Below, piece after piece: positions 1-64,000 of a stretch of 64,000 nucleotides of DNA. Position numbers and translations under genes: made by a program. The first letter of the stretch is position 1, and every line of letters begins with the position of its first letter. The stretch is from Pseudomonadota bacterium. GTDB lineage: Bacteria; Pseudomonadota; Gammaproteobacteria; Burkholderiales; Rhodocyclaceae. The notes under the pieces are model-generated. The model worked only from the letters and a program-made list of their open reading frames with translations, was not told the DNA's origin and did no database searches. The stretch is taken from positions 40,561-104,560 of the forward strand of contig JAFEFC010000018.1 of assembly GCA_018240785.1 (NCBI GenBank), in the 5' to 3' direction.

Positions 1-186
1 GACGACGATGGCGTCGTCGCTGGCCGCGACCACCTTGCCGTCGAAGGGCTGGGGGTCGATGGCGAAGCCCAGCGTCGAGGACTGCGGCTGATCATCGAAC
101 ACGCGATACTTGAACGACCGCACGTTGCGGGGCACATGGCCTGCGACAAGCGAAGGCATCATGGATTTGATGAGGGAACGGTCCAT
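1..186 (-). CDS. Hypothetical ICE protein (partial, N-terminal 62 residues)
   Basis: The reading frame starts at ATG 186 behind a GGAG Shine-Dalgarno sequence and runs off the left edge, so only the N-terminus is visible. It begins MDRSLIKSMMPSLVAGHVPR and contains FKYRVFDDQ. I do not recognise a family. It is the most distal of a series of leftward ICE genes. Its own leader carries a stem-loop (222-247) and a copy of the three-hairpin element (285-357), which suggests it is transcribed or controlled separately. Confidence 0.65.
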   Translation of the reverse strand, partial: MDRSLIKSMMPSLVAGHVPRNVRSFKYRVFDDQPQSSTLGFAIDPQPFDGKVVAASDDAIVV

Positions 187-221
187 GGGAATCTCCTTGA
201 GGAAGAACAAGGGATTCCCCG

Positions 222-247
222 CCCGCAAGGGAGAGGTCCCTTGTGGG
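222..247 (-). promoter_or_regulatory. Leader stem-loop
   Basis: Arms 222-232 and 237-247 pair over 11 positions (one G-U) around a 4-nt loop. It sits 36-61 nt upstream of the ATG at 186. Comparable hairpins precede most other small genes of this ICE segment. Confidence 0.5.
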
Positions 248-284
248 TGGATGGACGCGGTGCGTCCGTAGGAAGAAACAACCA

Positions 285-357
285 GCGCGGTTTCCCGTGC
301 TTGCAGCCTCGAAGGTCTCGGCTGCCTGGGCATGTGTCGGCAACGCCGACGAACATG
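285..357 (-). repeat. Three-hairpin leader element, copy A
   Basis: It shares layout with copies at 3263-3329 and 4159-4222. In plus-strand order there is a weak G/C hairpin, then GCAGCC (303-308) pairing GGCTGC (320-325), then a long hairpin with outer CATGT (331-335)/ACATG (353-357) and inner GTCGGC (336-341)/GCCGAC (345-350). The stem sequences differ between copies but still pair. It lies about 100 nt upstream of the gene starting at 186. Confidence 0.5.
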
Positions 358-440
358 GGGGCAAGGATGGCCCTGGGCCGGGCTACCCGCCCGCATGAAA
401 CGGCACTGCGCCGCACCCGGTTTCCCGCGCTGGGGACAAG

Positions 441-462
441 AAAAAGGCCCCTCGAAAGGGGC
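441..462 (-). terminator. Rho-independent terminator
   Basis: Read on the minus strand, GCCCC (462-458) pairs with GGGGC (451-447) across a 6-nt loop and is followed at once by CTTTTT. It lies just past the stop of the gene ending at 471, so it ends that single-gene transcript. Confidence 0.7.
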
Positions 463-470
463 TGGTTGGA

Positions 471-749
471 TCAGGCTTGGTACACGAAGTAGTGTTCGCG
501 CTGACGCGGGAAGAACACATGCTTCCACGTGTCGCCGCCGGTGTTGCCACCGTCGAAGACGACCATCTCGTAGTCGTCAATGTCGGTGTCCACCAAGTCG
601 GCGCCGGCGATATGGCGCATGTGCAGCGTGCCGTGCGTGCGCTCGAATACCAGGATCTGGCCGATGGCGTCGTCCTGGCTCATGGCGTTGACGCAGGCTC
701 CGAGCTGGTGCTCGAAGTCCGGTGCGCGCGAAATGAGGTTGGGGAACAT
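471..749 (-). CDS. Hypothetical ICE protein, 92 aa
   Basis: The start at 749 (MFPNLISRAPDFEHQ) is chosen because AGGAG lies 6-10 nt upstream; the open frame continues further up without a ribosome site. The protein is small and acidic, with DTDIDDYEMVVFDGG and a C-terminal WKHVFFPRQREHYFVY stretch rich in aromatic residues. No family is recognised. It is followed by its own terminator and preceded by a leader hairpin, so it looks like an independent transcription unit in the ICE accessory array. Confidence 0.7.
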   Translation of the reverse strand: MFPNLISRAPDFEHQLGACVNAMSQDDAIGQILVFERTHGTLHMRHIAGADLVDTDIDDYEMVVFDGGNTGGDTWKHVFFPRQREHYFVYQA

Positions 750-772
750 GAGGTTGCTCCTATGAAAATGGA

Positions 773-802
773 CCAGCCCGACTCTTGGGGGAGACGGGCT
801 GG
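773..802 (-). promoter_or_regulatory. Leader stem-loop
   Basis: CCAGCCCG (773-780) and CGGGCTGG (795-802) form a perfect 8-bp stem, 24-53 nt upstream of the ATG at 749. Confidence 0.5.
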
Positions 803-843
803 CATGAGGGGACAAAGAGGAAGACCCGCGTGTCGCGCGGCTG

Positions 844-1581
844 CTAGCCCTCGGCCAGCGGCAGGCCCAGCAACGCGGGTGCGTCTGCATCGAGGATGAG
901 GATGCGCACATCGGCCTGGCCAGCCAGTTCAAGGATGTTCGCCAGGTCGTCCGGCATGCCCTTGTTCCGGTGCTCCTGTCGAAGCTGCTCGGCGGTGATG
1001 CCCTCGGCGTGCTCCAGGTTCTGGTCCGTCCAGGGCGTGGAAATCAGCTTGACGCCGATCGCCGGGCTGTACGGCACACGGAAGGCGATGAACAACATGG
1101 CCTCCGGCGTGGCGATGTCCGCCAGGCCGGCGAGGTAGTGCCAGCTATCGACCGTGATGTGCTCACGGCTGATTTCCCAGCACCGGCTGTAGTAGCCGGT
1201 CTCGAAACTCAGGCGCTGCATCGCTTCCCGCGCGGCCTCGGCCGAATAGGCGTCACCGACGTGGACTGGGCGGCCGTCGAAGTCCTCGCCATGGATGGCA
1301 TAGACCACGGCACCGATCACACCTTCGCCGCTGACGCCTTCACCGGCATCGCATTCGGCCAGTACCTCGGCGTTCACGGCTTCGCGGCCATCGCTGACCA
1401 CGGCGAAATCGTTGGCGACGATGCAGGACGATGAAACCAGTTCCTCGTCGGAGAGGTGTTGCTGGCTCGCGTGGATGTTGCGCCAGACATGCGGGCTTCC
1501 GTCCTCGTAGCTGATGCACAGCGTGCGGACGATTTTCAGATTCCAGTAGCCACGGTGAAAGGGATTGGGTTTCTGGGACAT
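844..1581 (-). CDS. Hypothetical ICE protein, DUF5983-like C-terminus, 245 aa
   Basis: The start at 1581 (MSQKPNPFHRGYWNL) is chosen because coding character begins there; the frame stays open upstream but is arginine-rich and overlaps the next gene. The N-terminal half is unfamiliar (IVRTLCISYEDGSP). The C-terminal ~110 residues, from ISREHITVDSW to ILILDADAPAL, resemble the DUF5983 proteins common in these elements: an opening strand-helix, a central block on acceptable values and a final segment near residue 225. Function unknown. It has its own leader hairpin at 1610-1633. Confidence 0.7.
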   Translation of the reverse strand: MSQKPNPFHRGYWNLKIVRTLCISYEDGSPHVWRNIHASQQHLSDEELVSSSCIVANDFAVVSDGREAVNAEVLAECDAGEGVSGEGVIGAVVYAIHGEDFDGRPVHVGDAYSAEAAREAMQRLSFETGYYSRCWEISREHITVDSWHYLAGLADIATPEAMLFIAFRVPYSPAIGVKLISTPWTDQNLEHAEGITAEQLRQEHRNKGMPDDLANILELAGQADVRILILDADAPALLGLPLAEG

Positions 1582-1609
1582 TGGGAACTCTCCAGATTGA
1601 ATAATGGAG

Positions 1610-1633
1610 CCAATTCCCGCCACCGGGAATTGG
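1610..1633 (-). promoter_or_regulatory. Leader stem-loop
   Basis: CCAATTCCCG (1610-1619) pairs perfectly with CGGGAATTGG (1624-1633) around a 4-nt loop, 29-52 nt upstream of the ATG at 1581. Confidence 0.55.
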
Positions 1634-1661
1634 ACCCGGTGGGTTGAAAATGGAAAATGCG

Positions 1662-2348
1662 TCAGGCGGCGCTGATCGTTGGCATCTGGGCCAGTCGGTC
1701 GGCGACGCGACGGCGCACATTCAGGCGGAACTGCTCGTCGTTGATGCCTGCGAGCAGGTTGGCGGCCTCCAGCGCGATCAATGCCGAGGCCTCTTCGATG
1801 TCGGCGGACAGGATCGTCTTGCGCAGTTGGTCGCCGAGTTGGAGCGCCTGCGAGGACGTTCTGAAGACCTGGACCTCGCGGCTCAGGTAGCAGCCGTTGC
1901 CGCCGAACTCGAACAGCCTCGGCCTGCTGCAATGCCAGCAGCCTTCGAACTGGATGGCGGTCAGGCGATGGCCGTCATCGAAGCAGGAAGCGATCAGAAG
2001 CAAGGCTTCCAGGTCGGCGCTGTCCTCGAACTTGTGGTGCTCGATCAGGTTCTCCAGCTCCGCGTCCTGCTCGGCACCGAAGTGCGCGGCCAGCCGTTCG
2101 AGCAGAGGTGGAATCGACAACTCTTCGTCGTCGGGCATGGGGATGCCGAGTTGTGCGGCCAGGTCTTCCAGGCCGTCCAGCACATCCGTCCAGCGCGGAT
2201 CATTGGTCTCGGCGATCTGGGCGATGTAGGCCTGCCCGTTGCCGGGATGGCCTTCGTTCAGCGCGAAGGCGCCGAACAGCGCCTTGATGACGGGGGTGAC
2301 ACGCTCCAGCACGAGAACGCCCGTGCCTTCGTAGTAGTTGTTCGCCAT
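1662..2348 (-). CDS. Hypothetical ICE protein, 228 aa
   Basis: The start at 2348 (MANNYYEGTGVLVLERVTP) follows AAAGGAGCCACC. The protein is acidic and probably mostly helical, with a cysteine/histidine-containing central motif (FEGCWHCSRPRLFEFGGNGCYL) and a C-terminal helical region (AADRLAQMP-type). Proteins with this N-terminus are typical cargo of clc-like ICEs, but no function is known to me. It stands as a single gene with a 10-bp leader hairpin at 2421-2452. Confidence 0.7.
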   Translation of the reverse strand: MANNYYEGTGVLVLERVTPVIKALFGAFALNEGHPGNGQAYIAQIAETNDPRWTDVLDGLEDLAAQLGIPMPDDEELSIPPLLERLAAHFGAEQDAELENLIEHHKFEDSADLEALLLIASCFDDGHRLTAIQFEGCWHCSRPRLFEFGGNGCYLSREVQVFRTSSQALQLGDQLRKTILSADIEEASALIALEAANLLAGINDEQFRLNVRRRVADRLAQMPTISAA

Positions 2349-2420
2349 GGTGGCTCCTTTCGAGAAAGCGGAGCCAGCCCATGCGGACGATGGCATCCGC
2401 AGGGTGATGGAGAAGAAATT

Positions 2421-2452
2421 GAGGGACATGGCCTTTTGGGCGCATGTCCCTC
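2421..2452 (-). promoter_or_regulatory. Leader stem-loop
   Basis: GAGGGACATG (2421-2430) and CATGTCCCTC (2443-2452) form a perfect 10-bp stem with a 12-nt loop, 73-104 nt upstream of the ATG at 2348. Confidence 0.55.
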
Positions 2453-2491
2453 TCGGGGGGAACGAAAGACAGTGGTGTGCCGGAGACCGGC

Positions 2492-2884
2492 TCACCAACC
2501 GTTGTAGTTCACGAGCAGGTCGGCGATGACCTTGCGGCGTTGCAGGTCGAGACCGTCGAAGTCCGACAGCCCGTGGAAGTGGCAGCGCTTGAGCATGGCA
2601 CCGCCCTCACGCGCGTTGTAGAAGCTGACCATGGCAGACAGGAACATGCGTTCGCCGCTGCTCAGGACGCCGAGGGCGTCGTTGAGCCGCAGCATGTTGG
2701 GACGCAGATCCCACTTGCTCTTGGCCTGGTTCAGACCTTCACGGGTGCCGTCGCCGAACCACTCGGGGCCAGCAATCTCGACGCCACGCTTCCATGCCTC
2801 GAAAAAGGCTTGAGGCGCGGCGGCGAAATGCTGTTCTTCCCGCATGATCTGATCGACGACTTCCCGCGGCAGTAGCTGGTTCAT
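2492..2884 (-). CDS. Hypothetical ICE protein, 130 aa
   Basis: The start at 2884 (MNQLLPREVVDQIMREEQ) is set by GGAGG 9-13 nt upstream. The protein has a helical N-terminus, a GPEWFGDGTREGLNQAKSKW segment and a cysteine/histidine pair (KRCHFHGLSDFDGL). The ending RRKVIADLLVNYNGW is compact. No family is recognised. It follows the 74-aa gene at 2907-3131 with only 22 nt between stop and start, so the two are probably cotranscribed. Confidence 0.7.
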   Translation of the reverse strand: MNQLLPREVVDQIMREEQHFAAAPQAFFEAWKRGVEIAGPEWFGDGTREGLNQAKSKWDLRPNMLRLNDALGVLSSGERMFLSAMVSFYNAREGGAMLKRCHFHGLSDFDGLDLQRRKVIADLLVNYNGW

Positions 2885-2906
2885 GACGTGATTCCTCCAG
2901 TTTGGA

Positions 2907-3131
2907 TCAAGGAACGGCGAGCTGGGACCAGCCGCCTCTTTCGAGGGCACGTTGAGCCGCGGCATAGCTGCGGAAGTACTCGCGGGATTCCCGCGAAACG
3001 GGGCCTTCGGTATCGCGCGTGCCGATGTAGTGGCCGGCGGCGCTTTGCAGGACTTCGAGCGGCAGGAACTTGCCGCAGTAGGTCGAGGCCAATTGCCCGA
3101 AGGTTTGGCCGAAAGAGGCTTGCTGGGACAT
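2907..3131 (-). CDS. Hypothetical ICE protein, 74 aa
   Basis: The start at 3131 (MSQQASFGQTFGQLASTYCGK) follows AAGGAG. The small basic-to-neutral protein contains FLPLEVLQSAAGHYIGTRD and SRESREYFRSYAAAQ. Family unknown. Its 330-nt leader contains both a stem-loop (3151-3186) and three-hairpin copy B (3263-3329), which makes it the first gene of a two-gene unit with 2492-2884. Confidence 0.65.
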   Translation of the reverse strand: MSQQASFGQTFGQLASTYCGKFLPLEVLQSAAGHYIGTRDTEGPVSRESREYFRSYAAAQRALERGGWSQLAVP

Positions 3132-3150
3132 GGATAGGCTCCTTGGAAAA

Positions 3151-3186
3151 GCGGGGCCTCGTCCCTCACGGGATGGCGGCTCCCGC
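3151..3186 (-). promoter_or_regulatory. Leader stem-loop
   Basis: GCGGG (3151-3155) pairs with CCCGC (3182-3186), GCC (3156-3158) with GGC (3175-3177), and TCCC (3162-3165) with GGGA (3170-3173). It lies 20-55 nt upstream of the ATG at 3131. Confidence 0.45.
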
Positions 3187-3262
3187 ACGCGGTTGATAAA
3201 AGGCATCGACGTCACGAGGACGCGCGTCCGCAGACTTGATGCGATGCGGACTGGTGGGTAAC

Positions 3263-3329
3263 GCGGGAGAGACCCGCGACAGCCTAAAACCCTGGCTGCT
3301 GGCATGTGCTGACGAATCAGCGAACATGC
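3263..3329 (-). repeat. Three-hairpin leader element, copy B
   Basis: Hairpin 1 is GCGGG (3263-3267)/CCCGC (3273-3277). Hairpin 2 is CAGCC (3280-3284)/GGCTG (3294-3298). Hairpin 3 has outer GCATGT (3302-3307)/ACATGC (3324-3329) and inner GCTGA (3308-3312)/TCAGC (3317-3321). Same order and spacing as copies A and C. It lies about 130 nt upstream of the gene starting at 3131. Confidence 0.55.
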
Positions 3330-3402
3330 GGGCAGCTTCGTGCGCGGACCGCGCTGCGTCAGTTGGAAAATGGCATCCAGCCCAGACCCGATTGATGGGG
3401 AC

Positions 3403-3436
3403 CGAAAGAAAGAAGCCCCGCATCGAGTGCGGGGCT
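3403..3436 (-). terminator. Rho-independent terminator
   Basis: On the minus strand AGCCCCGCA (3436-3428) pairs perfectly with TGCGGGGCT (3422-3414) around 5 nt and runs into a T-rich TCTTTCTTTC tail. It ends the gene whose stop is at 3462. Confidence 0.65.
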
Positions 3437-3461
3437 GTCAGGAGGGTGCGGTGACGCTGGG

Positions 3462-4019
3462 TCAGTCGGGCTTGTCGCCCAGGACATACTGCTTCCACAA
3501 ATCGAATGCCTGCTCGGGTGGAAGCTCGGCCAGGATGACGATGGGCTGGGCCTGCCGGGCGCGCAGCGAAGCGAAGTACGCCTTCCGGTCGGCGATGGCC
3601 TTGAGCTTGATGCCCTTGATAAACAGCAGTTTGCCTTCCTTGATGAACAGCACCTTGTTGCCGATGTCGCGGTTGAATGCGGCTCGCACCTTGCGTTCCG
3701 CGTGCATGGCGTCGGCCAGCTCATCGACCAGGAAGTCGAGCGTCATGTCGATGTAGTGAGGGTCTTCACTCTCGTGGCCGAGGTCAAGCGGCGCAGGCGG
3801 CAGGCCCTTGGCGAAGGCTTCGGCCTGCGCCAGTAGCCCCGCCTTGCCGTTGAGCGCGTGGAGGAACGTCGAGCCACCGTGGCCGTCGTTGCGGGCCTCG
3901 GCGATGGGAGTACCGTCGAACACGACGGTTGCGTTGAAGCACAGTGTTTCCTCGCTGGCGAAGTCGGCCACCTTGAGGTTCTTCAGCGTAATGCGGTCTT
4001 GCTTGGTGATGTTGTCCAT
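3462..4019 (-). CDS. Hypothetical ICE protein, 185 aa
   Basis: The start at 4019 (MDNITKQDRITLKNLKVAD) is where the conserved-looking sequence begins; the upstream open frame has no plausible coding content. The protein reads as an alpha/beta domain with FNATVVFDGTPIAEARNDGHGG near residue 45, an acidic LDFLVDELADAM helix and a repeated lysine motif (KVLFIKEGKLLFIKGIKLK). No family is recognised. It is a single gene with its own leader elements and a terminator at 3403-3436. Confidence 0.7.
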   Translation of the reverse strand: MDNITKQDRITLKNLKVADFASEETLCFNATVVFDGTPIAEARNDGHGGSTFLHALNGKAGLLAQAEAFAKGLPPAPLDLGHESEDPHYIDMTLDFLVDELADAMHAERKVRAAFNRDIGNKVLFIKEGKLLFIKGIKLKAIADRKAYFASLRARQAQPIVILAELPPEQAFDLWKQYVLGDKPD

Positions 4020-4059
4020 GGGGAAGTCCTGAGATCGACCGGGTGGCGACATGCTCCTG

Positions 4060-4082
4060 ACGGGACGTGGCGGCCATCCCGT
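4060..4082 (-). promoter_or_regulatory. Leader stem-loop
   Basis: ACGGGA (4060-4065) pairs with TCCCGT (4077-4082) around 11 nt, 41-63 nt upstream of the ATG at 4019. Confidence 0.4.
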
Positions 4083-4158
4083 GGGTTGGAGAAATGAGGC
4101 ATCGATGCCCAGTGGGCAGCGTTCGCCGGTGAGATGCCGAGGCGAACTGGCGGGTGGC

Positions 4159-4222
4159 GTGGGTGAAACCCGCGGCAGCCTTGACACCCTGGCTACGGGC
4201 TGTTGCCGAACCATCGGCAATG
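4159..4222 (-). repeat. Three-hairpin leader element, copy C
   Basis: Hairpin 1 is GTGGGT (4159-4164)/ACCCGC (4168-4173) with one wobble. Hairpin 2 is AGCC (4177-4180)/GGCT (4191-4194). Hairpin 3 is TTGCCGA (4203-4209)/TCGGCAA (4214-4220). Stem bases differ from copies A and B while pairing is kept. It lies about 140 nt upstream of the gene starting at 4019. Confidence 0.5.
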
Positions 4223-4262
4223 CAAGAGGGAGAATGGAGTGGCCCGCAGGCTGCGTCGCCGA

Positions 4263-5861
4263 TCAATCCGAAGCGGTCGAGCCCGTCTTGTGCAGGTACT
4301 GCACCAGGCGCTGGCCCAGCCACGCCATGCACGGGACGGCCATGGAGTTGCCGATCGCCTTGTAGCGCGGAGCATCTGCAGCGGGCTTGCCGCGGTACGG
4401 GATCAGCGTGTAGTCGTCGGGCATGCCTTGCAGCCGCTCGCACTCCACGGGCATCAGCCGCCGCACCCGCCAATGCGACCAGTCGCCGGGGCCAGGGTCG
4501 TTCCAGTCGTAGCGGAAATGCGCCTCGAAGTCGGGAGCCAGGACATAGGGCTTGTCCGCGCCGCCGCCGCTGGTGCGCAGTGCGCCCGCTACGCTGCCGC
4601 CCAGCTCGGCGGCAAGACCCTGCTCGCGGCCGTGCAGAGACACGCAGGCCACCATAGGTACGCCGTAGCCCGGCTTGCCGTTGGACAGCACGGTGCAAGC
4701 GACCTGGCCATGGCCCGACTCGAAGCGCACTTCACCGCGGTTGTTCTGCGCGAACGCGATGGCGGGCACGACCCCGGCGTTCGCATGGCTGTTGCAATGG
4801 CCGCCAGCGCGCAACGTCGGTGTCAGGTCGAGCGTGGCATCGGCGCCGCTGCCCTGCGCGATGAAGGCGATGATCGGAACACCCTTGCCGGTGCCGTCCT
4901 CGCTGCTGCCCTTGCCGTTGTTGGCGGTGTCGAGGGTGTGGCTGATGTTGCCTGCGACGGATTGCACCAAGTAGGTCTCGGTGCAGATGTCGTGCTTCGG
5001 GCCGCCAGCCATCAAACTGGCTGCAAGATCGGTCGGGCCACGCCCATTGCTGAACCCAAACGTCGTCGTGACCTTGCCGCAGGGCTGCTTCAGTCCTGCA
5101 TATCCGTCTGCTGGGTCAACACTAGGTTCAGCAGTGCAGGCAGCTTCTTGCCACGGCGCGCTGCCCGCACAAGAATCCCCGAGCAGGCCTGCGCGCTCAA
5201 AAAGTACTTCTGCGGGATCGAGGTCATCTCCACCACTTGCCACAAGAAACACACGCTTGCGGCGTTGGGCGACACCGAAATATTGAGCATCGAGCACGCG
5301 CCAGGCGATGCGGCGGCGGGGTCCAGACACACAACCAGCGTACGCCCATTTTTCCCCTGGCGGCTGGAGCGCACGGCTTTCTCCGGCCAGTGCGCCCAGG
5401 AAATGCCCGAAGGCATTGCTGCGGTCGTTGAGTACGCCTGGGACGTTTTCCCAGACGAGCGTGGCCGCCGGGCGGCTGTCTTGTTGGCGGGTTTGGTCGA
5501 TGGCATTGGCAAGCTCCACATAGGCAAGGGAAAGGGCACCGCGCGGGTCATCCAGCCCGCGACGGCTACCTGCAACGCTGAACGACTGGCACGGCGTGCC
5601 GCCGACCAGGATGTCGGGCGCTGGCACAGTGCCGGCACGCACCTGGCGGGCGATCGCGGTCATGTCGCCCAGATTGGGCACGCGGGGGTAACGGTGGGCG
5701 AGCACGGCGCTCGGGAACGGCTCGATCTCGGCGAACCATGCGGCTTCGAGGCCGAGAGGTTGCCAGGCGAGGCTCACGGCCTCAATGCCGCTGCACACGC
5801 TGCCGTACAGCAGTGGCGCGGTTTGGGGCACACCGCGTGGGGGGCGAGGTTGCGGGTTCAT
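4263..5861 (-). CDS. dcm: DNA (cytosine-5-)-methyltransferase, 532 aa
   Basis: It methylates cytosine C5 in DNA. Motif I is GSVCSGIEAVSLAW near residue 20, motif IV with the catalytic cysteine is GGTPCQSFSVAG near 90, motif VI is WENVPGVL, motif VIII is AQRRKRVFL, and motif X is YKAIGNSMAVPCMAWLGQRL at the C-terminus. The start at 5861 is set by AGGAG 8-12 nt upstream. A long low-conservation stretch separates motif VIII from the C-terminal motifs and probably holds the target-recognition domain. No restriction endonuclease is adjacent, so it is likely a solitary enzyme that protects or marks the transferring element. Confidence 0.93.
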   Translation of the reverse strand: MNPQPRPPRGVPQTAPLLYGSVCSGIEAVSLAWQPLGLEAAWFAEIEPFPSAVLAHRYPRVPNLGDMTAIARQVRAGTVPAPDILVGGTPCQSFSVAGSRRGLDDPRGALSLAYVELANAIDQTRQQDSRPAATLVWENVPGVLNDRSNAFGHFLGALAGESRALQPPGEKWAYAGCVSGPRRRIAWRVLDAQYFGVAQRRKRVFLVASGGDDLDPAEVLFERAGLLGDSCAGSAPWQEAACTAEPSVDPADGYAGLKQPCGKVTTTFGFSNGRGPTDLAASLMAGGPKHDICTETYLVQSVAGNISHTLDTANNGKGSSEDGTGKGVPIIAFIAQGSGADATLDLTPTLRAGGHCNSHANAGVVPAIAFAQNNRGEVRFESGHGQVACTVLSNGKPGYGVPMVACVSLHGREQGLAAELGGSVAGALRTSGGGADKPYVLAPDFEAHFRYDWNDPGPGDWSHWRVRRLMPVECERLQGMPDDYTLIPYRGKPAADAPRYKAIGNSMAVPCMAWLGQRLVQYLHKTGSTASD

Positions 5862-6398
5862 GTCGGGTCTCCTGTTTGTGTGGCCTTGGACTGTGTGGCC
5901 GGGCCGGGACGTTGATCGGCAGGAGAAAGGCGCCGAAGGCCCAGTGGCCTCCGGCTCGGGATGACAGAACCACCCGTGGGCTGTTGCAGGCCCGGTTGTC
6001 GCTAGAACCGGCTGCTCATCAAGCAATCGCACCCGGCGCATGTCGTGGTTGGCGCCGGCATCTTCTGGCGCACATCCGCGCACAAAAGGAGCCCAGTTTT
6101 TCGCCGTTGGGCACGGCATCGAATACCGCTGACCACGAAGGGTCTCCGGGTGGCTCGCAGGCGGGCAAGCCATCGGGGGACCCTTCGCAGAAGCGGAAAA
6201 ATGCAGATCAGTAGAACGCGCCGGGAAACCCCGGACATGGTTCGTGGAGAAGCTACCTTCAGGTCCCGCGGCCGGGGACGGCCGGGCGGGACGCGCACAC
6301 GGACAAGAGAAGGCGTTGCGCGCTGGGCGTCCCGCAGGGCGTGCGGGACATGGGCCACGCCGCCGATGGCGGACACGGCTCTCGGGGAACGGGGTCGG
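5862..6398. other. 537-bp intergenic region, no convincing gene
   Basis: Several short open frames exist here, but none combines a ribosome site with plausible protein sequence. The region holds G/C-rich stem-loops, for example GTCCCGC (6329-6335)/GCGGGAC (6343-6349) followed by a CCGCC/GGCGG hairpin. This could be a divergent relative of the leader elements seen to the left. It is the leader of the methyltransferase gene and the downstream flank of topB. Confidence 0.5.
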
Positions 6399-8423
6399 TC
6401 AAGAGCCTTTGCGGCCGCTACTGCCATAAAGGCGTAGAGATCGCGAGGCTCCGCGTTTGGACGCGCCGGATTCGACCGGCAGCGTACCTTTGCAGTCGGG
6501 GTAGCGACTGCACGACCAGAAGGGGCCGGTCTTGCCGGTGCGCTGGCGCGTGGGTGCGCCGCACTGCGGGCAAGCGGGTCCCTGGGGAACCTTGATGGAC
6601 AGCGAGGTGCTGCCGTACTGCGCGATCAGTTGCGAAATCCATGCGGCCTGCTTGCCGATAAACACATCCAGGGTGAGCTGACCAGCCTCGATCATGTCGA
6701 GCGCCTGTTCCCACACTGCCGTCGTGCCGGGGTCTGCAATCGCCGCGGGTACGGCGTCGATCAGGGTGAACGCTGCATCCGATGCGCGAATGGAGCGTCC
6801 TTTCTTCACAAGGTAGCTGCGGGCGATCAACCCGCTGATGATGTTGGCCCGCGTGGCCTCTGTGCCGATGCCGACCGTATCCTTGAGCTTCTGCTTCAGG
6901 CGCGGGTCCGTCACCAGCTTGGCGACCCCCTTCATGGATTTGACCAGCTCGCCCTGCGTGTAAGGCTTGGGCGGCATCGTCTTGAGCGCCTTGATCTCGG
7001 CCTCGGTCACCTGACACGCCATGCCTTCGCGCAGCACGGGGAGTACCTGGCTGCGTGCCGTGGCTTCACCGTCCTCGTCCGCTTGCGGCTCGGCCAGCAC
7101 CAGGCGCCAGCCCTTGACGATCACCTGTTTTCCGGTGGCCACCAGCTTCTGCTGGTCGCAGGACAGCTTGGCGACAGTGCGGTCGAACTCGTGGTGAGGG
7201 AGGAACTGCGCCAGGTAGTGCGCGCGGATCAGCCGGTACACCGCCAGTTCCTTCTCGCTCATGGCCGAGAGGTTCGCGGGTTCCAAGGTGGGAATGATGC
7301 CATGGTGCGCCGTCACTTTGCCGTCGTTCCAGGCGCGCGAGCGCTGGGAGCGGTCGAGCTGGCCCATGATCGGGCGCAGCGAGGGATCGGTCTTGAGCAG
7401 GCTGTCCAGAACAGTGGGCACCTCGGCAAACATGCTTTCGGGCAGGTAGCCTGAATCGGAACGCGGGTACGTAGTGGCCTTGTGGGTCTCGTACAGGGAC
7501 TGGGCGATCTCCAGGGTTTCTTGAACATCCAGCCCAAGCTGTTTGGAACAGACCTCCTGCAAGGTGCCCAGGTCGAACAGCAGCGGCGGGCCTTCACGCA
7601 TGTGTTCGGTCTCGACAAACACCACCTGAGCGCTACCCGCAGCGCGGATCTGTTGCGCGGCTTGCTGGGCAACCGGCTGTTGCAGGCAGCGGCCAGCGTC
7701 GTCGGTGCAGCCATCGGGCGGAACCCACTGCGCGCTGAAAGCCTGTCCACCCGCAGACAGGGACACGTCGATGGCCCAGAACGGCACCGACTTGAAGGCC
7801 GCGATCTCGCGGTCGCGGTCCACGACGAGCTTCAGGGTCGGCGTCTGCACGCGCCCGACGGACAGCACGCCGTCGTAGCCGGCCTGACGCCCGAGCACCG
7901 TGAACAACCGGCTGAGGTTCATGCCCACGAGCCAGTCGGCGCGTGAGCGCGCAAGCGCCGAGTAGTACATCGGCAGCGTGTCGGATGAGGGCCGCAACTT
8001 GCCGAGCGCGGTGCGGATCGACGCATCGTTGAGCGCCGACAACCACAGCCGTTCGATGGGGCCGCGGTAACCGCACAGGTCGATGATCTCGCGGGCGATC
8101 AGCTCTCCCTCGCGGTCGGCATCGGTGGCGATGACCAAATGGGTCGCCTTCGCCAGAAGCGCTTTGACGACCTTGAATTGCGTGGCGGTCTTCGGTTTGA
8201 CCTCGACCCGCCACTGCTGGGGAATGATGGGCAGCTGTTCCAGCGACCAGCGCTTGAGCGCCGCGTCATAGACCTCGGGAGCTGCTGCTTCTACGAGATG
8301 GCCAATGCACCAGGTGACGGTGACGCCGGAGCCGCTGAGACAGCCTTCACCGCGCTGCGTCGCGCCGAGAATCCGGCCAATGTCTTTGCCCTGGGAGGGC
8401 TTCTCGCACAAGAACAGCCGCAT
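6399..8423 (-). CDS. topB: DNA topoisomerase III, ICE type, 674 aa
   Basis: Type IA topoisomerase that unlinks single-stranded intermediates during replication and transfer. The N-terminal TOPRIM domain begins MRLFLCEKPSQGKDIGRILG and carries the acidic motif DADREGELIA at 101-110. The active-site tyrosine is Y319 in TTYPRSDSGYLP. The C-terminus has one four-cysteine zinc ribbon (CPQCGAPT...WSCSRYPDCKG). The start at 8423 matches the usual MRLFL beginning; an ATG at 8444 in the same frame is less likely. The pairing with ssb is the standard PFGI-1 arrangement. Confidence 0.95.
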   Translation of the reverse strand: MRLFLCEKPSQGKDIGRILGATQRGEGCLSGSGVTVTWCIGHLVEAAAPEVYDAALKRWSLEQLPIIPQQWRVEVKPKTATQFKVVKALLAKATHLVIATDADREGELIAREIIDLCGYRGPIERLWLSALNDASIRTALGKLRPSSDTLPMYYSALARSRADWLVGMNLSRLFTVLGRQAGYDGVLSVGRVQTPTLKLVVDRDREIAAFKSVPFWAIDVSLSAGGQAFSAQWVPPDGCTDDAGRCLQQPVAQQAAQQIRAAGSAQVVFVETEHMREGPPLLFDLGTLQEVCSKQLGLDVQETLEIAQSLYETHKATTYPRSDSGYLPESMFAEVPTVLDSLLKTDPSLRPIMGQLDRSQRSRAWNDGKVTAHHGIIPTLEPANLSAMSEKELAVYRLIRAHYLAQFLPHHEFDRTVAKLSCDQQKLVATGKQVIVKGWRLVLAEPQADEDGEATARSQVLPVLREGMACQVTEAEIKALKTMPPKPYTQGELVKSMKGVAKLVTDPRLKQKLKDTVGIGTEATRANIISGLIARSYLVKKGRSIRASDAAFTLIDAVPAAIADPGTTAVWEQALDMIEAGQLTLDVFIGKQAAWISQLIAQYGSTSLSIKVPQGPACPQCGAPTRQRTGKTGPFWSCSRYPDCKGTLPVESGASKRGASRSLRLYGSSGRKGS

Positions 8424-8628
8424 GTCAGTCCATCCGATTTCCATGGTTCATTGAGTTGCGGGAATCGAGGATGCCGAACACCACCAAGGGCAGCAGCAAA
8501 CAAGCCGCATGCGGTGGCGACCACTTTTACGGGATGGGATGGCGGGGACGGGAGTGGCGTTCGGCCGGGGATGTGCGGGCCGGGAGCCGCGATTTTTTGG
8601 AGCGCACGGACGCCGGTGGACGTTGATG

Positions 8629-8651
8629 GAGCTATCCCCTGGGGATAGCTC
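8629..8651. promoter_or_regulatory. 17-bp palindrome CTATCCCCWGGGGATAG, copy 1 (extended)
   Basis: The core 8632-8648 is CTATCCCCTGGGGATAG. Pairing extends outwards to give 11-bp arms at 8629-8639 and 8641-8651 around a single central T. It lies between the ssb stop (8698) and the topB start (8423), in a 274-bp gap without a gene. Confidence 0.7.
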
Positions 8652-8697
8652 GCGAGGGCATGGGGGCGACGGACGACTGCCACCGCCCCATGCCGGA

Positions 8698-9150
8698 TCA
8701 CTTCCTGCGCTTCGGCTCCTTCGGCGCGGTCGGTTCCTGGGCGGCCGGGGGTTTCGGCTGCGCATCCTGCGCGGCCTCTTGCTGCCTGGGGCTGAGGGCT
8801 ACGGACTCGATGCGGAACGGCAGGATGCCGACGCTGCGCGCGTTGATCTGCCAGGTCTCGCGCGGCTGATCCTCGTTGTCCGTCCAAGGTTCGCGCTCCA
8901 TCCGGCCGACGACCAGCACGCGCATGCCCTTCTGGTAGAGGTCCTTCCAGTGCGCGGCGTCGCGGTGCCAGATTTCCACCGGCGCCCAGAAGCCGCCGCG
9001 ATCCTCGAAGGTGCCATCCTTCTTGGGAATGGGGTTGTCGAAATAGACGTTCAGGCGCAGAAGGCGGCTGGGCTCGTCGTTGCCGTTGGGGAACTCCCGG
9101 TACTCGGGGGGCGAGCCGATGTTGCCCTCGCCAGAAAAATGCGTACTCAT
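8698..9150 (-). CDS. ssb: Single-stranded DNA-binding protein, 150 aa
   Basis: OB-fold protein protecting single-stranded DNA during ICE replication or transfer. The start at 9150 is MSTHFSGEGNIGSPPEYREF. Residues ~30-110 fit the SSB core (LLRLNVYFDNPIPKKDG, DLYQKGMRVLVVGRMEREPW). The C-terminal tail is proline/lysine rich (PKEPKRRK) and lacks the acidic DDDIPF tip of chromosomal SSB. This is usual for the ICE-encoded SSB group. It precedes topB in the same direction. Confidence 0.9.
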   Translation of the reverse strand: MSTHFSGEGNIGSPPEYREFPNGNDEPSRLLRLNVYFDNPIPKKDGTFEDRGGFWAPVEIWHRDAAHWKDLYQKGMRVLVVGRMEREPWTDNEDQPRETWQINARSVGILPFRIESVALSPRQQEAAQDAQPKPPAAQEPTAPKEPKRRK

Positions 9151-9223
9151 GTTGCAATCTCCGTGGTGGTTGAAATACCCGCACCTGGTCGGTGACGAGC
9201 GCGTGCTGGGTTGCCCGGCGCGA

Positions 9224-9751
9224 TCACTGATCGCGCAGTGCGGGTGGGATGGACTTGAGCCGACGCAGGTAAGCGTCTTCCGCCTCGGTGGCCTTGCTGG
9301 CACACTCCTGGGCCAGCCTGCCCAAGGTGTGCAACAGGCTGATCTGCATGTTCAGCGTGATGCGCTGCAGCTCGATGGCGTGCAAGTCGGCCAGCAGGTT
9401 GACCGGCGTGCTGGTACTCGCCATCAGCTCCTGCCACAGTGCCACGCCCATGGCCGAGCGGTCGTGCTTGCGCCAGCGAAGAAACGCCGTGCCTGCGCCA
9501 GTTGTCTGCTGGGCCAGTTCGATGGGGAGCAGGTGGAAGGGATGCCCGAGGGCTTGTTGCAGCACCTGTCGCTGCGCCAAGCCAATCAACTCGTCGCGCA
9601 TGGCGAAGCACTGGCTGGCCCAGGCCTCCAAGTCCCCTTTACCCTTAAAGGGCTTTAAAAGGCCTTTTTGAGAGGCTGCGTGTTCCAACTGCATGAAGGC
9701 TGTCTGTTGCAGAGGGCGGAAGTAGCGGGTGTCGCGGTTTGGGTCGCTCAT
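9224..9751 (-). CDS. DUF3158 family ICE protein, 175 aa
   Basis: Small helical protein starting MSDPNRDTRYFRPLQQTAFM, with KGKGDLEAWASQCFAMRDEL and a C-terminal LLHTLGRLAQECASKATEAEDAYLRR helix. The sequence and position between SSB and the PFL_4669-type gene match DUF3158. The molecular role is unknown. It overlaps the upstream gene by 4 nt (ATGA at 9748-9751), so translation is coupled. Confidence 0.85.
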   Translation of the reverse strand: MSDPNRDTRYFRPLQQTAFMQLEHAASQKGLLKPFKGKGDLEAWASQCFAMRDELIGLAQRQVLQQALGHPFHLLPIELAQQTTGAGTAFLRWRKHDRSAMGVALWQELMASTSTPVNLLADLHAIELQRITLNMQISLLHTLGRLAQECASKATEAEDAYLRRLKSIPPALRDQ

Positions 9752-10521
9752 GCCTGCGCGTCCTCGCCGGCCGTCGCTTCGGGGGCGGCGGCCTCGTCGC
9801 TGGGCGATGCGGCTGCGGCAGGACCGTCACCGCGCTGCTGCAGGCCACGGCGCATGATGGGCGGCGCGAACTTCGAGCGGCGCGTGCCCTCCAGCACGTC
9901 CGGCGGCATCTCGCCGAACTTTTCCAACGCCGCCCGCGCTGCGGCATTCTTGGCGGCGAAGTCGTCGCGGGTGCAGCCCGAGTAGCGGTACTGCTGGGCC
10001 AGCGAGAACAGGCTGCGCAGTGCATGCGCGCCTTCGTTGAGCCAGCGTTCGAGCGTCGAGCGATCGATCAGCGCGGTGTGGTGCGCGAGGATCAGCTTGC
10101 GGGCGATATCGTCGTAGTCGGCGAGCAGGTACACGGCGGCAAAGCCGAGCTGCGCATTGACGAACAGCGGCAGCTTGACCGGCTGGACGTTGAGGTTTTC
10201 GCCCAGGGTGAGTGCCGGCGGCACGCTCGCCAGGGCCTGGTCCACCTGTTCGCGCAGCGATTGCAGCGTGGCCTTGGTCTGGTCGAGCTTGTCCTCGATG
10301 CGGAGCATCCAGAAGTCGCTGTACGGGTCGTCCTGCTCCGAGCCGCGCCGCATCTTGTTCATCTGGGCGATGTAGCCGTTCAGGCCGACGATGCCCGGTC
10401 GCCCTTCGGCGGCGGCGCGGCCGTGCCAGATGCGCGAGGCGTGGTGCGTGTGCAGCGTCAGCGACATCGCGCTGCGCAAGGAGCCGAGATTCAGTTGCAG
10501 GGGTTCGTTGGTGGTTGCCAT
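9748..10521 (-). CDS. PFL_4669-type integrating conjugative element protein, 257 aa
   Basis: Conserved ICE replication-region protein of unknown mechanism. The start at 10521 is MATTNEPLQLNLGSLRSAMSLTLHTHHASR. Characteristic segments are GLNGYIAQMNKMRRGSEQDDPYSDFWMLRIE near residue 45 and LADYDDIARKLILAHHTALIDRSTLERWL near 130. The C-terminal ~40 residues are an alanine/glutamate-rich low-complexity tail. It is first of a coupled pair with the DUF3158 gene. Two copies of the 17-bp palindrome lie in its leader. Confidence 0.87.
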   Translation of the reverse strand: MATTNEPLQLNLGSLRSAMSLTLHTHHASRIWHGRAAAEGRPGIVGLNGYIAQMNKMRRGSEQDDPYSDFWMLRIEDKLDQTKATLQSLREQVDQALASVPPALTLGENLNVQPVKLPLFVNAQLGFAAVYLLADYDDIARKLILAHHTALIDRSTLERWLNEGAHALRSLFSLAQQYRYSGCTRDDFAAKNAAARAALEKFGEMPPDVLEGTRRSKFAPPIMRRGLQQRGDGPAAAASPSDEAAAPEATAGEDAQA

Positions 10522-10641
10522 GGTGTCCGCTCGTTGTTGGAAAAGAGCGGACAGCTTCGGCAGGTAGCGGAAGGCAGTCAGTCAACAAACCGAAACCCGC
10601 CCGTCCCCGGTTCACGGCGCGGTGGGTGCATGCGTCGCGAT

Positions 10642-10658
10642 CTATCCCCTGGGGATAG
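10642..10658. promoter_or_regulatory. 17-bp palindrome CTATCCCCWGGGGATAG, copy 2
   Basis: CTATCCCC at 10642-10649, central T at 10650, GGGGATAG at 10651-10658. Non-coding, upstream of the gene starting at 10521. Confidence 0.7.
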
Positions 10659-10772
10659 CGCCATGGAGCGCCAAGGAACGCTGCACACCCGGATCAGCGC
10701 GAACAAGGCCGATCCCGCTGCAGGCGATCGAGGCCTGGCGTGCAGCGGTTCGACGTGTAGCCGTCAGTGGAA

Positions 10773-10789
10773 CTATCCCCAGGGGATAG
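10773..10789. promoter_or_regulatory. 17-bp palindrome CTATCCCCWGGGGATAG, copy 3
   Basis: CTATCCCC at 10773-10780, central A at 10781, GGGGATAG at 10782-10789. It lies 131 bp from copy 2 and 48 bp past the stop of the STY4528-type gene. Confidence 0.7.
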
Positions 10790-10836
10790 CTCTACTGGAA
10801 GCCACCGGCATCCACTTCACCACCTTGCAGGCCCGC

Positions 10837-12099
10837 TCACTTGCTGGCGAGCAGGTTGCGCAGCCGCTCGATGTGCTGCCTGGCGACTTCTGGCGGCACA
10901 GGCTTGCCCTGCGGCTGGGATGGTGGCGGTGCTGGTGGTGGCGGCCGCTCGTTCGGCGCAACGGGCGCCGATGGCGCGTCCTTCTTGGCCCAGGCGTTGA
11001 ACTCGCCATGGATGGCCCGCTGGATGATGCCGAACAGATACCCTGCAGGATTGCGGATGCCATGGTTGCTGCATCGTGCAGCCCATTCGTCCAGCACGGC
11101 CTGCCTCAGCGCAGCATCGACCTGCTGTAGTGCCACCCTCGCACCTGTCTGCTGCTCTGCCTTCAGTTCCGCGAAGCGTTTGGGCCATTGCAGGTCGCCC
11201 AGCGCGCGCGCATGCGCTTGTGCCTGCGCGGTAGTACGTACTTCATTAATACGACTACTACGTACTGTACGGGCCTGCTTCGGATTCCGAAGAGAGGCGT
11301 CTGGCGCGGGTTTCGACCCTGCTTCGGATTCCGAAGTGGGATCGTCAGGATTCCGAAGAAGGCTCGTCGCCCCTTCTTCGGATTCGTGCGTGGCGTCCTC
11401 CTGTGGATAACTTTCGTGCGCCCCGACGCCCTGGCTGGCGAGGCGTTCGGCCAGGACTTGCAGCCTCGATGGCAGGGTGCGCCCGGCCAGCATCGGGTCT
11501 TCGCCGATTTCCTTGAGGGTGTGCAGGCCTACGATCTGCACGGCTTTGGCCGAATGGCCGAGCGCTTGGCTGACGAGTTGCAGGTAGTCCGGGTCGAGCT
11601 GCATCGCTTCAAAGGGGGTCAGCGGCTCGTCGTGCAGGACATAGAGGTTGCCGAGGATGCGGCCGGTCTTGGCGTCGCGCCGTCGCCGCACCAGGCTCAG
11701 CCATCGAGTCAGCCGCAGCAGCGTCAGTGCTCGCGCCACGGTTTCGTGCGAGGCTTGCCCGGCGCAGGGCATCGACGCCAGCCAGGGCCGAAGCTGTTCA
11801 TACGTCGGGAACGCCGTCACGCCATCGTCGTTGAGCATCAGCCGGAAGACCTGCCAGGCATTGCGCTCCAGCGGCGTCAGGCGGCGGTCGAGGAACAGCC
11901 GTCGCGGTACGGTCTCGTGCCGGTTGCCGCTGAACAGGAAGGCATCGCCAGACGCCGGACCAGTGGGCATCGCGACAGGTGTAGGTGTGGGCGGGGGCGC
12001 GTCGGCGTTGGGCTTGGGCACAAGGTCTTTCAGCGCAGCGTCGAACAGGTCTGCGAGTGCGATGGGGCCACGACGTGGTGCGGTGTCGTCCACGGCCAT
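10837..12099 (-). CDS. STY4528-type ICE replication protein, 420 aa
   Basis: Its position between DUF2857 and PFL_4669-type genes and its domain layout match the STY4528 family of pathogenicity-island replication proteins. The N-terminal part (ADLFDAALKDLVPKP, FLDRRLTPLERNAWQVFRLM) leads into a winged-helix-like block (SHETVARALTLLRLTRWLSLVRRRRD). The middle is low-complexity and contains repeated S-E-x-E and LRNP motifs. The C-terminus has a conserved helical domain (WAARCSNHGIRNPAGYLFGIIQRAIHGEF). The start at 12099 lies 2 nt after the upstream stop, so the pair is translationally coupled. The open frame extends further up but overlaps the DUF2857 gene. Confidence 0.85.
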   Translation of the reverse strand: MAVDDTAPRRGPIALADLFDAALKDLVPKPNADAPPPTPTPVAMPTGPASGDAFLFSGNRHETVPRRLFLDRRLTPLERNAWQVFRLMLNDDGVTAFPTYEQLRPWLASMPCAGQASHETVARALTLLRLTRWLSLVRRRRDAKTGRILGNLYVLHDEPLTPFEAMQLDPDYLQLVSQALGHSAKAVQIVGLHTLKEIGEDPMLAGRTLPSRLQVLAERLASQGVGAHESYPQEDATHESEEGATSLLRNPDDPTSESEAGSKPAPDASLRNPKQARTVRSSRINEVRTTAQAQAHARALGDLQWPKRFAELKAEQQTGARVALQQVDAALRQAVLDEWAARCSNHGIRNPAGYLFGIIQRAIHGEFNAWAKKDAPSAPVAPNERPPPPAPPPSQPQGKPVPPEVARQHIERLRNLLASK

Positions 12100-12101
12100 G
12101 G

Positions 12102-12662
12102 TTAACCCAATCCTTGATCGACCCAGCTCTTGATCGAAGCCCAGACCACCGACAGAGGCAGCGACATGCCTTCGGCGAGGTCCATGGCGGCATCGAGGAT
12201 GGAGGTTTCGTCTTCGAGATCGACGTTCCTGCTGCTGGTCACGGCCTTCCATTGCCGCCACAGCTCCGTGTCCTGCTTCTCGTCCAGCACGGGATGGCGA
12301 CCCTTGCGCTTGGGCAGGCCGAGGATTTCGCGGCGAAGCGCCACTTCCTGGTGGGTCAGGCCGTAGAAGCGGCTGACCATTTCGGTGCTCGCGCCGAGGC
12401 GCAGCATGCGATCGACCGTGGCGATCTCCTTCTCCACATCCTGCGCCTGCCTGAGCAGACGCCGGAGCACTTCGCGGTTGACCGTCACCGAGCACCACGA
12501 GACGTTGGCGTTGGCCAGCACGCTGATCAGCGCGGGATGCTTGAGGGCGTCCAGCTCTTCCTCGCCAAACCCCATCAGCTTGCAGCGGCGCAGTTGCCCA
12601 TTGCGCAGGTCATAGAGGGCCTGGGCGATGACGGCCTGGTTGAGTGGGTGTGGTGCGGACAT
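12102..12662 (-). CDS. DUF2857 domain protein, 186 aa
   Basis: It starts MSAPHPLNQAVIAQALYDLRNG at 12662. A helix-turn-helix-like central region (LRLGASTEMVSRFYGLTHQEVALRREILGL, residues ~90-120) is typical of DUF2857 proteins, which sit between ParB and the replication protein in this ICE family. It may bind DNA; its role has not been assigned. It lies 15 nt downstream of the parB stop. Confidence 0.85.
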   Translation of the reverse strand: MSAPHPLNQAVIAQALYDLRNGQLRRCKLMGFGEEELDALKHPALISVLANANVSWCSVTVNREVLRRLLRQAQDVEKEIATVDRMLRLGASTEMVSRFYGLTHQEVALRREILGLPKRKGRHPVLDEKQDTELWRQWKAVTSSRNVDLEDETSILDAAMDLAEGMSLPLSVVWASIKSWVDQGLG

Positions 12663-12677
12663 GCTGGTCTCCCTCGG

Positions 12678-14315
12678 TCACGTTCCAGGGTCCGCAGCGC
12701 CGGCGTCCAGGTCGAGCAGACGGCGGGCCAGCCGCAGCAGCCGGAACAGCTTGACCAGTGCGGTGTCGCTCAGTCGCCGGGTTGCGTCGCCTTGTCCGTG
12801 CAGCAACGCCGACAGGTCGATGACGAATTGCCTGTTATCCAAGCCGACGTCGGCGGGCTGCTGACCGGCCATGCATGCCAGCAGCGCCAGGACGGCACGG
12901 CCCAGCGGCTCCAGGTCTTGGGCGTGGGCACGGCAGGCGAAACCGATGCCGTCTGGACGGTCATCGATGCACTCGTCCAGGCGAGCCTCGCCCGCGATCT
13001 CGCGGGCGAACTGCGCGACGTGGATGCGCAGGCGCTCGGGCGTGTCCAGGCTCGCGTCGATGTGCCAGACGTCGGAAATCGGGTAGAGACCGCCTGCTTG
13101 GACGGGAATGGACTGCAAGACGTTGGCCGAGAAATCGGGCAGCGCATCCCCCAGCTCGTCGGCGACCATCCGCTGAATGGATTGCAGCCGCTCCGTCGTC
13201 GGTGCAGGCGAAACGATGTGCCCCTGCAGCCGATCACCAGGAGCAGCCATGGGGCTTCCTGCGGGTGAGCCGTCCGACCCTGAGCCGCCCTCGCGCTCGC
13301 GCGACCCAGGTGTGGTTGCCGGCGTCGGGGCCGATGGGGCCGGCGCCGCGGGCGGGCGTGCCATGGTGTCAGGCTCAGGCAGCGTGGGGGGTGCCGTTGG
13401 TGGGGTCGGATCGCTGACCAGGGCGCGATGGCGGCTTTCGGATTCGGTGAGGTCGAGCGCCAGTACGTCGTAGTCGATGCCGAGCAGTTCGGACATTTGG
13501 CCGATCAGCTCGTCCTGCACGCGCTGGGGGGCGAACTCGTCGGCCTGCGTGTCGAACTGCGACAGCACCTCCTGAAAGAAGTCATCGAAGTCCTGTACCA
13601 GTAGTGTGCGGCCTTTGGCGTAGCGCTCCCACGCGAGCATGCAGGCCTTGCGCATGACCGACAGGCGTTCGACCTGGTGGCGGCCGAGCCCGCCATAGAG
13701 CACGGTCGGGATCGCCGGCAGGAGGTAGCGCACCGCGTCGTTCATCCGGCTGATGTGCGACTGCTGGACCGGGAAACCATCGGCGGCGAGGCGGCGTGCC
13801 AGTTCGGACTGGCTCAGGGCGGCGCCGCTTTCCTGCTCGTAGAACTCGCGCGCCTTCTCGACGCCGAGGGCGCGCTCGATGAACGTCAGGCCTCCACGCA
13901 ATTCGTTCTCGGCCAGGTGGCCGGTCAGCATGACGACTTCGCCGCGGCTGGGCCACGGCCGGAACAGGCACGATATGCGAAAGAACCGCTCGTCCTTGGT
14001 CTCCGACCACAGTTCGCGCAGGATCGCCAGGCGCGTGTTGCCGCCGTTGCGAATGATGTAGTGGTCCTCGCCCGGGCGCCGGGTGATCGCCGGGGCTGCG
14101 TCCAGGCCGCGCTCGCGGATGGACGCCTTGATGTCCTCGTAGGCCGGGTTGCGCTTCTTCCTGGGATCGTGGTCGTAGGGGCGCAACTGGTCCAGGGTCA
14201 CGACCATGGGCGTGTCGGCGATCGGGTCGCTCAAGGCCGAGGTGGACGGGCCGCTGCGCTCGAACCCGGCCGCGAGCAGCTTGCCGGCCATCTGCTGGGA
14301 GGTCATTTCAGCCAT
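12678..14315 (-). CDS. parB: ParB-family partition protein, ICE type, 545 aa
   Basis: Centromere-binding partner of ParA that helps maintain the excised or integrated element. The start at 14315 (MAEMTSQQMAGKLLAAGFE) has GGGAGG upstream. The ParB/Srx fold is seen in VVTLDQLRPYDHDPRKKRNP and HYIIRNGGNTRLAILREL. It is followed by a KorB-type helix-turn-helix region (LSQSELARRLAADGFPVQQSHISRM). A proline/alanine-rich linker near residues 330-390 leads to a second, ICE-specific C-terminal domain. It overlaps the HicA-fold gene by 8 nt. Confidence 0.92.
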   Translation of the reverse strand: MAEMTSQQMAGKLLAAGFERSGPSTSALSDPIADTPMVVTLDQLRPYDHDPRKKRNPAYEDIKASIRERGLDAAPAITRRPGEDHYIIRNGGNTRLAILRELWSETKDERFFRISCLFRPWPSRGEVVMLTGHLAENELRGGLTFIERALGVEKAREFYEQESGAALSQSELARRLAADGFPVQQSHISRMNDAVRYLLPAIPTVLYGGLGRHQVERLSVMRKACMLAWERYAKGRTLLVQDFDDFFQEVLSQFDTQADEFAPQRVQDELIGQMSELLGIDYDVLALDLTESESRHRALVSDPTPPTAPPTLPEPDTMARPPAAPAPSAPTPATTPGSREREGGSGSDGSPAGSPMAAPGDRLQGHIVSPAPTTERLQSIQRMVADELGDALPDFSANVLQSIPVQAGGLYPISDVWHIDASLDTPERLRIHVAQFAREIAGEARLDECIDDRPDGIGFACRAHAQDLEPLGRAVLALLACMAGQQPADVGLDNRQFVIDLSALLHGQGDATRRLSDTALVKLFRLLRLARRLLDLDAGAADPGT

Positions 14316-14556
14316 GGCGGCCTCCCTGCACTGGGGACCGGGCCTCGCGCTCGGCGCGGCGGATCTGCGCGCGGGCGTTGAGGGCGGCCCGGTGGTCACT
14401 GGCCGTCGAACTGGTGTAGATCGCGGCGCAGCCGGCCTTGGTGAATTTGAGGTGGCCGCCCGGCGTGCGCTTGACGTGCCAGCCCTCGCCGACGGCGAAT
14501 TCGATCAGGGCGCGCAGCCGCTTATGGCCTCGGGCCAGTTCATGTGCGCTCGCCAT
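14308..14556 (-). CDS. HicA-fold (YcfA-like) small protein, 82 aa
   Basis: MASAHELARGHKRLRALIEF starts at 14556. The core ALIEFAVGEGWHVKRTPGGHLKFTKAG matches the double-stranded-RNA-binding-like HicA fold, including the glycine-histidine turn (GGH) that carries the catalytic histidine in HicA mRNA interferases. No HicB antitoxin is adjacent. It overlaps parA by 17 nt and parB by 8 nt, so it is embedded in the partition operon. It could be an RNA-binding regulator rather than a toxin. Confidence 0.75.
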   Translation of the reverse strand: MASAHELARGHKRLRALIEFAVGEGWHVKRTPGGHLKFTKAGCAAIYTSSTASDHRAALNARAQIRRAEREARSPVQGGRHG

Positions 14557-15415
14557 GGGGCCTCCCGGTATCCAGAGGAAATGGCGGGCGGCCGGACACC
14601 GTGGCAAATCGGTGCTGCCATTGCGGGAACAGTTCGCCGGCGAGGCCGCGGATGGTGTCGAGCGCGGCGGGGGCGACTCTGCCCGGTGGCTGGCGGTATT
14701 CGACCCGATGCACTGGCAGGCCGCGCGTCGCGGCGCGCGGATAGGCTTCGATGGCCGGCACGTCGGTGGTCAGCACGCGGATGCCGGCGTGGTCCTGGAA
14801 CAGGTCGCGCAAGGCCTGTTGGATCAGCCGGGCGTTCGCCGACACCGGGTGGACCCTGTTGATGAGCAGATGCAGCGGCGGCGGCTCAATGCCCAGGTGC
14901 CGGTACGGAGCGATGTCCTCCAGCAACTGCATGGTGCCGCGCCGCAGTTCGCGGGCGGCGAGGATTTCCGGGGTCACGGGTGACAGCGCGAGATCGGAAG
15001 CGAGCACCGCCATCTCCAGCGTCACCGAACGCGCGCCCTGGGTGTCGATCAGCACCAGGTCGTAGAGAGGAGCCAGCATGGGCAGCAGGTGCCGCAGCCG
15101 CAGGCGCCCATCCGGCGCGTGCAGCAACAAGGTGCTCAGCTCGCCCCGGTGGTCGTTGGACAGCACCAGGTCCAGACCCGTAATGATCGTGCGGGACACG
15201 AGCTGGCCGAGGTCGCGCTCGTTGAAGGCCAGCAGCTCATAGATGCCACCAGGCGCACGGTGTCCCAGTTCGTAGTAGGACGACAAGGTGGGCTGCACGT
15301 CGAGATCGAGCAGCAGCACGCGCAGCCCCGCGTCGGCGACGAGCCCGCCCAGGTTCGCGGCAGTGGTGGTCTTGCCGACGCCACCTTTCGTTGAAATGAT
15401 GGATACAACCTGCAT
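14540..15415 (-). CDS. parA: ParA-family partition ATPase, 291 aa
   Basis: Deviant Walker A motif [19 protein letters not shown] at residues 7-25, Walker A' DLDVQPTLSSYYELG near 38, and Walker B LVLIDTQGARS near 120 mark a MinD/ParA ATPase. No N-terminal DNA-binding domain is present, so it is a short-form ParA. The start is ATG 15415. It is followed by the overlapping HicA-fold gene and parB, and preceded by the AlpA-type gene 42 nt upstream. Together they are expected to segregate or stabilise the element. Confidence 0.95.
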   Translation of the reverse strand: MQVVSIISTKGGVGKTTTAANLGGLVADAGLRVLLLDLDVQPTLSSYYELGHRAPGGIYELLAFNERDLGQLVSRTIITGLDLVLSNDHRGELSTLLLHAPDGRLRLRHLLPMLAPLYDLVLIDTQGARSVTLEMAVLASDLALSPVTPEILAARELRRGTMQLLEDIAPYRHLGIEPPPLHLLINRVHPVSANARLIQQALRDLFQDHAGIRVLTTDVPAIEAYPRAATRGLPVHRVEYRQPPGRVAPAALDTIRGLAGELFPQWQHRFATVSGRPPFPLDTGRPHGERT

Positions 15416-15457
15416 GGCGTTCTCCGTGTGAGGATGGAAGGTCCGCGGGAGAATGGG

Positions 15458-15670
15458 TCAGGCCCGGTTGTTGACGCGCTCGGCGATCCACTGATCGATT
15501 TCGATGGAATCCCAGCCGACGGCGCGCACACCCAGGCGCAGCGCCTTGGGGAACTTGCCCGCGCGCATCAGGTTGTAGAGGTGGGCGCGCTTGAAGCCGG
15601 ACTTCGATTCGACTTCTTCCAAGCGCAGGATGCGGCGCTCGTTGGGCGGCAGAACAGGTGTTTGCGACAT
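15458..15670 (-). CDS. AlpA-family DNA-binding regulator, 70 aa
   Basis: Small MerR-like winged-helix protein of the AlpA phage/ICE regulator family. It contains RRILRLEEVESKSGFKRAHL, then MRAGKFPKALRLGVRAVGW and IDQWIAERVN. ATG 15670 is preferred over GTG 15679 because AGGAG is 8 nt before the ATG but only 1 nt before the GTG. It heads the alpA-parA-hicA-parB unit and probably regulates it or excision. Confidence 0.9.
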   Translation of the reverse strand: MSQTPVLPPNERRILRLEEVESKSGFKRAHLYNLMRAGKFPKALRLGVRAVGWDSIEIDQWIAERVNNRA

Positions 15671-15713
15671 GGTGGTCACTCCTGAACGCTCAGTGGCGTT
15701 TGTTGGCGTGACC

Positions 15714-15757
15714 TCTATTCAATAGACATGGCTACGGAAAGACATTGCAAATGCAAT
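15714..15757. promoter_or_regulatory. Two palindromes upstream of alpA
   Basis: TCTATTCAATAGA (15714-15726) and ATTGCAAATGCAAT (15744-15757) are near-perfect inverted repeats in the 118-bp gap between the AlpA-type gene and the gene ending at 15789. They are much richer in A/T than their surroundings. Either could be an operator for the alpA-parA-parB operon. Confidence 0.5.
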
Positions 15758-15788
15758 CTCCGCGACTGCACATACAAGCTGGCAATCC

Positions 15789-16535
15789 TCAGAGGGTGGC
15801 GCTATGCAGCCGGCGTCTGGCCGTGGCGAACTTGCCGTTCAACGTCCGCTCGGCGATCCCCATGACGCCGTGGTGATGGGCGACCAATGCGCTTACGACA
15901 GCCTCTTGCGTTTTGAAGCTGGAGTACGGTGTGCCCGAGGGCGATTGGCCGAGCATCAGCTCCAATATGCCGCCGATGATGTTCAGGTAGGTGGCTTCGG
16001 CCCGATCACTGATTGGGTACTGCGCGCAGGCCGGGATGATTTTGGACTGTTTGAGCAGTGCGTCGTGCTTGTCTTGCAGCTCGCGGAGTTGGCGCTTGGA
16101 CTGCTCCAGGGCAGATTTGAGGGCCAAGCGCTCGACCAGCATGGCCTGCCCGGTTTCCAGAGAGATGGAGGGATGGGCGATGCGCTCGCTGCGCGAGAAG
16201 AGAAAGCCGGGGCGCTGTTCGGGGTAGTGCTGGCGCATCCAACGCTTCAGATCGACGTGACGGACAGTGAGATCAGGGGAGTCGATCAGCGCGGTGTCGT
16301 GCGTCGTGATGCCGTTCCTCCCGAAAGGAAGTTCCGCATTGAGGATGCCATCGTAGATGCGTTCGGTATACAGCCTCAGCTCACCCCAACGTGGGCAATC
16401 CAACGACTGTGGCAGGTTCCTTGACGACGAGACCGAAGTGAGGATGACATGCTCAAACCGCAGAAGCCCAGCCCACCGGAGGGAGGCTTCGATCGGACGA
16501 TAGAACACCTTCGATGCTGGTGCATTGTGGTTCAT
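15789..16535 (-). CDS. Hypothetical ICE protein with coiled coil, 248 aa
   Basis: The start at 16535 (MNHNAPASKVFYRPIEASLR) has AAGGAG 9-14 nt upstream. The N-terminal two thirds contain GRNGITTHDTALIDSPDLTVRHVDLKRWMRQHYPEQRPGFLF-type sequence (THDTALI, FLFSRSERIAHPSI). A predicted coiled coil (ALKSALEQSKRQLRELQDKHDALLKQ) lies near residue 150, followed by a helical C-terminus. Similar proteins commonly accompany alpA/parA at the right end of these ICEs. Function unknown. Confidence 0.75.
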   Translation of the reverse strand: MNHNAPASKVFYRPIEASLRWAGLLRFEHVILTSVSSSRNLPQSLDCPRWGELRLYTERIYDGILNAELPFGRNGITTHDTALIDSPDLTVRHVDLKRWMRQHYPEQRPGFLFSRSERIAHPSISLETGQAMLVERLALKSALEQSKRQLRELQDKHDALLKQSKIIPACAQYPISDRAEATYLNIIGGILELMLGQSPSGTPYSSFKTQEAVVSALVAHHHGVMGIAERTLNGKFATARRRLHSATL

Positions 16536-16613
16536 GCTCCCATCTCCTTCCAGGAGAACTACATGGCCGACTCCTTTGGCGCCAACCTCATGGCCGGGCA
16601 GTTGTCTGTGGAT

Positions 16614-16637
16614 GAAGCGAGTCCCGAGTCTCGCTTC
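16614..16637 (-). promoter_or_regulatory. Leader stem-loop
   Basis: GAAGCGAG (16614-16621) and CTCGCTTC (16630-16637) form a perfect 8-bp stem, 79-102 nt upstream of the ATG at 16535. Confidence 0.5.
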
Positions 16638-17028
16638 TTCATGAGCCCTGAGCACTTTTCAGTAGCTCAAGTCAGTGGTAGCCGCCATGTGCTCAATGTG
16701 TAAGAATCCGTGAGTGGTAGGTTGATCGGTCCTGTCGCTGATCAACACGAAGAATGGCGCTCACACTGGCAGCGTCATGCGTTACCGCAATCTCATCAAG
16801 AGCAATTTGTCATGGTGTGATACCCCTGCGGTTTCACAGGGCGCAATAGGCGCGCAGTGGCTTCTAGATGCCAAGGCAGGCGTACTGATCCCGAGCCTGT
16901 CATGCGTTCCCAGGTATCCTGATATACCGATAAAGAATCGCGCATCCAGTCCCAGTGACAAGCGTATGGGTTCTTCCCGCGCAACTTGCGCAGACGGGTA
17001 TGGGTGGTCGCTTCTGCAGCGAGCCGGT
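16638..17028. other. 391-bp stretch without a supported gene
   Basis: No open frame here has both a ribosome site and plausible protein sequence. The only structure noted is a GTTGATC/GATCAAC inverted repeat near 16720-16745. It probably contains degenerate sequence belonging to the IS66 remnant to the right. Confidence 0.5.
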
Positions 17029-17324
17029 GTGCCGAACAGCTCAGGCACGGCGAGAGCCATGCAGTCCAACCTTGGTCGCCGGGAGGCGCTAACGACGACA
17101 GGCGTCTGCCGCCAGACAACAACCGCGTCGAGAGGCAAATTCGTCCAGTGGCACTTCAAAGGGCGAACCAGTTGTTCGTCGGTAGCTTGCGTGCCGGTCA
17201 GCGCGCTGTTTCGGTGATGAGCCTGGTGCGCTCGGCTCGGCCCAACGGGCATGACCTCTATGCGGACTTGCGTGACGTGCTCGAATGCCTTTCGACGCAG
17301 CTAGCCAAGCATATGGAAAGGTGA
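17029..17324 (+). pseudogene. IS66-family transposase, C-terminal remnant with frameshift
   Basis: One frame reads VPNSSGTARAMQSNLGRREALT, the equivalent of the IS66 segment before the last catalytic block. Near 17085 the match shifts frame to DDRRLPPDNNRVERQIRP followed by QLFVGSLRAGQRAVSVMSLVRSARPNGHD. These are hallmark IS66 TnpC C-terminal motifs. The N-terminal two thirds, the accessory genes and inverted repeats are missing, so the element is dead. It lies 200 bp inside the ICE right end. Confidence 0.85.
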
Positions 17325-17429
17325 TCATTGGTGAGTTCGAGACCACCGTAGCCGGCGATGAACGAGGTGTGGGGACGATGCGCTGAGGAGGTGTCCTTGG
17401 ACCTTACTGGAAGTTTCTGGACGAACTTG

Positions 17430-17458
17430 TTGCCGAGGGTGAAAAATGAGGCTACAAT
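17430..17458 (+). promoter_or_regulatory. Outward-facing sigma-70 promoter at the ICE end
   Basis: TTGCCG (17430-17435), a 17-bp spacer and TACAAT (17453-17458) make a good promoter that fires rightwards across the attachment site 70 bp away. ICEclc has a comparable promoter, Pcirc, which drives the integrase gene only when the element is circular. The sequence fits that role; activity is not shown. Confidence 0.65.
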
Positions 17459-17526
17459 TAAGGTCTTCGCTAGTCAAGCCAGCGAAGAAAGTGATTGGGA
17501 AACAACGGCTTACGGTCTTAGTAAAC

Positions 17527-17544
17527 GTCTCGTTTCCCGCTCCA
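17527..17544 (+). other. ICE attachment site (attR), 18-bp tRNA-Gly 3' end
   Basis: GTCTCGTTTCCCGCTCCA equals the known ICEclc-type core. The two intact tRNA-Gly genes at 17847 and 17973 end in the same sequence except for A instead of T at position 2. The remainder of a tRNA-Gly is missing here, as expected where integration restored the complete gene at the far end of the element. Confidence 0.9.
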
Positions 17545-17617
17545 CTGTCTTCCGGGGCGAGCGTCAGGCTCGTTCCATCGGCAAGCCGGATTCACCGGCT
17601 GCCGGCAAGCAGTTCAT

Positions 17618-17691
17618 GGCGCGATGGCAGAGTGGTTATGCAGCGGCCTGCAAAGCCGTGTACCCCGGTTCGATTCCGAGTCGCGCCTCCA
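17618..17691 (+). tRNA. tRNA-Cys (GCA)
   Basis: 74 nt. Acceptor GGCGCGA pairs TCGCGCC, discriminator U73, encoded CCA, anticodon GCA in the CCTGCAAAG loop, T-loop GGTTCGATTCC. It lies 74 bp right of attR, so it was downstream of the tRNA-Gly used for integration. Confidence 0.97.
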
Positions 17692-17701
17692 GCATAAAAG
17701 G

Positions 17702-17733
17702 ATAAAGCCCGCTGCGAGCGGGCTTTATCTTTT
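17702..17733 (+). terminator. Rho-independent terminator after tRNA-Cys
   Basis: ATAAAGCCCGCT (17702-17713) pairs with AGCGGGCTTTAT (17717-17728) around GCG, followed by CTTTTT. Confidence 0.9.
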
Positions 17734-17802
17734 TCTGGTTTTCCCCGCGGGGAGGCGTAGCGTGCGGTTCGTGGCGGTTTGCCGCTTTTCGAGGTGAAAT
17801 CG

Positions 17803-17830
17803 TTGACAGCGTAACGAGATCGGCTAAAAT
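17803..17830 (+). promoter_or_regulatory. Sigma-70 promoter of the tRNA-Gly pair
   Basis: TTGACA (17803-17808), 16-bp spacer, TAAAAT (17825-17830), 17 bp before the first tRNA-Gly. Confidence 0.85.
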
Positions 17831-17846
17831 GCCGGCTCTTTCCCGA

Positions 17847-17922
17847 GCGGGAATAGCTCAGTTGGTAGAGCGCAACCTTGCCAAGGTTGAGGTCGCGAGT
17901 TCGAGACTCGTTTCCCGCTCCA
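17847..17922 (+). tRNA. tRNA-Gly (GCC), copy 1
   Basis: 76 nt with GCGGGAA acceptor arm, D-loop AGCTCAGTTGGTAGAGC, anticodon GCC in CCTTGCCAAGG and an encoded CCA. Identical to the copy at 17973. Confidence 0.97.
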
Positions 17923-17972
17923 AGGTTTTCGTGCAGGATGAGCCTGGTATTTCATCCGGCCAGCGGTACAAC

Positions 17973-18048
17973 GCGGGAATAGCTCAGTTGGTAGAGCGCA
18001 ACCTTGCCAAGGTTGAGGTCGCGAGTTCGAGACTCGTTTCCCGCTCCA
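17973..18048 (+). tRNA. tRNA-Gly (GCC), copy 2
   Basis: 76 nt, identical to copy 1 and 50 bp downstream of it; both are probably processed from one transcript that ends at the hairpin 18055-18089. Confidence 0.97.
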
Positions 18049-18054
18049 GCATCC

Positions 18055-18097
18055 GAAGCCGGATGAGTGCAAAGCGCTCATCCGGCTTCGTGCTTTT
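18055..18097 (+). terminator. Rho-independent terminator after tRNA-Gly
   Basis: GAAGCCGGATGAG (18055-18067) pairs perfectly with CTCATCCGGCTTC (18077-18089) and is followed by GTGCTTTT. Confidence 0.85.
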
Positions 18098-18109
18098 GGG
18101 GTCAAGCCC

Positions 18110-19288
18110 ATGCAGGTCCAGCTCCCGATCGCGCCGCGCGATGCCGTCCTGCCGGATTACGGCGCCGATGGCTTGTACGGGTTTGCGCGCGGCCTACGCG
18201 ACTGGCTTCGCGAGCCCGGTGCGGCCTGGCCGCAGGCAGGCATCGGCATAGGGGAGCGAACGGTCGTCGTGCTGCTCATCATCGACGGCCTGGGCGATGG
18301 ATTCCTGGCGCGGCATGGCAGCGGCTCCACGCTGCTCGCGCACCGCGTTCGCCCCATGAGCTCCGTCTTCCCCAGCACCACCGCCAGCGCCGTCACCCTG
18401 CTGCACACCGGCCTGTCGCCGGCCGAGCACGGTCTCAACGGCTGGTTCATCCACGACCGGCGCTTCGGTGGGGTGATCGCGCCCCTACCGCTGCTGCAGC
18501 GTGGCAATGGGCCGGTCGATGCTTTTCGGCTGACTTCTCGCCTGTTTCCCTACGACTCGATGTTCCGCGGCGCGCAAAGGCCCGTCACCGTGCTGTCGCC
18601 TGCCGACCTCGCCCTGTCGCGCTTTTCCCGGCACCACTCGCGCGGCGCGCGCATCCTGCCCTACAAGGGGCTGGATGAGCTGGGACCGGCGATCCTGCAG
18701 GCAGCGGCGGCGTTGCAGGATGTCGGCGGGCTGGTGCATGCGTATTACCCGGTGTTCGACGCCATCAGCCACGCTTACGGTGCCCATTCCTCACAGGCGC
18801 TGTCGGTCTTCGCCCGCATCGATACCCTGTTCGGCGCGCTGAGCGCGGCCCTGCGCGACAGCGGCGCGGTGTTGCTGGCCACTGCCGACCACGGCTTCAT
18901 CGATGCGCCGCCCGAGAAGGTCGTGCCGATCGAACCCGCCTCGGACGTCGCGCGGATGCTCGCGGCGCCCCTGTTCGGCGAGCGGCGGGCGGCCTTCTGC
19001 GCGCTCAGGGAAGGGGCGGAGGGCGAATTCGACGCCTGGGCGGCGACAGAACTGCAAGGCAAGGCCGTGGCGCTGCCGGGCAAGGCGGTGCTCGAGTCGG
19101 GGCTGCTGGGGCCGGGCAAGCCCAACAGGCGCCTGCGCGAGCGGGTGGGCGATCGGGTGCTGCTGATGGAGCGCGGCTGGACGCTGGTCGATACGGTGGA
19201 AGGCGAGAAGCCGCACGCGATGGTTGGCGTGCATGGCGGGCTCAGCGCGGACGAGATGTGGGTGCCGCTGATCCGCTCCGCGCCTTGA
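18110..19288 (+). CDS. Alkaline phosphatase-superfamily nucleotide pyrophosphatase/phosphodiesterase, 392 aa
   Basis: Metal-dependent phosphodiesterase-type hydrolase. Residues 52-62 VVVLLIIDGLGD supply the first metal ligand (IDG). The nucleophile region is SSVFPSTTASAVTLLHTGLSPAEHG with threonine in the expected place. The later ligands fall in YYPVFDAISHAYG and LLATADHGFID, and the final histidine in AMVGVHGGLSADEMWVPLI. The substrate cannot be told. It starts 20 nt after the tRNA terminator, and there is no signal peptide, so it appears to be cytoplasmic. Confidence 0.85.
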   Translation: MQVQLPIAPRDAVLPDYGADGLYGFARGLRDWLREPGAAWPQAGIGIGERTVVVLLIIDGLGDGFLARHGSGSTLLAHRVRPMSSVFPSTTASAVTLLHTGLSPAEHGLNGWFIHDRRFGGVIAPLPLLQRGNGPVDAFRLTSRLFPYDSMFRGAQRPVTVLSPADLALSRFSRHHSRGARILPYKGLDELGPAILQAAAALQDVGGLVHAYYPVFDAISHAYGAHSSQALSVFARIDTLFGALSAALRDSGAVLLATADHGFIDAPPEKVVPIEPASDVARMLAAPLFGERRAAFCALREGAEGEFDAWAATELQGKAVALPGKAVLESGLLGPGKPNRRLRERVGDRVLLMERGWTLVDTVEGEKPHAMVGVHGGLSADEMWVPLIRSAP

Positions 19289-19340
19289 ACCGGGTGCCGC
19301 GTGCGGACGTCGCCGCTGCCGCATGCACGGCACGCTGCGG

Positions 19341-19814
19341 TCAGTGCAGGTCGTCCTCCATCGGCGGCACGGGCATCAGCATGATGCCTTCCTCGAGGAG
19401 TTCCTCCACCTCTTCGCGCGAGGCGGCGCCGCGGATGTTTCGCGCTTCGATTTCACCTTGATGCATCTTGCGCGCCTCTTCCGGCAGGCGCGCACCGACG
19501 TCCTCCGCCTCGCGCGCCAGCTTGCGCAGCATGGACAGCACGGCGGCAGCTGCTTCCAGTGTCACCGGCGGTGAGGGTTGTGGTGGCGCCGCCGGCATCG
19601 TGCGGCTCGCGGGCGGGATTGCGGATGGCGCGGCATGCGGAGCCGCATGGCGCGTCTGGACGTAGGGGGCGCTGGGCAGACGGCGCACCGCGTGCGAGGC
19701 GCAAGCCGGACATTCGACGAGCCCGCGCGCAAGCTGATTCTCGAAGGCCTCGGCAGAGCCGAACCAGCCTTCGAAACGGTGTTCCTTGTCGCAGCAGAGG
19801 TCGAGGACGATCAC
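19341..19814 (-). CDS. DUF1178 family protein, 157 aa
   Basis: It begins MIVLDLCCDKEHRFEGWFGSAEAFENQ with a CPAC knuckle near residue 35, which is the DUF1178 signature. The C-terminal half carries AREAEDVGARLPEEARKMHQ and ARNIRGAASREEVEELLEEGI, typical of the family. The cysteines suggest a small zinc-binding domain. The role is unknown. The middle is a proline/alanine-rich linker. It converges on the gene at 18110-19288. Confidence 0.9.
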   Translation of the reverse strand: MIVLDLCCDKEHRFEGWFGSAEAFENQLARGLVECPACASHAVRRLPSAPYVQTRHAAPHAAPSAIPPASRTMPAAPPQPSPPVTLEAAAAVLSMLRKLAREAEDVGARLPEEARKMHQGEIEARNIRGAASREEVEELLEEGIMLMPVPPMEDDLH

Positions 19815-19901
19815 GGATCAATTGGCGCCGGTGAAGTACGAACTAGGGACGGGACGAAACGCCATGGTGGGCGTCACCGGGTCGACCGCCGCGATTCGAG
19901 A

Positions 19902-19986
19902 TGGTGCCCGGAACGGGGGTCGAACCCGTACAGCCGAAGCCGAGGGATTTTAAGTCCCTTGTGTCTACCAATTTCACCATCCGGGC
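19902..19986 (-). tRNA. tRNA-Leu (UAA)
   Basis: 85 nt on the minus strand. Acceptor GCCCGGA pairs TCCGGGC, a long variable arm is present, the anticodon is TAA in GACTTAAAATCC and CCA is encoded (TGGT at 19902-19905). It lies downstream of minE on the same strand, 10 nt past its stop. Confidence 0.96.
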
Positions 19987-19996
19987 GGTTTCCGTG

Positions 19997-20257
19997 TCAG
20001 CGTGGCTGCTCCGGCAGCACGATGTTGACTTCGAGCACCTCGTAGTTGTCCTGCTTCTCGAGCTGGACCTTGATGTCGTCCGGGTTCACCGCGACGTATT
20101 TCGAGATCACTTCGATCAGCTCGCGCTGCAGCGCGGGCAGGAAGTCTGCCGCCGGGCTGTTGCTGGCGCGCTCGTGCGCGATCAGCAGCGACAGGCGGTT
20201 CTTTGCGATCTCTGCCGTCTTCTTCTTTTCGCCGAAGAGGCGGGCGAGGAAGGACAT
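19997..20257 (-). CDS. minE: Cell division topological specificity factor MinE, 86 aa
   Basis: It stimulates MinD ATPase and drives pole-to-pole Min oscillation. The membrane-targeting and anti-MinCD region is [22 protein letters not shown]. The dimer domain follows ([36 protein letters not shown]). The length is normal. It starts 1 nt after the minD stop and is the last gene of minCDE. Confidence 0.97.
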
Positions 20258-20258
20258 G

Positions 20259-21071
20259 TCACTTGCCTCCGAAAAGGCGCTTGATCAGGCCGGGCTTTTC
20301 GTAGCTGACGAAGCGGAGGGGGCGCTCCTCGCCGAGGAAGCGGGCGACGATGTCCGCGTAGGCCTCTGCGACGTCCGTGCCCTTGAGGTGAATCGCCGGC
20401 ATGCCCTGGTTGGAGGCGTGCAGCACCGATTCCGATTCGGGAATCACGCCCAGCAGCGGCACGCGCAGCAGCTCCTGCACGTCCTTGTAGGACAGCATCT
20501 CGCCGTCCTCGACGCGCTTGGGCGAGTAGCGGGTGACGAGCAGATGCTCCTTGACCGCCTCGTTGCCTTCGCGGGCGCGCTTGGACTTCGACTGCAGGAT
20601 GCCCAGGATACGGTCGGAGTCGCGCACCGAGGACACTTCAGGGTTGGTGGTGATGATTGCCTCGTCGGCGAAGGTCAGGGCCATCACCGCGCCGCGCTCG
20701 ATGCCGGCGGGCGAGTCGCACACCACGTAGTCGAACGCCATGTGCTCGAGTTCCTTCAGCACCGCCTCGACGCCTTCCTCGGTCAGGGCATCCTTGTCGC
20801 GCGTCTGCGAGGCGGGGAGCACGAACAGGTTCTCGCAGTGCTTGTCCTTGATCAGTGCCTGGTTCAGGCGCGCTTCGCCATTGATGACGTTGACCAGGTC
20901 ATACACCACGCGGCGCTCGCAACCCATGATGAGATCGAGGTTGCGCAGGCCGACATCGAAGTCGATGACGGCCGTCTTGAACCCCCGCAGGGCGAGCCCC
21001 GAGGCAAACGCCGCGCTCGTGGTGGTTTTGCCTACGCCGCCCTTGCCGGACGTTACGACGATGACTCTCAC
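20259..21071 (-). CDS. minD: Septum-site determining ATPase MinD, 270 aa
   Basis: Membrane-cycling ATPase that recruits MinC. Deviant Walker A is [19 protein letters not shown] at residues 7-25 and Walker B is [13 protein letters not shown]. The C-terminal amphipathic helix ([14 protein letters not shown]) is the membrane-targeting sequence. The protein has the normal length and is the middle gene of minCDE, 31 nt after minC. Confidence 0.98.
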
Positions 21072-21102
21072 GGTTTCCCCCTGAAGAATTTGTTTTGCTG
21101 TC

Positions 21103-21879
21103 TCAGTCGAGCTGCAGCGGTTCGATGGTGAGCGTATGTTCGGTGCCGGTCAGCCGCACCTGGGCGGGTTTGCCGGCGAAGGCGGCGGGAATGCCGCCTT
21201 CGAAAGTGCGATAGACGCCGGCGATCGAGACCAGCTCCGGGCCGAAGTTGGTGGCGAGGATGCGTGCGCCGTGATCGCCCTGGGCGCCGGCAATGGCGCG
21301 GCCGCGCAGCGGCCCGTAACAGTGGATGCTGCCGTCGGCGATGATCTCGGCACCCGGGCTGACGCTGCCGATGACGACGAGGTCTGCGCCGCGGGCGTAG
21401 AACTGCTGGCCGGAGCGCAGGTTGCGGTCCAGGTACATGGTTGCGGCCGCAGCGGGTGCAACGGGCGGCACAGCCGCAGGCGCCGTCGCAGGCGCGGCGG
21501 CCTGCGGCTGGGGCGGCGCCGGCGCGCGGGCAGGCTCGGCGGGGCGGTCACGCAGGATCGCGCTGTCCACCACGGCCAGGCCGGCGCGCTGCGCGTCGGC
21601 GGCGAGCACGTCTGGCAGGCTGCACACGCCGATCGGCTGCAGGCGGTAGCGGCGCATCAGCGACTGCAGGCCGGGCCAGTCGATGCGCTCGGGCCATTGC
21701 GCGACGGCGGAGAAATCCAGGATCAGCGATTCGCCGTTGAAGAAGTCCGGCATGCCGCCAAGCATCTTGTGCATGTCGTCGGCGAGGGCGGCCGGTTCGA
21801 CTGCCTGGACCAGCGCAAGCGTGGCGCCGAGCGTCGTGTTGCGGAACTCGATCTGACGGGCGGGCGCGGGTGCGGACAT
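21103..21879 (-). CDS. minC: Septum-site determining protein MinC, 258 aa
   Basis: FtsZ polymerisation inhibitor. The N-terminal domain (IEFRNTTLGATLALVQ...) is joined by a proline/alanine-rich linker (~115-150) to the beta-helical C-terminal domain (LRSGQQFYARGADLVVIGSVSPGAEIIADGSIHCYGPLRGRAIAG). ATG 21879 (MSAPAPARQIEFRN) is chosen although a TTG at 21903 is possible; neither has a strong ribosome site. It is the first gene of minCDE. Confidence 0.96.
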   Translation of the reverse strand: MSAPAPARQIEFRNTTLGATLALVQAVEPAALADDMHKMLGGMPDFFNGESLILDFSAVAQWPERIDWPGLQSLMRRYRLQPIGVCSLPDVLAADAQRAGLAVVDSAILRDRPAEPARAPAPPQPQAAAPATAPAAVPPVAPAAAATMYLDRNLRSGQQFYARGADLVVIGSVSPGAEIIADGSIHCYGPLRGRAIAGAQGDHGARILATNFGPELVSIAGVYRTFEGGIPAAFAGKPAQVRLTGTEHTLTIEPLQLD

Positions 21880-21987
21880 GGGCGGAACGGTCTTCAAAAT
21901 CAAGGGAGTGTACTGACGAGGGGGCGCCGGGGCAAGCAGCGCGAATATCGCCCTGGAGCGCTCGCTGCTGGCGGGTGTGGGCCCCGA

Positions 21988-22860
21988 TCAATGCAAGGTC
22001 GGCGGACGAAACAGCGCGTCGACGTCGGCGGTGTCGAAGTGGTAGGTGTGGTTCGACAGGTCGTCGTGCACCACCACTTCGCCGTGTTCCGCGAGCAGGG
22101 TACGCACTTCATCCTCGCCCAGGGCACGCAGCATGTTCGCGATCTTTTCCGGATCGGCCGGCCAGTCGTGCGTCACCGCGCGCGGCTCGAACACCCGCAC
22201 CGATTCCTCGGCGAAGAGGCGGCCGAGCAGCGCTTCGGCGGTCAAGCCGAGCAGCTCGTCGGCGCGCACCGTCTGCGCCAGTTGTTGCACCCGCGACCAG
22301 CCGTCGATGTCCTTGAGGTCGGCGCCGGGCAGCTTCTGCACGAACAGCGCTGCGGCAGCGTGCGCGTCGCTCGCCAGCCACAGGCCGGCGGGCTGCTGTT
22401 CCGATTGCACCAGGTAGTGCTCGAAGCACTCGGCGATGCTGGCGCCCTCGAGCGGCACCAGGCTCTGGTAGGGCTGGTCGAGGCCTTCGACGTCGAGCGA
22501 AAGTTGCAGCCTGCCGTCGCCCACCAGATCGGCGAGCGTGCCGCCCTGTGGCATCCCTTCGGCCTTGGCGTAGCCGCGCAGGTTGAGGCTCTGCGAGCAG
22601 TCGACGACGAGCAGGCTGACCGGGCCGTGGCCGGTGATCTGGAAAGTGAGGCGCGCGGGCTGCTTCAGGTTGCCGGCGATCACGCTCGACACCGCGCTCA
22701 TCTCGCCCAGCAGGCTGGCGACGGCCGGTGCGTAGTTGCGGTCGGCCTGCATGGCCTGCCAGACATCGGTGAGATGCACCACCGCGCCGCGGATGTCGAG
22801 CTCCTCGAGCAGGAAGCGCTGCACGTAGCTGGTGGGTTTGCGCTCGTTCATGACGTTCAT
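21988..22860 (-). CDS. hslO: Hsp33-family chaperone lacking the zinc/redox centre, 290 aa
   Basis: Full-length Hsp33 homologue: [19 protein letters not shown] at the start, [12 protein letters not shown] and the core domain to residue ~215, then the linker and C-terminal domain ([25 protein letters not shown]). Hsp33 normally has CxC and CxxC that bind zinc and act as the oxidation switch (C232, C234, C265, C268 in E. coli). Here those places read HDWPAD (231-236) and DDLSN (266-270), so all four cysteines are gone while the surrounding fold is intact. Chaperone activity, if kept, cannot be controlled by that switch. The start codon overlaps the upstream gene stop (ATGA). Confidence 0.92.
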
Positions 22861-23228
22861 TCCTTGTGCAGGCAGCGCGCGTAAAGATCAGTGTCGAGGC
22901 CGATGAGCAGTTGCAGCGCGCCGCCAGGGGCCGACGCGCATTCGATGACCGGCCGGCGGATGAGACTGGGCTGGGCCTGCAGCAGCGCGATCGCGGCGTG
23001 CTCGTCGGCGATCGCCTGCTGCTCGGGCGACAGCTTGCGCCAGGTGGTGCCGCGCTTGTTCACCAGCGCCTCCCAGCCTGTGTGCGCGCACCAGCGCCGC
23101 AGCGTGTCGGCGTCGATGCCGCTCTTGCGGTAGTCGTGGAAGCGGTAGGGTACGGCGTTCGCGTCCAGCCAGGCGAAGGCCTTCTTCATCGTGTCGCAGT
23201 TCTTGATGCCGTAGATCACGGTGTCCAT
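22857..23228 (-). CDS. ArsC/Spx-family reductase (YffB-like), 123 aa
   Basis: Thioredoxin-fold protein with [21 protein letters not shown]: only the second cysteine position of CxxC is present (KNCDTMKK), as in YffB/Spx-like proteins. The conserved [12 protein letters not shown] and [10 protein letters not shown] segments follow. It is probably a glutathione-dependent reductase. True arsenate reductases have a different context, so arsenic detoxification is unlikely. Translation is coupled to hslO (4-nt overlap). Confidence 0.88.
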
Positions 23229-23244
23229 GTCGGTGCGCCTCCCC

Positions 23245-25587
23245 TCACTTGCCGCGCGCACGCGCAAAGGCTTCGGCGAGCGCGCCACCGGCGGCAGGGC
23301 GGCGTTCGCCCTGGTCGCGGCGGGCGCCGCCCGCCGCCGGGCGCTGCGCATCGCGACCACCGCTGCCGCGCGGCCGCGCGTCCTGCCCGCGAGCGTCGCG
23401 CGCCGGCTGGCGCGCCGGCTCGTCGGCGAGGCGCATCGTCAGCGCGATGCGATTGCGCGGGATATCGACCTCGAGCACTTTCACCTTCACCACCTGGCCG
23501 GCCTTCACCACGCTGTGCGGATCCTTCACGAAGGTGGTGGACAGCGCCGAGATGTGCACCAGGCCGTCCTGATGCACGCCGATGTCGACGAAGGCGCCGA
23601 AGTTGGTGACGTTGGTGACCACGCCCTCGAGCAGCATGCCCGGCTGCAGGTCCTTCAGCGTCTCGATGCCTTCGCGGAAGCTGGCGGTGCGGAACTCGGG
23701 GCGTGGATCGCGGCCCGGCTTCTCGAGTTCGGACAGGATGTCCTGCACCGTGGGCAGGCCGAAGCGTTCGTCGGTGAATTCGGCGGGCTTCAGCGACTTC
23801 AGGAAGCCGCCATTGCCCATCAGCTCGCGCACGCTCCTTTTCACGCGCTCGAGGATGCGCTCGACGACCGGATAGGCCTCAGGGTGAACGGAGGACGCAT
23901 CGAGCGGATTGTCGCCGTTCGGGATGCGCAGGAAGCCGGCAGCCTGCTCGAAGGTCTTGGGTCCGAGGCGCGGCACATCCTTGAGCGCAGCGCGGTTGCG
24001 GAAGGGGCCGTTGCCGTTGCGGTATTCGACGATGTTGGCCGCAAGCGTGGGATTGAGGCCCGAGATGCGCGCCAGCAGCGGCGCCGAGGCCATGTTTACG
24101 TCGACGCCGACCGCGTTCACGCAATCCTCCACCACCGCGTCCAGACTCTTCGCCAGGCGGCCCTGGTTCACGTCGTGCTGGTACTGGCCGACGCCGATCG
24201 ACTTGGGATCGATCTTCACCAGCTCGGCCAGCGGATCCTGCAGGCGGCGGGCGATCGACACTGCGCCGCGCAATGACACATCCACGTCGGGAAATTCGCG
24301 CGCGGCCAGCTCCGAGGCCGAATACACCGAGGCGCCGGCTTCCGACACCACCACCTTGGTGAGCTTGAGCTCGGGGTGGCGCTGCATCAGCTCGGCGGCC
24401 AGCGCGTCGGTCTCGCGCGAAGCCGTGCCGTTGCCGATGGCGATCAGCTCCACCGCATGCTTCTTCGCCAGCATCGCCAGCGCGGCGAGCGAGGATTCGC
24501 GGTCGCGGCGCGGCTCGAAGGGGTAGACGGTGGTGGTGTCGACCAGCTTGCCGGTAGCGTCGACCACCGCCACCTTGACGCCGGTGCGGATGCCGGGATC
24601 GAGCCCGATCGTCGGCCGGCTGCCGGCGGGCGCGGCGAGCAGCAGGTCCTTGAGGTTGCGGGCGAAGACGCGGATCGCCTCTTCCTCGGCGCGTTCGCGC
24701 AGCTCGTTCATGAGCTCGAGTTCGAGGTGGATGGAGATCTTCACGCTCCAGGTCCAGCGCACGGTGTCGGCCAGCCAGCGGTCGGCGGGGCGGCCCTGGT
24801 TGCGGATGCCGAAGCGCGCGGCGATGCGGCCTTCGCAGGGATGCGGGGCCTCGGTGTCGGCGCGCTCGACGTCCAGGGTCAGGCGCAGCACGCCTTCGTT
24901 GCGGCCGCGCAGCAACGCGAGCGCGCGGTGCGAAGGCATCTTCGCGATGGGCTCGCGGAAGTCGAACCAGTCGCGGAACTTCGCGCCTTCGTTTTCCTTG
25001 CCTTCGATCACCGACGAGCGCACGTCGCCATGCTCGTGCAGGTAGTCGCGCAGTTCGCCCAGCAGCGTGGCGTCCTCGGCGAACTGCTCCATCAGGATCT
25101 GGCGCGCGCCCTCCAGCACGCTCTTCGCGTTGGCGAAGCCAGCCTCGGCGTTGAGGAATTTCTCCGCTTCAGCTTCGGGCGTGAGCGTCGGGTCGGCGAG
25201 CAGGGCTTCCGCCAGCGGGCCGATACCGGCTTCGCGTGCGATCTGGGCCTTGGTACGGCGCTTGGGCTTGTAGGGCAGGTAGAGGTCTTCGAGGCGCTGT
25301 TTGGTGTCGGCGTTCTCGATGTCGGCGCGCAGTTCGGGCGTGAGCTTGCCCTGTTCGTCGATGGAGGCGAGCACGGTCGCGCGGCGGTCTTCCAGCTCGC
25401 GCAGGTAGCCGAGGCGTTCCTCGAGCGTGCGCAGTTGGGTGTCGTCGAGGCCGCCGGTGACTTCCTTGCGGTAGCGGGCGACGAAGGGCACGGTGGCGCC
25501 GTCGTCCAGCAGTTGCACGGCGGCGATGACCTGGCGAGGGGAGACGCCGAGCTCTTCGGCGATGCGGTATTCGATGGGAGGCAGCAT
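23245..25587 (-). CDS. tex: Transcription accessory/RNA-binding protein Tex, 780 aa
   Basis: Nucleic-acid-binding protein acting with RNA polymerase. In order: Tex N-terminal helical domain ([21 protein letters not shown]), YqgF-like nuclease fold ([24 protein letters not shown]), helix-hairpin-helix pair ([39 protein letters not shown]-type), and S1 domain ([31 protein letters not shown]). The C-terminal tail is arginine/alanine-rich. The start at 25587 ([12 protein letters not shown]) matches the family. Confidence 0.96.
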
Positions 25588-25769
25588 GGATGCGGTGCGC
25601 CCATGGGTGGGCGGTGTTTCAGGGACGGGCCCCGCGATCGGGGCAGGAAGGGCGGGATGTTGCAGCAAGCGGCCGCGTGGAACAAGTGCGAGGGGCAGCG
25701 CCCGCCCGGTCGCGGCGGTCGCCGCTGCGACGGCAGTGGCGCGCTCGCGCCCACGCAGGCGCGAACGGT

Positions 25770-26618
25770 TCAGAGCGCGACCAGCGTCTGCCGCCCCCAC
25801 CAGCTTGCGCCGGGGTCGAGCTCGATGGGTTGGTGCACCGCGCCGGCTTCCACGCACAGCATGTGGCGGAAGTCGCGATCGGGCATGTCGGGCAGCGCGG
25901 CGCAGCGTTCTTCCCACGGGTTCCATACCACCACGTCGCGGAAGCCGTCCTGGTTGATGCCGAGGCTGCGGTCGTATTCGCGCACCAGCAGCGGGCGCGG
26001 CACGTCGCGGTAGATGCGGTCGATCTCGTCTTCGATCAGCAGCACGTCGCCGGAGTCGCGCCGCGTGCGCGCGTCGTCGGTGCTGTCCTCGTAGTCGAGA
26101 CCGTACAGACCCTCGATGCGGGTCTCCTCGACTTCGCGCAGGCGCAGGTAGGTGTGCAACGCGGCGGTGAAGGCGAGCGGCTTGTCGTCCTCATTGACGA
26201 TCTCGAGTTCGAGGTCTAGCCGGCTCTCCTCGATGGCGATCGTCAGTTCGGCGGCGAAGCGGTGCGGCCACAGCGCGCGCGTGTCGGCGGTGTCGGTGCA
26301 GCGCAGCGTGACCAGCGCGAAGTCGCTGCCGGTGCGTTCGGTTGCCACCGACCATGGCATCGTCCGCACCAAGCCATGGCGCGGCAGCGGGCCGCGCGCG
26401 GCGAACTGCGGGAAGCACACCGGCACGCCGCCACGCACCGCGGCGGCGCCGTCGAACACGGCCTCCCCGCTGAGATACAGACGCTCGGCGCCGCCGGGCG
26501 GCGTCCACGACACGAGCTGGGCGCCGTGCAGCAGCACGATGGCCTTCGCGCCCGCGGCAGTGGCCAGCCGCAGCGCGGGCTGGCCGTGGAAGTCGATCGT
26601 CTCGATGGCCGCTGGCAT
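25770..26618 (-). CDS. D-hexose-6-phosphate mutarotase (YeaD-like), 282 aa
   Basis: Aldose-1-epimerase superfamily enzyme that interconverts anomers of hexose 6-phosphates. Family features are [44 protein letters not shown] with the catalytic histidine, and near the C-terminus [16 protein letters not shown] and [14 protein letters not shown]. The start at 26618 ([18 protein letters not shown]) gives the normal length and lies 5 nt after the upstream stop. Confidence 0.9.
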
Positions 26619-26623
26619 CGCGC

Positions 26624-29311
26624 TCAATCCTGCAGGGTGAGCACGCCGACCTTGATCGTGCTGTCGTCCGGATCGTTGCTCAGCACGAAGCCCAGCTTCT
26701 GCACGAACTTCAGCATGCGCTCGTTGTTGGCGAGGAAGATTCCGTTCATGAACTTGAGGCCACGGTCGCGCGCCGTCTCGATGAGCACGCCCATCAGCTT
26801 GCGCGCGAGGCCGCGGTGCTGCCAGTCGTCGACCACCACTACGGCGAATTCGCACGATTCACCGTCGGGATTGACCGCATACCGACACACGCCGATCTCG
26901 CTTTCCCGGCCATCGACGGGGAGCGTCGCGACATAGGCCATCTCGCGGTCGTAGTCGATCTGGGTGAGGCGCGCGACCATCGCCGGAGGCATTTCGCGCA
27001 TCGTGTTCATGAAGCGGTAGTACTTCGTCTCGGGCGACAGCCGGCTCATGAAGTCGATCTCGAGCTCCGCATCTTCCGGCTTGATCGGGCGGATCGTCAC
27101 CGTGGTGCCGTCGGGCACCGTCCAGGTGCTCACCAGGTGCTGCGGGTAGGGGTGGATCGCCATGTGGTCGTAGCGATCCGCGGTGGGCGAGATGTTCTCC
27201 ACCTTGATGCGGGCATCGACCGCCACCACGCCGTTCTCGTCGACGATCAGCGGGTTGATCTCCATCTCGGTGATCCACGGCAGCTCGCAGACCATTTCCG
27301 ACACGCGCAGCAGCACCAGTTCCAGCGCCTCCATGTCCACCGCCGGCATGTTGCGGAACTCGCCCAGGCGCGACGCGATGCGGGCGGAGCGGATCATGTC
27401 GCTGACCAGGAAGCTGTTCAGCGGCGGCAGCGCGATGGCGACCTCGGGGTTGGCGTCGACGTTGTTGCCGCCCTCGCCGAAGGTGATGACCGGACCGAAA
27501 GCCGGGTCGCGGCGGACGCCGACGACCAGCTCGCGGCCGTTGCGCTTCTGGATCATCGGTTCGATGGCGATGCCGTTGATGGCGGCGTCCGGCTGCGCCT
27601 TCTTCACCTCGTCGATGATCTCCTGATAGGTGGAGCGCACTGCAGCCAGGCTGCGGATGTTCAGGCGCACGCCGCCCACGTCCGACTTGTGGGTGATGGC
27701 TGGCGAATCGATCTTCATCACCACCGGCAGGCCGATCTCTGCGGCAAGCACCATGGCTTCGGCCGCCGAGCGCGCGACCACCGTCTGCGCGATGGGGATG
27801 CGGAAGGCGGCCAGCAGCGCCTTCGACTCCATCTCGTTGAGCTTCTTGCGATGATCGCCGAGCGCCATCTCGATCACCAGCCGCGCGCTTTCGATCGAGG
27901 GCGGCGACAGGTGCGACAGCGAGGCCGGCGTCTGCATCAGCAGCTTCTGGTTGCGGTAGTAGGCCGAGATGTGGCTCATCAGCTCCACCGCCGGCTCCGG
28001 GGTGCGGAAGGTGGGGATGCCGGCCTCGATGAACCGGGTGCGGCCTTCGGCGACAAGTTCCTCGCCCATCCAGCAGGTGACCACCGGCTTGTCGGCCTTC
28101 TTCTCGAGTTCGATGATCGCCTCGGCGACACCGGTCGGGTTGGTCATTGACTGCGGCGTCAGCATCACCAGCACGCCGTCGACGTTCGGCCCCTCGAGCA
28201 CTGCCTGCACTGCCTTGCGGTAGCGCTCGGGGTCGGCATCACCAAGGATGTCGGCCGGGTTGCCGTGGGACCAGCTCGGCGGCAGCACTGCATTGAGCTT
28301 CTCCATCGTGCTGTCGGAGAACTCGGCGAGCGGAATGCCGATATCCACCGCGCGATCGGCTGCCATCACGCCCGGGCCACCGCCATTGGTGATGATCGCG
28401 AGCCGGTTGCCGCGTGGGCGGAACTGCGTGAACAGCGCGTTGGCGGCGGCGAAGAGCTGGCCCATGTTGTATAGCCGGATCACGCCGGCGCGGCGCAGCG
28501 CGGCGTCGAAGACCGCGTCGTCGCCGAAGGACGAGGCCGAGTGCGACAGCACCGCGCGCGACACGTCCGGGTGGCGCCCGGCCTTGATCAGCAGCACCGG
28601 CTTGACGCGGGCGGCACCGCGCAGCGCGCTCATGAAGCGGCGCGCGTCGCGCACGCCTTCCACGTACAGGAAGATGCTTTCGGTGCGCGGGTCGGAAATC
28701 ATGAAATCGAGCACTTCGCCGAAATGAATGTCCGACGAGGTGCCAAGCGAGACGACGGCGGAAAAGCCGACGTTGTTCGGCCTGGCCCAGTCCAGGATCG
28801 CGGCGCACAGCGCGCCGGACTGCGAGATCAGGCCGATCGTGCCCTTCACGGCGCCGGCATGGGCGAAGGTGGCGTTGAGGCCGAGCTGCGGCCGGATCGC
28901 GCCGAAACAGTTGGGGCCGAGCAGGCGGATGCGGTGCCGACGCGCCGCGTCCATGACCTGGCGCTCGAGCAGGGCGCCGCGCGGCCCGGCCTCCGAGAAG
29001 CCGGCCGACAGCACGATGACGGCCTTCACGCCGGCGCGCCCGCAGGCATCGACGACGGCCGGCGTCTTCTCTGCCGGGATGGCGATTACCGCCAGGTCCA
29101 GTCGTTGCGGCACTTCCTCGATCGACTTGAAGCACGGCACGCCGTGCACATGCTCGTATTTGGGATTGATGGCGAACAGCTTGCCCTTGTAGCCGGCGGC
29201 CAGCATGTTGCGGATGAGCACATCGCCCAGCGAGGATTCGCGTTCGCTCGCGCCGATGATGCCGACGGAGGCAGGTTCGAGCAGCGGAGAGAGGTAGTGC
29301 TTTTCGTTCAT
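26624..29311 (-). CDS. Acetate-CoA ligase (ADP-forming)-like/GNAT acetyltransferase fusion, 895 aa
   Basis: The Pat/PatZ-type architecture has a CoA-binding domain (SVGIIGASERESSLGDVL), a succinyl-CoA ligase-like domain with the conserved GPNCFG motif and an ATP-grasp domain (LPVVMKIDSPAITHKSDVGGV). The C-terminal GNAT domain (FAVVVVDDWQHRGLARKLMG, AcCoA-binding QHRGLARK) makes it a probable lysine acetyltransferase that controls acyl-CoA synthetases. The phosphohistidine region normally active in ADP-forming ligases was not checked for completeness. The start is at 29311 (MNEKHYLSPLLEPASVG). Confidence 0.9.
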   Translation of the reverse strand: MNEKHYLSPLLEPASVGIIGASERESSLGDVLIRNMLAAGYKGKLFAINPKYEHVHGVPCFKSIEEVPQRLDLAVIAIPAEKTPAVVDACGRAGVKAVIVLSAGFSEAGPRGALLERQVMDAARRHRIRLLGPNCFGAIRPQLGLNATFAHAGAVKGTIGLISQSGALCAAILDWARPNNVGFSAVVSLGTSSDIHFGEVLDFMISDPRTESIFLYVEGVRDARRFMSALRGAARVKPVLLIKAGRHPDVSRAVLSHSASSFGDDAVFDAALRRAGVIRLYNMGQLFAAANALFTQFRPRGNRLAIITNGGGPGVMAADRAVDIGIPLAEFSDSTMEKLNAVLPPSWSHGNPADILGDADPERYRKAVQAVLEGPNVDGVLVMLTPQSMTNPTGVAEAIIELEKKADKPVVTCWMGEELVAEGRTRFIEAGIPTFRTPEPAVELMSHISAYYRNQKLLMQTPASLSHLSPPSIESARLVIEMALGDHRKKLNEMESKALLAAFRIPIAQTVVARSAAEAMVLAAEIGLPVVMKIDSPAITHKSDVGGVRLNIRSLAAVRSTYQEIIDEVKKAQPDAAINGIAIEPMIQKRNGRELVVGVRRDPAFGPVITFGEGGNNVDANPEVAIALPPLNSFLVSDMIRSARIASRLGEFRNMPAVDMEALELVLLRVSEMVCELPWITEMEINPLIVDENGVVAVDARIKVENISPTADRYDHMAIHPYPQHLVSTWTVPDGTTVTIRPIKPEDAELEIDFMSRLSPETKYYRFMNTMREMPPAMVARLTQIDYDREMAYVATLPVDGRESEIGVCRYAVNPDGESCEFAVVVVDDWQHRGLARKLMGVLIETARDRGLKFMNGIFLANNERMLKFVQKLGFVLSNDPDDSTIKVGVLTLQD

Positions 29312-29476
29312 GGTGTGGCCCCGCGAGGGTTTGTTATTGCTGGTGGCGATCGTGTCGCCTGAAGCGTCATTTAGGGTCGGGAAATTATACTGCGCTGCAC
29401 AAGCGCGCCACGGCGAGTTTTGTTGCCAGTGCGACATTCAGCGCGGCGGATTGCCTGCGGCGGGCGGCATTTCGCT

Positions 29477-30790
29477 TCAATGTCCCAAGGTGAAACGAAA
29501 ACGCGCGCCGCCGCCGGGACGCGAATCCACCCAGATCGAACCGCCGTGACGCTCGAGGACGCGCTGCACGGTGGCGAGGCCGATACCTGTGCCGGGAAAG
29601 TCGGTTGACTTGTGCAGCCGCTGGAACGGACGGAAGAGCTGGCCGACGTGGGCCATGTCGAGGCCGACGCCATTGTCTTCCACATGGAAGATCACCCGAT
29701 TGCCTTCGTGTGTCGCGCCGAGGGCGATGCGCGCCACCGATTCGCGCGCAGTGAACTTCCAGGCATTACGCAGCAGGTTCTCCAGCACGGTGTGCATCAA
29801 CACCTTGTCGGCGCTGACGACGAGACCGCGCGTGATTTCGACCTCGGCGAGCCGTGCGGGCTCCTCAGCGCGCAGTTCGTCAATGATGGGCAGCGCCAGT
29901 TCGGACAGGTCGAAGGTCTCCCTGTTCAATGGCTGGCGGGCGAGCGTGGCGAGCCTGATCAGTGCGTCGATCAGATTGGCCATGCGCTCGCAGGCCTTGC
30001 GGATTCGCACGAGGTGGTCGCGGCTCGTGTCGTCCAGGCGGTCCGCCAGGTCGTCCTCCAGGATGTGGGCGAAGCCGTCGATGGCCCGCAGCGGTGCGCG
30101 CAGGTCGTGCGACACCGAATAGGAGAACGCCTCGAGTTCGCGGTTCGAGGCTTCCAGCTCCGCCGTGCGCGCGCGCACCCGGGATTCGAGCTCCTGGTTG
30201 AGGTTGCGCAGCGTCAGCTCGGCGACCTTGCGCGCCGAGATGTCATCGATGATGCCGGTGAGGCTGGGTTCATCGCCGGTCTCGTCGTCGATGACCCGGC
30301 CGGCGAGCTCGGCCCAGCGCATTTCGCCCTCGCGCGTGCGCAGGCGCAACTGGCAGGTGCAGGCGCGCGCGTCGCCGCGCATGATCGCGGCGAATCGCTC
30401 GCGTGCCGTGTCGCGGTCGTCGGGGTGCAGGAAGTCGATCAACGGCCGCCCCAGGCTGTGCGCGACGTCGAAGCCCGACAGGCGTTTCCAGGCCGAATTC
30501 AGGAAGACCAGCCTGCCTGAGCCGTCCAGGCGGAAGATGACGCTGCTGACCGACTCCACCATCTGCCGGTAGCGCTCCTGGCTGTCCTGCAGTGCGCGGT
30601 TGAGCGTGCGCAGGCTGTGGGCCTCGATCGCGGCCTCGTCATCGGTGGCGCTGGGGGGGAGGATGGCGGGCGAACGGGCGGGCGAACGGGCGGGCGCGCG
30701 TGCCGCGGCACGCCGGCCCGTGAAAAAGCCCAGCACGGCGACGACAGGCAGCGCGGCGAGGGCGAGTGGGGCGATGTCCGGGCTCAGCAT
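29477..30790 (-). CDS. PAS-domain sensor histidine kinase, 437 aa
   Basis: One N-terminal membrane helix (ALAALPVVAVLGFFTGRR), a proline/alanine/arginine repeat (ARSPARSPA), a PAS domain (~75-190: RYRQMVESVSSVIFRLDGSG, ending SLTGIIDDISARK), a short coiled coil, HisKA with H228 in YSVSHDLRAPLRAIDGF, and HATPase (ENLLRNAWKFTA, VEDNGVGLD, PGTGIGLATVQRVLERHGG). It resembles phytochrome-type orphan kinases. No response regulator gene is adjacent, so the partner is unknown. Confidence 0.92.
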   Translation of the reverse strand: MLSPDIAPLALAALPVVAVLGFFTGRRAAARAPARSPARSPAILPPSATDDEAAIEAHSLRTLNRALQDSQERYRQMVESVSSVIFRLDGSGRLVFLNSAWKRLSGFDVAHSLGRPLIDFLHPDDRDTARERFAAIMRGDARACTCQLRLRTREGEMRWAELAGRVIDDETGDEPSLTGIIDDISARKVAELTLRNLNQELESRVRARTAELEASNRELEAFSYSVSHDLRAPLRAIDGFAHILEDDLADRLDDTSRDHLVRIRKACERMANLIDALIRLATLARQPLNRETFDLSELALPIIDELRAEEPARLAEVEITRGLVVSADKVLMHTVLENLLRNAWKFTARESVARIALGATHEGNRVIFHVEDNGVGLDMAHVGQLFRPFQRLHKSTDFPGTGIGLATVQRVLERHGGSIWVDSRPGGGARFRFTLGH

Positions 30791-31021
30791 GACATGCTTG
30801 GGCGGATGTTCCGCCCGGGCAGGCGGATGAAGAAGACGACGGCGTGCTCAGACATGCGGGAATCTAGCACATCCACACATTTCGACGTCCGCTCAATAGA
30901 ATGGGCGCAATGAGCGCTGCCGCAAGGCCCGCATCCACCTCGGTTTATGGTCGTGGCGCCCGTGATCTGCCCTGTGCGTCCACCCTCTTGCCACCATCGC
31001 ACCCACATGGGACGAGCTCCA

Positions 31022-31564
31022 ATGCATGCAAGCCTGGCTTCCCCTTCGCCTTGGGTCACTCGTTTCGCGCCGCTGATCGCCGCCGGCGGCGAAGTGCTCG
31101 ACTACGCCTGTGGCGGCGGCCGGCATGCGCGCTGGCTGGCGCAGCGCGGATTCCGGGTGGAGGCGGTGGATCGCGACGGCGTGGCGCTGGAATTGCTGCA
31201 GGGCGTGCCGCATGTGCATACGCGCCACGCCGATCTCGAACATGGCGTGTGGCCCTACGGCGGCCGACGCTTCGACGCGGTGATCGTCACCAACTACCTG
31301 TTTCGCCCGCGCCTGGCGCCCCTGCTCGAACTGGTGTCGCTCGGTGGTGTGCTGATCTACGAGACCTTCATGCTGGGCAACGAGCGCTTCGGCAAGCCCA
31401 GCAACCCGGATTTCCTGCTTGCGCCGGGCGAGATGCTGCAACGCCTGGCCGAGGGCTGGAGCATCGTCGCCTTCGAGCAGGGCGAGGCGCGCGAACCGCG
31501 ACCTGCGGTGGTGCAGCGTGTGTGCGCGATCAAAGGCGGCGGCCAGGTGGGCGTGCTGCCCTGA
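31022..31564 (+). CDS. Class I SAM-dependent methyltransferase, 180 aa
   Basis: The motif I glycine loop is GGEVLDYACGGGRHARWLAQ near residue 25, the acidic post-I residue is in VEAVDRDGVAL, and motif IV lies in FDAVIVTNYLFRPRLAPLL. It resembles TehB-like small methyltransferases. The substrate is unknown. ATG 31022 is preferred because the homology begins soon after; ATG 31007 or an earlier start would add a non-conserved N-terminus. It ends 36 nt before the convergent mnmH stop. Confidence 0.85.
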   Translation: MHASLASPSPWVTRFAPLIAAGGEVLDYACGGGRHARWLAQRGFRVEAVDRDGVALELLQGVPHVHTRHADLEHGVWPYGGRRFDAVIVTNYLFRPRLAPLLELVSLGGVLIYETFMLGNERFGKPSNPDFLLAPGEMLQRLAEGWSIVAFEQGEAREPRPAVVQRVCAIKGGGQVGVLP

Positions 31565-31600
31565 GCATTCAGCGGTGGTGCGTGGCGTGACGCATGGCAA

Positions 31601-32653
31601 TTACAACGTGACGTCGAGGATGCGGGCAGCCAGCGCGTCGATGCCCTGCGGCGACAGGTCGTCGGTGTCGATGCGTGGCGCCGTGGGAAAGCCGGCGTAG
31701 TTGCTGTTCTGCGAGCGCCGGTACAGCGGGTCGTAGTGCTTGTCGATGAACTCGGCGAAGAGTTCGGGCAGGGCGTGGGCAGTGGCGAGCTCCTTCCAGC
31801 GTGCGATGGTGTCGCGGCTCTGCAGGTCGGCCAGGTGGTCGATGCTGCGGTGCAGGCGGGCGATGTCGTCGCCGAGGTAGGCATAGTCGCGCACGAGGAA
31901 TTCCAGCCGGGCATCGCGGCTGGCATCGATGGCAATGCAGGGCGCGCGGCGCATCGCCAGGATCAGCGGTTCGGGCACGAACACGCGTCCGATCTTGCGG
32001 CTCTCGGCTTCGATAAAAACCGGCCGGGTGGCATCGAAGCGCTGCAGCTTCATGCAGATCGAGGTTTCGAAGGCCTTCTGTGGCGGCTGGCCGCGATCGG
32101 GCAGTGAGCCCAGCACTGATCCCTTGTGCGCGGCCAGGTCTTCCAGATCCAGCACCTGCGCGCCCAGGCGGGCGAGGGCTTCCAGCACCCGCGTCTTGCC
32201 GCTGCCGGTGGGCCCGCAGACGACGCGGAAGGGCAGGGCAGGCGACAGGCGCTCGAGCTCGGCAATGACGTGGTGGCGGAAGGCCTTGTAGCCGCCCTCG
32301 AGCTGGCAGGCGTCCCAGCCCACCATGCGCAGCCAGGTGGCGAACGAGCCGCTGCGCTGGCCGCCGCGCCAGCAGTAGATCAGCGGCCGCCAGTTCTTCG
32401 GTTTGTCGCTCAGCGGGCCCAGCATGTGGCGGGCGATGTTCTCGGCCACCAGCGCGCCGCCCAGCCGCCTCGCCTCGAAGGCCGAGCGTTGCTTGTAGAT
32501 CGTGCCGACGGTGACGCGCTGCTCGTTGTCGAGCACCGGCAGGTTGATGGCGCCGGGGATCCTGTCCTCGGCGAATTCGAGCGGCGTGCGCGCGTCGATG
32601 ATCTCGTCAAATTCGTGGAGCTGTGCTACGGTCGCGACGCCTTTTCTCATCAT
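31601..32653 (-). CDS. mnmH: tRNA 2-selenouridine synthase MnmH (SelU), 350 aa
   Basis: It replaces sulfur by selenium in the wobble 2-thiouridine of tRNA-Lys, -Glu and -Gln using selenophosphate from SelD. The rhodanese domain contains the catalytic cysteine in LIYCWRGGQRSGSFATWLR. A P-loop follows (VVCGPTGSGKTRVLEALARLG). The start is uncertain: ATG 32653 (MMRKGVATVAQLHEF) fits the family N-terminus, whereas ATG 32701 would overlap the selD start codon. It is divergent from selD, its functional partner. Confidence 0.93.
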   Translation of the reverse strand: MMRKGVATVAQLHEFDEIIDARTPLEFAEDRIPGAINLPVLDNEQRVTVGTIYKQRSAFEARRLGGALVAENIARHMLGPLSDKPKNWRPLIYCWRGGQRSGSFATWLRMVGWDACQLEGGYKAFRHHVIAELERLSPALPFRVVCGPTGSGKTRVLEALARLGAQVLDLEDLAAHKGSVLGSLPDRGQPPQKAFETSICMKLQRFDATRPVFIEAESRKIGRVFVPEPLILAMRRAPCIAIDASRDARLEFLVRDYAYLGDDIARLHRSIDHLADLQSRDTIARWKELATAHALPELFAEFIDKHYDPLYRRSQNSNYAGFPTAPRIDTDDLSPQGIDALAARILDVTL

Positions 32654-32699
32654 TTTCACGCGCCGGGCGAACTGCCTGCCCCGGCGCGTTTCCTCGCTC

Positions 32700-33740
32700 A
32701 TGGATCAAATCAAACTGACGCAATTCTCCCATGGTGGCGGATGCGGCTGCAAAATCGCGCCGGGTGTGCTCACCGAGCTGCTCGCCACCATGCCTGCCGG
32801 CCTCATGCCTCCCGACCTGCTCGTCGGCACCGATACCGCGGACGACGCGGCAGTCTATCGGCTCAACCAGCACCAGGCCATCGTCGCCACCACCGACTTC
32901 TTCACCCCCATCGTGGACGACCCATACGACTTCGGCCGCATCGCCGCGACCAACGCGCTGTCGGACGTCTACGCGATGGGCGGCACGCCGCTGTTCGCGC
33001 TCGCGGTGGTCGGCATGCCGCTCGACAAGCTGCCGCCGGCGGTGATCGGCCGCATCCTGCAGGGCGGTGCCGACGTCTGCCGCGCGGCGGGCATTCCGGT
33101 GGCGGGCGGGCACTCGATCGACGTGCTCGAGCCGATCTACGGCCTCGTCGGCCTCGGCGTGGTCGATCCGGCCAAGGTCAAGACCAACGCCGGCGCGCGG
33201 CCGGGCGATGTCCTGATCCTGAGCAAGCCGCTGGGCATCGGCATCCTGTCCGCGGGGCTCAAGAAGGGCATCCTGTCGGCGGAGGGCTACGCCGAGATGG
33301 TGCGCTGGACAACGACGCTGAACCGCGCCGGCGCGCTGCTGGCGGACCTCGACGCGGTGCATGCGGTGACCGACGTCACCGGCTTCGGCCTCGCCGGCCA
33401 TCTGCTCGAGATGTGCCGCGGTGCCGGCCTCGAGGCCACGGTGCGGTTCGCCGACCTGCCGCTGATCGCGGAAGCGGAACGGCTGGTGCGCGATGGTGTG
33501 GCCACCGGCGCGTCCACGCGCAACTGGGCGAGTTATGGCGATTCGGTGAGCCTGCCGGCGGATGCGCCTGAATGGCAGCGCAAGCTCATCACCGATCCGC
33601 AGACTTCGGGTGGCCTGCTGGTCGCCTGCGCGCCGGAAGCGGTCGAGGCCGTGCAGGCAGCGATCCGCAGCGTGCAGGGCGAAGCGGGAGCGGTGGTCGG
33701 CAGCATGGCGGCCGGCGAGCCCCGCGTCTGCGTCGTCTGA
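32700..33740 (+). CDS. selD: Selenide, water dikinase SelD, 346 aa
   Basis: It makes monoselenophosphate from selenide and ATP. The N-terminus LTQFSHGGGCGCKIAP gives C15 and K18, matching catalytic C17 and K20 of the E. coli enzyme, with cysteine rather than selenocysteine. The ATP-binding segments DLLVGTDTADDAAVY and the AIR-synthase fold (AVGGTPLFALAVVGMP-like) are intact. The ATG at 32700 matches the conserved N-terminus. The neighbouring mnmH indicates use for tRNA selenation; no selAB is seen here. Confidence 0.97.
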   Translation: MDQIKLTQFSHGGGCGCKIAPGVLTELLATMPAGLMPPDLLVGTDTADDAAVYRLNQHQAIVATTDFFTPIVDDPYDFGRIAATNALSDVYAMGGTPLFALAVVGMPLDKLPPAVIGRILQGGADVCRAAGIPVAGGHSIDVLEPIYGLVGLGVVDPAKVKTNAGARPGDVLILSKPLGIGILSAGLKKGILSAEGYAEMVRWTTTLNRAGALLADLDAVHAVTDVTGFGLAGHLLEMCRGAGLEATVRFADLPLIAEAERLVRDGVATGASTRNWASYGDSVSLPADAPEWQRKLITDPQTSGGLLVACAPEAVEAVQAAIRSVQGEAGAVVGSMAAGEPRVCVV

Positions 33741-33775
33741 CGAGGCTGCGGCGCCGGGCGATCAGCGGCGGGCGC

Positions 33776-34399
33776 TCAGCGGCGGACAGCGGGTGGGAGC
33801 AGGGGCTTGAGCCCCTGCCACACGGTGTCCACGATCAGCGGCTGGGCCTGCGCGGTGGGATGGATGCCGTCGGCCTGGAACAGCTCCGGGCGGTCGGCGA
33901 AGCCATCCATCAGGAAAGGCACCAGGGCCACCTTCTGCGTGCGGGCGACGTCGGCAAAGGTGTCGGCGAAGCGGCGGGTGTAGGCCGGGCCGTAGTTGGG
34001 CGGCATGCGCATGCCGACGAGCAGCACGCGGGCGCCCACCTGCTGCGCGGCGGTGATCATCGCGCGCAGGTTGTCGGCCAGCAGTTCGGGCTTGAGCCCG
34101 CGCAGGCCGTCGTTGGCACCCAGTTCCAGGATGAGGATGTCGGGCTTGTGCTCGGCCAGCGCCGCGGGCAGGCGCGAACGACCGCCGGCCGAGGTTTCGC
34201 CGGAGACGCTGGCGTTCACCACCTGATGGCGGAACCCTTCGCGTGCCAGGCGCGTCTGCAACAGGGTGGGCCAGGCTTCGCCGGGCTTGAGGCCGTAACC
34301 GGCCGACAGGCTGTCGCCCCACACCAGAATCGACGCCGCCGGCGCGGCACCGGCGAACAGCAGCAGGAACAGGAAGGTGGCGATGGATCGCAGCGGCAT
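33776..34399 (-). CDS. tesA: Arylesterase/acyl-CoA thioesterase I (TesA-like), 207 aa
   Basis: Periplasmic SGNH hydrolase. A signal peptide (MPLRSIATFLFLLLFAGAAPAA) is followed by block I ILVWGDSLSAGYG (Ser), block II VSGETSAGG, block III LELGANDGLRG (Asn) and block V DGIHPTAQAQ (Asp/His). The start at 34399 gives a complete signal peptide. Its 5' end overlaps that of the divergent ABC ATPase gene by 17 nt, so the two share a very compact promoter region. Confidence 0.93.
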   Translation of the reverse strand: MPLRSIATFLFLLLFAGAAPAASILVWGDSLSAGYGLKPGEAWPTLLQTRLAREGFRHQVVNASVSGETSAGGRSRLPAALAEHKPDILILELGANDGLRGLKPELLADNLRAMITAAQQVGARVLLVGMRMPPNYGPAYTRRFADTFADVARTQKVALVPFLMDGFADRPELFQADGIHPTAQAQPLIVDTVWQGLKPLLPPAVRR

Positions 34400-35099
34400 T
34401 GAATACTCCATTCCGGTCATCGAGGTGGCCGGCTTGTCCCGGCACGTGCCGATGACCGACGGTAAAGGCGTGCTGCACATTCTGCAGGATGTGAACTTTG
34501 CGGTGCGTGCGGGCGAATCCGTCGCCATCGTCGGCGCATCCGGCTCCGGCAAATCGACCCTGCTGGGATTGCTCGCCGGCCTGGACGTTCCCGATGCCGG
34601 CACGGTGCGGCTCGCCGGCACCGACCTCTTCGCGCTGAACGAGGACGCCCGCGCGGTGCTGCGCGGCGAGGCCATCGGCTTCGTGTTCCAGTCCTTCCAG
34701 TTGCTGCCGGCGCTCACCGCGCTGGAGAACGTCATGCTGCCGCTGGAACTGGCCGCTGCGGACGATGCGAGGGAGGTCGCCGCACAGTGGCTGGAGCGTG
34801 TCGGCTTGGGCGGCCGCCTGCGCCATTACCCCAAGCACCTGTCGGGTGGCGAGCAGCAGCGCGTGGCGCTGGCGCGCGCCTTCGCGCCCCATCCGCGCCT
34901 GCTGCTGGCCGACGAACCGACCGGCAACCTGGACGCCGAAACCGGACGCGCCATCATCGAGCTGATCTTCCGCCTCAACCGCGAGGCAGGCACGACGCTG
35001 ATCCTGGTGACGCACGACGAGTCGCTCGCGCGCCGCTGCGGGCGCGTGCTGCGCATGAGCGCCGGCCGCTTGGCCGAGGCGCCGCCGCAGGTGGCCTGA
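34383..35099 (+). CDS. ABC transporter ATP-binding protein (YbbA-like, LolD family), 238 aa
   Basis: Walker A IVGASGSGKSTLLGLLAGL, Q-loop FVFQSFQLLPAL, signature HLSGGEQQRVALARAFA, Walker B RLLLADEPTGNLDAETG and H-loop LVTHDESLA are all present. ATG 34383 has AGGAAGG upstream; a GTG at 34377 is the alternative. YbbA-type ATPases usually pair with the YbbP permease, but none follows: the next gene downstream is serB on the other strand. Confidence 0.92.
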   Translation: MDRSGIEYSIPVIEVAGLSRHVPMTDGKGVLHILQDVNFAVRAGESVAIVGASGSGKSTLLGLLAGLDVPDAGTVRLAGTDLFALNEDARAVLRGEAIGFVFQSFQLLPALTALENVMLPLELAAADDAREVAAQWLERVGLGGRLRHYPKHLSGGEQQRVALARAFAPHPRLLLADEPTGNLDAETGRAIIELIFRLNREAGTTLILVTHDESLARRCGRVLRMSAGRLAEAPPQVA

Positions 35100-35247
35100 C
35101 GCAGGCTATCGCGAAGGCTGTGGCTGGCTCGGCGGTGCGATTGCCCGCAGGAGCGTGCCTGACCGCGACCTGCACGGTCATGCGCGGTCAAGTCCGCTCC
35201 GATGGCGATGGCATGGAGTCTCGCTGCTTGACCGCCGCGTGAGGAAG

Positions 35248-36081
35248 TCAGCTTGCGAACAGCTCCAGGATGCCGTCCAGGCCGCGGTGGTCGAGGCAGC
35301 ATTGCGCCACTTCGCGCAGCACCGGTTTGGCGCGGAAGGCCACGCCGAAGCCGGCTGCGCGCAGCATCGGGATGTCGTTGGCGCCGTCCCCGGCCGCGAT
35401 CACCTGATCGGGCGCCAGGCCCAGCTCGTCGCGGATGCGCAGCAGATGTGCCGCCTTGGCCTTGCCGTCGACGATGTCGCCGACCACGCGTCCGGTCAGA
35501 TGGCCGTCGGCAACCTCCAGCAGATTGGAGTAGGCGTGGTCGAAGCCCAGGCGCTGCTGCAGGCGCTCGGTGAAGTAGGTGAAGCCGCCAGAGACCAGCA
35601 CGGTGCGGATGCCGGCGCGCTGCAGGCCGCGCATCAGGCGCTCGGCACCGGGGTTGAGCTGCAGCCGCTGCTCGTACACCTCGCCCAGCGCCTCCTCGCG
35701 CAGGCCGGCCAGCAGCGCCACGCGCCGCGTCAGCGACTCGCAGAAGTCGATCTCGCCGCGCATCGCCGCCTCGGTGATCTCCGCAACCTGCGGCTTGAGG
35801 CCCTGCATGTCGGCGATCTCGTCAATGCACTCGATGTTGATCAGCGTCGAGTCCATGTCGGTGACGAAGAGCCCGAAATCGGACAGCTTGCGCCCGTCCG
35901 CCACCCAGGCGAAATCCAGTGCGGCCTCGGCGCAGCGCGTGGCGAGCGCTTCGTGCCGCTGCGCACCCACCAGGCGGAAGGATTGCGGCGTGATCTGCTC
36001 GATCGCGCTCGAGGCGGTCAGCTTGGCGATCGACTTCAGTGCGAGGTTGTCGACGTCCTCGCCCAGCACGACCAGACTCAT
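35248..36081 (-). CDS. serB: Phosphoserine phosphatase SerB, 277 aa
   Basis: The last step of serine biosynthesis. HAD motif I is LFVTDMDSTLINIECIDEIAD with both aspartates, motif II is VLVSGGFTYF, motif III lysine lies in DIVDGKAKA, and motif IV is AAGDGANDIPML. The N-terminal ~75 residues are an ACT-like domain, as in other betaproteobacterial SerB. It overlaps the aroG stop by 4 nt (ATGA 36078-36081), so it is coupled to it. Confidence 0.96.
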   Translation of the reverse strand: MSLVVLGEDVDNLALKSIAKLTASSAIEQITPQSFRLVGAQRHEALATRCAEAALDFAWVADGRKLSDFGLFVTDMDSTLINIECIDEIADMQGLKPQVAEITEAAMRGEIDFCESLTRRVALLAGLREEALGEVYEQRLQLNPGAERLMRGLQRAGIRTVLVSGGFTYFTERLQQRLGFDHAYSNLLEVADGHLTGRVVGDIVDGKAKAAHLLRIRDELGLAPDQVIAAGDGANDIPMLRAAGFGVAFRAKPVLREVAQCCLDHRGLDGILELFAS

Positions 36082-37157
36082 GCAGCCTGCTCCCGGCGCG
36101 CACGGGTGTCGCGCAGCACGGCGGCGGCGTTGCGGATCATCTCCTCGGTGCTTTCCCAGCCCACGCAGGCGTCGGTGACCGAGCAGCCGTACTTCAGTTG
36201 CGACAGATCGGCGGGGATGGGCTGGTTACCGGCGACGAGGTTGCTCTCGATCATCAGGCCCACGACGGACTGATTGCCCTCGCGGATCTGGTGCACCACG
36301 TCCTTCATGACCAGCGGCTGGAAGTCGGGGTTCTTCCACGAGTTGGCATGCGAGCAATCGACGACGATGTTGAGCGGCAGCTTGGCCTTGGCGAGCGCCT
36401 TCTCCGCGAGCGAGATCGACACCGTGTCGTAGTTTGGCCGCCCGCCGCCGCCGCGCAGCACGACATGGCCGTAGCGGTTGCCGCGGGTGCGGGTGATGGA
36501 GGATTCGCCGCTCGAATTGATGCCCAGGAAGCTGTGCGGGTTGGAGGCCGAGATGATGGCGTTGATCGCCACTTCGAGGTCGCCGTCGGTCGCGTTCTTG
36601 AAGCCCACCGGCGTCGACAGGCCAGAGGCCATCTCGCGGTGCGTCTGCGATTCGGAGGTGCGCGCGCCGATCGCCGTCCACGAGATCAGGTCGCCGTAGT
36701 ATTGCGGCGCGATCGGGTCGAGCGCCTCGGTGCCGGTCGGCAGGCCGACTTCGCACACGTCGAGCAGGAAGCGGCGGGCGCGTTCCATGCCGACGTCGAT
36801 GCGGAAGGAGTCGTCCATGTAGGGGTCGTTGATGAAGCCTTTCCAGCCGGTGGCGGTGCGCGGCTTCTCGAAATAGACTCGCATCACCAGCAGCATCGTG
36901 TCGGACACCTCGTCGGCGAGCGCCTTCAGGCGGCGGGCGTAGTCCAGGCCGGCCACCGGGTCGTGGATGGAGCACGGACCGACGACGACGAACAGGCGGT
37001 CGTCCTTGCGGTCCAGGATGTCGCACAGCGCCTTGCGACCGGCCAGCACCGACGCCGCGGCACGTTCGGACAGCGGCACGCACGCCTTGATCTCGTCGGG
37101 TGAGGGCATATGGTCGAATGAGGCGATGTTGAGGTTCTCGGTCTGTGCGACGGACAT
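36078..37157 (-). CDS. aroG: 3-deoxy-7-phosphoheptulonate synthase (class I DAHP synthase), 359 aa
   Basis: The first step of aromatic amino-acid biosynthesis, condensing PEP with erythrose 4-phosphate. Class I motifs: VVVGPCSIHDPVAGLDYARRL, MRVYFEKPRTATGWKGFINDP, GARTSESQTHREMASGLSTP, NIVVDCSHANSWKNP and the final GCSVTDACVGWESTEEMI. The start at 37157 (MSVAQTENLNIASF) matches the family; the open frame upstream overlaps mgtA. Which amino acid inhibits it cannot be told. Confidence 0.95.
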   Translation of the reverse strand: MSVAQTENLNIASFDHMPSPDEIKACVPLSERAAASVLAGRKALCDILDRKDDRLFVVVGPCSIHDPVAGLDYARRLKALADEVSDTMLLVMRVYFEKPRTATGWKGFINDPYMDDSFRIDVGMERARRFLLDVCEVGLPTGTEALDPIAPQYYGDLISWTAIGARTSESQTHREMASGLSTPVGFKNATDGDLEVAINAIISASNPHSFLGINSSGESSITRTRGNRYGHVVLRGGGGRPNYDTVSISLAEKALAKAKLPLNIVVDCSHANSWKNPDFQPLVMKDVVHQIREGNQSVVGLMIESNLVAGNQPIPADLSQLKYGCSVTDACVGWESTEEMIRNAAAVLRDTRARREQAA

Positions 37158-37264
37158 TGCGTGACTCCGGTGTGCTGCCTGAAAAACGGGCATTGTAACT
37201 CCCCGACCGGGCGACTGTCCGGCCCGCACGCGCCGCGCGATCGCCATTCCGTCGGCTGCCGTGC

Positions 37265-39874
37265 TCAGGCATCCGGAGCGGCGGCATGCCGCCGGTGCCG
37301 GCGTATGCCGTGCCGATGGAAGAACAGGAGCTTGCCGACTTCCGTACTGACGACATAGCCCAGCACGATGACCAGCAGTGTGACGAGCAGCGCGGCGTCG
37401 GGGGGCGTGAAGCTGAAGGCGGACGCGACGCCAGGGATGTAGGGCAGGATCAGCGCGGTCATCGTGACGGCGATCGTCGCTCCCAGCAGCAGTCGGCTGG
37501 GCGCGCTGCGCCAGGCGACATGGCGCGTGCGCAGCACCAGGACCACGGCGAGCTCGGTCAGCACCGACACGACGAACCACGAGGTCTGGAACAGCCCTTC
37601 GCCGACATCGAAGAGCTTCAGCAACACGAAGAAGGTCAGCAGGTCGAAGGCACTGCTGATGAGCCCGAACACGAGCATGAAGCGCCGTACTTCGGCGACG
37701 TTCCACCGCTGCACGCGGGTGATGTGCTCGCGGTCGACGCGGTCGGTGGAGATCGCGATCGACGGCAGGTCGGACAGGAAATTGTTCAGCAGGATCTGCT
37801 TTGCCGCGAGCGGCAGGAAGGGCAGCAGCGGCGTGGCGAGCGCCATGCTGACCATGTTGCCGAAGTTGGCGCTGGTGGTGATCGAGATGTACTTGAGCGT
37901 GTTGGCGAAGGTGCGGCGACCTTCCTCGACGCCGGTACGCAGCACCCCGAGGTCGCTCTTGAGCAGCACTACGTCGGCGCTGTCGCGCGCCACGTCGACC
38001 GCGCCTTCGACCGAGATGCCGACGTCGGCGGCGTGCAGTGCGGCGGCGTCGTTGATGCCGTCCCCGAGATAGCCCACCGCATGCCCGGTGCGCTGCAGTG
38101 CGTGCACGATGCGTTCCTTCTGTTGCGGGTCGACTTCCACGAACAGATCGGCGCGTTCGGCCAGATGCCACAGCGATTCGTCGCTGAGCTGCGCGATCTG
38201 CGGGCCGGTCAGCATCGCCTGCGGGTCAAGGCCGATGCTGTCCGCAAGGTGGGCGGTGACATAGCGGTTGTCGCCGCTGATGATCTTGGTGCGGCAGCCG
38301 AGGCGGGCGAGGTTGCGGATGGTGCGCGCAGCGTCGGGTTTGGGGGGATCGGAGAACAGCAGGAAGCCGGTGAGGCAAAGGTCGCATTCGTCGGCGTGGC
38401 TGTATGCGGGGCGGGCCTCGAGCGCACGGGTGGCGACGGCGAGCACGCGGTAGCCATCCTCGCCGCAGCGGCGGAAATACCCATCCAGCCGCTCGCGTTG
38501 CATGTCGTCGAGGGTGCGCTCGCTGCCATCGACCGCAAGCGACGAGCACACGTCCAGCACCTGCGCGTAGGCGCCCTTGGTGATGAGCCGGTGCCGGCCG
38601 GGCGCGTCGTGCTCGGCGACGACGATGGTCAGCCGCTTGCGGTGGAAGTCGTAGGGGATCTCGTCGATCTTGATGGCGTCGCCTGTCTGCAGCCCCGCGC
38701 GCTCGCCGGCCGCGACGATGGCGGCATCGAGCGGATTGGCGATCCCCGTTTCATTTGCGGCGTTGAGCCAGGCCAGGCGCTGCACGGTCGCCGAGTCGAC
38801 GCCGGCCGCATCGACCGCCGCCACCAGCGTGATCACGCCTTCCGTCAGCGTGCCGGTCTTGTCGGTACACAGCACGTCCATGCTGCCAAGGTTCTCGATG
38901 GCTTCCAGCCGGCGCACGATCACGCCACGGCTGGCGAGGGTGCGCGCGCCGCGCGACAGCGTGACGCTGACGATGGCCGGCAGCAGTTCGGGCGAGATGC
39001 CCACGGCGAGCGCGACCGCGTACAGCAGCGACTCGATCAGCGGCCGTCCCAGCGCCTGGTTCACCATCAGCACGAACACCACCATGACGATCATGATGCG
39101 CACCAGCAGGTAGCCGAACTGGCGCACACCGCGCGCGAATTCGGTTTCGGGCTCGCGCGCCTTCAGCCGGGCGGCAATGGCGCCGAACTTGGTGCCGCGG
39201 CCGGTCTGGATCACCAGCATGCGCGCAGTGCCGCTGCGCACCGAGGTGCCGAGGAAGACCATGTTGCTGCGCGCGGCGAGCGGCGTGTCGGCCGGCAGCA
39301 TGCCGGGGCGCTTTTCCACCGGGAAGGATTCGCCGGTAAGGCTCGCTTCGGTGACGAGGAAATCGACCGCCTCCAGGATCACGCCATCGGCGGGCACCAG
39401 GCTGCCAGCGGCAAGCTGGACGACATCGCCGGGTACGACTTCGGTGGCCGGGATCGTCACCTGCGCGCCATCGCGCCAGGCCTGCACGGTGAGCGCGAGC
39501 CGCCGGCGCAGCGCGGCGATGGCGACCGAGGCGCGGTACTCCTGCGCGAAGCCGAGCAGCGCGCTGCCGAGCACGATCGCGAGGATGATGCCCGCATCCA
39601 CCCATTGGCGCAGCCACAGCGACACGCAGGCGCCGAACACCAGGATCAGCACCAGAGGGCTCTCGAACTGGCGCAGCAACAGGCGCAGGGCCGTCTGTTC
39701 GTCGCGGTCCTCGACCGCATTGGGGCCGTGCTGCAGCAGCCGGCGCGCGGCCTCGGCACTGGCCAGGCCATCGTGTACGCTGCCCTCCGCGGCCATCAGA
39801 TCGTCGGCGTCGCGGCTCCAGTACGGCAGATTGTCGAGTGAGTCCTGCACTTGGCCCCCGTTCTCCTCTCGCAT
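37265..39874 (-). CDS. mgtA: Magnesium-translocating P-type ATPase (MgtA-type), 869 aa
   Basis: P-type ATPase for Mg2+ uptake. The phosphorylation site is D338 in CTDKTGTLTEG, the actuator loop TEASLTGESFPVEK, the hinge YLGDGINDAAALHAADVGISVEGAVDVARDSADVVLL. Paired helices precede and follow the cytosolic domains, with six C-terminal membrane segments. The 869-aa length is close to E. coli MgtA. The start at 39874 (MREENGGQVQDSLDNL) lacks a strong ribosome site and could be further upstream. No mgtL-type leader was recognised. Confidence 0.92.
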   Translation of the reverse strand: MREENGGQVQDSLDNLPYWSRDADDLMAAEGSVHDGLASAEAARRLLQHGPNAVEDRDEQTALRLLLRQFESPLVLILVFGACVSLWLRQWVDAGIILAIVLGSALLGFAQEYRASVAIAALRRRLALTVQAWRDGAQVTIPATEVVPGDVVQLAAGSLVPADGVILEAVDFLVTEASLTGESFPVEKRPGMLPADTPLAARSNMVFLGTSVRSGTARMLVIQTGRGTKFGAIAARLKAREPETEFARGVRQFGYLLVRIMIVMVVFVLMVNQALGRPLIESLLYAVALAVGISPELLPAIVSVTLSRGARTLASRGVIVRRLEAIENLGSMDVLCTDKTGTLTEGVITLVAAVDAAGVDSATVQRLAWLNAANETGIANPLDAAIVAAGERAGLQTGDAIKIDEIPYDFHRKRLTIVVAEHDAPGRHRLITKGAYAQVLDVCSSLAVDGSERTLDDMQRERLDGYFRRCGEDGYRVLAVATRALEARPAYSHADECDLCLTGFLLFSDPPKPDAARTIRNLARLGCRTKIISGDNRYVTAHLADSIGLDPQAMLTGPQIAQLSDESLWHLAERADLFVEVDPQQKERIVHALQRTGHAVGYLGDGINDAAALHAADVGISVEGAVDVARDSADVVLLKSDLGVLRTGVEEGRRTFANTLKYISITTSANFGNMVSMALATPLLPFLPLAAKQILLNNFLSDLPSIAISTDRVDREHITRVQRWNVAEVRRFMLVFGLISSAFDLLTFFVLLKLFDVGEGLFQTSWFVVSVLTELAVVLVLRTRHVAWRSAPSRLLLGATIAVTMTALILPYIPGVASAFSFTPPDAALLVTLLVIVLGYVVSTEVGKLLFFHRHGIRRHRRHAAAPDA

Positions 39875-40354
39875 CGCAGCGGTCGAGACCCGTCTGCTCA
39901 CTGCCGAGCCGGGCAGGCCTTGCCCGTCGCTCGCGGCTGTGGTGCTGGCATCGCCGCATCGCCTCATCGCCAGCGCCGGGCTTGTCGCCATTGCTACTTT
40001 GGAGTCCGATGAAGTCGTGATCGGAGTGGTGTGATCCCGCGGCACAAGGCCCGATCATAGTCGGCGCGGCCGTGCGCGTGTTCAGCCGGAGCAGCGTCGA
40101 GGGCATCCCTGGGATGATCGAGACTGTGCGCCGACTGTCGCGGAATGGAGGGTGACCGGCGCCGCTGGCGCGCCGGCTTGGAGGTTGGTCCGCTGGAGGG
40201 GGAAGGCGCCCGCCGCGATCGGCGACGACGAACGTTCCTGAAAACGCCCCGGACGTCGAAATCCGGTGCATGGCTGTCGCGCTCAGACAAGTTGCTTTGT
40301 CCGGCCTGGCGTAATTTGCCGAACACCAAAGAACAATTCAGGAGACACACGACC
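39875..40354. other. 480-bp intergenic region between mgtA and purU
   Basis: Divergent promoter region. No gene or confident promoter was recognised; a C/G-rich stretch near 40140-40240 has no repeat of note. The ribosome site for purU (GGAGA at 40341-40345) lies at its right end. Confidence 0.4.
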
Positions 40355-41218
40355 ATGTCTGCGGACCAGCACTGGATTCTCACCGTTGCAGCGCCGAGTG
40401 CGCCAGGCCAAGTGGCGGCGGTATCGACGTTTCTCGACCGGCAGTCGTGCTACATCAGTGAATTCTCTTGTTTCGACGACGAGCTGAGCGGTCGCTTCTT
40501 CGTGCGTTGTGTGTTCAGGCCGGCCTCGGACAATCGGGCGATTCCGCCCACGATTCGGGAGGAATTCCGACCGCTGGCCGCGCGCTTCGGCATGGACTGG
40601 GCGATGCACGAACTTCGCGAACGCCCGAAAGTGCTCATCATGGTGTCCAAGCTCGACCACTGTCTGCGCGACCTTCTGTATCGCTGGCGCATCGGCGAGC
40701 TGCCCATCGACATCGTCGCAGTCGTTTCCAACCATCCGGATCTTGCGCATCTGGCGAGCGCTGAGGGGATTCCGTTCCATCATCTGCCCGTCACCGAGAC
40801 CACCAAGCCGCAGCAGGAGGCGAAGCTGCTGCAACTGGTCGATGACTCCGGTGCGGAACTGGTCGTGCTGGCGCGCTACATGCAGATCCTGTCGGCCGAG
40901 CTGTGCGAAAAACTGTCCGGCCGCGCCATCAACATCCATCATTCCTTCCTGCCCGGCTTCAAGGGAGCGAAGCCTTACCACCAGGCGCACGCGCGCGGCG
41001 TCAAGGTGATCGGTGCAACGGCGCACTACGTGACGAACGACCTCGACGAAGGTCCGATCATCGAGCAGGTCGTCGACCGCGTCAGTCACGCGCACAGGCC
41101 GGAGCAACTGCTGTCGGTTGGGCGGGACATGGAGTGCCAGGCGCTCGCGCGCGCCGTTCATTACCACGTCGAACGCAGGGTTTTCCTCAACGGCTCTCGC
41201 ACCGTCGTACTACCATAG
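40355..41218 (+). CDS. purU: Formyltetrahydrofolate deformylase PurU, 287 aa
   Basis: It hydrolyses 10-formyl-THF to formate and THF. An N-terminal ACT domain (ILTVAAPSAPGQVAAVSTFLDR) precedes the formyltransferase-like domain with SNHPDLAHLA, INIHHSFLPGFKGAKPYHQA and the catalytic DLDEGPII near residue 230. ATG 40355 follows GGAGA. In this setting it most likely disposes of one-carbon units from sarcosine breakdown, a role known for purU copies in sarcosine/glycine-betaine clusters, rather than purine balance. It lies upstream of the regulator and creatinase genes on the same strand. Confidence 0.95.
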   Translation: MSADQHWILTVAAPSAPGQVAAVSTFLDRQSCYISEFSCFDDELSGRFFVRCVFRPASDNRAIPPTIREEFRPLAARFGMDWAMHELRERPKVLIMVSKLDHCLRDLLYRWRIGELPIDIVAVVSNHPDLAHLASAEGIPFHHLPVTETTKPQQEAKLLQLVDDSGAELVVLARYMQILSAELCEKLSGRAINIHHSFLPGFKGAKPYHQAHARGVKVIGATAHYVTNDLDEGPIIEQVVDRVSHAHRPEQLLSVGRDMECQALARAVHYHVERRVFLNGSRTVVLP

Positions 41219-41351
41219 ACATAGGATTCCTGTCCGCCCGCCAGCGTGCGGGTGACGGACCGCGGCGGGCGCTTCGTCCTCGAGGCGCCCGTTTGGCGTG
41301 TCGGATGCGCTTACCCGCACCGATGCAGAGTACTGTCCCTGCTGGACGACG

Positions 41352-42386
41352 ATGAGAATGGCTCTTCCTGATGATTCCGGCAAACACTGGGCTGGACGGG
41401 GCGGTGACGCGCCGGTCCGCTTCGGTTTCCTGCTGGTTCCGGGCTTCACGCTGATCGGCTTCGGCGCTGCCGTCGACCCGCTGCGCCTTGCCAACGTGGC
41501 GGCCCGGCGCACGCTCTACGAGTGCATCACGCTGACGATGGATGGTGCGCCGGCGCGCTCCAGCGCCGGAGTCTGCGTGCAGCCCGACATGGCCGCCGTC
41601 GATGCGCAAAATCTCGACGCCGTCATCGTGATCGGCCCCAATCCTCTGCCTTCGGCAGGGACCGAGCCCATCATCCATTGGCTGCGCACGCTTGCCGCCA
41701 AGGGCGTATCACTCGGTGGCGTCGACACCGGCAGCTACTTCCTCGCCTGCGCCGGGTTGCTCGATGGCCACCGCAGCACGATCCACTGGGAAGACATGGA
41801 CGCGCTGCTGGACCGCTTCCCGCGCCTGGTCGTGTCCAACAAGATCTACGAGGTCGACCGCAACCGCTGCTCCTGCAGCGGCGGCATTGCCCCGGTGGAG
41901 ATGATGATCCACCTCATTGCCCTGGGCAGCGGCGGGCGCAAAGTGGCGGCGGCCGTCGCCGAGTATCTGATCTACGAGCGCCGCGGACCCGATGAACGGC
42001 AAAAGACTTCGCTGCGCGACGTGTCCGGCGCCTCGCATCCCAAGCTTGTCGAAGCCATCAAGTTGATGGAGTGCAACATCGAGGAGCCCTTGTCGATGGA
42101 GGAACTGGCGGCGCACATGCAGTTTTCGGCGCGCCAGCTCGAGCGTCTGTTCCGCGACTCCCTCAACTGCACGCCGCGGCAGTACTACCTGCAGTTGCGG
42201 CTGGAACGCGCGCGGCAACTGCTTACCCGTACCAACCGCCCGATCGCCGACATCGTGATGGCCTGCGGCTTCGTGTCGTTCGCGCACTTCTCCCATCGCT
42301 ACCACGCAGGCTTCGGCATCTCCCCGAGTGCGGAGCGTCGCCGACAGGTTGGCGACGGCGACAAGACCCCCAGGCCGCCCTCCTGA
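41352..42386 (+). CDS. GATase1/AraC-type regulator (GbdR/SouR-like), 344 aa
   Basis: An N-terminal DJ-1/PfpI amidotransferase-like domain (VRFGFLLVPGFTLIGFGAAVDPLRLAN, GGVDTGSYFLACAGLLDGH) is joined to an AraC DNA-binding domain (LSMEELAAHMQFSARQLERLF ... IADIVMACGFVSFAHFSHRY). This layout is that of GbdR, SouR and CdhR, which sense glycine betaine, sarcosine or carnitine. Its place directly before creatinase suggests it activates the creatine/creatinine genes, with sarcosine or creatine as a plausible signal. The start could be ATG 41352 or 41358. Confidence 0.9.
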   Translation: MRMALPDDSGKHWAGRGGDAPVRFGFLLVPGFTLIGFGAAVDPLRLANVAARRTLYECITLTMDGAPARSSAGVCVQPDMAAVDAQNLDAVIVIGPNPLPSAGTEPIIHWLRTLAAKGVSLGGVDTGSYFLACAGLLDGHRSTIHWEDMDALLDRFPRLVVSNKIYEVDRNRCSCSGGIAPVEMMIHLIALGSGGRKVAAAVAEYLIYERRGPDERQKTSLRDVSGASHPKLVEAIKLMECNIEEPLSMEELAAHMQFSARQLERLFRDSLNCTPRQYYLQLRLERARQLLTRTNRPIADIVMACGFVSFAHFSHRYHAGFGISPSAERRRQVGDGDKTPRPPS

Positions 42387-42498
42387 AGGTGGCGTGGCGT
42401 GGCGCGGCTGCGCTGGCTGCAACCGACTCTCCCTCTGCGGCCGATGTTCGACCGCATTTTCCGACCTCCGGCGTCCCTGGCCGGAGGTTTCTCTTTTT

Positions 42499-42682
42499 TG
42501 ACGTGGCGATCTGCCGAAGTCGTTTTCACGCAAACGCCCGTCGGCAGCCCGCAATCGCGGCGAAGGCTCGACCACTAGCATGACTCCCACGTTGCCGGTG
42601 CGCGAAAAGACCGATACGGCTTATCAGCGTGTAGCCGGCGAGCGTGTTGAACATCAATCCGAAAGAGATAAAGGAGCGAGAC
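42499..42682 (+). promoter_or_regulatory. Conserved upstream region of creatinase, copy 1
   Basis: It is retained in both creatinase copies. The best conserved piece, 42501-42536, reads ACGTGGCGATCTG then CGAAGTCGTTTTCACGCAA. Retention across the duplication points to an operator or activator site, possibly for the adjacent AraC-type regulator. AAGGAG lies 8-13 nt before the ATG. Confidence 0.6.
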
Positions 42683-43927
42683 ATGACGAGTCTAGTGACG
42701 GGCGCCCAGTCGATGAGCGAGTTGAAGGACCTGCTGCGGATCGAGAACGGCCAGAAGGTGAAGCACACCTTCTCGGATCAGGAGTACATCGATCGCCAGA
42801 CCAAGCTTCGTGCCTACATGGCGGCCAACGATATCGACGCGGTGCTGTTCACGTCGATGCACAACATCAACTACTACAGCGATTTCCTTTACTGCTCCTT
42901 CGGCCGCCCCTACGGCCTGGTGGTGACGCAGGACAAGGTGGTGTCGATCAGCGCCAACATCGACGGTGGCCAGCCGTGGCGCCGCACCTTCGGCGACTAC
43001 AACGTGGTCTACACCGACTGGCGTCGCGACAACTATTTCCGTGCGATCCAGCAGGAGATCCCGAACAAGGGTCGCGTCGGCGCCGAGTTCGACCATATCC
43101 CGGTCGAGCGCCTGGAAAAGCTCAAGGCAGCCTTGCCCAACGCGCAGATCGTGGATATCGGTGCCGGCACCATGCGCATGCGCATGATCAAATCGGCCGA
43201 GGAAATCGCCCTCATCAAGCACGGCGCCCAGGTGTGCGACGTCGGCGGCGCGGCGCTGGCCGCTGCGGTGCACGAAGGCGTACCCGAGCATGAAGTGGCG
43301 CTGGCCTCGACCCAGGCGATGATCCGCGAGATCGCCAAGCGCTTCCCGGATTCGGAGCTGATGGACACCTGGACCTGGTTCCAGTCGGGCATCAACACCG
43401 ACGGCGCGCACAACCCGGTGACCACGCGCAAGGTTCAGAAGGGCGACATCCTGTCGCTGAACTGCTTCTCGATGATCTCGGGCTACTACACCGCGCTCGA
43501 GCGCACGATGTTCTACGACCACTGCGACGACGCCTCGCTGAAGCTGTGGGAGGTCAACGTCAAGGTGCACGAGGCCGGCCTGGCGCTGGTGAAGCCGGGC
43601 GTGCGTTGCTGCGACGTCGCCGCGCAATTGAACGAGATCTTCGCGGAGCACGGCCTGCTGCAGTACCGCACCTTCGGCTACGGCCACTCCTTCGGCGTGC
43701 TGTCGCACTACTACGGTCGCGAAGCCGGCCTCGAGTTCCGTGAGGACATCGAGACCGTCCTCGAGCCGGGCATGGTGGTGTCGATCGAGCCGATGATCAT
43801 GCTGCCCGAAGGCATGCCGGGTGCCGGCGGCTACCGCGAGCACGACATCCTCGTCGTGACCGAGGACGGCGCCGAGAACATCACCGGCTTCCCGTACGGC
43901 CCGCAGCACAACATCATCAAACGCTAG
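42683..43927 (+). CDS. Creatinase (creatine amidinohydrolase), copy 1, 414 aa
   Basis: It hydrolyses creatine to sarcosine and urea. It is a pita-bread fold enzyme of the M24 family without metal requirement. The N-terminal domain carries TSMHNINYYSDFLYCSFGRPYGLVV. Catalytic-region residues are H243 in NTDGAHNP, E273 in ALERTMFYDH and E369 in VSIEPMIMLPEGMPG, matching H232 and the glutamates of Pseudomonas creatinase. The length fits (about 404-415). The start has AAGGAG. It differs from copy 2 at five residues only. It is the first structural gene after the regulator. Confidence 0.95.
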   Translation: MTSLVTGAQSMSELKDLLRIENGQKVKHTFSDQEYIDRQTKLRAYMAANDIDAVLFTSMHNINYYSDFLYCSFGRPYGLVVTQDKVVSISANIDGGQPWRRTFGDYNVVYTDWRRDNYFRAIQQEIPNKGRVGAEFDHIPVERLEKLKAALPNAQIVDIGAGTMRMRMIKSAEEIALIKHGAQVCDVGGAALAAAVHEGVPEHEVALASTQAMIREIAKRFPDSELMDTWTWFQSGINTDGAHNPVTTRKVQKGDILSLNCFSMISGYYTALERTMFYDHCDDASLKLWEVNVKVHEAGLALVKPGVRCCDVAAQLNEIFAEHGLLQYRTFGYGHSFGVLSHYYGREAGLEFREDIETVLEPGMVVSIEPMIMLPEGMPGAGGYREHDILVVTEDGAENITGFPYGPQHNIIKR

Positions 43928-43937
43928 AGCCGCAAGA

Positions 43938-43985
43938 CCCCCTTGCGAGACTTGAAGGCAGGCCCAGCAAGGGGGCGCATATCTC
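43938..43985 (+). terminator. Possible stem-loop after creatinase copy 1
   Basis: CCCCCTTGC (43938-43946) pairs with GCAAGGGGG (43977-43985) over a 30-nt loop. No U-run follows, so it may act as an mRNA-stabilising or attenuating hairpin rather than a terminator. Confidence 0.35.
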
Positions 43986-44246
43986 GCCGTCCGTCTCCGA
44001 CAGAGGAAAATCCTCGCCGCCGAAGGCGCGGCAGAGCAGATCGAAAGCGCACTTGGAGTAGTGAAGCATCTGCGCCCGGGATCAACGTAATCACTTGCGT
44101 GCTCTTGGGCGCAACTCGATGTGTGCTGCAAGAAGGTACTGGTTAAAGGTGCCTCAATAACGATAATTCAAAGACGGCTCTGTCCGGATGGCCACCTGTG
44201 GGCGGTGTCCAGAAGGATCGAAACAAGTCAAGGAGACAAGCTTCAA
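43986..44246. other. 261-bp spacer between creatinase 1 and creatininase
   Basis: No gene. It is less G/C-rich than the flanking coding sequence, as is the DNA up to about 47.4 kb. AAGGAG at 44230-44235 serves creatininase. Confidence 0.4.
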
Positions 44247-45017
44247 ATGAAAAGCGTTCACATTTCCGAGTTGGCGTGGCCCGAATACGATGCCTTGGTC
44301 CGTGACGGCAAGACGCCCGTCCTGATTCCGGTCGGGGCGCTCGAACAGCACGGCCCGCACATGTCGATGAACCCCGACGTGCTGCTCCCCACTGCTATTT
44401 CCGAGCGCGTCGCTGACCGCATCGGCGCGCTCGTTGCACCACCGATCGCCTACGGCTATAAGTCGCAGCAGAAGAGTGGTGGCGGAAACCACATGCCCGG
44501 TACGACGAGCCTGGATGGCCTGACAGTAACATCGACGATCCGCGACGTCCTGAAGGAACTTGCGCGTCATGGCGTACGTCGGACGGTGCTCATCAATGGC
44601 CATTATGAGAATTCGGCGTTCATCGTCGAGGGCGTGGACCTGGCGCAACGCGAATTGCGCTGGGATGGCATCCGCGATTTCTCAACTGTGGTTCTCTCCT
44701 ATTGGGATTTCGTCACACAGGAAGCAATCGACGCGATCTACCAGGGCGAATTTCCGGGTTGGGCGGTCGAGCATGGCGGAGTCCTGGAAACGTCGTTGAT
44801 GCTCCACCTGCATCCGCACCTGGTCGATATTGAGAAGATCTGCGATCACGCTCCAGCGCAGTTTCCCCCGTACGACTTCTTCCCGATCAAGCCCGAATGG
44901 ACGCCTGCGTCAGGTTGCCTGTCATCGGCGAAGCGTGCGAGCGCGCAGCATGGCGAGACGCTGCTGAAGGTTTGCGTCGACGGAATCAGCCACGAACTGG
45001 CAAGCGCCTTCGACTGA
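44247..45017 (+). CDS. Creatininase (creatinine amidohydrolase), 256 aa
   Basis: It interconverts creatinine and creatine by opening the lactam ring, with a two-metal centre. Metal-ligand region E33/H35 is in GALEQHGPHM, D44 in MNPDVLLP, H119/E121 in INGHYENSAFI, and a further glutamate in GGVLETSLML near 181. ATG 44247 follows AAGGAG. The length agrees with the known family (~260). It feeds creatinase. A decayed 3' end of a second copy lies at 46904-46987. Confidence 0.95.
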   Translation: MKSVHISELAWPEYDALVRDGKTPVLIPVGALEQHGPHMSMNPDVLLPTAISERVADRIGALVAPPIAYGYKSQQKSGGGNHMPGTTSLDGLTVTSTIRDVLKELARHGVRRTVLINGHYENSAFIVEGVDLAQRELRWDGIRDFSTVVLSYWDFVTQEAIDAIYQGEFPGWAVEHGGVLETSLMLHLHPHLVDIEKICDHAPAQFPPYDFFPIKPEWTPASGCLSSAKRASAQHGETLLKVCVDGISHELASAFD

Positions 45018-45340
45018 ATGCCGACGGCCGTGCGCCGCGCCGAACGTCGAGATTCACGCAGCTCATCCCACGAGGGCGCTCATGATTGACGCTTTCGAAA
45101 GAGGGAATTGCTCGTGGGCAACAGATGTTACCGCCAAACCCCGGCTCTTCGTTCGCTCCCCTTCAGTATAAGCCTGACGTGGGGTCGTGGAGGCTAGCCT
45201 CTTCGAGTTAAGGAGTTTGCGACCAAATCTAGGTGTTGTGAAGAAAAGCCGCGGGACGATCTCGCCGATTCCGTTGATCGGAGCGTCGATGTTGTCCACA
45301 CATAAAGCGCGAGTTATAAGAACTATTGGAGACATGTCAA
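45018..45340. other. 323-bp spacer upstream of the NCS1 permease
   Basis: No gene is supported. A CCGAT/ATCGG inverted repeat (near 45270-45290) and an A/T-rich stretch (45300-45330) could hold a promoter. GGAG at 45328-45331 is the ribosome site for the permease. Confidence 0.4.
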
Positions 45341-46801
45341 ATGAGTAACCATAGTGGTGATGCTGCTGACTTGGAAGAGATGCTGCAACCGATCCCGGAG
45401 AATCGGCGAACCAAGTCCGTTTGGGGACAGTTTTGGATCTGGTCGGGAGCAAACGTTGCGCCCATCAACTGGATTCTGGGCGCGCTCGGGATAAACCTAG
45501 GACTCTCGCTCGCGGACACAATTACGGTCCTGGTGGTTGGAAACCTTTTTGGAATGCTTGGTTTTGGCGCCTTTGTGCTGCTTGGGCAACGAACCGGCGT
45601 CACCGGGATGGTGCTTTCCCGTGCTGCATTCGGCCGGTATGGGGCGTACCTGCCGGCCGCCATCCAGGCATCGCTGGCAGTTGGCTGGTCAGCCGTGAAT
45701 ACTTGGATCATTCTCGATCTCGTGATGGCACTATTCGGTCAGATTGGCTGGGTGGATCCGGCCGCTGAAAACTTCTGGTGGCGCCTGTCAACTGCCGCGA
45801 CCATCATGACCGCCCAGGTCGTTATCTGCTACATCGGTTATCGGGCTATTTCTGCGTTCGAGAAATGGACCGTGCCGCCTACGGTGCTGGTGCTGGTAGC
45901 GATGAGCCTCGTTGCCTGGACGCAGTTCGATATCAACTGGGCCTACGCGGGACCCGAAGGCAAGGTGCTGACCGGCATGCCGCGATTCGCAGCGATGAGT
46001 GCAGTGATGACCGCAATTGGTATTGGTTGGGGTATTGGCTGGTTTACGTATGCACCGGACTATTCGCGCTTCGTTTCGACCTCCGTGTGCAAGACGCGTC
46101 TTTATCTTGCAAGTACGCTCGGTCAGTTCATCCCCGTCGTGTGGTTGGGCGTGCTCGGTGCGACCTTGGCAACGAAGAATGGACTCGCTGACCCCGGCGC
46201 ACTGATCGTCTCCAACTTCGGGGTTCTTGCGATCCCTGTGCTGGCGCTGGTCATTCATGGCCCGATTGCGACCAACATCATCAACCTCTACACATTCGGT
46301 GTGGCGGCTCAGGCCATGGACATCAAGATCTCTAGACACAAGTTGTCTATCATGGTGGGCGTCTTTGCAATGTTGGCGGTCATGTTCTTCATGAAGCAGG
46401 ACAACTTTGCACACGCGCTTGACGCTTGGTTGATCTCGATCGTCGCGTGGGTTGCCTCCTGGGGTGGCATCATGGCGGTGCACTTCTTCGTCTTTGAGCG
46501 GAAAACGAAGAATTTCGACTTCCTCTTCGAGGGAGCGAAATCCAGTCACATGCTCAAAGTCAATCCGGCGGCGATGCTGGCATTCTTTGGTGGGCTGGGA
46601 TGTACCTACCTTTTCATGTACGGAATCATTCCGCTTTTTCAAGGCCCCATCGCCGTGGCAATGGGCGGGGTTGATCTCTCCTGGCTCGGTGGTTTCGTGA
46701 GCTCCGCCTTGCTTTACTACGTGACGGGTCGACGGTATGCACTCCGTTACTCACCAGGCGCAAGATCGCAAGCGCCGAGGGTACCGATGGCAAAGGTATA
46801 A
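45341..46801 (+). CDS. NCS1-family permease (CodB-like), probable creatinine transporter, 486 aa
   Basis: Twelve or so membrane segments and the NCS1 signature N-terminus (ENRRTKSVWGQFWIWSGANVAPINWILGALGINLGLSLADTI) place it with cytosine permeases. ATG 45341 lies 9 nt after GGAG; a TTG at 45326 is possible. NCS1 carriers take nucleobase-like rings, and creatinine is a small cyclic amide resembling cytosine. Together with the adjacent creatininase this makes creatinine import the best guess. Codon use is visibly less G/C-rich than in the flanking chromosomal genes, suggesting separate acquisition. Confidence 0.88.
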   Translation: MSNHSGDAADLEEMLQPIPENRRTKSVWGQFWIWSGANVAPINWILGALGINLGLSLADTITVLVVGNLFGMLGFGAFVLLGQRTGVTGMVLSRAAFGRYGAYLPAAIQASLAVGWSAVNTWIILDLVMALFGQIGWVDPAAENFWWRLSTAATIMTAQVVICYIGYRAISAFEKWTVPPTVLVLVAMSLVAWTQFDINWAYAGPEGKVLTGMPRFAAMSAVMTAIGIGWGIGWFTYAPDYSRFVSTSVCKTRLYLASTLGQFIPVVWLGVLGATLATKNGLADPGALIVSNFGVLAIPVLALVIHGPIATNIINLYTFGVAAQAMDIKISRHKLSIMVGVFAMLAVMFFMKQDNFAHALDAWLISIVAWVASWGGIMAVHFFVFERKTKNFDFLFEGAKSSHMLKVNPAAMLAFFGGLGCTYLFMYGIIPLFQGPIAVAMGGVDLSWLGGFVSSALLYYVTGRRYALRYSPGARSQAPRVPMAKV

Positions 46802-46903
46802 ATGGGGAGGGGGCGTGCATGAATTGAAATGCCCTCATCAGTCTTCCGGTAGCGTTACGACGAGGTTTCCTATGAGGAGAACGTGAAGCGAGTATCTGGA
46901 AAA

Positions 46904-46987
46904 GGTGCGAGCGCGTTGCATTACGACACGCTGGTGAAGGTTTGCACCGATGATTTCAGCCGCGGACGAGCGAACGTGTTCGACTGA
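46904..46987 (+). pseudogene. 3' fragment of a second creatininase gene
   Basis: The frame reads GASALHYDTLVKVCTDDFSR then GRANVFD and a stop, aligning with RASAQHGETLLKVCVDGISH then ELASAFD and stop at the end of the intact creatininase. Similarity continues about 20 bp past the stop (GAATGNCG...CTGCGCCGCGC). Nothing upstream of residue ~230 remains. It is a relic of a former duplicate. Confidence 0.8.
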
Positions 46988-47382
46988 ATGTCGGGGGCTC
47001 TGCGCCGCGCTGTCCTCCGCCTCTGAATCGGCCCCATCCGTGACGAAGTTTGCGGGTGGGGCTGATTGCCGTTTACCGGCATGCAGTTTTCCATGCCGTT
47101 GGTAATGTCGCCGACGCGACAACGGATGTCGCGATCAGGAAATGCATCAGGGCGCACGATTTCCATACTGCTTCCGTCGAATTCGAGATTAAGAATGAAA
47201 AATCAAACGAAGTCGAGAGTGGCGCCAATTTGCGCCGTAGGAGTCGAGTTCGATGAGGAGGGCGTTGCGCACACAAAGCCACGTATACGAGCGCAAGGAA
47301 CATTCCGGTAGCAAAAGAAGAAACTGCCCGAACACATGGCTACCGGAGAACAAAATAATGAATTTAGACCAAAGGAAAGCGA
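46988..47382. other. 395-bp spacer before the Tsx-like gene
   Basis: No supported gene. Short open frames are present but lack ribosome sites. Composition is A/T-richer near 47190-47380, probably holding the promoter of the Tsx-like gene. Confidence 0.4.
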
Positions 47383-48219
47383 ATGAAGAGCAAGAGTATT
47401 AAACGCAAAGCGAGCGCCGGTGTGTTGGCCAGTTGCTGTGTCGCACTCGGAGTTGCAGGCGCCAGCAGCGCTTTCGCAACGGAGAGCTGGCAGAACACCA
47501 ATGTGACCGTTGGTTACACGACCCAGTCGAAGGCGGATCCCGTATTTGGCACCGGCACGGCCGACGAGAAACTGACCACCGTGCGCCTGGAGCATTTCGG
47601 GGTTCACGAGTACGGCGACAACTATTTCTTCTTCGATACCTACCATGGCAACAAGGTGGGTGGGGTATTCGATGGGACTGGCGCAGGTTCGTTCGGTGAT
47701 ACCGCGAGCGATCAGTACTATGGGGTGTGGAATCCGCGGCTGAGCCTGTCGAAAATGAGCGGTGCGAACCTGTCGCTCGGCTTCATCCAGGATGTATATC
47801 TGGCAGCGCGTCTGGAGCGCGGTTCGTATGCGAACTTCCGTGCCAACAATTTCGGCGTCGCCTTCGATCTGAAGGTTCCCGGCTTCAGCTTCTTCGAAAC
47901 CGATTTCTACGCCCGTGGCGCCCGCTTTTCAGGCGATGACGGAAGCACCACGCGCACGCTATTCTGGCGCACTTTCGCCATGCTGCCGTTCGAAGTGGCC
48001 GGCTTCAAGTTCGTTTGGTCGCCGTTGCTCCTGGTGAACTTCAACAACAAGGAGCGAGAAACCACCGTCTTCGTCCAGCCCGACCTCTGGCTGAAGTTCA
48101 ACTCGCATTTCGACGTCGGCTATAGGCATGAGTACGCTACCTACAGCAAGCCGGATAGCGAGGGCGGGGGCAGGTATTCGCGCACCACGCCGACGCTGAT
48201 GGTCCGCTGGAACTTTTGA
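47383..48219 (+). CDS. Tsx/OmpK-like outer-membrane channel, 278 aa
   Basis: A signal peptide (KRKASAGVLASCCVALGVAGASSAFA) precedes a beta-barrel of alternating hydrophobic strands with a final aromatic residue (TPTLMVRWNF), typical of the nucleoside-specific Tsx family (WQNTNVTVGYTTQ, LTTVRLEHFGVHEYGDNYFFFDTY). The usual substrates are nucleosides; in the middle of the creatinine cluster it may admit creatinine or creatine through the outer membrane, an inference from position only. Confidence 0.85.
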   Translation: MKSKSIKRKASAGVLASCCVALGVAGASSAFATESWQNTNVTVGYTTQSKADPVFGTGTADEKLTTVRLEHFGVHEYGDNYFFFDTYHGNKVGGVFDGTGAGSFGDTASDQYYGVWNPRLSLSKMSGANLSLGFIQDVYLAARLERGSYANFRANNFGVAFDLKVPGFSFFETDFYARGARFSGDDGSTTRTLFWRTFAMLPFEVAGFKFVWSPLLLVNFNNKERETTVFVQPDLWLKFNSHFDVGYRHEYATYSKPDSEGGGRYSRTTPTLMVRWNF

Positions 48220-48410
48220 TTCGTCGCCGATTCGCAGCCGGTTTCATGGCCACCCCCTGGGCAAGGTTTGCCGACCGGTTGCGAGGTGAGGGCTACCGCA
48301 GCTACGCATTTCGCATGATTGGTGACCGTCCGAGCAACCCGGTAGTTCCCGGTCAGTGCTGAATCATCGATCGTTGCGTCTCCGAAACTCATTTCTGGAG
48401 AGCGACGACG

Positions 48411-48802
48411 ATGGAGCAGGAAAGACTGACGGCGCTGGAAGGGCCGCCGGCTCAGCACCGTGGCGAGGTGGCCGTCCAGGGCCATGCATGCCGCGACGAT
48501 GCGTTCTGGCGCTCGCATGAACAGCACCGGCGCCGGCAAGGCTTGAGCATTGCGCAATATTGCCAGGCCACGGGCTTGGCCCTGTCGACCTTCCGCCACC
48601 GCATCAACCGCCTGACCGCTGCCGAGGCAGTGTCAGTGGCGGGCGAAGCCAGTGGCCACTTCATCGCGCTCGCGCAGCCGGCCCCGAGGGGCAGATCGAT
48701 GCGGTGGAGATCGAAGGCGTGCTGCCCGAGTCGATGACGGTGCGCCTGCACGGCGCGGCTGCGCGGCAGGTGCTCGAGCGCCTGCTGGCGCGGCTGCCGT
48801 GA
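48411..48802 (+). pseudogene. IS66-type accessory protein TnpA, frameshifted
   Basis: The first frame (48411-) reads DDAFWRSHEQHRRRQGLSIAQYCQATGLALSTFRHRINRL, the TnpA helix-turn-helix. Near 48685 the reading shifts to DAVEIEGVLPESMTVRLHGAAARQVLERLLARLP, the expected TnpA C-terminus, ending at 48802. No tnpB or tnpC follows. Single frameshift as seen; sequencing error cannot be excluded. Confidence 0.75.
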
Positions 48803-48842
48803 TCCTGTCCTCGGCGATCCGGGCTCACGTCTAAAGCGGGGC

Positions 48843-49766
48843 GGTCGACATGAGGAAATCGATCGATGCGCTCGCGCGTTGATGCGCTTGAAAGCCTCTT
48901 CCACGCGCCAGCGATGGTGATAGAGGGCACCGAAGTGCGCCGCCGGATACGCCTGGGCGTCGAGCAGATTCGTCATCAGTGCGCGCAGTTGCCCGTTGGG
49001 CGTGACGTCGCGGATCAGGCGCACGGTGGTGGCGGTGCACGCCAACTCGTAGGTACTCGCGTCCCGTGCGCGCGGCGGCGACAGGGTGACCACCCGCTCG
49101 GCCTCGTTCGAGCGCAGGAAGTCGGCCACGCAGCGCCACTTACTGGCATCGACGCGCAAACAGAATGCCAGGCCGCGTTGCGCCAGCGTCGCGGCCATTG
49201 TGTTGCCGATGTAGCCGCGGTCGAGCACGAGCAGATCGCTCACCGGTTCGAGGACGCCCAGCGCCTTGAACAACATCTGTCGCTCGGAGCCATCGGCCGG
49301 ATGCAAACTGGCGTGCAGCGTGAGTTCGGTCCCCGGCAGAAACAGCGCAAACGCATAGTGATCGGCCGCCAGCGCAGCCGTCTTGCGCGTCGACACGCGC
49401 AGGCGCGATGCGTCAGCGGCCATCACGCGACGACCATTCCAGCGCGCGGCGTCGATGATGGGGCGCGCCCGTTGGAGTAAGTGTTCCCCGGCCAGTTCAA
49501 ACAGCCGGGCAGAAAAACCCTGACGTGCCTTACTGAACGCTTGCGCGCTGACCTCACGGATACGCCCAGGCGCACCCTGAAGACGACTGAAGAAGCCGTC
49601 GAGTTCGGCCCGAACGTCGTGCACATGCCCGAGATCATCATGGCCGCCAGGCGTGGCAGGGTGTGCTTGCGCTCGCGGGTGAAAGCGCCCAGTCGAGACC
49701 GGACGTGGTCCGCGAGCACCGGATCGAGCAGAAAGTCAGCGAACTCGGAAGGCAGCGACTCGGGGG
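48843..49766 (-). pseudogene. IS4-family transposase, frameshifted and 3'-truncated
   Basis: Minus strand. One frame (from ~49766) gives LPSEFADFLLDPVLADHVRS and RERKHTLPRLAAMMISGM; near 49624 the match shifts to RAELDGFFSRLQGAPGRIRE, with the catalytic domain ADASRLRVSTRKTAA, LLVLDRGYIGNTM and YHHRWRVEEAFKRINARA. The sequence stops there; the final part of the DDE domain is missing and replaced by the IS66 TnpA remnant. The element cannot transpose. Confidence 0.82.
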
Positions 49767-49877
49767 CGAGTATTCGAGTTTATATTGTTGATTTATCAGT
49801 GATTTAACGAATTTCATTCTACTTGGATTCAGTAGGGTTCACAAGGGTAAATCGCTTAAGTTGAGAGCATTGGGTTT

Positions 49878-51306
49878 CGACGTGGCGATCTGTCGAAGTC
49901 GTTTTCACGCAAACGCTCGTCGCCAACCGGCAATCCGGGGGGCGGTCCGACCTCTAGCATGAGTTCCACGTTGCCGGTGTGCAAAAAGTCCGATAAGGCA
50001 TATCAGCGTGTAGCCGGCGAGCGTCTTGAACATCAATCCGAGACAAATAAAGGAGTGAGACATGACGAGTCCAGTGACGGGCGCCCAGTCGATGAGCGAG
50101 TTGAAGGACCTGCTGCGGATCGAGAACGGCCAGAAGGTGAAGCACACCTTCTCGGATCAGGAGTACATCGATCGCCAGACCAAGCTTCGCGCCTACATGG
50201 CGGCCAATGAGATCGACGCGGTGCTGTTCACGTCGATGCACAACATCAACTACTACAGCGACTTCCTGTACTGCTCCTTCGGTCGCCCGTATGGCCTGGT
50301 GGTCACGCAGGACAAGGTGGTGACGATCAGCGCCAACATCGACGGTGGCCAGCCGTGGCGCCGCACCTTCGGCGACTACAACGTGGTCTACACCGACTGG
50401 CGCCGCGACAACTACTTCCGTGCGATTCAGCAGGAGATCCCGAACAAGGGTCGCGTCGGCGCCGAATTCGACCACATCCCGGTCGAGCGCCTGGAAAAGC
50501 TCAAGGCCGCGCTGCCCAATGCCCAGATCGTCGATATCGGCGCCGGCACCATGCGCATGCGCATGATCAAGTCCGCCGAGGAAATCGCGCTGATCAAGCA
50601 CGGCGCCCAGGTGTGCGACGTCGGCGGTGCGGCGCTGGCCGCTGCGGTGCACGAAGGCGTACCCGAGCATGAAGTGGCGCTGGCCTCGACCCAGGCGATG
50701 ATCCGCGAGATCGCCAAGCGCTTCCCGGATTCGGAGCTGATGGACACCTGGACCTGGTTCCAGTCGGGCATCAACACCGACGGCGCGCACAACCCGGTGA
50801 CCACGCGCAAGGTTCAGAAGGGCGACATCCTGTCGCTGAACTGCTTCTCGATGATCTCGGGCTACTACACGGCGCTCGAGCGCACCATGTTCTACGATCA
50901 CTGCGACGACGCCTCGCTCAAGCTGTGGGAAGTCAACGTGAAGGTGCACGAGGCCGGCCTGAAGCTGGTGAAGCCGGGCGTGCGTTGCTGCGACGTCGCC
51001 GCGCAACTGAACGAGATCTTCGCGGAGCACGGCCTGCTGCAGTACCGCACCTTCGGCTACGGCCACTCCTTCGGCGTGCTGTCGCACTACTACGGCCGCG
51101 AGGCCGGTCTGGAATTCCGTGAGGATATCGAGACCGTGCTCGAGCCGGGCATGGTGGTGTCGATCGAGCCGATGATCATGCTTCCGGAAGGCATGCCGGG
51201 TGCCGGCGGCTACCGTGAGCACGACATCCTGGTCGTGACCGAGGACGGCGCCGAGAACATCACCGGCTTCCCGTACGGCCCGCAGCACAACATCATCCGC
51301 CGCTGA
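49878..51306 (+). repeat. Duplicated creatinase block, copy 2
   Basis: See copy 1 at 42499-43927, offset 7379 bp. The match begins at the ACGTGGCGATCTG motif just right of the transposase debris and ends at the creatinase stop; flanks beyond do not match. Confidence 0.93.
50062..51306 (+). CDS. Creatinase (creatine amidinohydrolase), copy 2, 414 aa
   Basis: Same enzyme as the gene at 42683, with all catalytic-region residues (H243, E273, E369) kept. The differences are L4P, D50E, S88T, A301K and K413R. The ribosome site is AAGGAG. Synonymous differences are frequent at the start and after ~50870 but nearly absent in the middle (about 50620-50870), which hints at gene conversion. It sits upstream of the MFS transporter and may form a creatine import-and-cleavage pair with it. 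Confidence 0.95.
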   Translation: MTSPVTGAQSMSELKDLLRIENGQKVKHTFSDQEYIDRQTKLRAYMAANEIDAVLFTSMHNINYYSDFLYCSFGRPYGLVVTQDKVVTISANIDGGQPWRRTFGDYNVVYTDWRRDNYFRAIQQEIPNKGRVGAEFDHIPVERLEKLKAALPNAQIVDIGAGTMRMRMIKSAEEIALIKHGAQVCDVGGAALAAAVHEGVPEHEVALASTQAMIREIAKRFPDSELMDTWTWFQSGINTDGAHNPVTTRKVQKGDILSLNCFSMISGYYTALERTMFYDHCDDASLKLWEVNVKVHEAGLKLVKPGVRCCDVAAQLNEIFAEHGLLQYRTFGYGHSFGVLSHYYGREAGLEFREDIETVLEPGMVVSIEPMIMLPEGMPGAGGYREHDILVVTEDGAENITGFPYGPQHNIIRR

Positions 51307-51319
51307 CGAGACGGCAGGA

Positions 51320-51347
51320 GCTTGCCGCAGCCAAGGCTGCGGCAAGC
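51320..51347 (+). terminator. Strong stem-loop after creatinase copy 2
   Basis: GCTTGCCGCAGCC (51320-51332) pairs perfectly with GGCTGCGGCAAGC (51335-51347). No U-run follows, so termination may be partial; it may also protect the creatinase mRNA 3' end. Confidence 0.5.
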
Positions 51348-51402
51348 CATAAAGAGACAGCCCCGCAAGAGGGCGTCCTTCCACACGATTGGAGACACGA
51401 TC

Positions 51403-51453
51403 ATGAAAACAGCCGCAGGCCTCATTCCTGAGTCCTCTCCGCAGCGATCCTGA
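51403..51453 (+). CDS. Possible 16-aa leader peptide
   Basis: ATG 51403 is preceded by GGAG 8 nt upstream and opens a 16-codon frame, MKTAAGLIPESSPQRS. It lies 160 bp upstream of the MFS gene. It may be a leader peptide or the surviving start of a deleted gene. The support is only the ribosome site. Confidence 0.25.
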   Translation: MKTAAGLIPESSPQRS

Positions 51454-51614
51454 CGGATCGTTGACGTCCGGCCGCTCCCGCCGCCTCGCGCCGGCAGGAG
51501 TCCCGTTGCCTGCCCACCCGGAATTCCCGTTCTGCGAGCCCCTCACTCTCGGGCCCGCCGGGGTTCGCCGCGCTCGTCGAACGCCGGATTCACACCTGGA
51601 TTCGTGGAGACAAA

Positions 51615-52943
51615 ATGACTACAATTCAAGCCGTATTCGGCGAGGTCGCTGCTGACAATGACCAGCGACTCGTCCGCCGCGCTGCCGCTGGCAGCTTCAT
51701 CGGCAATTTCGTGGAGTGGTTCGACTACGCAGCATATGGCTATCTGGCGACCGTCATCGCGTCGGTCTTCTTTCCCAGCGAGGATCGCACGACGGCGTTG
51801 ATGTCGACCTTCGCGGTTTTCGCGATCTCGTTCTTCATCCGTCCTGTCGGAGGCGTCATCTGGGGGCACATCGGAGATCGCATCGGCCGTCGCGACGCCT
51901 TGTCGCTGTCGATCCTGATCATGTCGGGCTCCACCTTCGTGATCGCCTTCCTCCCCAGCTACGACATGGTGGGGATCTGGGCGCCGGTGCTACTGTTGCT
52001 CGTCCGTCTGGTGCAGGGATTCTCGGCCTCGGGAGAGTATGCCGGTGCTTCGGCCTTCATCGCGGAATACGCCCCGCCGAAAAAGCGCGGCCTCTATACC
52101 AGCCTCGTCCCGGCCAGCACGGCGGTCGGCCTGTTGTTCGGCTCGCTGCTGGTTGCCTGGATGCACACGGTGCTGACACCGGAGCAGATGCATGAATGGG
52201 GCTGGCGCCTGCCCTTCCTGCTTGCCGCGCCTTTCGGCCTGGTCGGTCGTTACATCCGCACGAGCCTTGAAGACACGCCGGCCTTTCGTGCGATGGAGGC
52301 CCAGTCCCACTCCAAGAAGGAGGCTGCACCGATCGGGCTGCTGCTGACTCGGTATCGCCGCGCGGTCATCGTCGCGCTGGGTGTTGCGAGCCTGAATGCC
52401 GTCGGCTTCTACGTCCTGCTGTCGTACATGCCCACCTACCTGAGCACCGAACAGGGCTTGAGCGAGGCGGCTTCCTTCCAGGCTGCGACCATCTCGCTCC
52501 TCGCCTACATCTTCTTCATCTTCATGATGGGCAAGCTCTCGGACATCTTCGGTCGCAAGACGATGCTGATCTTTGCCTCAATGAGCTTCATGGCGATGAG
52601 TGTCGCGCTGTTCCAGGCGCTGCCGGGTGCGAGCTTCGGGACCATGCTGATGATCCAGATCATGTTCGGGCTGCTGCTGGCAATGAACGACGGCACGCTC
52701 GCGTGCTTCCTCGCCGAGACCTTCCCCACCTCGGTGCGGTACAGCGGCTTTGCGCTGAGCTTCAACCTGGCCAACACGCTGTTCGGTGGCACTGCCCCGT
52801 TCATCTGCACCTGGTTGATCAAGAACACCGGCAACCCCTTCGCACCGGCCTGGTATCTGGTCGGGGCTGCGGTGGTGTCTCTGGTCGCGATCCTGGCCTC
52901 GAAGTCGCATTCCGGCGAAGCGTTCAACGGCGTCACGAGCTGA
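51615..52943 (+). CDS. MHS-family MFS transporter (ProP-like), 442 aa
   Basis: Twelve-helix major facilitator with the metabolite:H+ symporter signature (RRAAAGSFIGNFVEWFDYAAYGYLA at the start, GGVIWGHIGDRIGRRDAL in loop 2-3, QGFSASGEYAGASAFIAEYAP). This group carries betaine, proline, shikimate and related zwitterions. Creatine is a similar zwitterionic substrate, and the gene follows creatinase copy 2, so creatine import is the favoured role. ATG 51615 follows GGAGACAAA. It ends at a terminator (52977-53009). Confidence 0.9.
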   Translation: MTTIQAVFGEVAADNDQRLVRRAAAGSFIGNFVEWFDYAAYGYLATVIASVFFPSEDRTTALMSTFAVFAISFFIRPVGGVIWGHIGDRIGRRDALSLSILIMSGSTFVIAFLPSYDMVGIWAPVLLLLVRLVQGFSASGEYAGASAFIAEYAPPKKRGLYTSLVPASTAVGLLFGSLLVAWMHTVLTPEQMHEWGWRLPFLLAAPFGLVGRYIRTSLEDTPAFRAMEAQSHSKKEAAPIGLLLTRYRRAVIVALGVASLNAVGFYVLLSYMPTYLSTEQGLSEAASFQAATISLLAYIFFIFMMGKLSDIFGRKTMLIFASMSFMAMSVALFQALPGASFGTMLMIQIMFGLLLAMNDGTLACFLAETFPTSVRYSGFALSFNLANTLFGGTAPFICTWLIKNTGNPFAPAWYLVGAAVVSLVAILASKSHSGEAFNGVTS

Positions 52944-52976
52944 GCGGGCCACCGTCCGACGGCTCATCTCCAATGC

Positions 52977-53009
52977 ACGTCACCGGCTGCGGGCCGGTGA
53001 CGTCATTTC
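52977..53009 (+). terminator. Probable terminator after the MFS gene
   Basis: ACGTCACCGGC (52977-52987) pairs perfectly with GCCGGTGACGT (52993-53003), then CATTTC. Strong stem, weak U-tract. Confidence 0.65.
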
Positions 53010-53133
53010 AGGCTGGACGAAGCGGCTTGCACGACGCTGGGAAAAATCGACATCTCTCCCGTGGTGTGCGAGGGAGGCGCTATCATCCCTGGCGCTCGGG
53101 CGGTCCGGGTGAATTGTGAGGTAGTCTGGCGGG

Positions 53134-53859
53134 ATGCCACGTGATGTGAAAGTGCTGGTCGTTGACGACGACCCCGTGACCCGCAGTTGCCTGGCGGAGT
53201 ACTTCGCCGCGGAGCACTACGACGTGATCGTCGCCGAGACGGCCGAGGAGGCCGGCCGCATCGCCTCGACCCAGGATGTCGACCTCGTGCTGCTCGACAT
53301 CCGGCTGCCCGGAAAGGATGGGCTGACGCTGACGCGCGAGCTGCGCGTGCTGTCCGAGGTCGGCATCATTCTCGTGTCAGGGCGGCAGGACGAAATCGAG
53401 CGTATCGTCGGCCTCGAATGCGGCGCCGACGAATACGTCACCAAGCCTTTCAACCCGCGTGAGATCCTCGCGCGGGCCAAGAATCTGATCCGGCGAGTGA
53501 AGCAGGCACGGACGCTGCCCACGAGGTCCGCTCGCGAGAACGTGGTGGTCTTCGCCGGCTGCACGCTGCACATCGACCGGCGGCGCGTGGTCGACGCCGA
53601 CGGCGGCGAGATGGAACTGACCGAGGGCGAATTTCAGCTACTCAAGGCCTTCCTGCGGCATGCCGGCCAGACGATGACGCGCGATCACCTGATGGACATG
53701 ATCCGCAACCGCGAATGGGCGCCCAACGACCGCACGGTGGATGTGCTCGTCGGCCGCCTGCGGCGCAAACTCAAGGACAATCCGGCAAATCCCCGCATCA
53801 TTCTGACGGTGCATGGCGTGGGTTACCGGTTCATGCCTGTCCCGGACGAACGCGCATGA
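53134..53859 (+). CDS. OmpR/TorR-type response regulator, 241 aa
   Basis: The receiver domain has acidic pocket D11-D13, phospho-acceptor D55 in LVLLDIRLPG and K104 in YVTKPFNP. The C-terminal winged helix (ELTEGEFQLLKAFLRHAGQ, DRTVDVLVGRLRRKL, IILTVHGVGYRF) is OmpR type. It overlaps the next gene by 4 nt (ATGA) and pairs with the hybrid kinase at 54631, forming a TorR/TorS-like system. Confidence 0.95.
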   Translation: MPRDVKVLVVDDDPVTRSCLAEYFAAEHYDVIVAETAEEAGRIASTQDVDLVLLDIRLPGKDGLTLTRELRVLSEVGIILVSGRQDEIERIVGLECGADEYVTKPFNPREILARAKNLIRRVKQARTLPTRSARENVVVFAGCTLHIDRRRVVDADGGEMELTEGEFQLLKAFLRHAGQTMTRDHLMDMIRNREWAPNDRTVDVLVGRLRRKLKDNPANPRIILTVHGVGYRFMPVPDERA

Positions 53860-54647
53860 GGCTTGCGGCATTCGCTGCCGCGCTGGTCCTTTGCGGCGGT
53901 GCGACGGCGGCAGGCGCGGCAACACTGACCGCGTGCGGCCATCCGGCGTATCCGCCGGTATCTTGGGTGACGCAGGGAGAGTTGCGCGGACTCGCACCGG
54001 AAGTTGTGCGCCGGCTCTTCGGCGCCTTGGGGCACGAGGTCCGTACAGAGCCAGTCGGGAACTGGAAGCGTTGCCTGCTCGAAGTGAAGGAAGGACGCAT
54101 CGATATCGTCGTGGCGGCCTACCGTACGATCGAGCGTGAGCAGCGTCTTGCCTTCTCGGCGGAGCCGCTCGTGGCCGATCCCATCGTGCTCTTCGTCCGG
54201 CGTGACCGTCAGTTCCCGTTCGCAAAGTGGTCGGACCTCGAGGGCAAGACGGTGGGGCTGATGCTCGGGGACAGCTTCGGGGAGCGCTTCGACCGCTTTG
54301 CCGAGGCTCACCTCAGGGTCGAGCGGGTATCGAGCAGCCTGCAGAACGTGCGTAAGCTCGTGCTCGGGCGCATCGATTTCATGCCGGTCGGACTGCGCAC
54401 CTGGAGCCTGCAGGAGCAGCGGCTCGGCGATGCGAACGAGATCGCGCGCCTGCCGCAAGCGCTGGTCACCGAACACTATTACATCGCGGTACGCCGTGGC
54501 TCTCGCCTGGAGCCGCTGCTTGCGGAGATCGACCGGGGTCTGCGCGCGATGCATCAGGATGGCAGCCTGCAACGGCTCGAAGAGCTGCACGCCGGACGTT
54601 ATCTGGCCGAGCAGGCGGAAGCGGGCTCCAATGAAACAGCTCGCTGA
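53856..54647 (+). CDS. Periplasmic solute-binding sensor protein, 263 aa
   Basis: A signal peptide (MRLAAFAAALVLCGGATAAG) precedes a bacterial extracellular solute-binding family 3 domain (CGHPAYPPVSWVTQGELRGLAPEVVRRLF, RIDIVVAAYRTIEREQRLAFSAEPL, LEGKTVGLMLGDSFGERF). It has no transporter partner of its own, and its 3' end overlaps the kinase gene by 17 nt, so it probably reports ligand binding to that kinase in the way TorT/TorS do. Confidence 0.9.
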   Translation: MRLAAFAAALVLCGGATAAGAATLTACGHPAYPPVSWVTQGELRGLAPEVVRRLFGALGHEVRTEPVGNWKRCLLEVKEGRIDIVVAAYRTIEREQRLAFSAEPLVADPIVLFVRRDRQFPFAKWSDLEGKTVGLMLGDSFGERFDRFAEAHLRVERVSSSLQNVRKLVLGRIDFMPVGLRTWSLQEQRLGDANEIARLPQALVTEHYYIAVRRGSRLEPLLAEIDRGLRAMHQDGSLQRLEELHAGRYLAEQAEAGSNETAR

Positions 54648-56967
54648 GGGCCGGCTGCGACGGCTGCCCGGTTATCGCCGGGACCATCCGCTCGCGTACC
54701 GCCTGATGACCTATGTGCTGGTCTGCAGTGTCGGCTTCGCGATCATCTCCACGGCGCTGCAGGTGGGGATCGAATACCGGCGGGAAATGCGATCCATCGA
54801 GGAGCGCCTCGAACTGATCCGCAGCAGCTATCTCGCGAGTCTGGCGCGCAGCATCTGGGATCTCGACGAAGATCAGGTGCGCCTGCAGTTGCAGGGGATC
54901 TCGGATTTTCCCGATGTCCGCGGGCTGAGGCTCGACGGTGCCGGCTTCCCTTCGCCCATCGAGATCGCCGGCGGCAGCCGGAGGCGGGCGATCGAGCCGA
55001 TCGAGCACAGCTTCGAGTTGAGCTACCCGACGCCCGAAGGCGTAAGGAGTCTCGGCCGACTGGTCGTTCAGACCGACCGGGCGGCGGTGTTCGCACGACT
55101 GGGCTGGAGCGGCCTGAGCATCTTCCTGAGCCAGACCGTTACGATCCTGCTCATCGCGGCGGTGCTGGTGGTCCTTTTCCAGTGGCTTGTCACCCGCCAT
55201 CTCGAAAGCATGGCGCGCTACGCCAAACAGCTCGGCGCAGGGCGGCTGGACGAGCCGCTGAAGCTCTCGCGTCCGACCGCCTCGGCGCCGGACGAGCTCG
55301 ATGCGGTTGTCGCCGCGGTCAATGACATGCGTCTGGCGATCCGTCAGGACATCAGCCGCCGCCAACGTGCCCACGAGCAACTGCTCTACAACCGCGACCT
55401 GCTCAAGGCGAAGGTGGAGAAGCGCACGCGAAGCCTGCGGGCGGCGAAGGAGGCTGCCGAGGCCGCAAACCGCGCGAAGTCGCAGTTCCTCGCGACGATG
55501 AGCCATGAGATCCGCACGCCGATGAACGGCATGCTCGGCAGGCTGCAACTGCTCCGCCGCAGCGAGGCGCCCGCGCCGGTCCGGGCCCAGCTCGACCTGC
55601 TGTATCGATCGGGCGAGCTGCTGCTTGCGACGCTCAACGATGTGCTCGATTACGCGCGGCTGGAGGAGGGCGCCTACGTTCCCGAGGAGCAGGCCTTCGA
55701 TCTGCACGAGCTGGTCGAAAGCCAGATCCTGCTCGCCGCCACGGCAGCCCGTTCGAAAGGCCTGCGGCTCGAAGCCGACATCGCGCCCGACGTGCCGCGT
55801 CACCATGTGGGCGCAGCGGGAAGCGCGCGCCAGGTGCTCGCTAACCTGCTCTCAAACGCGATCAAGTTCACCGCTGGGGGCGAAGTCAGGGTCCTAGTGA
55901 GCGGGGGTGCCGCGGCGGACGCTGCCGAACGGCTGCGCTTCGAGGTGCGCGATAGCGGCATCGGCATTGAGCCGGAGCAGCAGGCGCGCATCTTCGAGCG
56001 CTTCACGCAGGCCGACGAGACGATCACCCGCCGCTTCGGCGGTTCGGGCCTGGGGCTCGCGATCTGCAAGAAGCTGGTCGAGAGCATGGGCGGGGCGATA
56101 GGGGTGGCGAGTACGCCCGGCGAGGGCAGCCGGTTCTGGTTCGAAATGCCGGCACGGGTGCTGCAGCCGGAGGCTGCCGAGGCGGCATCGGGCATGGTCG
56201 CTGCCGAGTTGGGCAGCCTGAGCCTGTTGCTGGTGGAGGATGTCGAAGTGAATCGGGAGGTCCTGATCGGGCTGCTGGAGCACGCGGGGCATCTCGTCTG
56301 CGGCGTTGCCGACGGCGTGCAGGCGCTCGACGTGTGCCGTCATCAGGGGTTCGATGCGCTGATCCTCGACATGCACCTTCCGGGCATGAGTGGCAGCGAG
56401 CTGAGCCGGAGAATTCGCGCCGATTCCAGCAACCTCAACGCCACCGCGCCGATCATCGCCCTCACGGCCAGCGTCAGCCCGGAGGACGTGCATCACTACC
56501 TCGACAGCGGCATGGACGCAGTCGTTGCCAAGCCGGTACGGATGGAGCAGTTGCTGCGCACGCTCGCAGAGGTTCTCGGCGGGAAGGCTGCCGGGGGCAC
56601 GGCTGCAGGCGCAACCTTTGCCGCCGCCGACGGCACCGTGGACCACCGGCTGCTGGCAGCGCACTCGCGAGTGTTCGGCGCCGGCCGCCTCGGGAGGCTG
56701 TTGCTCACCTTGCGCGAGCAGGCTGACCGAGCCTGCGAGCAGCTTGCCGCTGCGATGGCGCAGGAGGATCTCTTCGAAGTTCAGGAGCTCGCGCACAAAC
56801 TCGCGGGCGGATGCGAGATGCTGGGCTTGGTGGGCAGCGGCGAACGCCTGCGCGCGCTGGAGGCCAGGGCGATCGCCGACGACCCTGCCGCCTGCCGCGA
56901 ACTGGCCGACAGTCTGGAGCTCGTGCTGGAGCGCGAGCTGGAGGAGGCCGAAGGCTGCCTGCGGTAG
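54631..56967 (+). CDS. Hybrid sensor histidine kinase with receiver and HPt domains, 778 aa
   Basis: Two membrane helices (near 26-48, LMTYVLVCSVGFAIISTALQ, and 165-188, FLSQTVTILLIAAVLVVLFQ) enclose a periplasmic sensor loop of ~115 residues. Then come HAMP-like and coiled-coil segments, HisKA with H292 in ATMSHEIRTPMNGML, HATPase (LLSNAIKFTA, VRDSGIGIEPEQ, GGSGLGLAICKKLVE), a receiver with D580 in ALILDMHLPGMSG, and an HPt with H722 in EVQELAHKLAGGCEMLG. It can run a full His-Asp-His phosphorelay to the regulator at 53134. Confidence 0.95.
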   Translation: MKQLAEGRLRRLPGYRRDHPLAYRLMTYVLVCSVGFAIISTALQVGIEYRREMRSIEERLELIRSSYLASLARSIWDLDEDQVRLQLQGISDFPDVRGLRLDGAGFPSPIEIAGGSRRRAIEPIEHSFELSYPTPEGVRSLGRLVVQTDRAAVFARLGWSGLSIFLSQTVTILLIAAVLVVLFQWLVTRHLESMARYAKQLGAGRLDEPLKLSRPTASAPDELDAVVAAVNDMRLAIRQDISRRQRAHEQLLYNRDLLKAKVEKRTRSLRAAKEAAEAANRAKSQFLATMSHEIRTPMNGMLGRLQLLRRSEAPAPVRAQLDLLYRSGELLLATLNDVLDYARLEEGAYVPEEQAFDLHELVESQILLAATAARSKGLRLEADIAPDVPRHHVGAAGSARQVLANLLSNAIKFTAGGEVRVLVSGGAAADAAERLRFEVRDSGIGIEPEQQARIFERFTQADETITRRFGGSGLGLAICKKLVESMGGAIGVASTPGEGSRFWFEMPARVLQPEAAEAASGMVAAELGSLSLLLVEDVEVNREVLIGLLEHAGHLVCGVADGVQALDVCRHQGFDALILDMHLPGMSGSELSRRIRADSSNLNATAPIIALTASVSPEDVHHYLDSGMDAVVAKPVRMEQLLRTLAEVLGGKAAGGTAAGATFAAADGTVDHRLLAAHSRVFGAGRLGRLLLTLREQADRACEQLAAAMAQEDLFEVQELAHKLAGGCEMLGLVGSGERLRALEARAIADDPAACRELADSLELVLERELEEAEGCLR

Positions 56968-57080
56968 CGGTGGATTCGTGACAGAGGATGGCGCGCCGGT
57001 GCTATCCGCGCAACAGACGGCTTTTCAATAATGACCTGCCGTGTCGCTTATGCGCGGATAAATAAACCGAGGAGACGCCG

Positions 57081-58259
57081 ATGAGTTTCACGAAGAAGCT
57101 GTGTGCAGCATTGCTGGTGGGGGTTGCCGCCCAATCCCCCGTCTGGGCCGACGAGCCGAACATTGTGCGGATCGTGACGCATTCGCCCTTGTCGGGGCCG
57201 CAATCCCTGCTCGGTGAAGCCATCAAGTTCGGCGCCCAGTTGGCTGTGGAGCAACAGGCCAAGGAGCTTGCTGACCTCGGGTTCAAGGTCGTCCTGCAGC
57301 CCGAGGATGACCAGGCGACGCCGAACGTGGGTGTCGCCAACGCAAACCGTTTCGTCAATGACGCGAAAGTGCTGGCGGTGGTCGGCCACTACAACTCGAG
57401 CGTCGCGATTCCGGCCTCCGAAATCTACTCCAAGGTCGGCTTGACCATGATCTCGCCGGCCAACAATGCCACCCAGATTACCGATCGCACCTCGACGCGG
57501 GCAGTCGTCAATCGCCTCTGCGGCCGCGACGACGTGCTCGGCCCTGTCGCCGCGCGCTTCGCGACCGATGAGCTCAAAGCCAGGACGGCCTATGTCATCA
57601 ACGACAAGTCGGCCTACGGCTCGGGCCTTGCCGGAGCCTTCGAAAAGGCCTTCCGCGCCGCCGGCGGCAAGGTCAGTCTCTCGGTCGGCATCGACGACAA
57701 GGAAACCGATTTCTCCAGCATCCTGAACCGTGCCGGCGTCGAGAAGCCGGATCTGATCTTCTACGGCGGCTTCTATCCGCAGGGCGGCCTGCTCATCAAG
57801 CAGATGCGGCAGAAGGGGGTCGCGGCGGCGTGGATGAGCGGGGACGGCGTCGACAGCGTCGATCTGCAGAAGATCGCAGGCGCTGCCAACATGCGCGACA
57901 CGTATTTCGCCACCAGCTCGGTGCCCGTCGGTCAACTGCCGGCGGGCCGCAAGTTCGTGGCCGACTACAAGGAGAAGTTCGGCAAGGCGCCGGAAGGCTT
58001 CTCGGCCTTCGCCTATGACTCGGCGTCGGTGGCACTGAAGGGGATCGCGAACGCAGTGAAGGCCAACGGCGGCAAGCTTCCCGCGCGCAGCCAGGTGGCG
58101 GCCGAGGTGCGCAACGTCAAGCTCGACGGCGTGACCGGCAGCATCGCCTTCAATCCGAAGGGTGATGTCCTCGCCGCCAAGTACGCGGTGATCAAGGCCG
58201 AGCCGAGCCCGACAGACAACAAGGTGATCAAGATCCTCGAAGTGGCTGCGCCGCTGTAA
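57081..58259 (+). CDS. livK: Branched-chain-amino-acid-type ABC transporter substrate-binding protein, 392 aa
   Basis: Signal peptide MSFTKKLCAALLVGVAAQSPVWA, then a Liv/leucine-isoleucine-valine-binding fold: VRIVTHSPLSGPQSLLGEAIKFGAQLAVEQ, AVVGHYNSSVAIPASEIY, TMISPANNATQITDR, TAYVINDKSAYGSGLAGAFE and DLIFYGGFYPQGGLLIKQM. ATG 57081 follows GAGGAGA. This family also binds urea, amides and aromatic acids. Its place in a creatinine cluster makes creatine, sarcosine or urea possible ligands, not proven. Confidence 0.9.
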   Translation: MSFTKKLCAALLVGVAAQSPVWADEPNIVRIVTHSPLSGPQSLLGEAIKFGAQLAVEQQAKELADLGFKVVLQPEDDQATPNVGVANANRFVNDAKVLAVVGHYNSSVAIPASEIYSKVGLTMISPANNATQITDRTSTRAVVNRLCGRDDVLGPVAARFATDELKARTAYVINDKSAYGSGLAGAFEKAFRAAGGKVSLSVGIDDKETDFSSILNRAGVEKPDLIFYGGFYPQGGLLIKQMRQKGVAAAWMSGDGVDSVDLQKIAGAANMRDTYFATSSVPVGQLPAGRKFVADYKEKFGKAPEGFSAFAYDSASVALKGIANAVKANGGKLPARSQVAAEVRNVKLDGVTGSIAFNPKGDVLAAKYAVIKAEPSPTDNKVIKILEVAAPL

Positions 58260-58325
58260 CTCGCATACCGGGCGGAGCGAAGGCGTTCGTCTCCGCCGCA
58301 ACCAGCCAATTTCCGGGAGAAAGCC

Positions 58326-59291
58326 TTGGATTTCTCAACCTCGCTGGGCCTCTTGCCGCCCACGCTGCTCGACGGCGCGATCCTCGGCCTGCTCTATGCC
58401 ACGATCGCGCTCGGCTACACGATGGTCTATGGCGTACTGCGGCTGATCAATTTCGCCCATGGCGAAATCTTCATGGTCGGGGGTATCGCCGCGATCGAGT
58501 TGCTGACCTTCGTGCTCATTCCCCTCGGCCTGCCGCCGCTGCTGATGCTGGGCATCGGTCTGATGTTCGCGGCATGCGTGTCGGCGGCGGTTGCGCTGGC
58601 AGCGGAGCGGATCGCCTACCGGCCGTTGCGCAAGCGCCGCGCGCCGCGCCTCGTACCGCTGATCACCGCCATCGGACTGTCGCTGCTGCTGCAGGACGCG
58701 GTGCGATTCATCGAGAGCCTGTTCGGGAATTTCATCCGCCCCTTCCCGGCCATCCCCTCGCTCGAAGGCAGCTTCGAACTGGGCGGTGGGCTGATCCTGT
58801 CTTACAAGTCGCTGGCGATCCTCGTGATCGGCATCGCGATGCTTGCGTTCCTGATGCTGTTGGTGAATCGCACCAAGCTGGGCCAGGCCATCCGCGCCGT
58901 CGCCCAGGACCCGCGCGCAAGCACGCTGATGGGCATCGACGTCGATCGCGTGGTGGCGGCCACCTTCGCGATCGGTGGCGCGCTGGGCGGCATGGCAGGC
59001 CTGCTCTACGCGCTGCAGTACGGCAAGCTCGATCCGTTCGCGGGATTCATTCCCGGCCTGAAGGCATTCACCGCCGCGGTGCTCGGCGGCATCGGCAGCA
59101 TCCCTGGCGCGATGGTGGGTGGTCTCGTGCTCGGCGTCATGGAAGTGATGTCCGGCACCTTCCTGCCGATCATCACCGATGGCGTCATCGGCACCGACTA
59201 CAAGGATGTCTTCGTGTTCGGGCTGCTCATTCTGATCCTCATTTTCCGGCCCGGCGGTCTGCTCGGGAAATCCGTGGTGGAGAAGGTCTGA
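58326..59291 (+). CDS. livH: Liv-type ABC transporter permease LivH, 321 aa
   Basis: Eight or so membrane segments with family motifs: LLYATIALGYTMVYGVLRLINFAHGEIFMVG, GQAIRAVAQDPRASTLMGID and ALGGMAGLLYALQYGKLDP. It starts with TTG at 58326 behind GGGAGA; no in-frame ATG fits better. It overlaps livM by 1 nt. Confidence 0.93.
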   Translation: MDFSTSLGLLPPTLLDGAILGLLYATIALGYTMVYGVLRLINFAHGEIFMVGGIAAIELLTFVLIPLGLPPLLMLGIGLMFAACVSAAVALAAERIAYRPLRKRRAPRLVPLITAIGLSLLLQDAVRFIESLFGNFIRPFPAIPSLEGSFELGGGLILSYKSLAILVIGIAMLAFLMLLVNRTKLGQAIRAVAQDPRASTLMGIDVDRVVAATFAIGGALGGMAGLLYALQYGKLDPFAGFIPGLKAFTAAVLGGIGSIPGAMVGGLVLGVMEVMSGTFLPIITDGVIGTDYKDVFVFGLLILILIFRPGGLLGKSVVEKV

Positions 59292-60661
59292 TGAATACGC
59301 TCTCCGTATCCCAACCGAAGGGGGGCGCGCTCTCCTCGTGGTTCAGTCCGGTGCTGGCGGTCAGCACGGCGATCCTGAAGGCGATGGTCTTCACCGGCAC
59401 CGGCATGGCCGACACGCTGGTTTTCCTGGCGTGCCTGTCCAGCCTGTTCTTCGCGTCCGACCGCGACGTGGCACCGTCGGTGCGCCGCTTCGTGTTCTTG
59501 TTCGTGCTGGTCGGTGTGGTGCCGTATTTCGGCATGGCCAATACCTTCTACCTAGACGTCGTGACCCAGGTCGCGATCTTCGCGGCGCTGGCTGTCGGCC
59601 TGAACATCGTCGTCGGGTTTGCCGGACTGCTCGATCTGGGCTATGTCGCGTTCTTCGCGGTCGGCGCTTACCTGTGGGCCATCCTGGGGTCGCCGCAGGC
59701 GCTGGAGCTCTTTGGCGCGGGCAGCAGCTTCCTGCCGCTTCCGGTCAACGCATTCTTCCCCTGCCTGCTGCTCGCGGTGGGTGCGGCGGCGGTCATCGGC
59801 GTCCTGCTCGGCCTCCCCGTGCTGCGGCTGCGCGGCGACTACCTCGCCATCGTCACGCTCGGTTTCGGTGAGGTCATCCGGATCCTCGCCAACAACCTCG
59901 ACCGGCCGGTCAACATCACCAACGGCCCGCAGGGTATCGCCTCAATCGGGCAGCCGCTCGAAGGACTGGCCGGCTGGCTCGCGGGATTCGGGGGCGAGGC
60001 GTTCAAATGGCAAGCGTTCATCTACTACGCGCTCGTCATCGTCATCCTGGCCGTCGCGGTCCGCTCGGTCAGCAACCTGAATCACTCCCGCATCGGCCGC
60101 GCGTGGATCGCGATTCGCGAAGATGAAATCGCCGCGCAGGCGATGGGTGTTCCGCTGACGAAGACCAAGCTGATCGCCTTTGCCTCCGGCGCCAGCTTTG
60201 CCGGTGCGATGGGCATGATCTTCGCCGCCAAGCAGACCTTCGTCAGCCCGGAGTCGTTCGACCTGAACCAGTCGATCGGCATTCTCGCGATGGTCGTTCT
60301 CGGCGGGCTGGGGTCAATCCGCGGCGCGATTCTCGGCGCCGCCCTGGTCACCGTCCTGAACCTCCAGCTCCTGAAGGCGTTTTCGGCCTGGTTCAACGAC
60401 CTGCGCACCGGCGGCGTGGAGATCCTCGGCTGGTCGCTCGCGCATCTGCCGGCGCAATTCGATCCGGCCAAGTACGAGCGGCTGATCTTCGGCCTGATCC
60501 TGATCCTGATGATGCTCTACCGGCCCGCGGGTCTGGTGCCCTCGCGCCGCCGTGCCATTGAACTGAACGAGCCTGCGCCAGAGTTCGAGGATCGCAGCTT
60601 CGGTCTTGCCGAGGCGGATCTGCCCCGGCGCAAGCGCCACCCGCGCAAGGGGGAAGCATGA
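59291..60661 (+). CDS. livM: Liv-type ABC transporter permease LivM, 456 aa
   Basis: Second permease of the heteromeric channel: LNIVVGFAGLLDLGYVAFFAVGAYLWAIL, LRGDYLAIVTLGFGEVIRIL, GRAWIAIREDEIAAQAMGV and VVLGGLGSIRGAILGAALVTV. The C-terminal ~45 residues form a charged cytosolic tail. It overlaps livG by 4 nt (ATGA 60658-60661). Confidence 0.94.
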   Translation: MNTLSVSQPKGGALSSWFSPVLAVSTAILKAMVFTGTGMADTLVFLACLSSLFFASDRDVAPSVRRFVFLFVLVGVVPYFGMANTFYLDVVTQVAIFAALAVGLNIVVGFAGLLDLGYVAFFAVGAYLWAILGSPQALELFGAGSSFLPLPVNAFFPCLLLAVGAAAVIGVLLGLPVLRLRGDYLAIVTLGFGEVIRILANNLDRPVNITNGPQGIASIGQPLEGLAGWLAGFGGEAFKWQAFIYYALVIVILAVAVRSVSNLNHSRIGRAWIAIREDEIAAQAMGVPLTKTKLIAFASGASFAGAMGMIFAAKQTFVSPESFDLNQSIGILAMVVLGGLGSIRGAILGAALVTVLNLQLLKAFSAWFNDLRTGGVEILGWSLAHLPAQFDPAKYERLIFGLILILMMLYRPAGLVPSRRRAIELNEPAPEFEDRSFGLAEADLPRRKRHPRKGEA

Positions 60662-61458
60662 ACGACCTGTTGAGCATCCACGAAATCACGCGCTCCTTCG
60701 GCGGTATCACGGCAGTCGGCGGCGTGACGCTGAAGGTTCCGGAAGCGTCGATCGTGTCGGTGATCGGCCCGAACGGTGCGGGTAAGACCACCTTCTTCAA
60801 CCTGATCACCGGCCTCTACCGGCCCGACAGCGGCACGATCCATTTCGACGGTGAGCGCATCGACGGTTTGCGGCCGGACATGATCGTGGCGGCGGGGATC
60901 GCGCGGACTTTCCAGAACATCCGCCTGTTCGCCGACATGAGTGTGCTGGAGAACTGCGTGGTCGCCGGCGACTGCCGCCGGCCGACCGCCTATCTCGACT
61001 GCCTGTGGCATACGGGACGCTTTTCCAGGGACGAGCGGGACGGGGTCGCACACGCGCGGAAATGCCTCGAATTCGTCGGCCTCGCCGGCAAGCGCAATGA
61101 GCTTGCCTCCAGCCTGTCCTATGGCGACCAGCGTCGCCTGGAGATCGCGCGGGCGCTGGCGACACAGCCGAAGATGCTGCTGCTGGACGAGCCGTCCGCC
61201 GGCATGAATCCGGGCGAGACCGACGCGGTGACGCGGCTGATCCGCCGCGCGCGGGACAACCTGGGCATGAGCGTGCTGCTGATCGAGCACGACATGCGGA
61301 TGGTGATGACGGTGTCGGAAACCATCACCGTGCTCGACTACGGCAAGAAGATCGCGAGCGGCACGCCGGGCGAAATCCGGCGCGACCCGCGTGTGATCGA
61401 GGCCTACCTCGGCAAGGGTAAGGCCGCAGGCAACTATGGATTGGAGGCACACGCATGA
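60658..61458 (+). CDS. livG: Liv-type ABC transporter ATPase LivG, 266 aa
   Basis: Walker A VIGPNGAGKTTFFNLITGLY, Q-loop ARTFQNIRLF, signature SLSYGDQRRLEIARALA (a tyrosine variant usual for LivG), Walker B MLLLDEPSAGMNPGETD and VLLIEHDMRMVM. The end overlaps livF by 4 nt. Confidence 0.95.
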   Translation: MNDLLSIHEITRSFGGITAVGGVTLKVPEASIVSVIGPNGAGKTTFFNLITGLYRPDSGTIHFDGERIDGLRPDMIVAAGIARTFQNIRLFADMSVLENCVVAGDCRRPTAYLDCLWHTGRFSRDERDGVAHARKCLEFVGLAGKRNELASSLSYGDQRRLEIARALATQPKMLLLDEPSAGMNPGETDAVTRLIRRARDNLGMSVLLIEHDMRMVMTVSETITVLDYGKKIASGTPGEIRRDPRVIEAYLGKGKAAGNYGLEAHA

Positions 61459-62180
61459 GTCCTTCTGCACAGCCGGTTCTGGCACTGGAAAACCTGAACA
61501 GCTACTACGGCAACATCCAGGCGCTCAAGGGCGTCTCCATCGAGTTGAAGCAGGGCGAGATCGTCGCGTTGATCGGGGCGAACGGGGCAGGCAAGACCAC
61601 CACGCTGGCGGCGGCCAGCCTGTTACACCGTCCCAAGAGCGGCAGCATCCGCCTCAAGGGGCAGGACGTCACCGACGTTCCGCCGCAATCCCTGGTTGCG
61701 CGGGGCATGGCGCACGTGCCCGAGGGGCGGGCCATCTTCAAGGAGATGTCGGTCCTGGAGAATCTCGAGGTCGGCGGCTACCTGCTCGGCGACAAGGCTA
61801 CCCGCGCCGAGCGCATCGAGGCCGGGCTGGAGCTCTTCCCGCGTCTGCGCGAGCGGGCGCGGCAGATGGCCGGGAACATGTCCGGCGGAGAGCAGCAGAT
61901 GCTGGCGATGGCGCGCGCGCTGATGACCGATCCCGACGTGGTGCTGCTGGATGAGCCTTCGATGGGACTGTCGCCGAAATACGTCGAGTTCATCTTCGAG
62001 ATCATCGAGCGACTGAACTCGAAGGGAAAATCCATCCTGCTGGTCGAGCAGAACGCGGAGATGGCCCTGGGTGTCGCGCACCGGGGCTATGTCCTGCAGA
62101 CGGGGGAGGTGGTGTTGTCGGGGCCGGCGAAGGAGCTGGCCGGAAGTGATCGCGTCAGGGAGATCTATTTCGGCGAATGA
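61455..62180 (+). CDS. livF: Liv-type ABC transporter ATPase LivF, 241 aa
   Basis: Walker A LIGANGAGKTTTLAAASLLH, Q-loop HVPEGRAIFKEMS, signature NMSGGEQQMLAMARALM, Walker B VVLLDEPSMGLSPKYVEF and ILLVEQNAEMALGVAHRGYV. It is the last gene of livKHMGF; the stop at 62180 is followed by a stem-loop. Confidence 0.95.
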   Translation: MSPSAQPVLALENLNSYYGNIQALKGVSIELKQGEIVALIGANGAGKTTTLAAASLLHRPKSGSIRLKGQDVTDVPPQSLVARGMAHVPEGRAIFKEMSVLENLEVGGYLLGDKATRAERIEAGLELFPRLRERARQMAGNMSGGEQQMLAMARALMTDPDVVLLDEPSMGLSPKYVEFIFEIIERLNSKGKSILLVEQNAEMALGVAHRGYVLQTGEVVLSGPAKELAGSDRVREIYFGE

Positions 62181-62188
62181 CAGGATTC

Positions 62189-62227
62189 GCCTGCATGATG
62201 CCCAGCCTCACCGGGCACCCTGCAGGC
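62189..62227. terminator. Stem-loop between livF and the regulator gene
   Basis: GCCTGCA (62189-62195) pairs with TGCAGGC (62221-62227) and encloses TGCCC (62199-62203)/GGGCA (62213-62217). It lies between convergent genes and may serve both; no U-run is evident. Confidence 0.45.
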
Positions 62228-62234
62228 GGCCCGT

Positions 62235-63419
62235 TCAGCCGAAGCGCCGGCTGTTCGGGAACAACTCGTCGTAGTCGACGTTCCCGCTTTCGGGCGGGGG
62301 CGCCTCGCTGCTGGCGCGCATCTGGCTGGGCGTGAGGCCGAATTTCTCGCGGATCGCTCGTCCCAGGTGCGATGCGCCGACGAAGCCGGATTCGTTCGCA
62401 ATCTGGGTGATGCTGCGTCCCGTGTGGCGCAGCATCCAGACTGCAGATTCGAGGCAAAGGCGGCGCGAATAGGCCGCCGGGGGCATCCCCGTTTCGCTGA
62501 CGAACAGGCGCTCCAGTTGCCTGACCGAAAGCCCTACCTGCCCCGCGATGCCCGCCACCGGCAGCGGGTCGCTGAGATGTTGTTCCATGACGGTGATGGC
62601 GCGGCGAAGTTGCGGATGCTCGACCCGCCGCAGGCCGGGCGGCACCGGCTGCGGCGCGCTGGTGCGGGGAAGGTCGTCCACGATCAGGATGCTGAGCGCC
62701 TTGCGTACGGTCGCGGCATCGAAATGGCGCTCCAGCACGGCCGCCGCCACGTCGACCGCGGCCTGTCCGCCGCTGCAGGTGATGCGCCGATTGTCGATCA
62801 GGATGCGGCGGTCGGCTACCACCTGCGCGGCCTTGGCGGGAAAGGTCTCGATGAAGTCCCAGTAGTGGTACCAGCTGATGCAGCAGCGCCGGTTTTCCAT
62901 CACATTGGCCGCGACCAGCGCGAAGGTGCCGGTGCAGATCCCCACGAGGGTGACGCCCGCGGCGTCCGCGTCCTGCAGGAACTGCCTGGTGGCGTCGTCG
63001 AGCTGGAGACCGGCGTGCAGCAATCCGCCCACCACGATGACGTAATCGTACTGCCGCGGATCGTCGAAGGTTTTCGACGGCGAGACTTCCAGACCGCAGC
63101 TCGATCGCACCGCACTCATTCGACTGCCGAGGATGGTCCATTCGCAGCGCACCGGCTTCGAGCGGTCGCCTTCGTCGGCGATCAGCCGCAGCATGTCTAT
63201 GAACGACGAGAGGGGCGTCAGCGTGAAGTTCGGCAGCAGGATGAAGGCGAAGCGGGGTTTGTCTGTACGTTCGCGCGCGGGGGGCGATCGGTGTGCGCCG
63301 CGCCGCGCGTAATCGTCCAACTTCGCGTCCAGGTTCGCGCCCGACTTCGCACCAGCCGGGTCCAACGCGGGAAAAGGCAAGGTGCGGCCCTCGCGCCGCT
63401 GTTCGACGTACCCGATCAT
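62235..63419 (-). CDS. GATase1/AraC-type regulator, second copy, 394 aa
   Basis: DJ-1/PfpI-like domain (FAFILLPNFTLTPLSSFIDMLRL, VGICTGTFALVAANVMENRRC, ITCSGGQAAVDVAAAVL) plus an AraC domain (LPVAGIAGQVGLSVRQLERLFVSETG ... ITQIANESGFVGASHLGRAIREKFGL). It has the same architecture as the regulator at 41352 but a distinct sequence and an extra ~50-residue basic N-terminus, so the start at 63419 is less certain. It probably responds to another metabolite of the same pathway and controls the ABC genes or the gene at 63935. Confidence 0.9.
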   Translation of the reverse strand: MIGYVEQRREGRTLPFPALDPAGAKSGANLDAKLDDYARRGAHRSPPARERTDKPRFAFILLPNFTLTPLSSFIDMLRLIADEGDRSKPVRCEWTILGSRMSAVRSSCGLEVSPSKTFDDPRQYDYVIVVGGLLHAGLQLDDATRQFLQDADAAGVTLVGICTGTFALVAANVMENRRCCISWYHYWDFIETFPAKAAQVVADRRILIDNRRITCSGGQAAVDVAAAVLERHFDAATVRKALSILIVDDLPRTSAPQPVPPGLRRVEHPQLRRAITVMEQHLSDPLPVAGIAGQVGLSVRQLERLFVSETGMPPAAYSRRLCLESAVWMLRHTGRSITQIANESGFVGASHLGRAIREKFGLTPSQMRASSEAPPPESGNVDYDELFPNSRRFG

Positions 63420-63934
63420 TGTCTGCCTCCGCTAATGATTATGTGACCCGGCGGTGGTCGGAAACCGTCGGGCGGCTGCGGCGGACGTGCTCGCCGCGAG
63501 CTTCCGGAAGGCTAGCAATAGCTTGTAAACGCGATTCCCGCGGATTGTGCAAAGTTGTGCAGGCTTGTCGCGCATGGTTTTACATCCCCGCACGCGGCCC
63601 TGTCATCTGCTGGAGCGCGCGGCCGGACTGCGTGAGCCAGGCAGCGACGGCGCCAGGCTCCGACCGGCGACGGTGATACGCCGAAGACCTCGCGGTCGCA
63701 CCTCGTTCCACCTTCGCTCAGGGGCTGCGTGTCGTTTCGCAGGCACGTCATTGCGACCTTTCCTCTGGCGTGTCGGGGGCGCTTACCTTTTCGGGTCAGA
63801 AAGGCTATTGCCTTCAAAAGCAATAATGATCAAAAAACGATCAATAGACATCGCAATAATAGAGAGCCTACTATTGCATCCGACAAGCACTTCTTGTCGA
63901 TCAACAAACCCGATGTGGATAGGAGACACCGAAA
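63420..63934. other. 515-bp divergent intergenic region
   Basis: It lies between the AraC-type regulator (leftward) and the partial gene at 63935 (rightward). No gene is seen. The right 130 bp are strikingly A/T-rich and hold four TATTGC half-sites; the left part has a direct repeat TTGTGCA (63545-63565). Confidence 0.5.
63806..63877. promoter_or_regulatory. Cluster of four TATTGC/GCAATA half-sites
   Basis: TATTGC (63806-63811) faces GCAATA (63820-63825) across 8 nt. A second, larger inverted repeat is GCAATAATAG (63853-63862) with CTACTATTGC (63868-63877), one mismatch, 5-nt spacer. They lie 58-129 bp before the ATG at 63935, where an activator or repressor site is expected. Confidence 0.6.
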
Positions 63935-64000
63935 ATGGACAACGAACTGAACACGATGTTGAAGCAGGCGTTTGCGCAGGCGAGCAAGCTGTACCAGGAG
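63935..64000 (+). CDS. Unidentified gene, first 22 codons
   Basis: ATG 63935 follows AGGAG (63920-63924) and opens the frame MDNELNTMLKQAFAQASKLY through the window edge. Too short to assign. The helical start and its place after the regulator suggest a further catabolic gene of the pathway, for example sarcosine breakdown, but nothing visible proves it. Confidence 0.6.
   Translation, partial: MDNELNTMLKQAFAQASKLYQE

Follow-up and report, generated by a model that had tools for sequence, protein, structure and literature searches.

The window, that is, the whole 64,000-nucleotide stretch analysed, derives from a Thauera-type host and carries an island at 40355-63934 in which genes of creatinine catabolism are combined with transport modules and regulators. 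Features lie on the forward strand unless noted otherwise. The island opens with purU, coding for formyltetrahydrofolate deformylase (40355-41218; TIGR00655, 304 bits against a cut-off of 286). Two creatinase genes, creatinase 1 (42683-43927; PF00557 and PF01321) and creatinase 2 (50062-51306), differ little in their products (409 of 414 residues identical), and the match of creatinase 2 to the solved creatinase 1CHM is full-length (residues 4-401, 689 bits). The creatininase (creatinine amidohydrolase) gene at 44247-45017 scores 353 bits with TIGR04448, well over the curated cut-off of 235, and 370 bits with PDB 1Q3K. A relic at 46901-47010 looks like the 3'-terminal part of another creatininase gene (~76% DNA identity to 44935-45040); at this place a related locus, L035, has a complete second copy. 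The segment between the channel gene described below and creatinase 2, where relatives have potDBCA, is occupied by degenerate transposase remnants (48220-50061, no strand assigned), absent from the preliminary description: an IS4-type match (NF033592, 102 bits, below cut-off) and an IS66-type accessory fragment read by eye. A recent IS copy as the cause of the missing Pot-type ABC transporter was rejected, as the genome contains these 1842 bp in full only once; apart from the repeat upstream of the creatinase genes, the only match is 76 bp long.

Position 64000 is the contig end, and it cuts an N-carbamoylsarcosine-amidase-like gene that starts at 63935 after 22 residues (63935-64000); neither the gene start nor the contig end had been remarked on previously. 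A full-length relative on the plasmid of Azoarcus sp. KH32C matches PDB 1NBA with 244 bits. The C-terminal 94 residues of an amidase-like gene stand at the end of contig C30 of the same genome, where the gene appears to resume, and C30 also holds glyA-sdaA-soxB-soxA. The preliminary description had proposed looking for sarcosine oxidase and urease genes, and family scores above the cut-offs place both in this genome (soxB, 724 bits, on C30; ureC, 930 bits, on contig C23), which completes the gene set for creatinine to glycine. With sox-glyA-sdaA on C30 and urease on C23, a route from creatinine to pyruvate is therefore encoded. Creatininase would open the creatinine ring to give creatine, creatinase would split creatine into sarcosine and urea, and urease would release ammonia from the urea. 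Sarcosine oxidase, GlyA and SdaA would then carry sarcosine through glycine and serine to pyruvate, while PurU would free tetrahydrofolate. A complete N-methylhydantoin branch was also considered for this genome and rejected, its sole hydantoinase match being one of 29% on contig C26.

Three single-gene transport candidates lie among the enzyme genes. The NCS1-family permease (45341-46801; PF02133, 131 bits), a candidate creatinine importer, found no match in a PDB sequence search at 0.001. The MHS-family transporter (51615-52943) scores 396 bits with TIGR00883, under the curated cut-off of 443, and it is position, beside a creatinase, that makes it a candidate creatine transporter of the CreT type. 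In Corynebacterium glutamicum, deletion of creT abolished growth on creatine and left growth on creatinine intact (PMC8864220). The third candidate is a Tsx/DUF5020-type outer-membrane channel (47383-48219), whose 23.4 bits with PF03502 fall below the gathering cut-off of 27.2. Its predicted model, with a mean pLDDT of only 61, finds the E. coli nucleoside channel Tsx (1TLW) as its best PDB match (E 6.6e-7; TM 0.58 and 0.63), so that the two appear to share a fold, whereas their sequences are only 12% identical. Among 80 creatininase loci surveyed, orthologs of the channel are confined to those of the Thauera/Aromatoleum/Azoarcus type; no channel gene was detected in 3 of 14 Zoogloeaceae-type loci (L039, L040 and L095).

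Two regulators of the GATase1-AraC class flank much of the island. AraC1 (41298-42386, start uncertain; DJ-1_PfpI and HTH_18) and AraC2 (62235-63419, reverse strand; PF12833 and PF01965) have the domain make-up of GbdR, the choline/glycine betaine regulator family, which is their best NCBIfam match; however, their scores with NF052371 (348 and 166 bits, respectively) are far under its cut-off of 480. A direct repeat with a 21-bp period, taken to be an operator, lies upstream of creatinase 1 (42518-42555, score 41.7) and creatinase 2 (49897-49934, score 40.5), both sites belonging to the training set, and upstream of the channel gene (47106-47143, score 17.3), a site outside the training set and 277 bp from the gene. 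Scores are those of a half-site matrix trained on creatinase promoters alone, with at least 14 bits taken as a match; it superseded a 46-bp matrix with which the gap region was first scanned. The creatinase site of L095 (score 16.6) was kept out of training as atypical, L033 and L034, being the same contig, were counted once, and the scan covered the loci other than L215 and L216, giving 13 channel, 16 creatinase and 8 potD genes as distinct genes scored.

All 13 distinct channel genes carry the operator at 14 bits or more, as do five of five BCCT genes; upstream of glyA it reaches 14 bits in two of five cases and at least 7 in all five. In contrast, it was found in none of 422 upstream regions of other loci, and in one of 136 distinct regions of other gene classes within the same loci. 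The 422 regions are a better control than a simulated null of 0.00025, which used window-wide composition. No operator precedes the NCS1 (0/9), MHS (0/5) or response regulator genes (0/6), and one was seen before 1 of 18 creatininase genes. Because an operator defined on creatinase promoters recurs upstream of the channel genes, the Tsx-like channel is tied to the creatinine island. The earlier suggestion of a dedicated outer-membrane channel thus gains support from the operator common to channel and creatinase genes, which, as judged from sequence, makes the Tsx-fold protein a likely working member of the creatinine regulon.

Downstream of the MHS gene, three genes form a putative phosphorelay: an OmpR-type, TorR-like response regulator (53134-53859; PF00072 and PF00486; Asp motif DIRLPG), a periplasmic SBP_bac_3 protein with a signal-peptide-like N-terminus (53856-54647; PF00497, 65 bits) and a hybrid histidine kinase with CHASE5, HAMP, HisKA, HATPase, REC and Hpt domains (54631-56967; motifs SHE, DMHLPG and AHKLAG). 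The binding protein, lying between regulator and kinase, is proposed here as a co-sensor and had gone unmentioned in the first account of this operon; its structure model was set aside as too poor to use (pLDDT 47). The TorT-TorS-TorR system likewise unites an OmpR-type regulator, a hybrid kinase with REC and Hpt, and a periplasmic binding protein in one operon, and TorT has a fold different from SBP_bac_3. The relay differs from it in its SBP_bac_3 binding protein and its CHASE5 sensor domain, and TorR and TorS, its best NCBIfam matches, were reached at only 249 bits (cut-off 275) and 426 bits (cut-off 676). The label "TorRS-like" therefore holds for the domain make-up and for nothing beyond it.

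At 60% identity or more, the relay binding protein occurs in 7 of 10 genomes with creatininase and in 0 of 51 without (Fisher P 2.8e-7, uncorrected for kinship), and to that extent the SBP-kinase system tracks creatininase. In six of the seven genus genomes that have the protein, the window included, the relay sits among creatinase, sox or hydantoinase genes, and the same holds for locus L037 of A. evansii. These placements speak against a relay that merely hitchhikes in the island and regulates something else; that reading, to which the missing operator before the response regulator and the separate location of relay and creatine genes in one genome (G016) lend some weight, seems rather unlikely. 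More probably the relay belongs to the island and would sense a related periplasmic compound.

Alternatively, NCS1 and the channel may together handle some other compound with a five-membered ring, N-methylhydantoin for instance, and take up creatinine as a side substrate. The KH32C plasmid carries a further NCS1 permease, which matches the hydantoin transporter Mhp1, next to a gene of the DUF5020/Tsx type, genes for hydantoinase and the amidase-like gene. Nonetheless, the pair in the window adjoins creatininase, and the only hydantoinase match of the genome is weak and on another contig, so this reading appears improbable and creatinine remains the favoured candidate substrate. A separate point against the main reading is an Arthrobacter plasmid on which an NCS1 relative with 64% identity neighbours creatinase, sox and purU in a record that gave no creatininase match; the NCS1 of the window may therefore carry another compound.

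The Liv-type ABC system, comprising a livK-type solute-binding protein (57081-58259; PF13458, 165 bits) and livHMGF-type permeases and ATPases (58326-62180; Pfam and NCBIfam), was originally counted among the routes for creatinine or creatine. Its genes fall in the interval from the relay to the amidase-like gene, and the Pot-type ABC that 8 of 14 Zoogloeaceae-type loci have at the channel-creatinase junction is absent here, where the window has transposase relics instead; both points could suggest a third route that replaced the lost transporter. Yet livK has no operator (best upstream score -13.6), reaches at best 42% among 149 other genomes of the family (of which no more than three belong to the genus), is absent from the 80 creatininase loci, and has its nearest plasmid relative (58%, Ensifer) beside aspartate ammonia-lyase and asparaginase-type genes, so this replacement is improbable and, on sequence grounds, membership of both livK and livHMGF in the creatinine system is doubtful.

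The claim that this combination falls outside the standard described units was overstated. Creatinase accompanies creatininase in 66 of the 80 loci, and the core recurs in Pseudomonas, Burkholderiales and alphaproteobacteria, and on the Arthrobacter plasmid without creatininase. Transport modules (NCS1, Pot-type ABC, MHS and BCCT) are interchangeable among these loci; at our own identity thresholds, one or more of them occurs in 64 of the loci that fall outside the Zoogloeaceae set, which also number 66. Plasmid pAZKH of KH32C has araC1, creatinase, creatininase, NCS1, channel and MHS in the order of the window, and the operator again upstream of its creatinase and channel genes. It differs in its potDBCA and hydantoinase genes and in having a further NCS1 gene and a further DUF5020-type gene, and the stretch shown has neither a relay nor a Liv system comparable to those of the window. 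The core is also partly drawn in a figure of PMC8864220, where creatininase or creatinase of Pseudomonas, Arthrobacter and Corynebacterium stands next to genes for an MFS transporter and for sarcosine oxidase, as here; the available part of that source does not name the outer-membrane channel, the SBP-kinase relay or the direct-repeat operator, and its C. glutamicum cluster, unlike the window, uses AmtR.

Creatininase, two creatinases, PurU, NCS1, MHS, the Tsx-fold channel, the relay, the Liv-type ABC and two GATase1-AraC proteins are all present as originally listed, with matches far above chance. Enzyme matches and gene linkage uphold the creatinine catabolic island and its transport partnership with NCS1 and MHS, and the linked sensor is corroborated by a binding protein that follows creatininase across genomes. 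We give a probability of about 80% to the whole explanation, a creatinine/creatine catabolic island that includes channel, NCS1, MHS, AraC operator control and relay. Gene identities, linkage, the common operator and the sox and urease genes come from the searches, and we infer every substrate, regulator-operator pairing, transcript structure, and the signal and targets of the relay. The Tsx-fold channel would let creatinine pass the outer membrane and NCS1 would carry it on across the inner one, and creatine would enter via MHS. A GATase1-AraC protein, most likely AraC1, would activate the operator sites, switching on creatinase 1, with creatininase and NCS1 by assumed read-through (~300-bp gaps), the channel, and creatinase 2 with MHS, and acting on glyA-sox through a weaker site.

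We tentatively suggest, as a guess that could well fail, that channels of the Tsx/DUF5020 fold may be dedicated to passing small ring ureides through the outer membrane, with NCS1 permeases as partners (for creatinine here, for hydantoin-type compounds on the KH32C plasmid), that in Thauera-type bacteria such a pore may be co-regulated with creatinase via the 21-bp direct-repeat operator, and that the SBP-CHASE5 phosphorelay may sense periplasmic creatinine or creatine. Creatinine is a major nitrogen waste of urine and sewage. In the part available here, the literature on its use deals with the enzymes and a single creatine transporter and does not describe outer-membrane entry or periplasmic sensing. 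The operator offers a direct and cheap test of regulon membership, parting a likely member, the Tsx-fold channel, from a doubtful one, the Liv system.

The locus is real and well formed, and mostly of a known kind. The preliminary description had read 40355-63934 as a creatinine catabolic island with three layers of uptake and a TorRS-like sensor, seemingly not a standard described unit; all genes that it named were confirmed with family models, several of them scoring below curated cut-offs and therefore named by kind only. The window is the end of contig C9 in a 4.71-Mb genome of 58 contigs, and near-identical loci among named relatives occur in Thauera and Aromatoleum; the bacterium is referred to here as Thauera-type. 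From a creatininase scan, the best 80 of 191 relatives were kept for locus counts; 46 of the 80 loci span at least 19 kb, and L033 and L034 are overlapping stretches of a single contig. By tblastn, with thresholds of our own setting, creatinase was present in 66 of the 80 and a GATase1-AraC gene in 58, followed by NCS1 (39), potD (38), glyA (28), soxB (25), MHS (22), purU (18), and BCCT (13). Among plasmids, creatininase was also present in 13 of 14 records holding potD at a level of at least 62%, and a Paraburkholderia fungorum plasmid has a porin in place of the channel after NCS1. From these counts, the core of the locus is ordinary and its transport parts are modular.

An alignment of creatinase promoters shows a common direct repeat, which has a half-site of about GTCGNNNNCRSGMAA and a 21-bp period. 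A matrix built from 11 distinct creatinase sites was used to scan the 420 bp preceding each mapped gene at a threshold of 14 bits or more. Predicted operators at this level preceded 16/16 distinct creatinase genes (mostly training sites), 13/13 distinct genes for the Tsx/DUF5020-type outer-membrane channel (47383..48219, plus strand, in the window), and 5/5 BCCT genes, the effective numbers being smaller because related genomes are not independent. Within each genome, however, the channel promoter and the creatinase promoter are separate sites. The threshold was reached upstream of glyA in 2/5 cases (5/5 at 7 or more), creatininase in 1/18, and purU in 0/10 (five at 7 or more). No such site lay within 420 bp upstream of NCS1 (0/9), potD (0/8), MHS (0/5), the response regulator (RR) gene (0/6), araC1 (0/13), or livK (0/1), or in 422 upstream regions of 66 other creatininase loci. 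Only three window sites exceeded 9, at 42518, 49897, and 47106.

Among the best 80 of 191 relatives, the channel gene passed the tblastn threshold in 10 of 14 Zoogloeaceae-type loci; an eleventh, L032, carries a gene cut by the contig end, and no copy was detected in L039, L040, or L095. Outside this set, the only hit in the 80 loci was a DUF5020 relative close to the edge of a Dasania locus (L049). A 33% relative of the channel on a Cupriavidus plasmid (L213:7998-8804) has as neighbors genes for RidA, a flavin oxidoreductase, a dioxygenase, ABC components, and a formaldehyde dehydrogenase. On the Azoarcus sp. KH32C plasmid pAZKH (L167:29855-38131), the creatinine genes are adjoined by hydantoinase genes, an Mhp1-like NCS1, a gene of the DUF5020/Tsx type, and one resembling N-carbamoylsarcosine amidase.

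The periplasmic SBP_bac_3 gene (53856..54647) overlaps the stop of the RR gene (53134..53859) by four bases and abuts the hybrid kinase gene (54631..56967), so that the three look like one operon. The phospho-acceptor motifs are present. SBP orthologs (63% identity or more) occurred in 7 of 61 relatives, all within the 10 with creatininase over the cut-off (Fisher P 2.8e-7 overall and 2.3e-5 within the genus, uncorrected for kinship); two genomes without creatininase hold paralogs at 30-35%. In six of the seven, SBP has creatinase, sox, or hydantoinase genes as neighbors, G016 being the one where it lies away from them. The compound sensed is a matter of inference.

The island is plastic, since the near-identical locus L029 is without everything from the 5' part of RR to the bases after araC2. 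Similarity between L029 and the window stops at 48287, 68 bases past the channel gene, where potDBCA follows in L029 and transposase relics in the window; in relatives, potDBCA lies between the channel and creatinase 2 or MHS. A 65% PotD in Variovorax (L211) adjoins an amidase, a polysaccharide deacetylase, and a urea-carboxylase-associated protein, and a 43% NCS1 in Rhizobium (L212) adjoins the same kind of gene set. The creatininase-NCS1-channel segment (44247-48219) has a G+C content of 57%, versus 66.5% in 1-40354 and 65% in 50062-56967, which suggests a different origin. The creatinase gene occurs twice, each time together with 187 bp of the DNA upstream (42496-43918 and 49875-51297, 94.8% DNA identity). 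A relic at 46901-47010 resembles a second creatininase gene reduced to its 3' end; Aromatoleum toluolicum (L035) has a full second copy at that place.

The window closes with 66 bases that code for residues 1-22 of a match to the pAZKH amidase-like gene, whose product matches N-carbamoylsarcosine amidohydrolase 1NBA. The sole other match in the genome, covering residues 135-228, sits where contig C30 ends and is followed by fabF, an MFS gene, araC3 (GATase1-AraC), glyA, sdaA, soxB, and soxA. Because the gene begins at one contig end and appears to resume at the other, C9 and C30 are probably neighbors, with ~0.34 kb missing between them. In two other genomes of the genus (L197 and L199), an amidase-like gene directly adjoins glyA-sdaA-sox. 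The urease alpha gene is on contig C23.

CreT, required for growth on creatine and not on creatinine, resembles an MFS protein adjoining a Pseudomonas putida creatinase, according to PMC8864220. The MHS protein of the window shares 66-69% identity with its Pseudomonas relatives, with creatinase adjacent in most of those loci. No outer-membrane channel or phosphorelay for creatinine is described in the open-access literature consulted (PMC8864220, PMC7921472, PMC6742649). The new elements are the predicted operator that ties in a Tsx-fold channel, the SBP relay linked to the locus, and the lower standing given to the Liv system (57081-62180).
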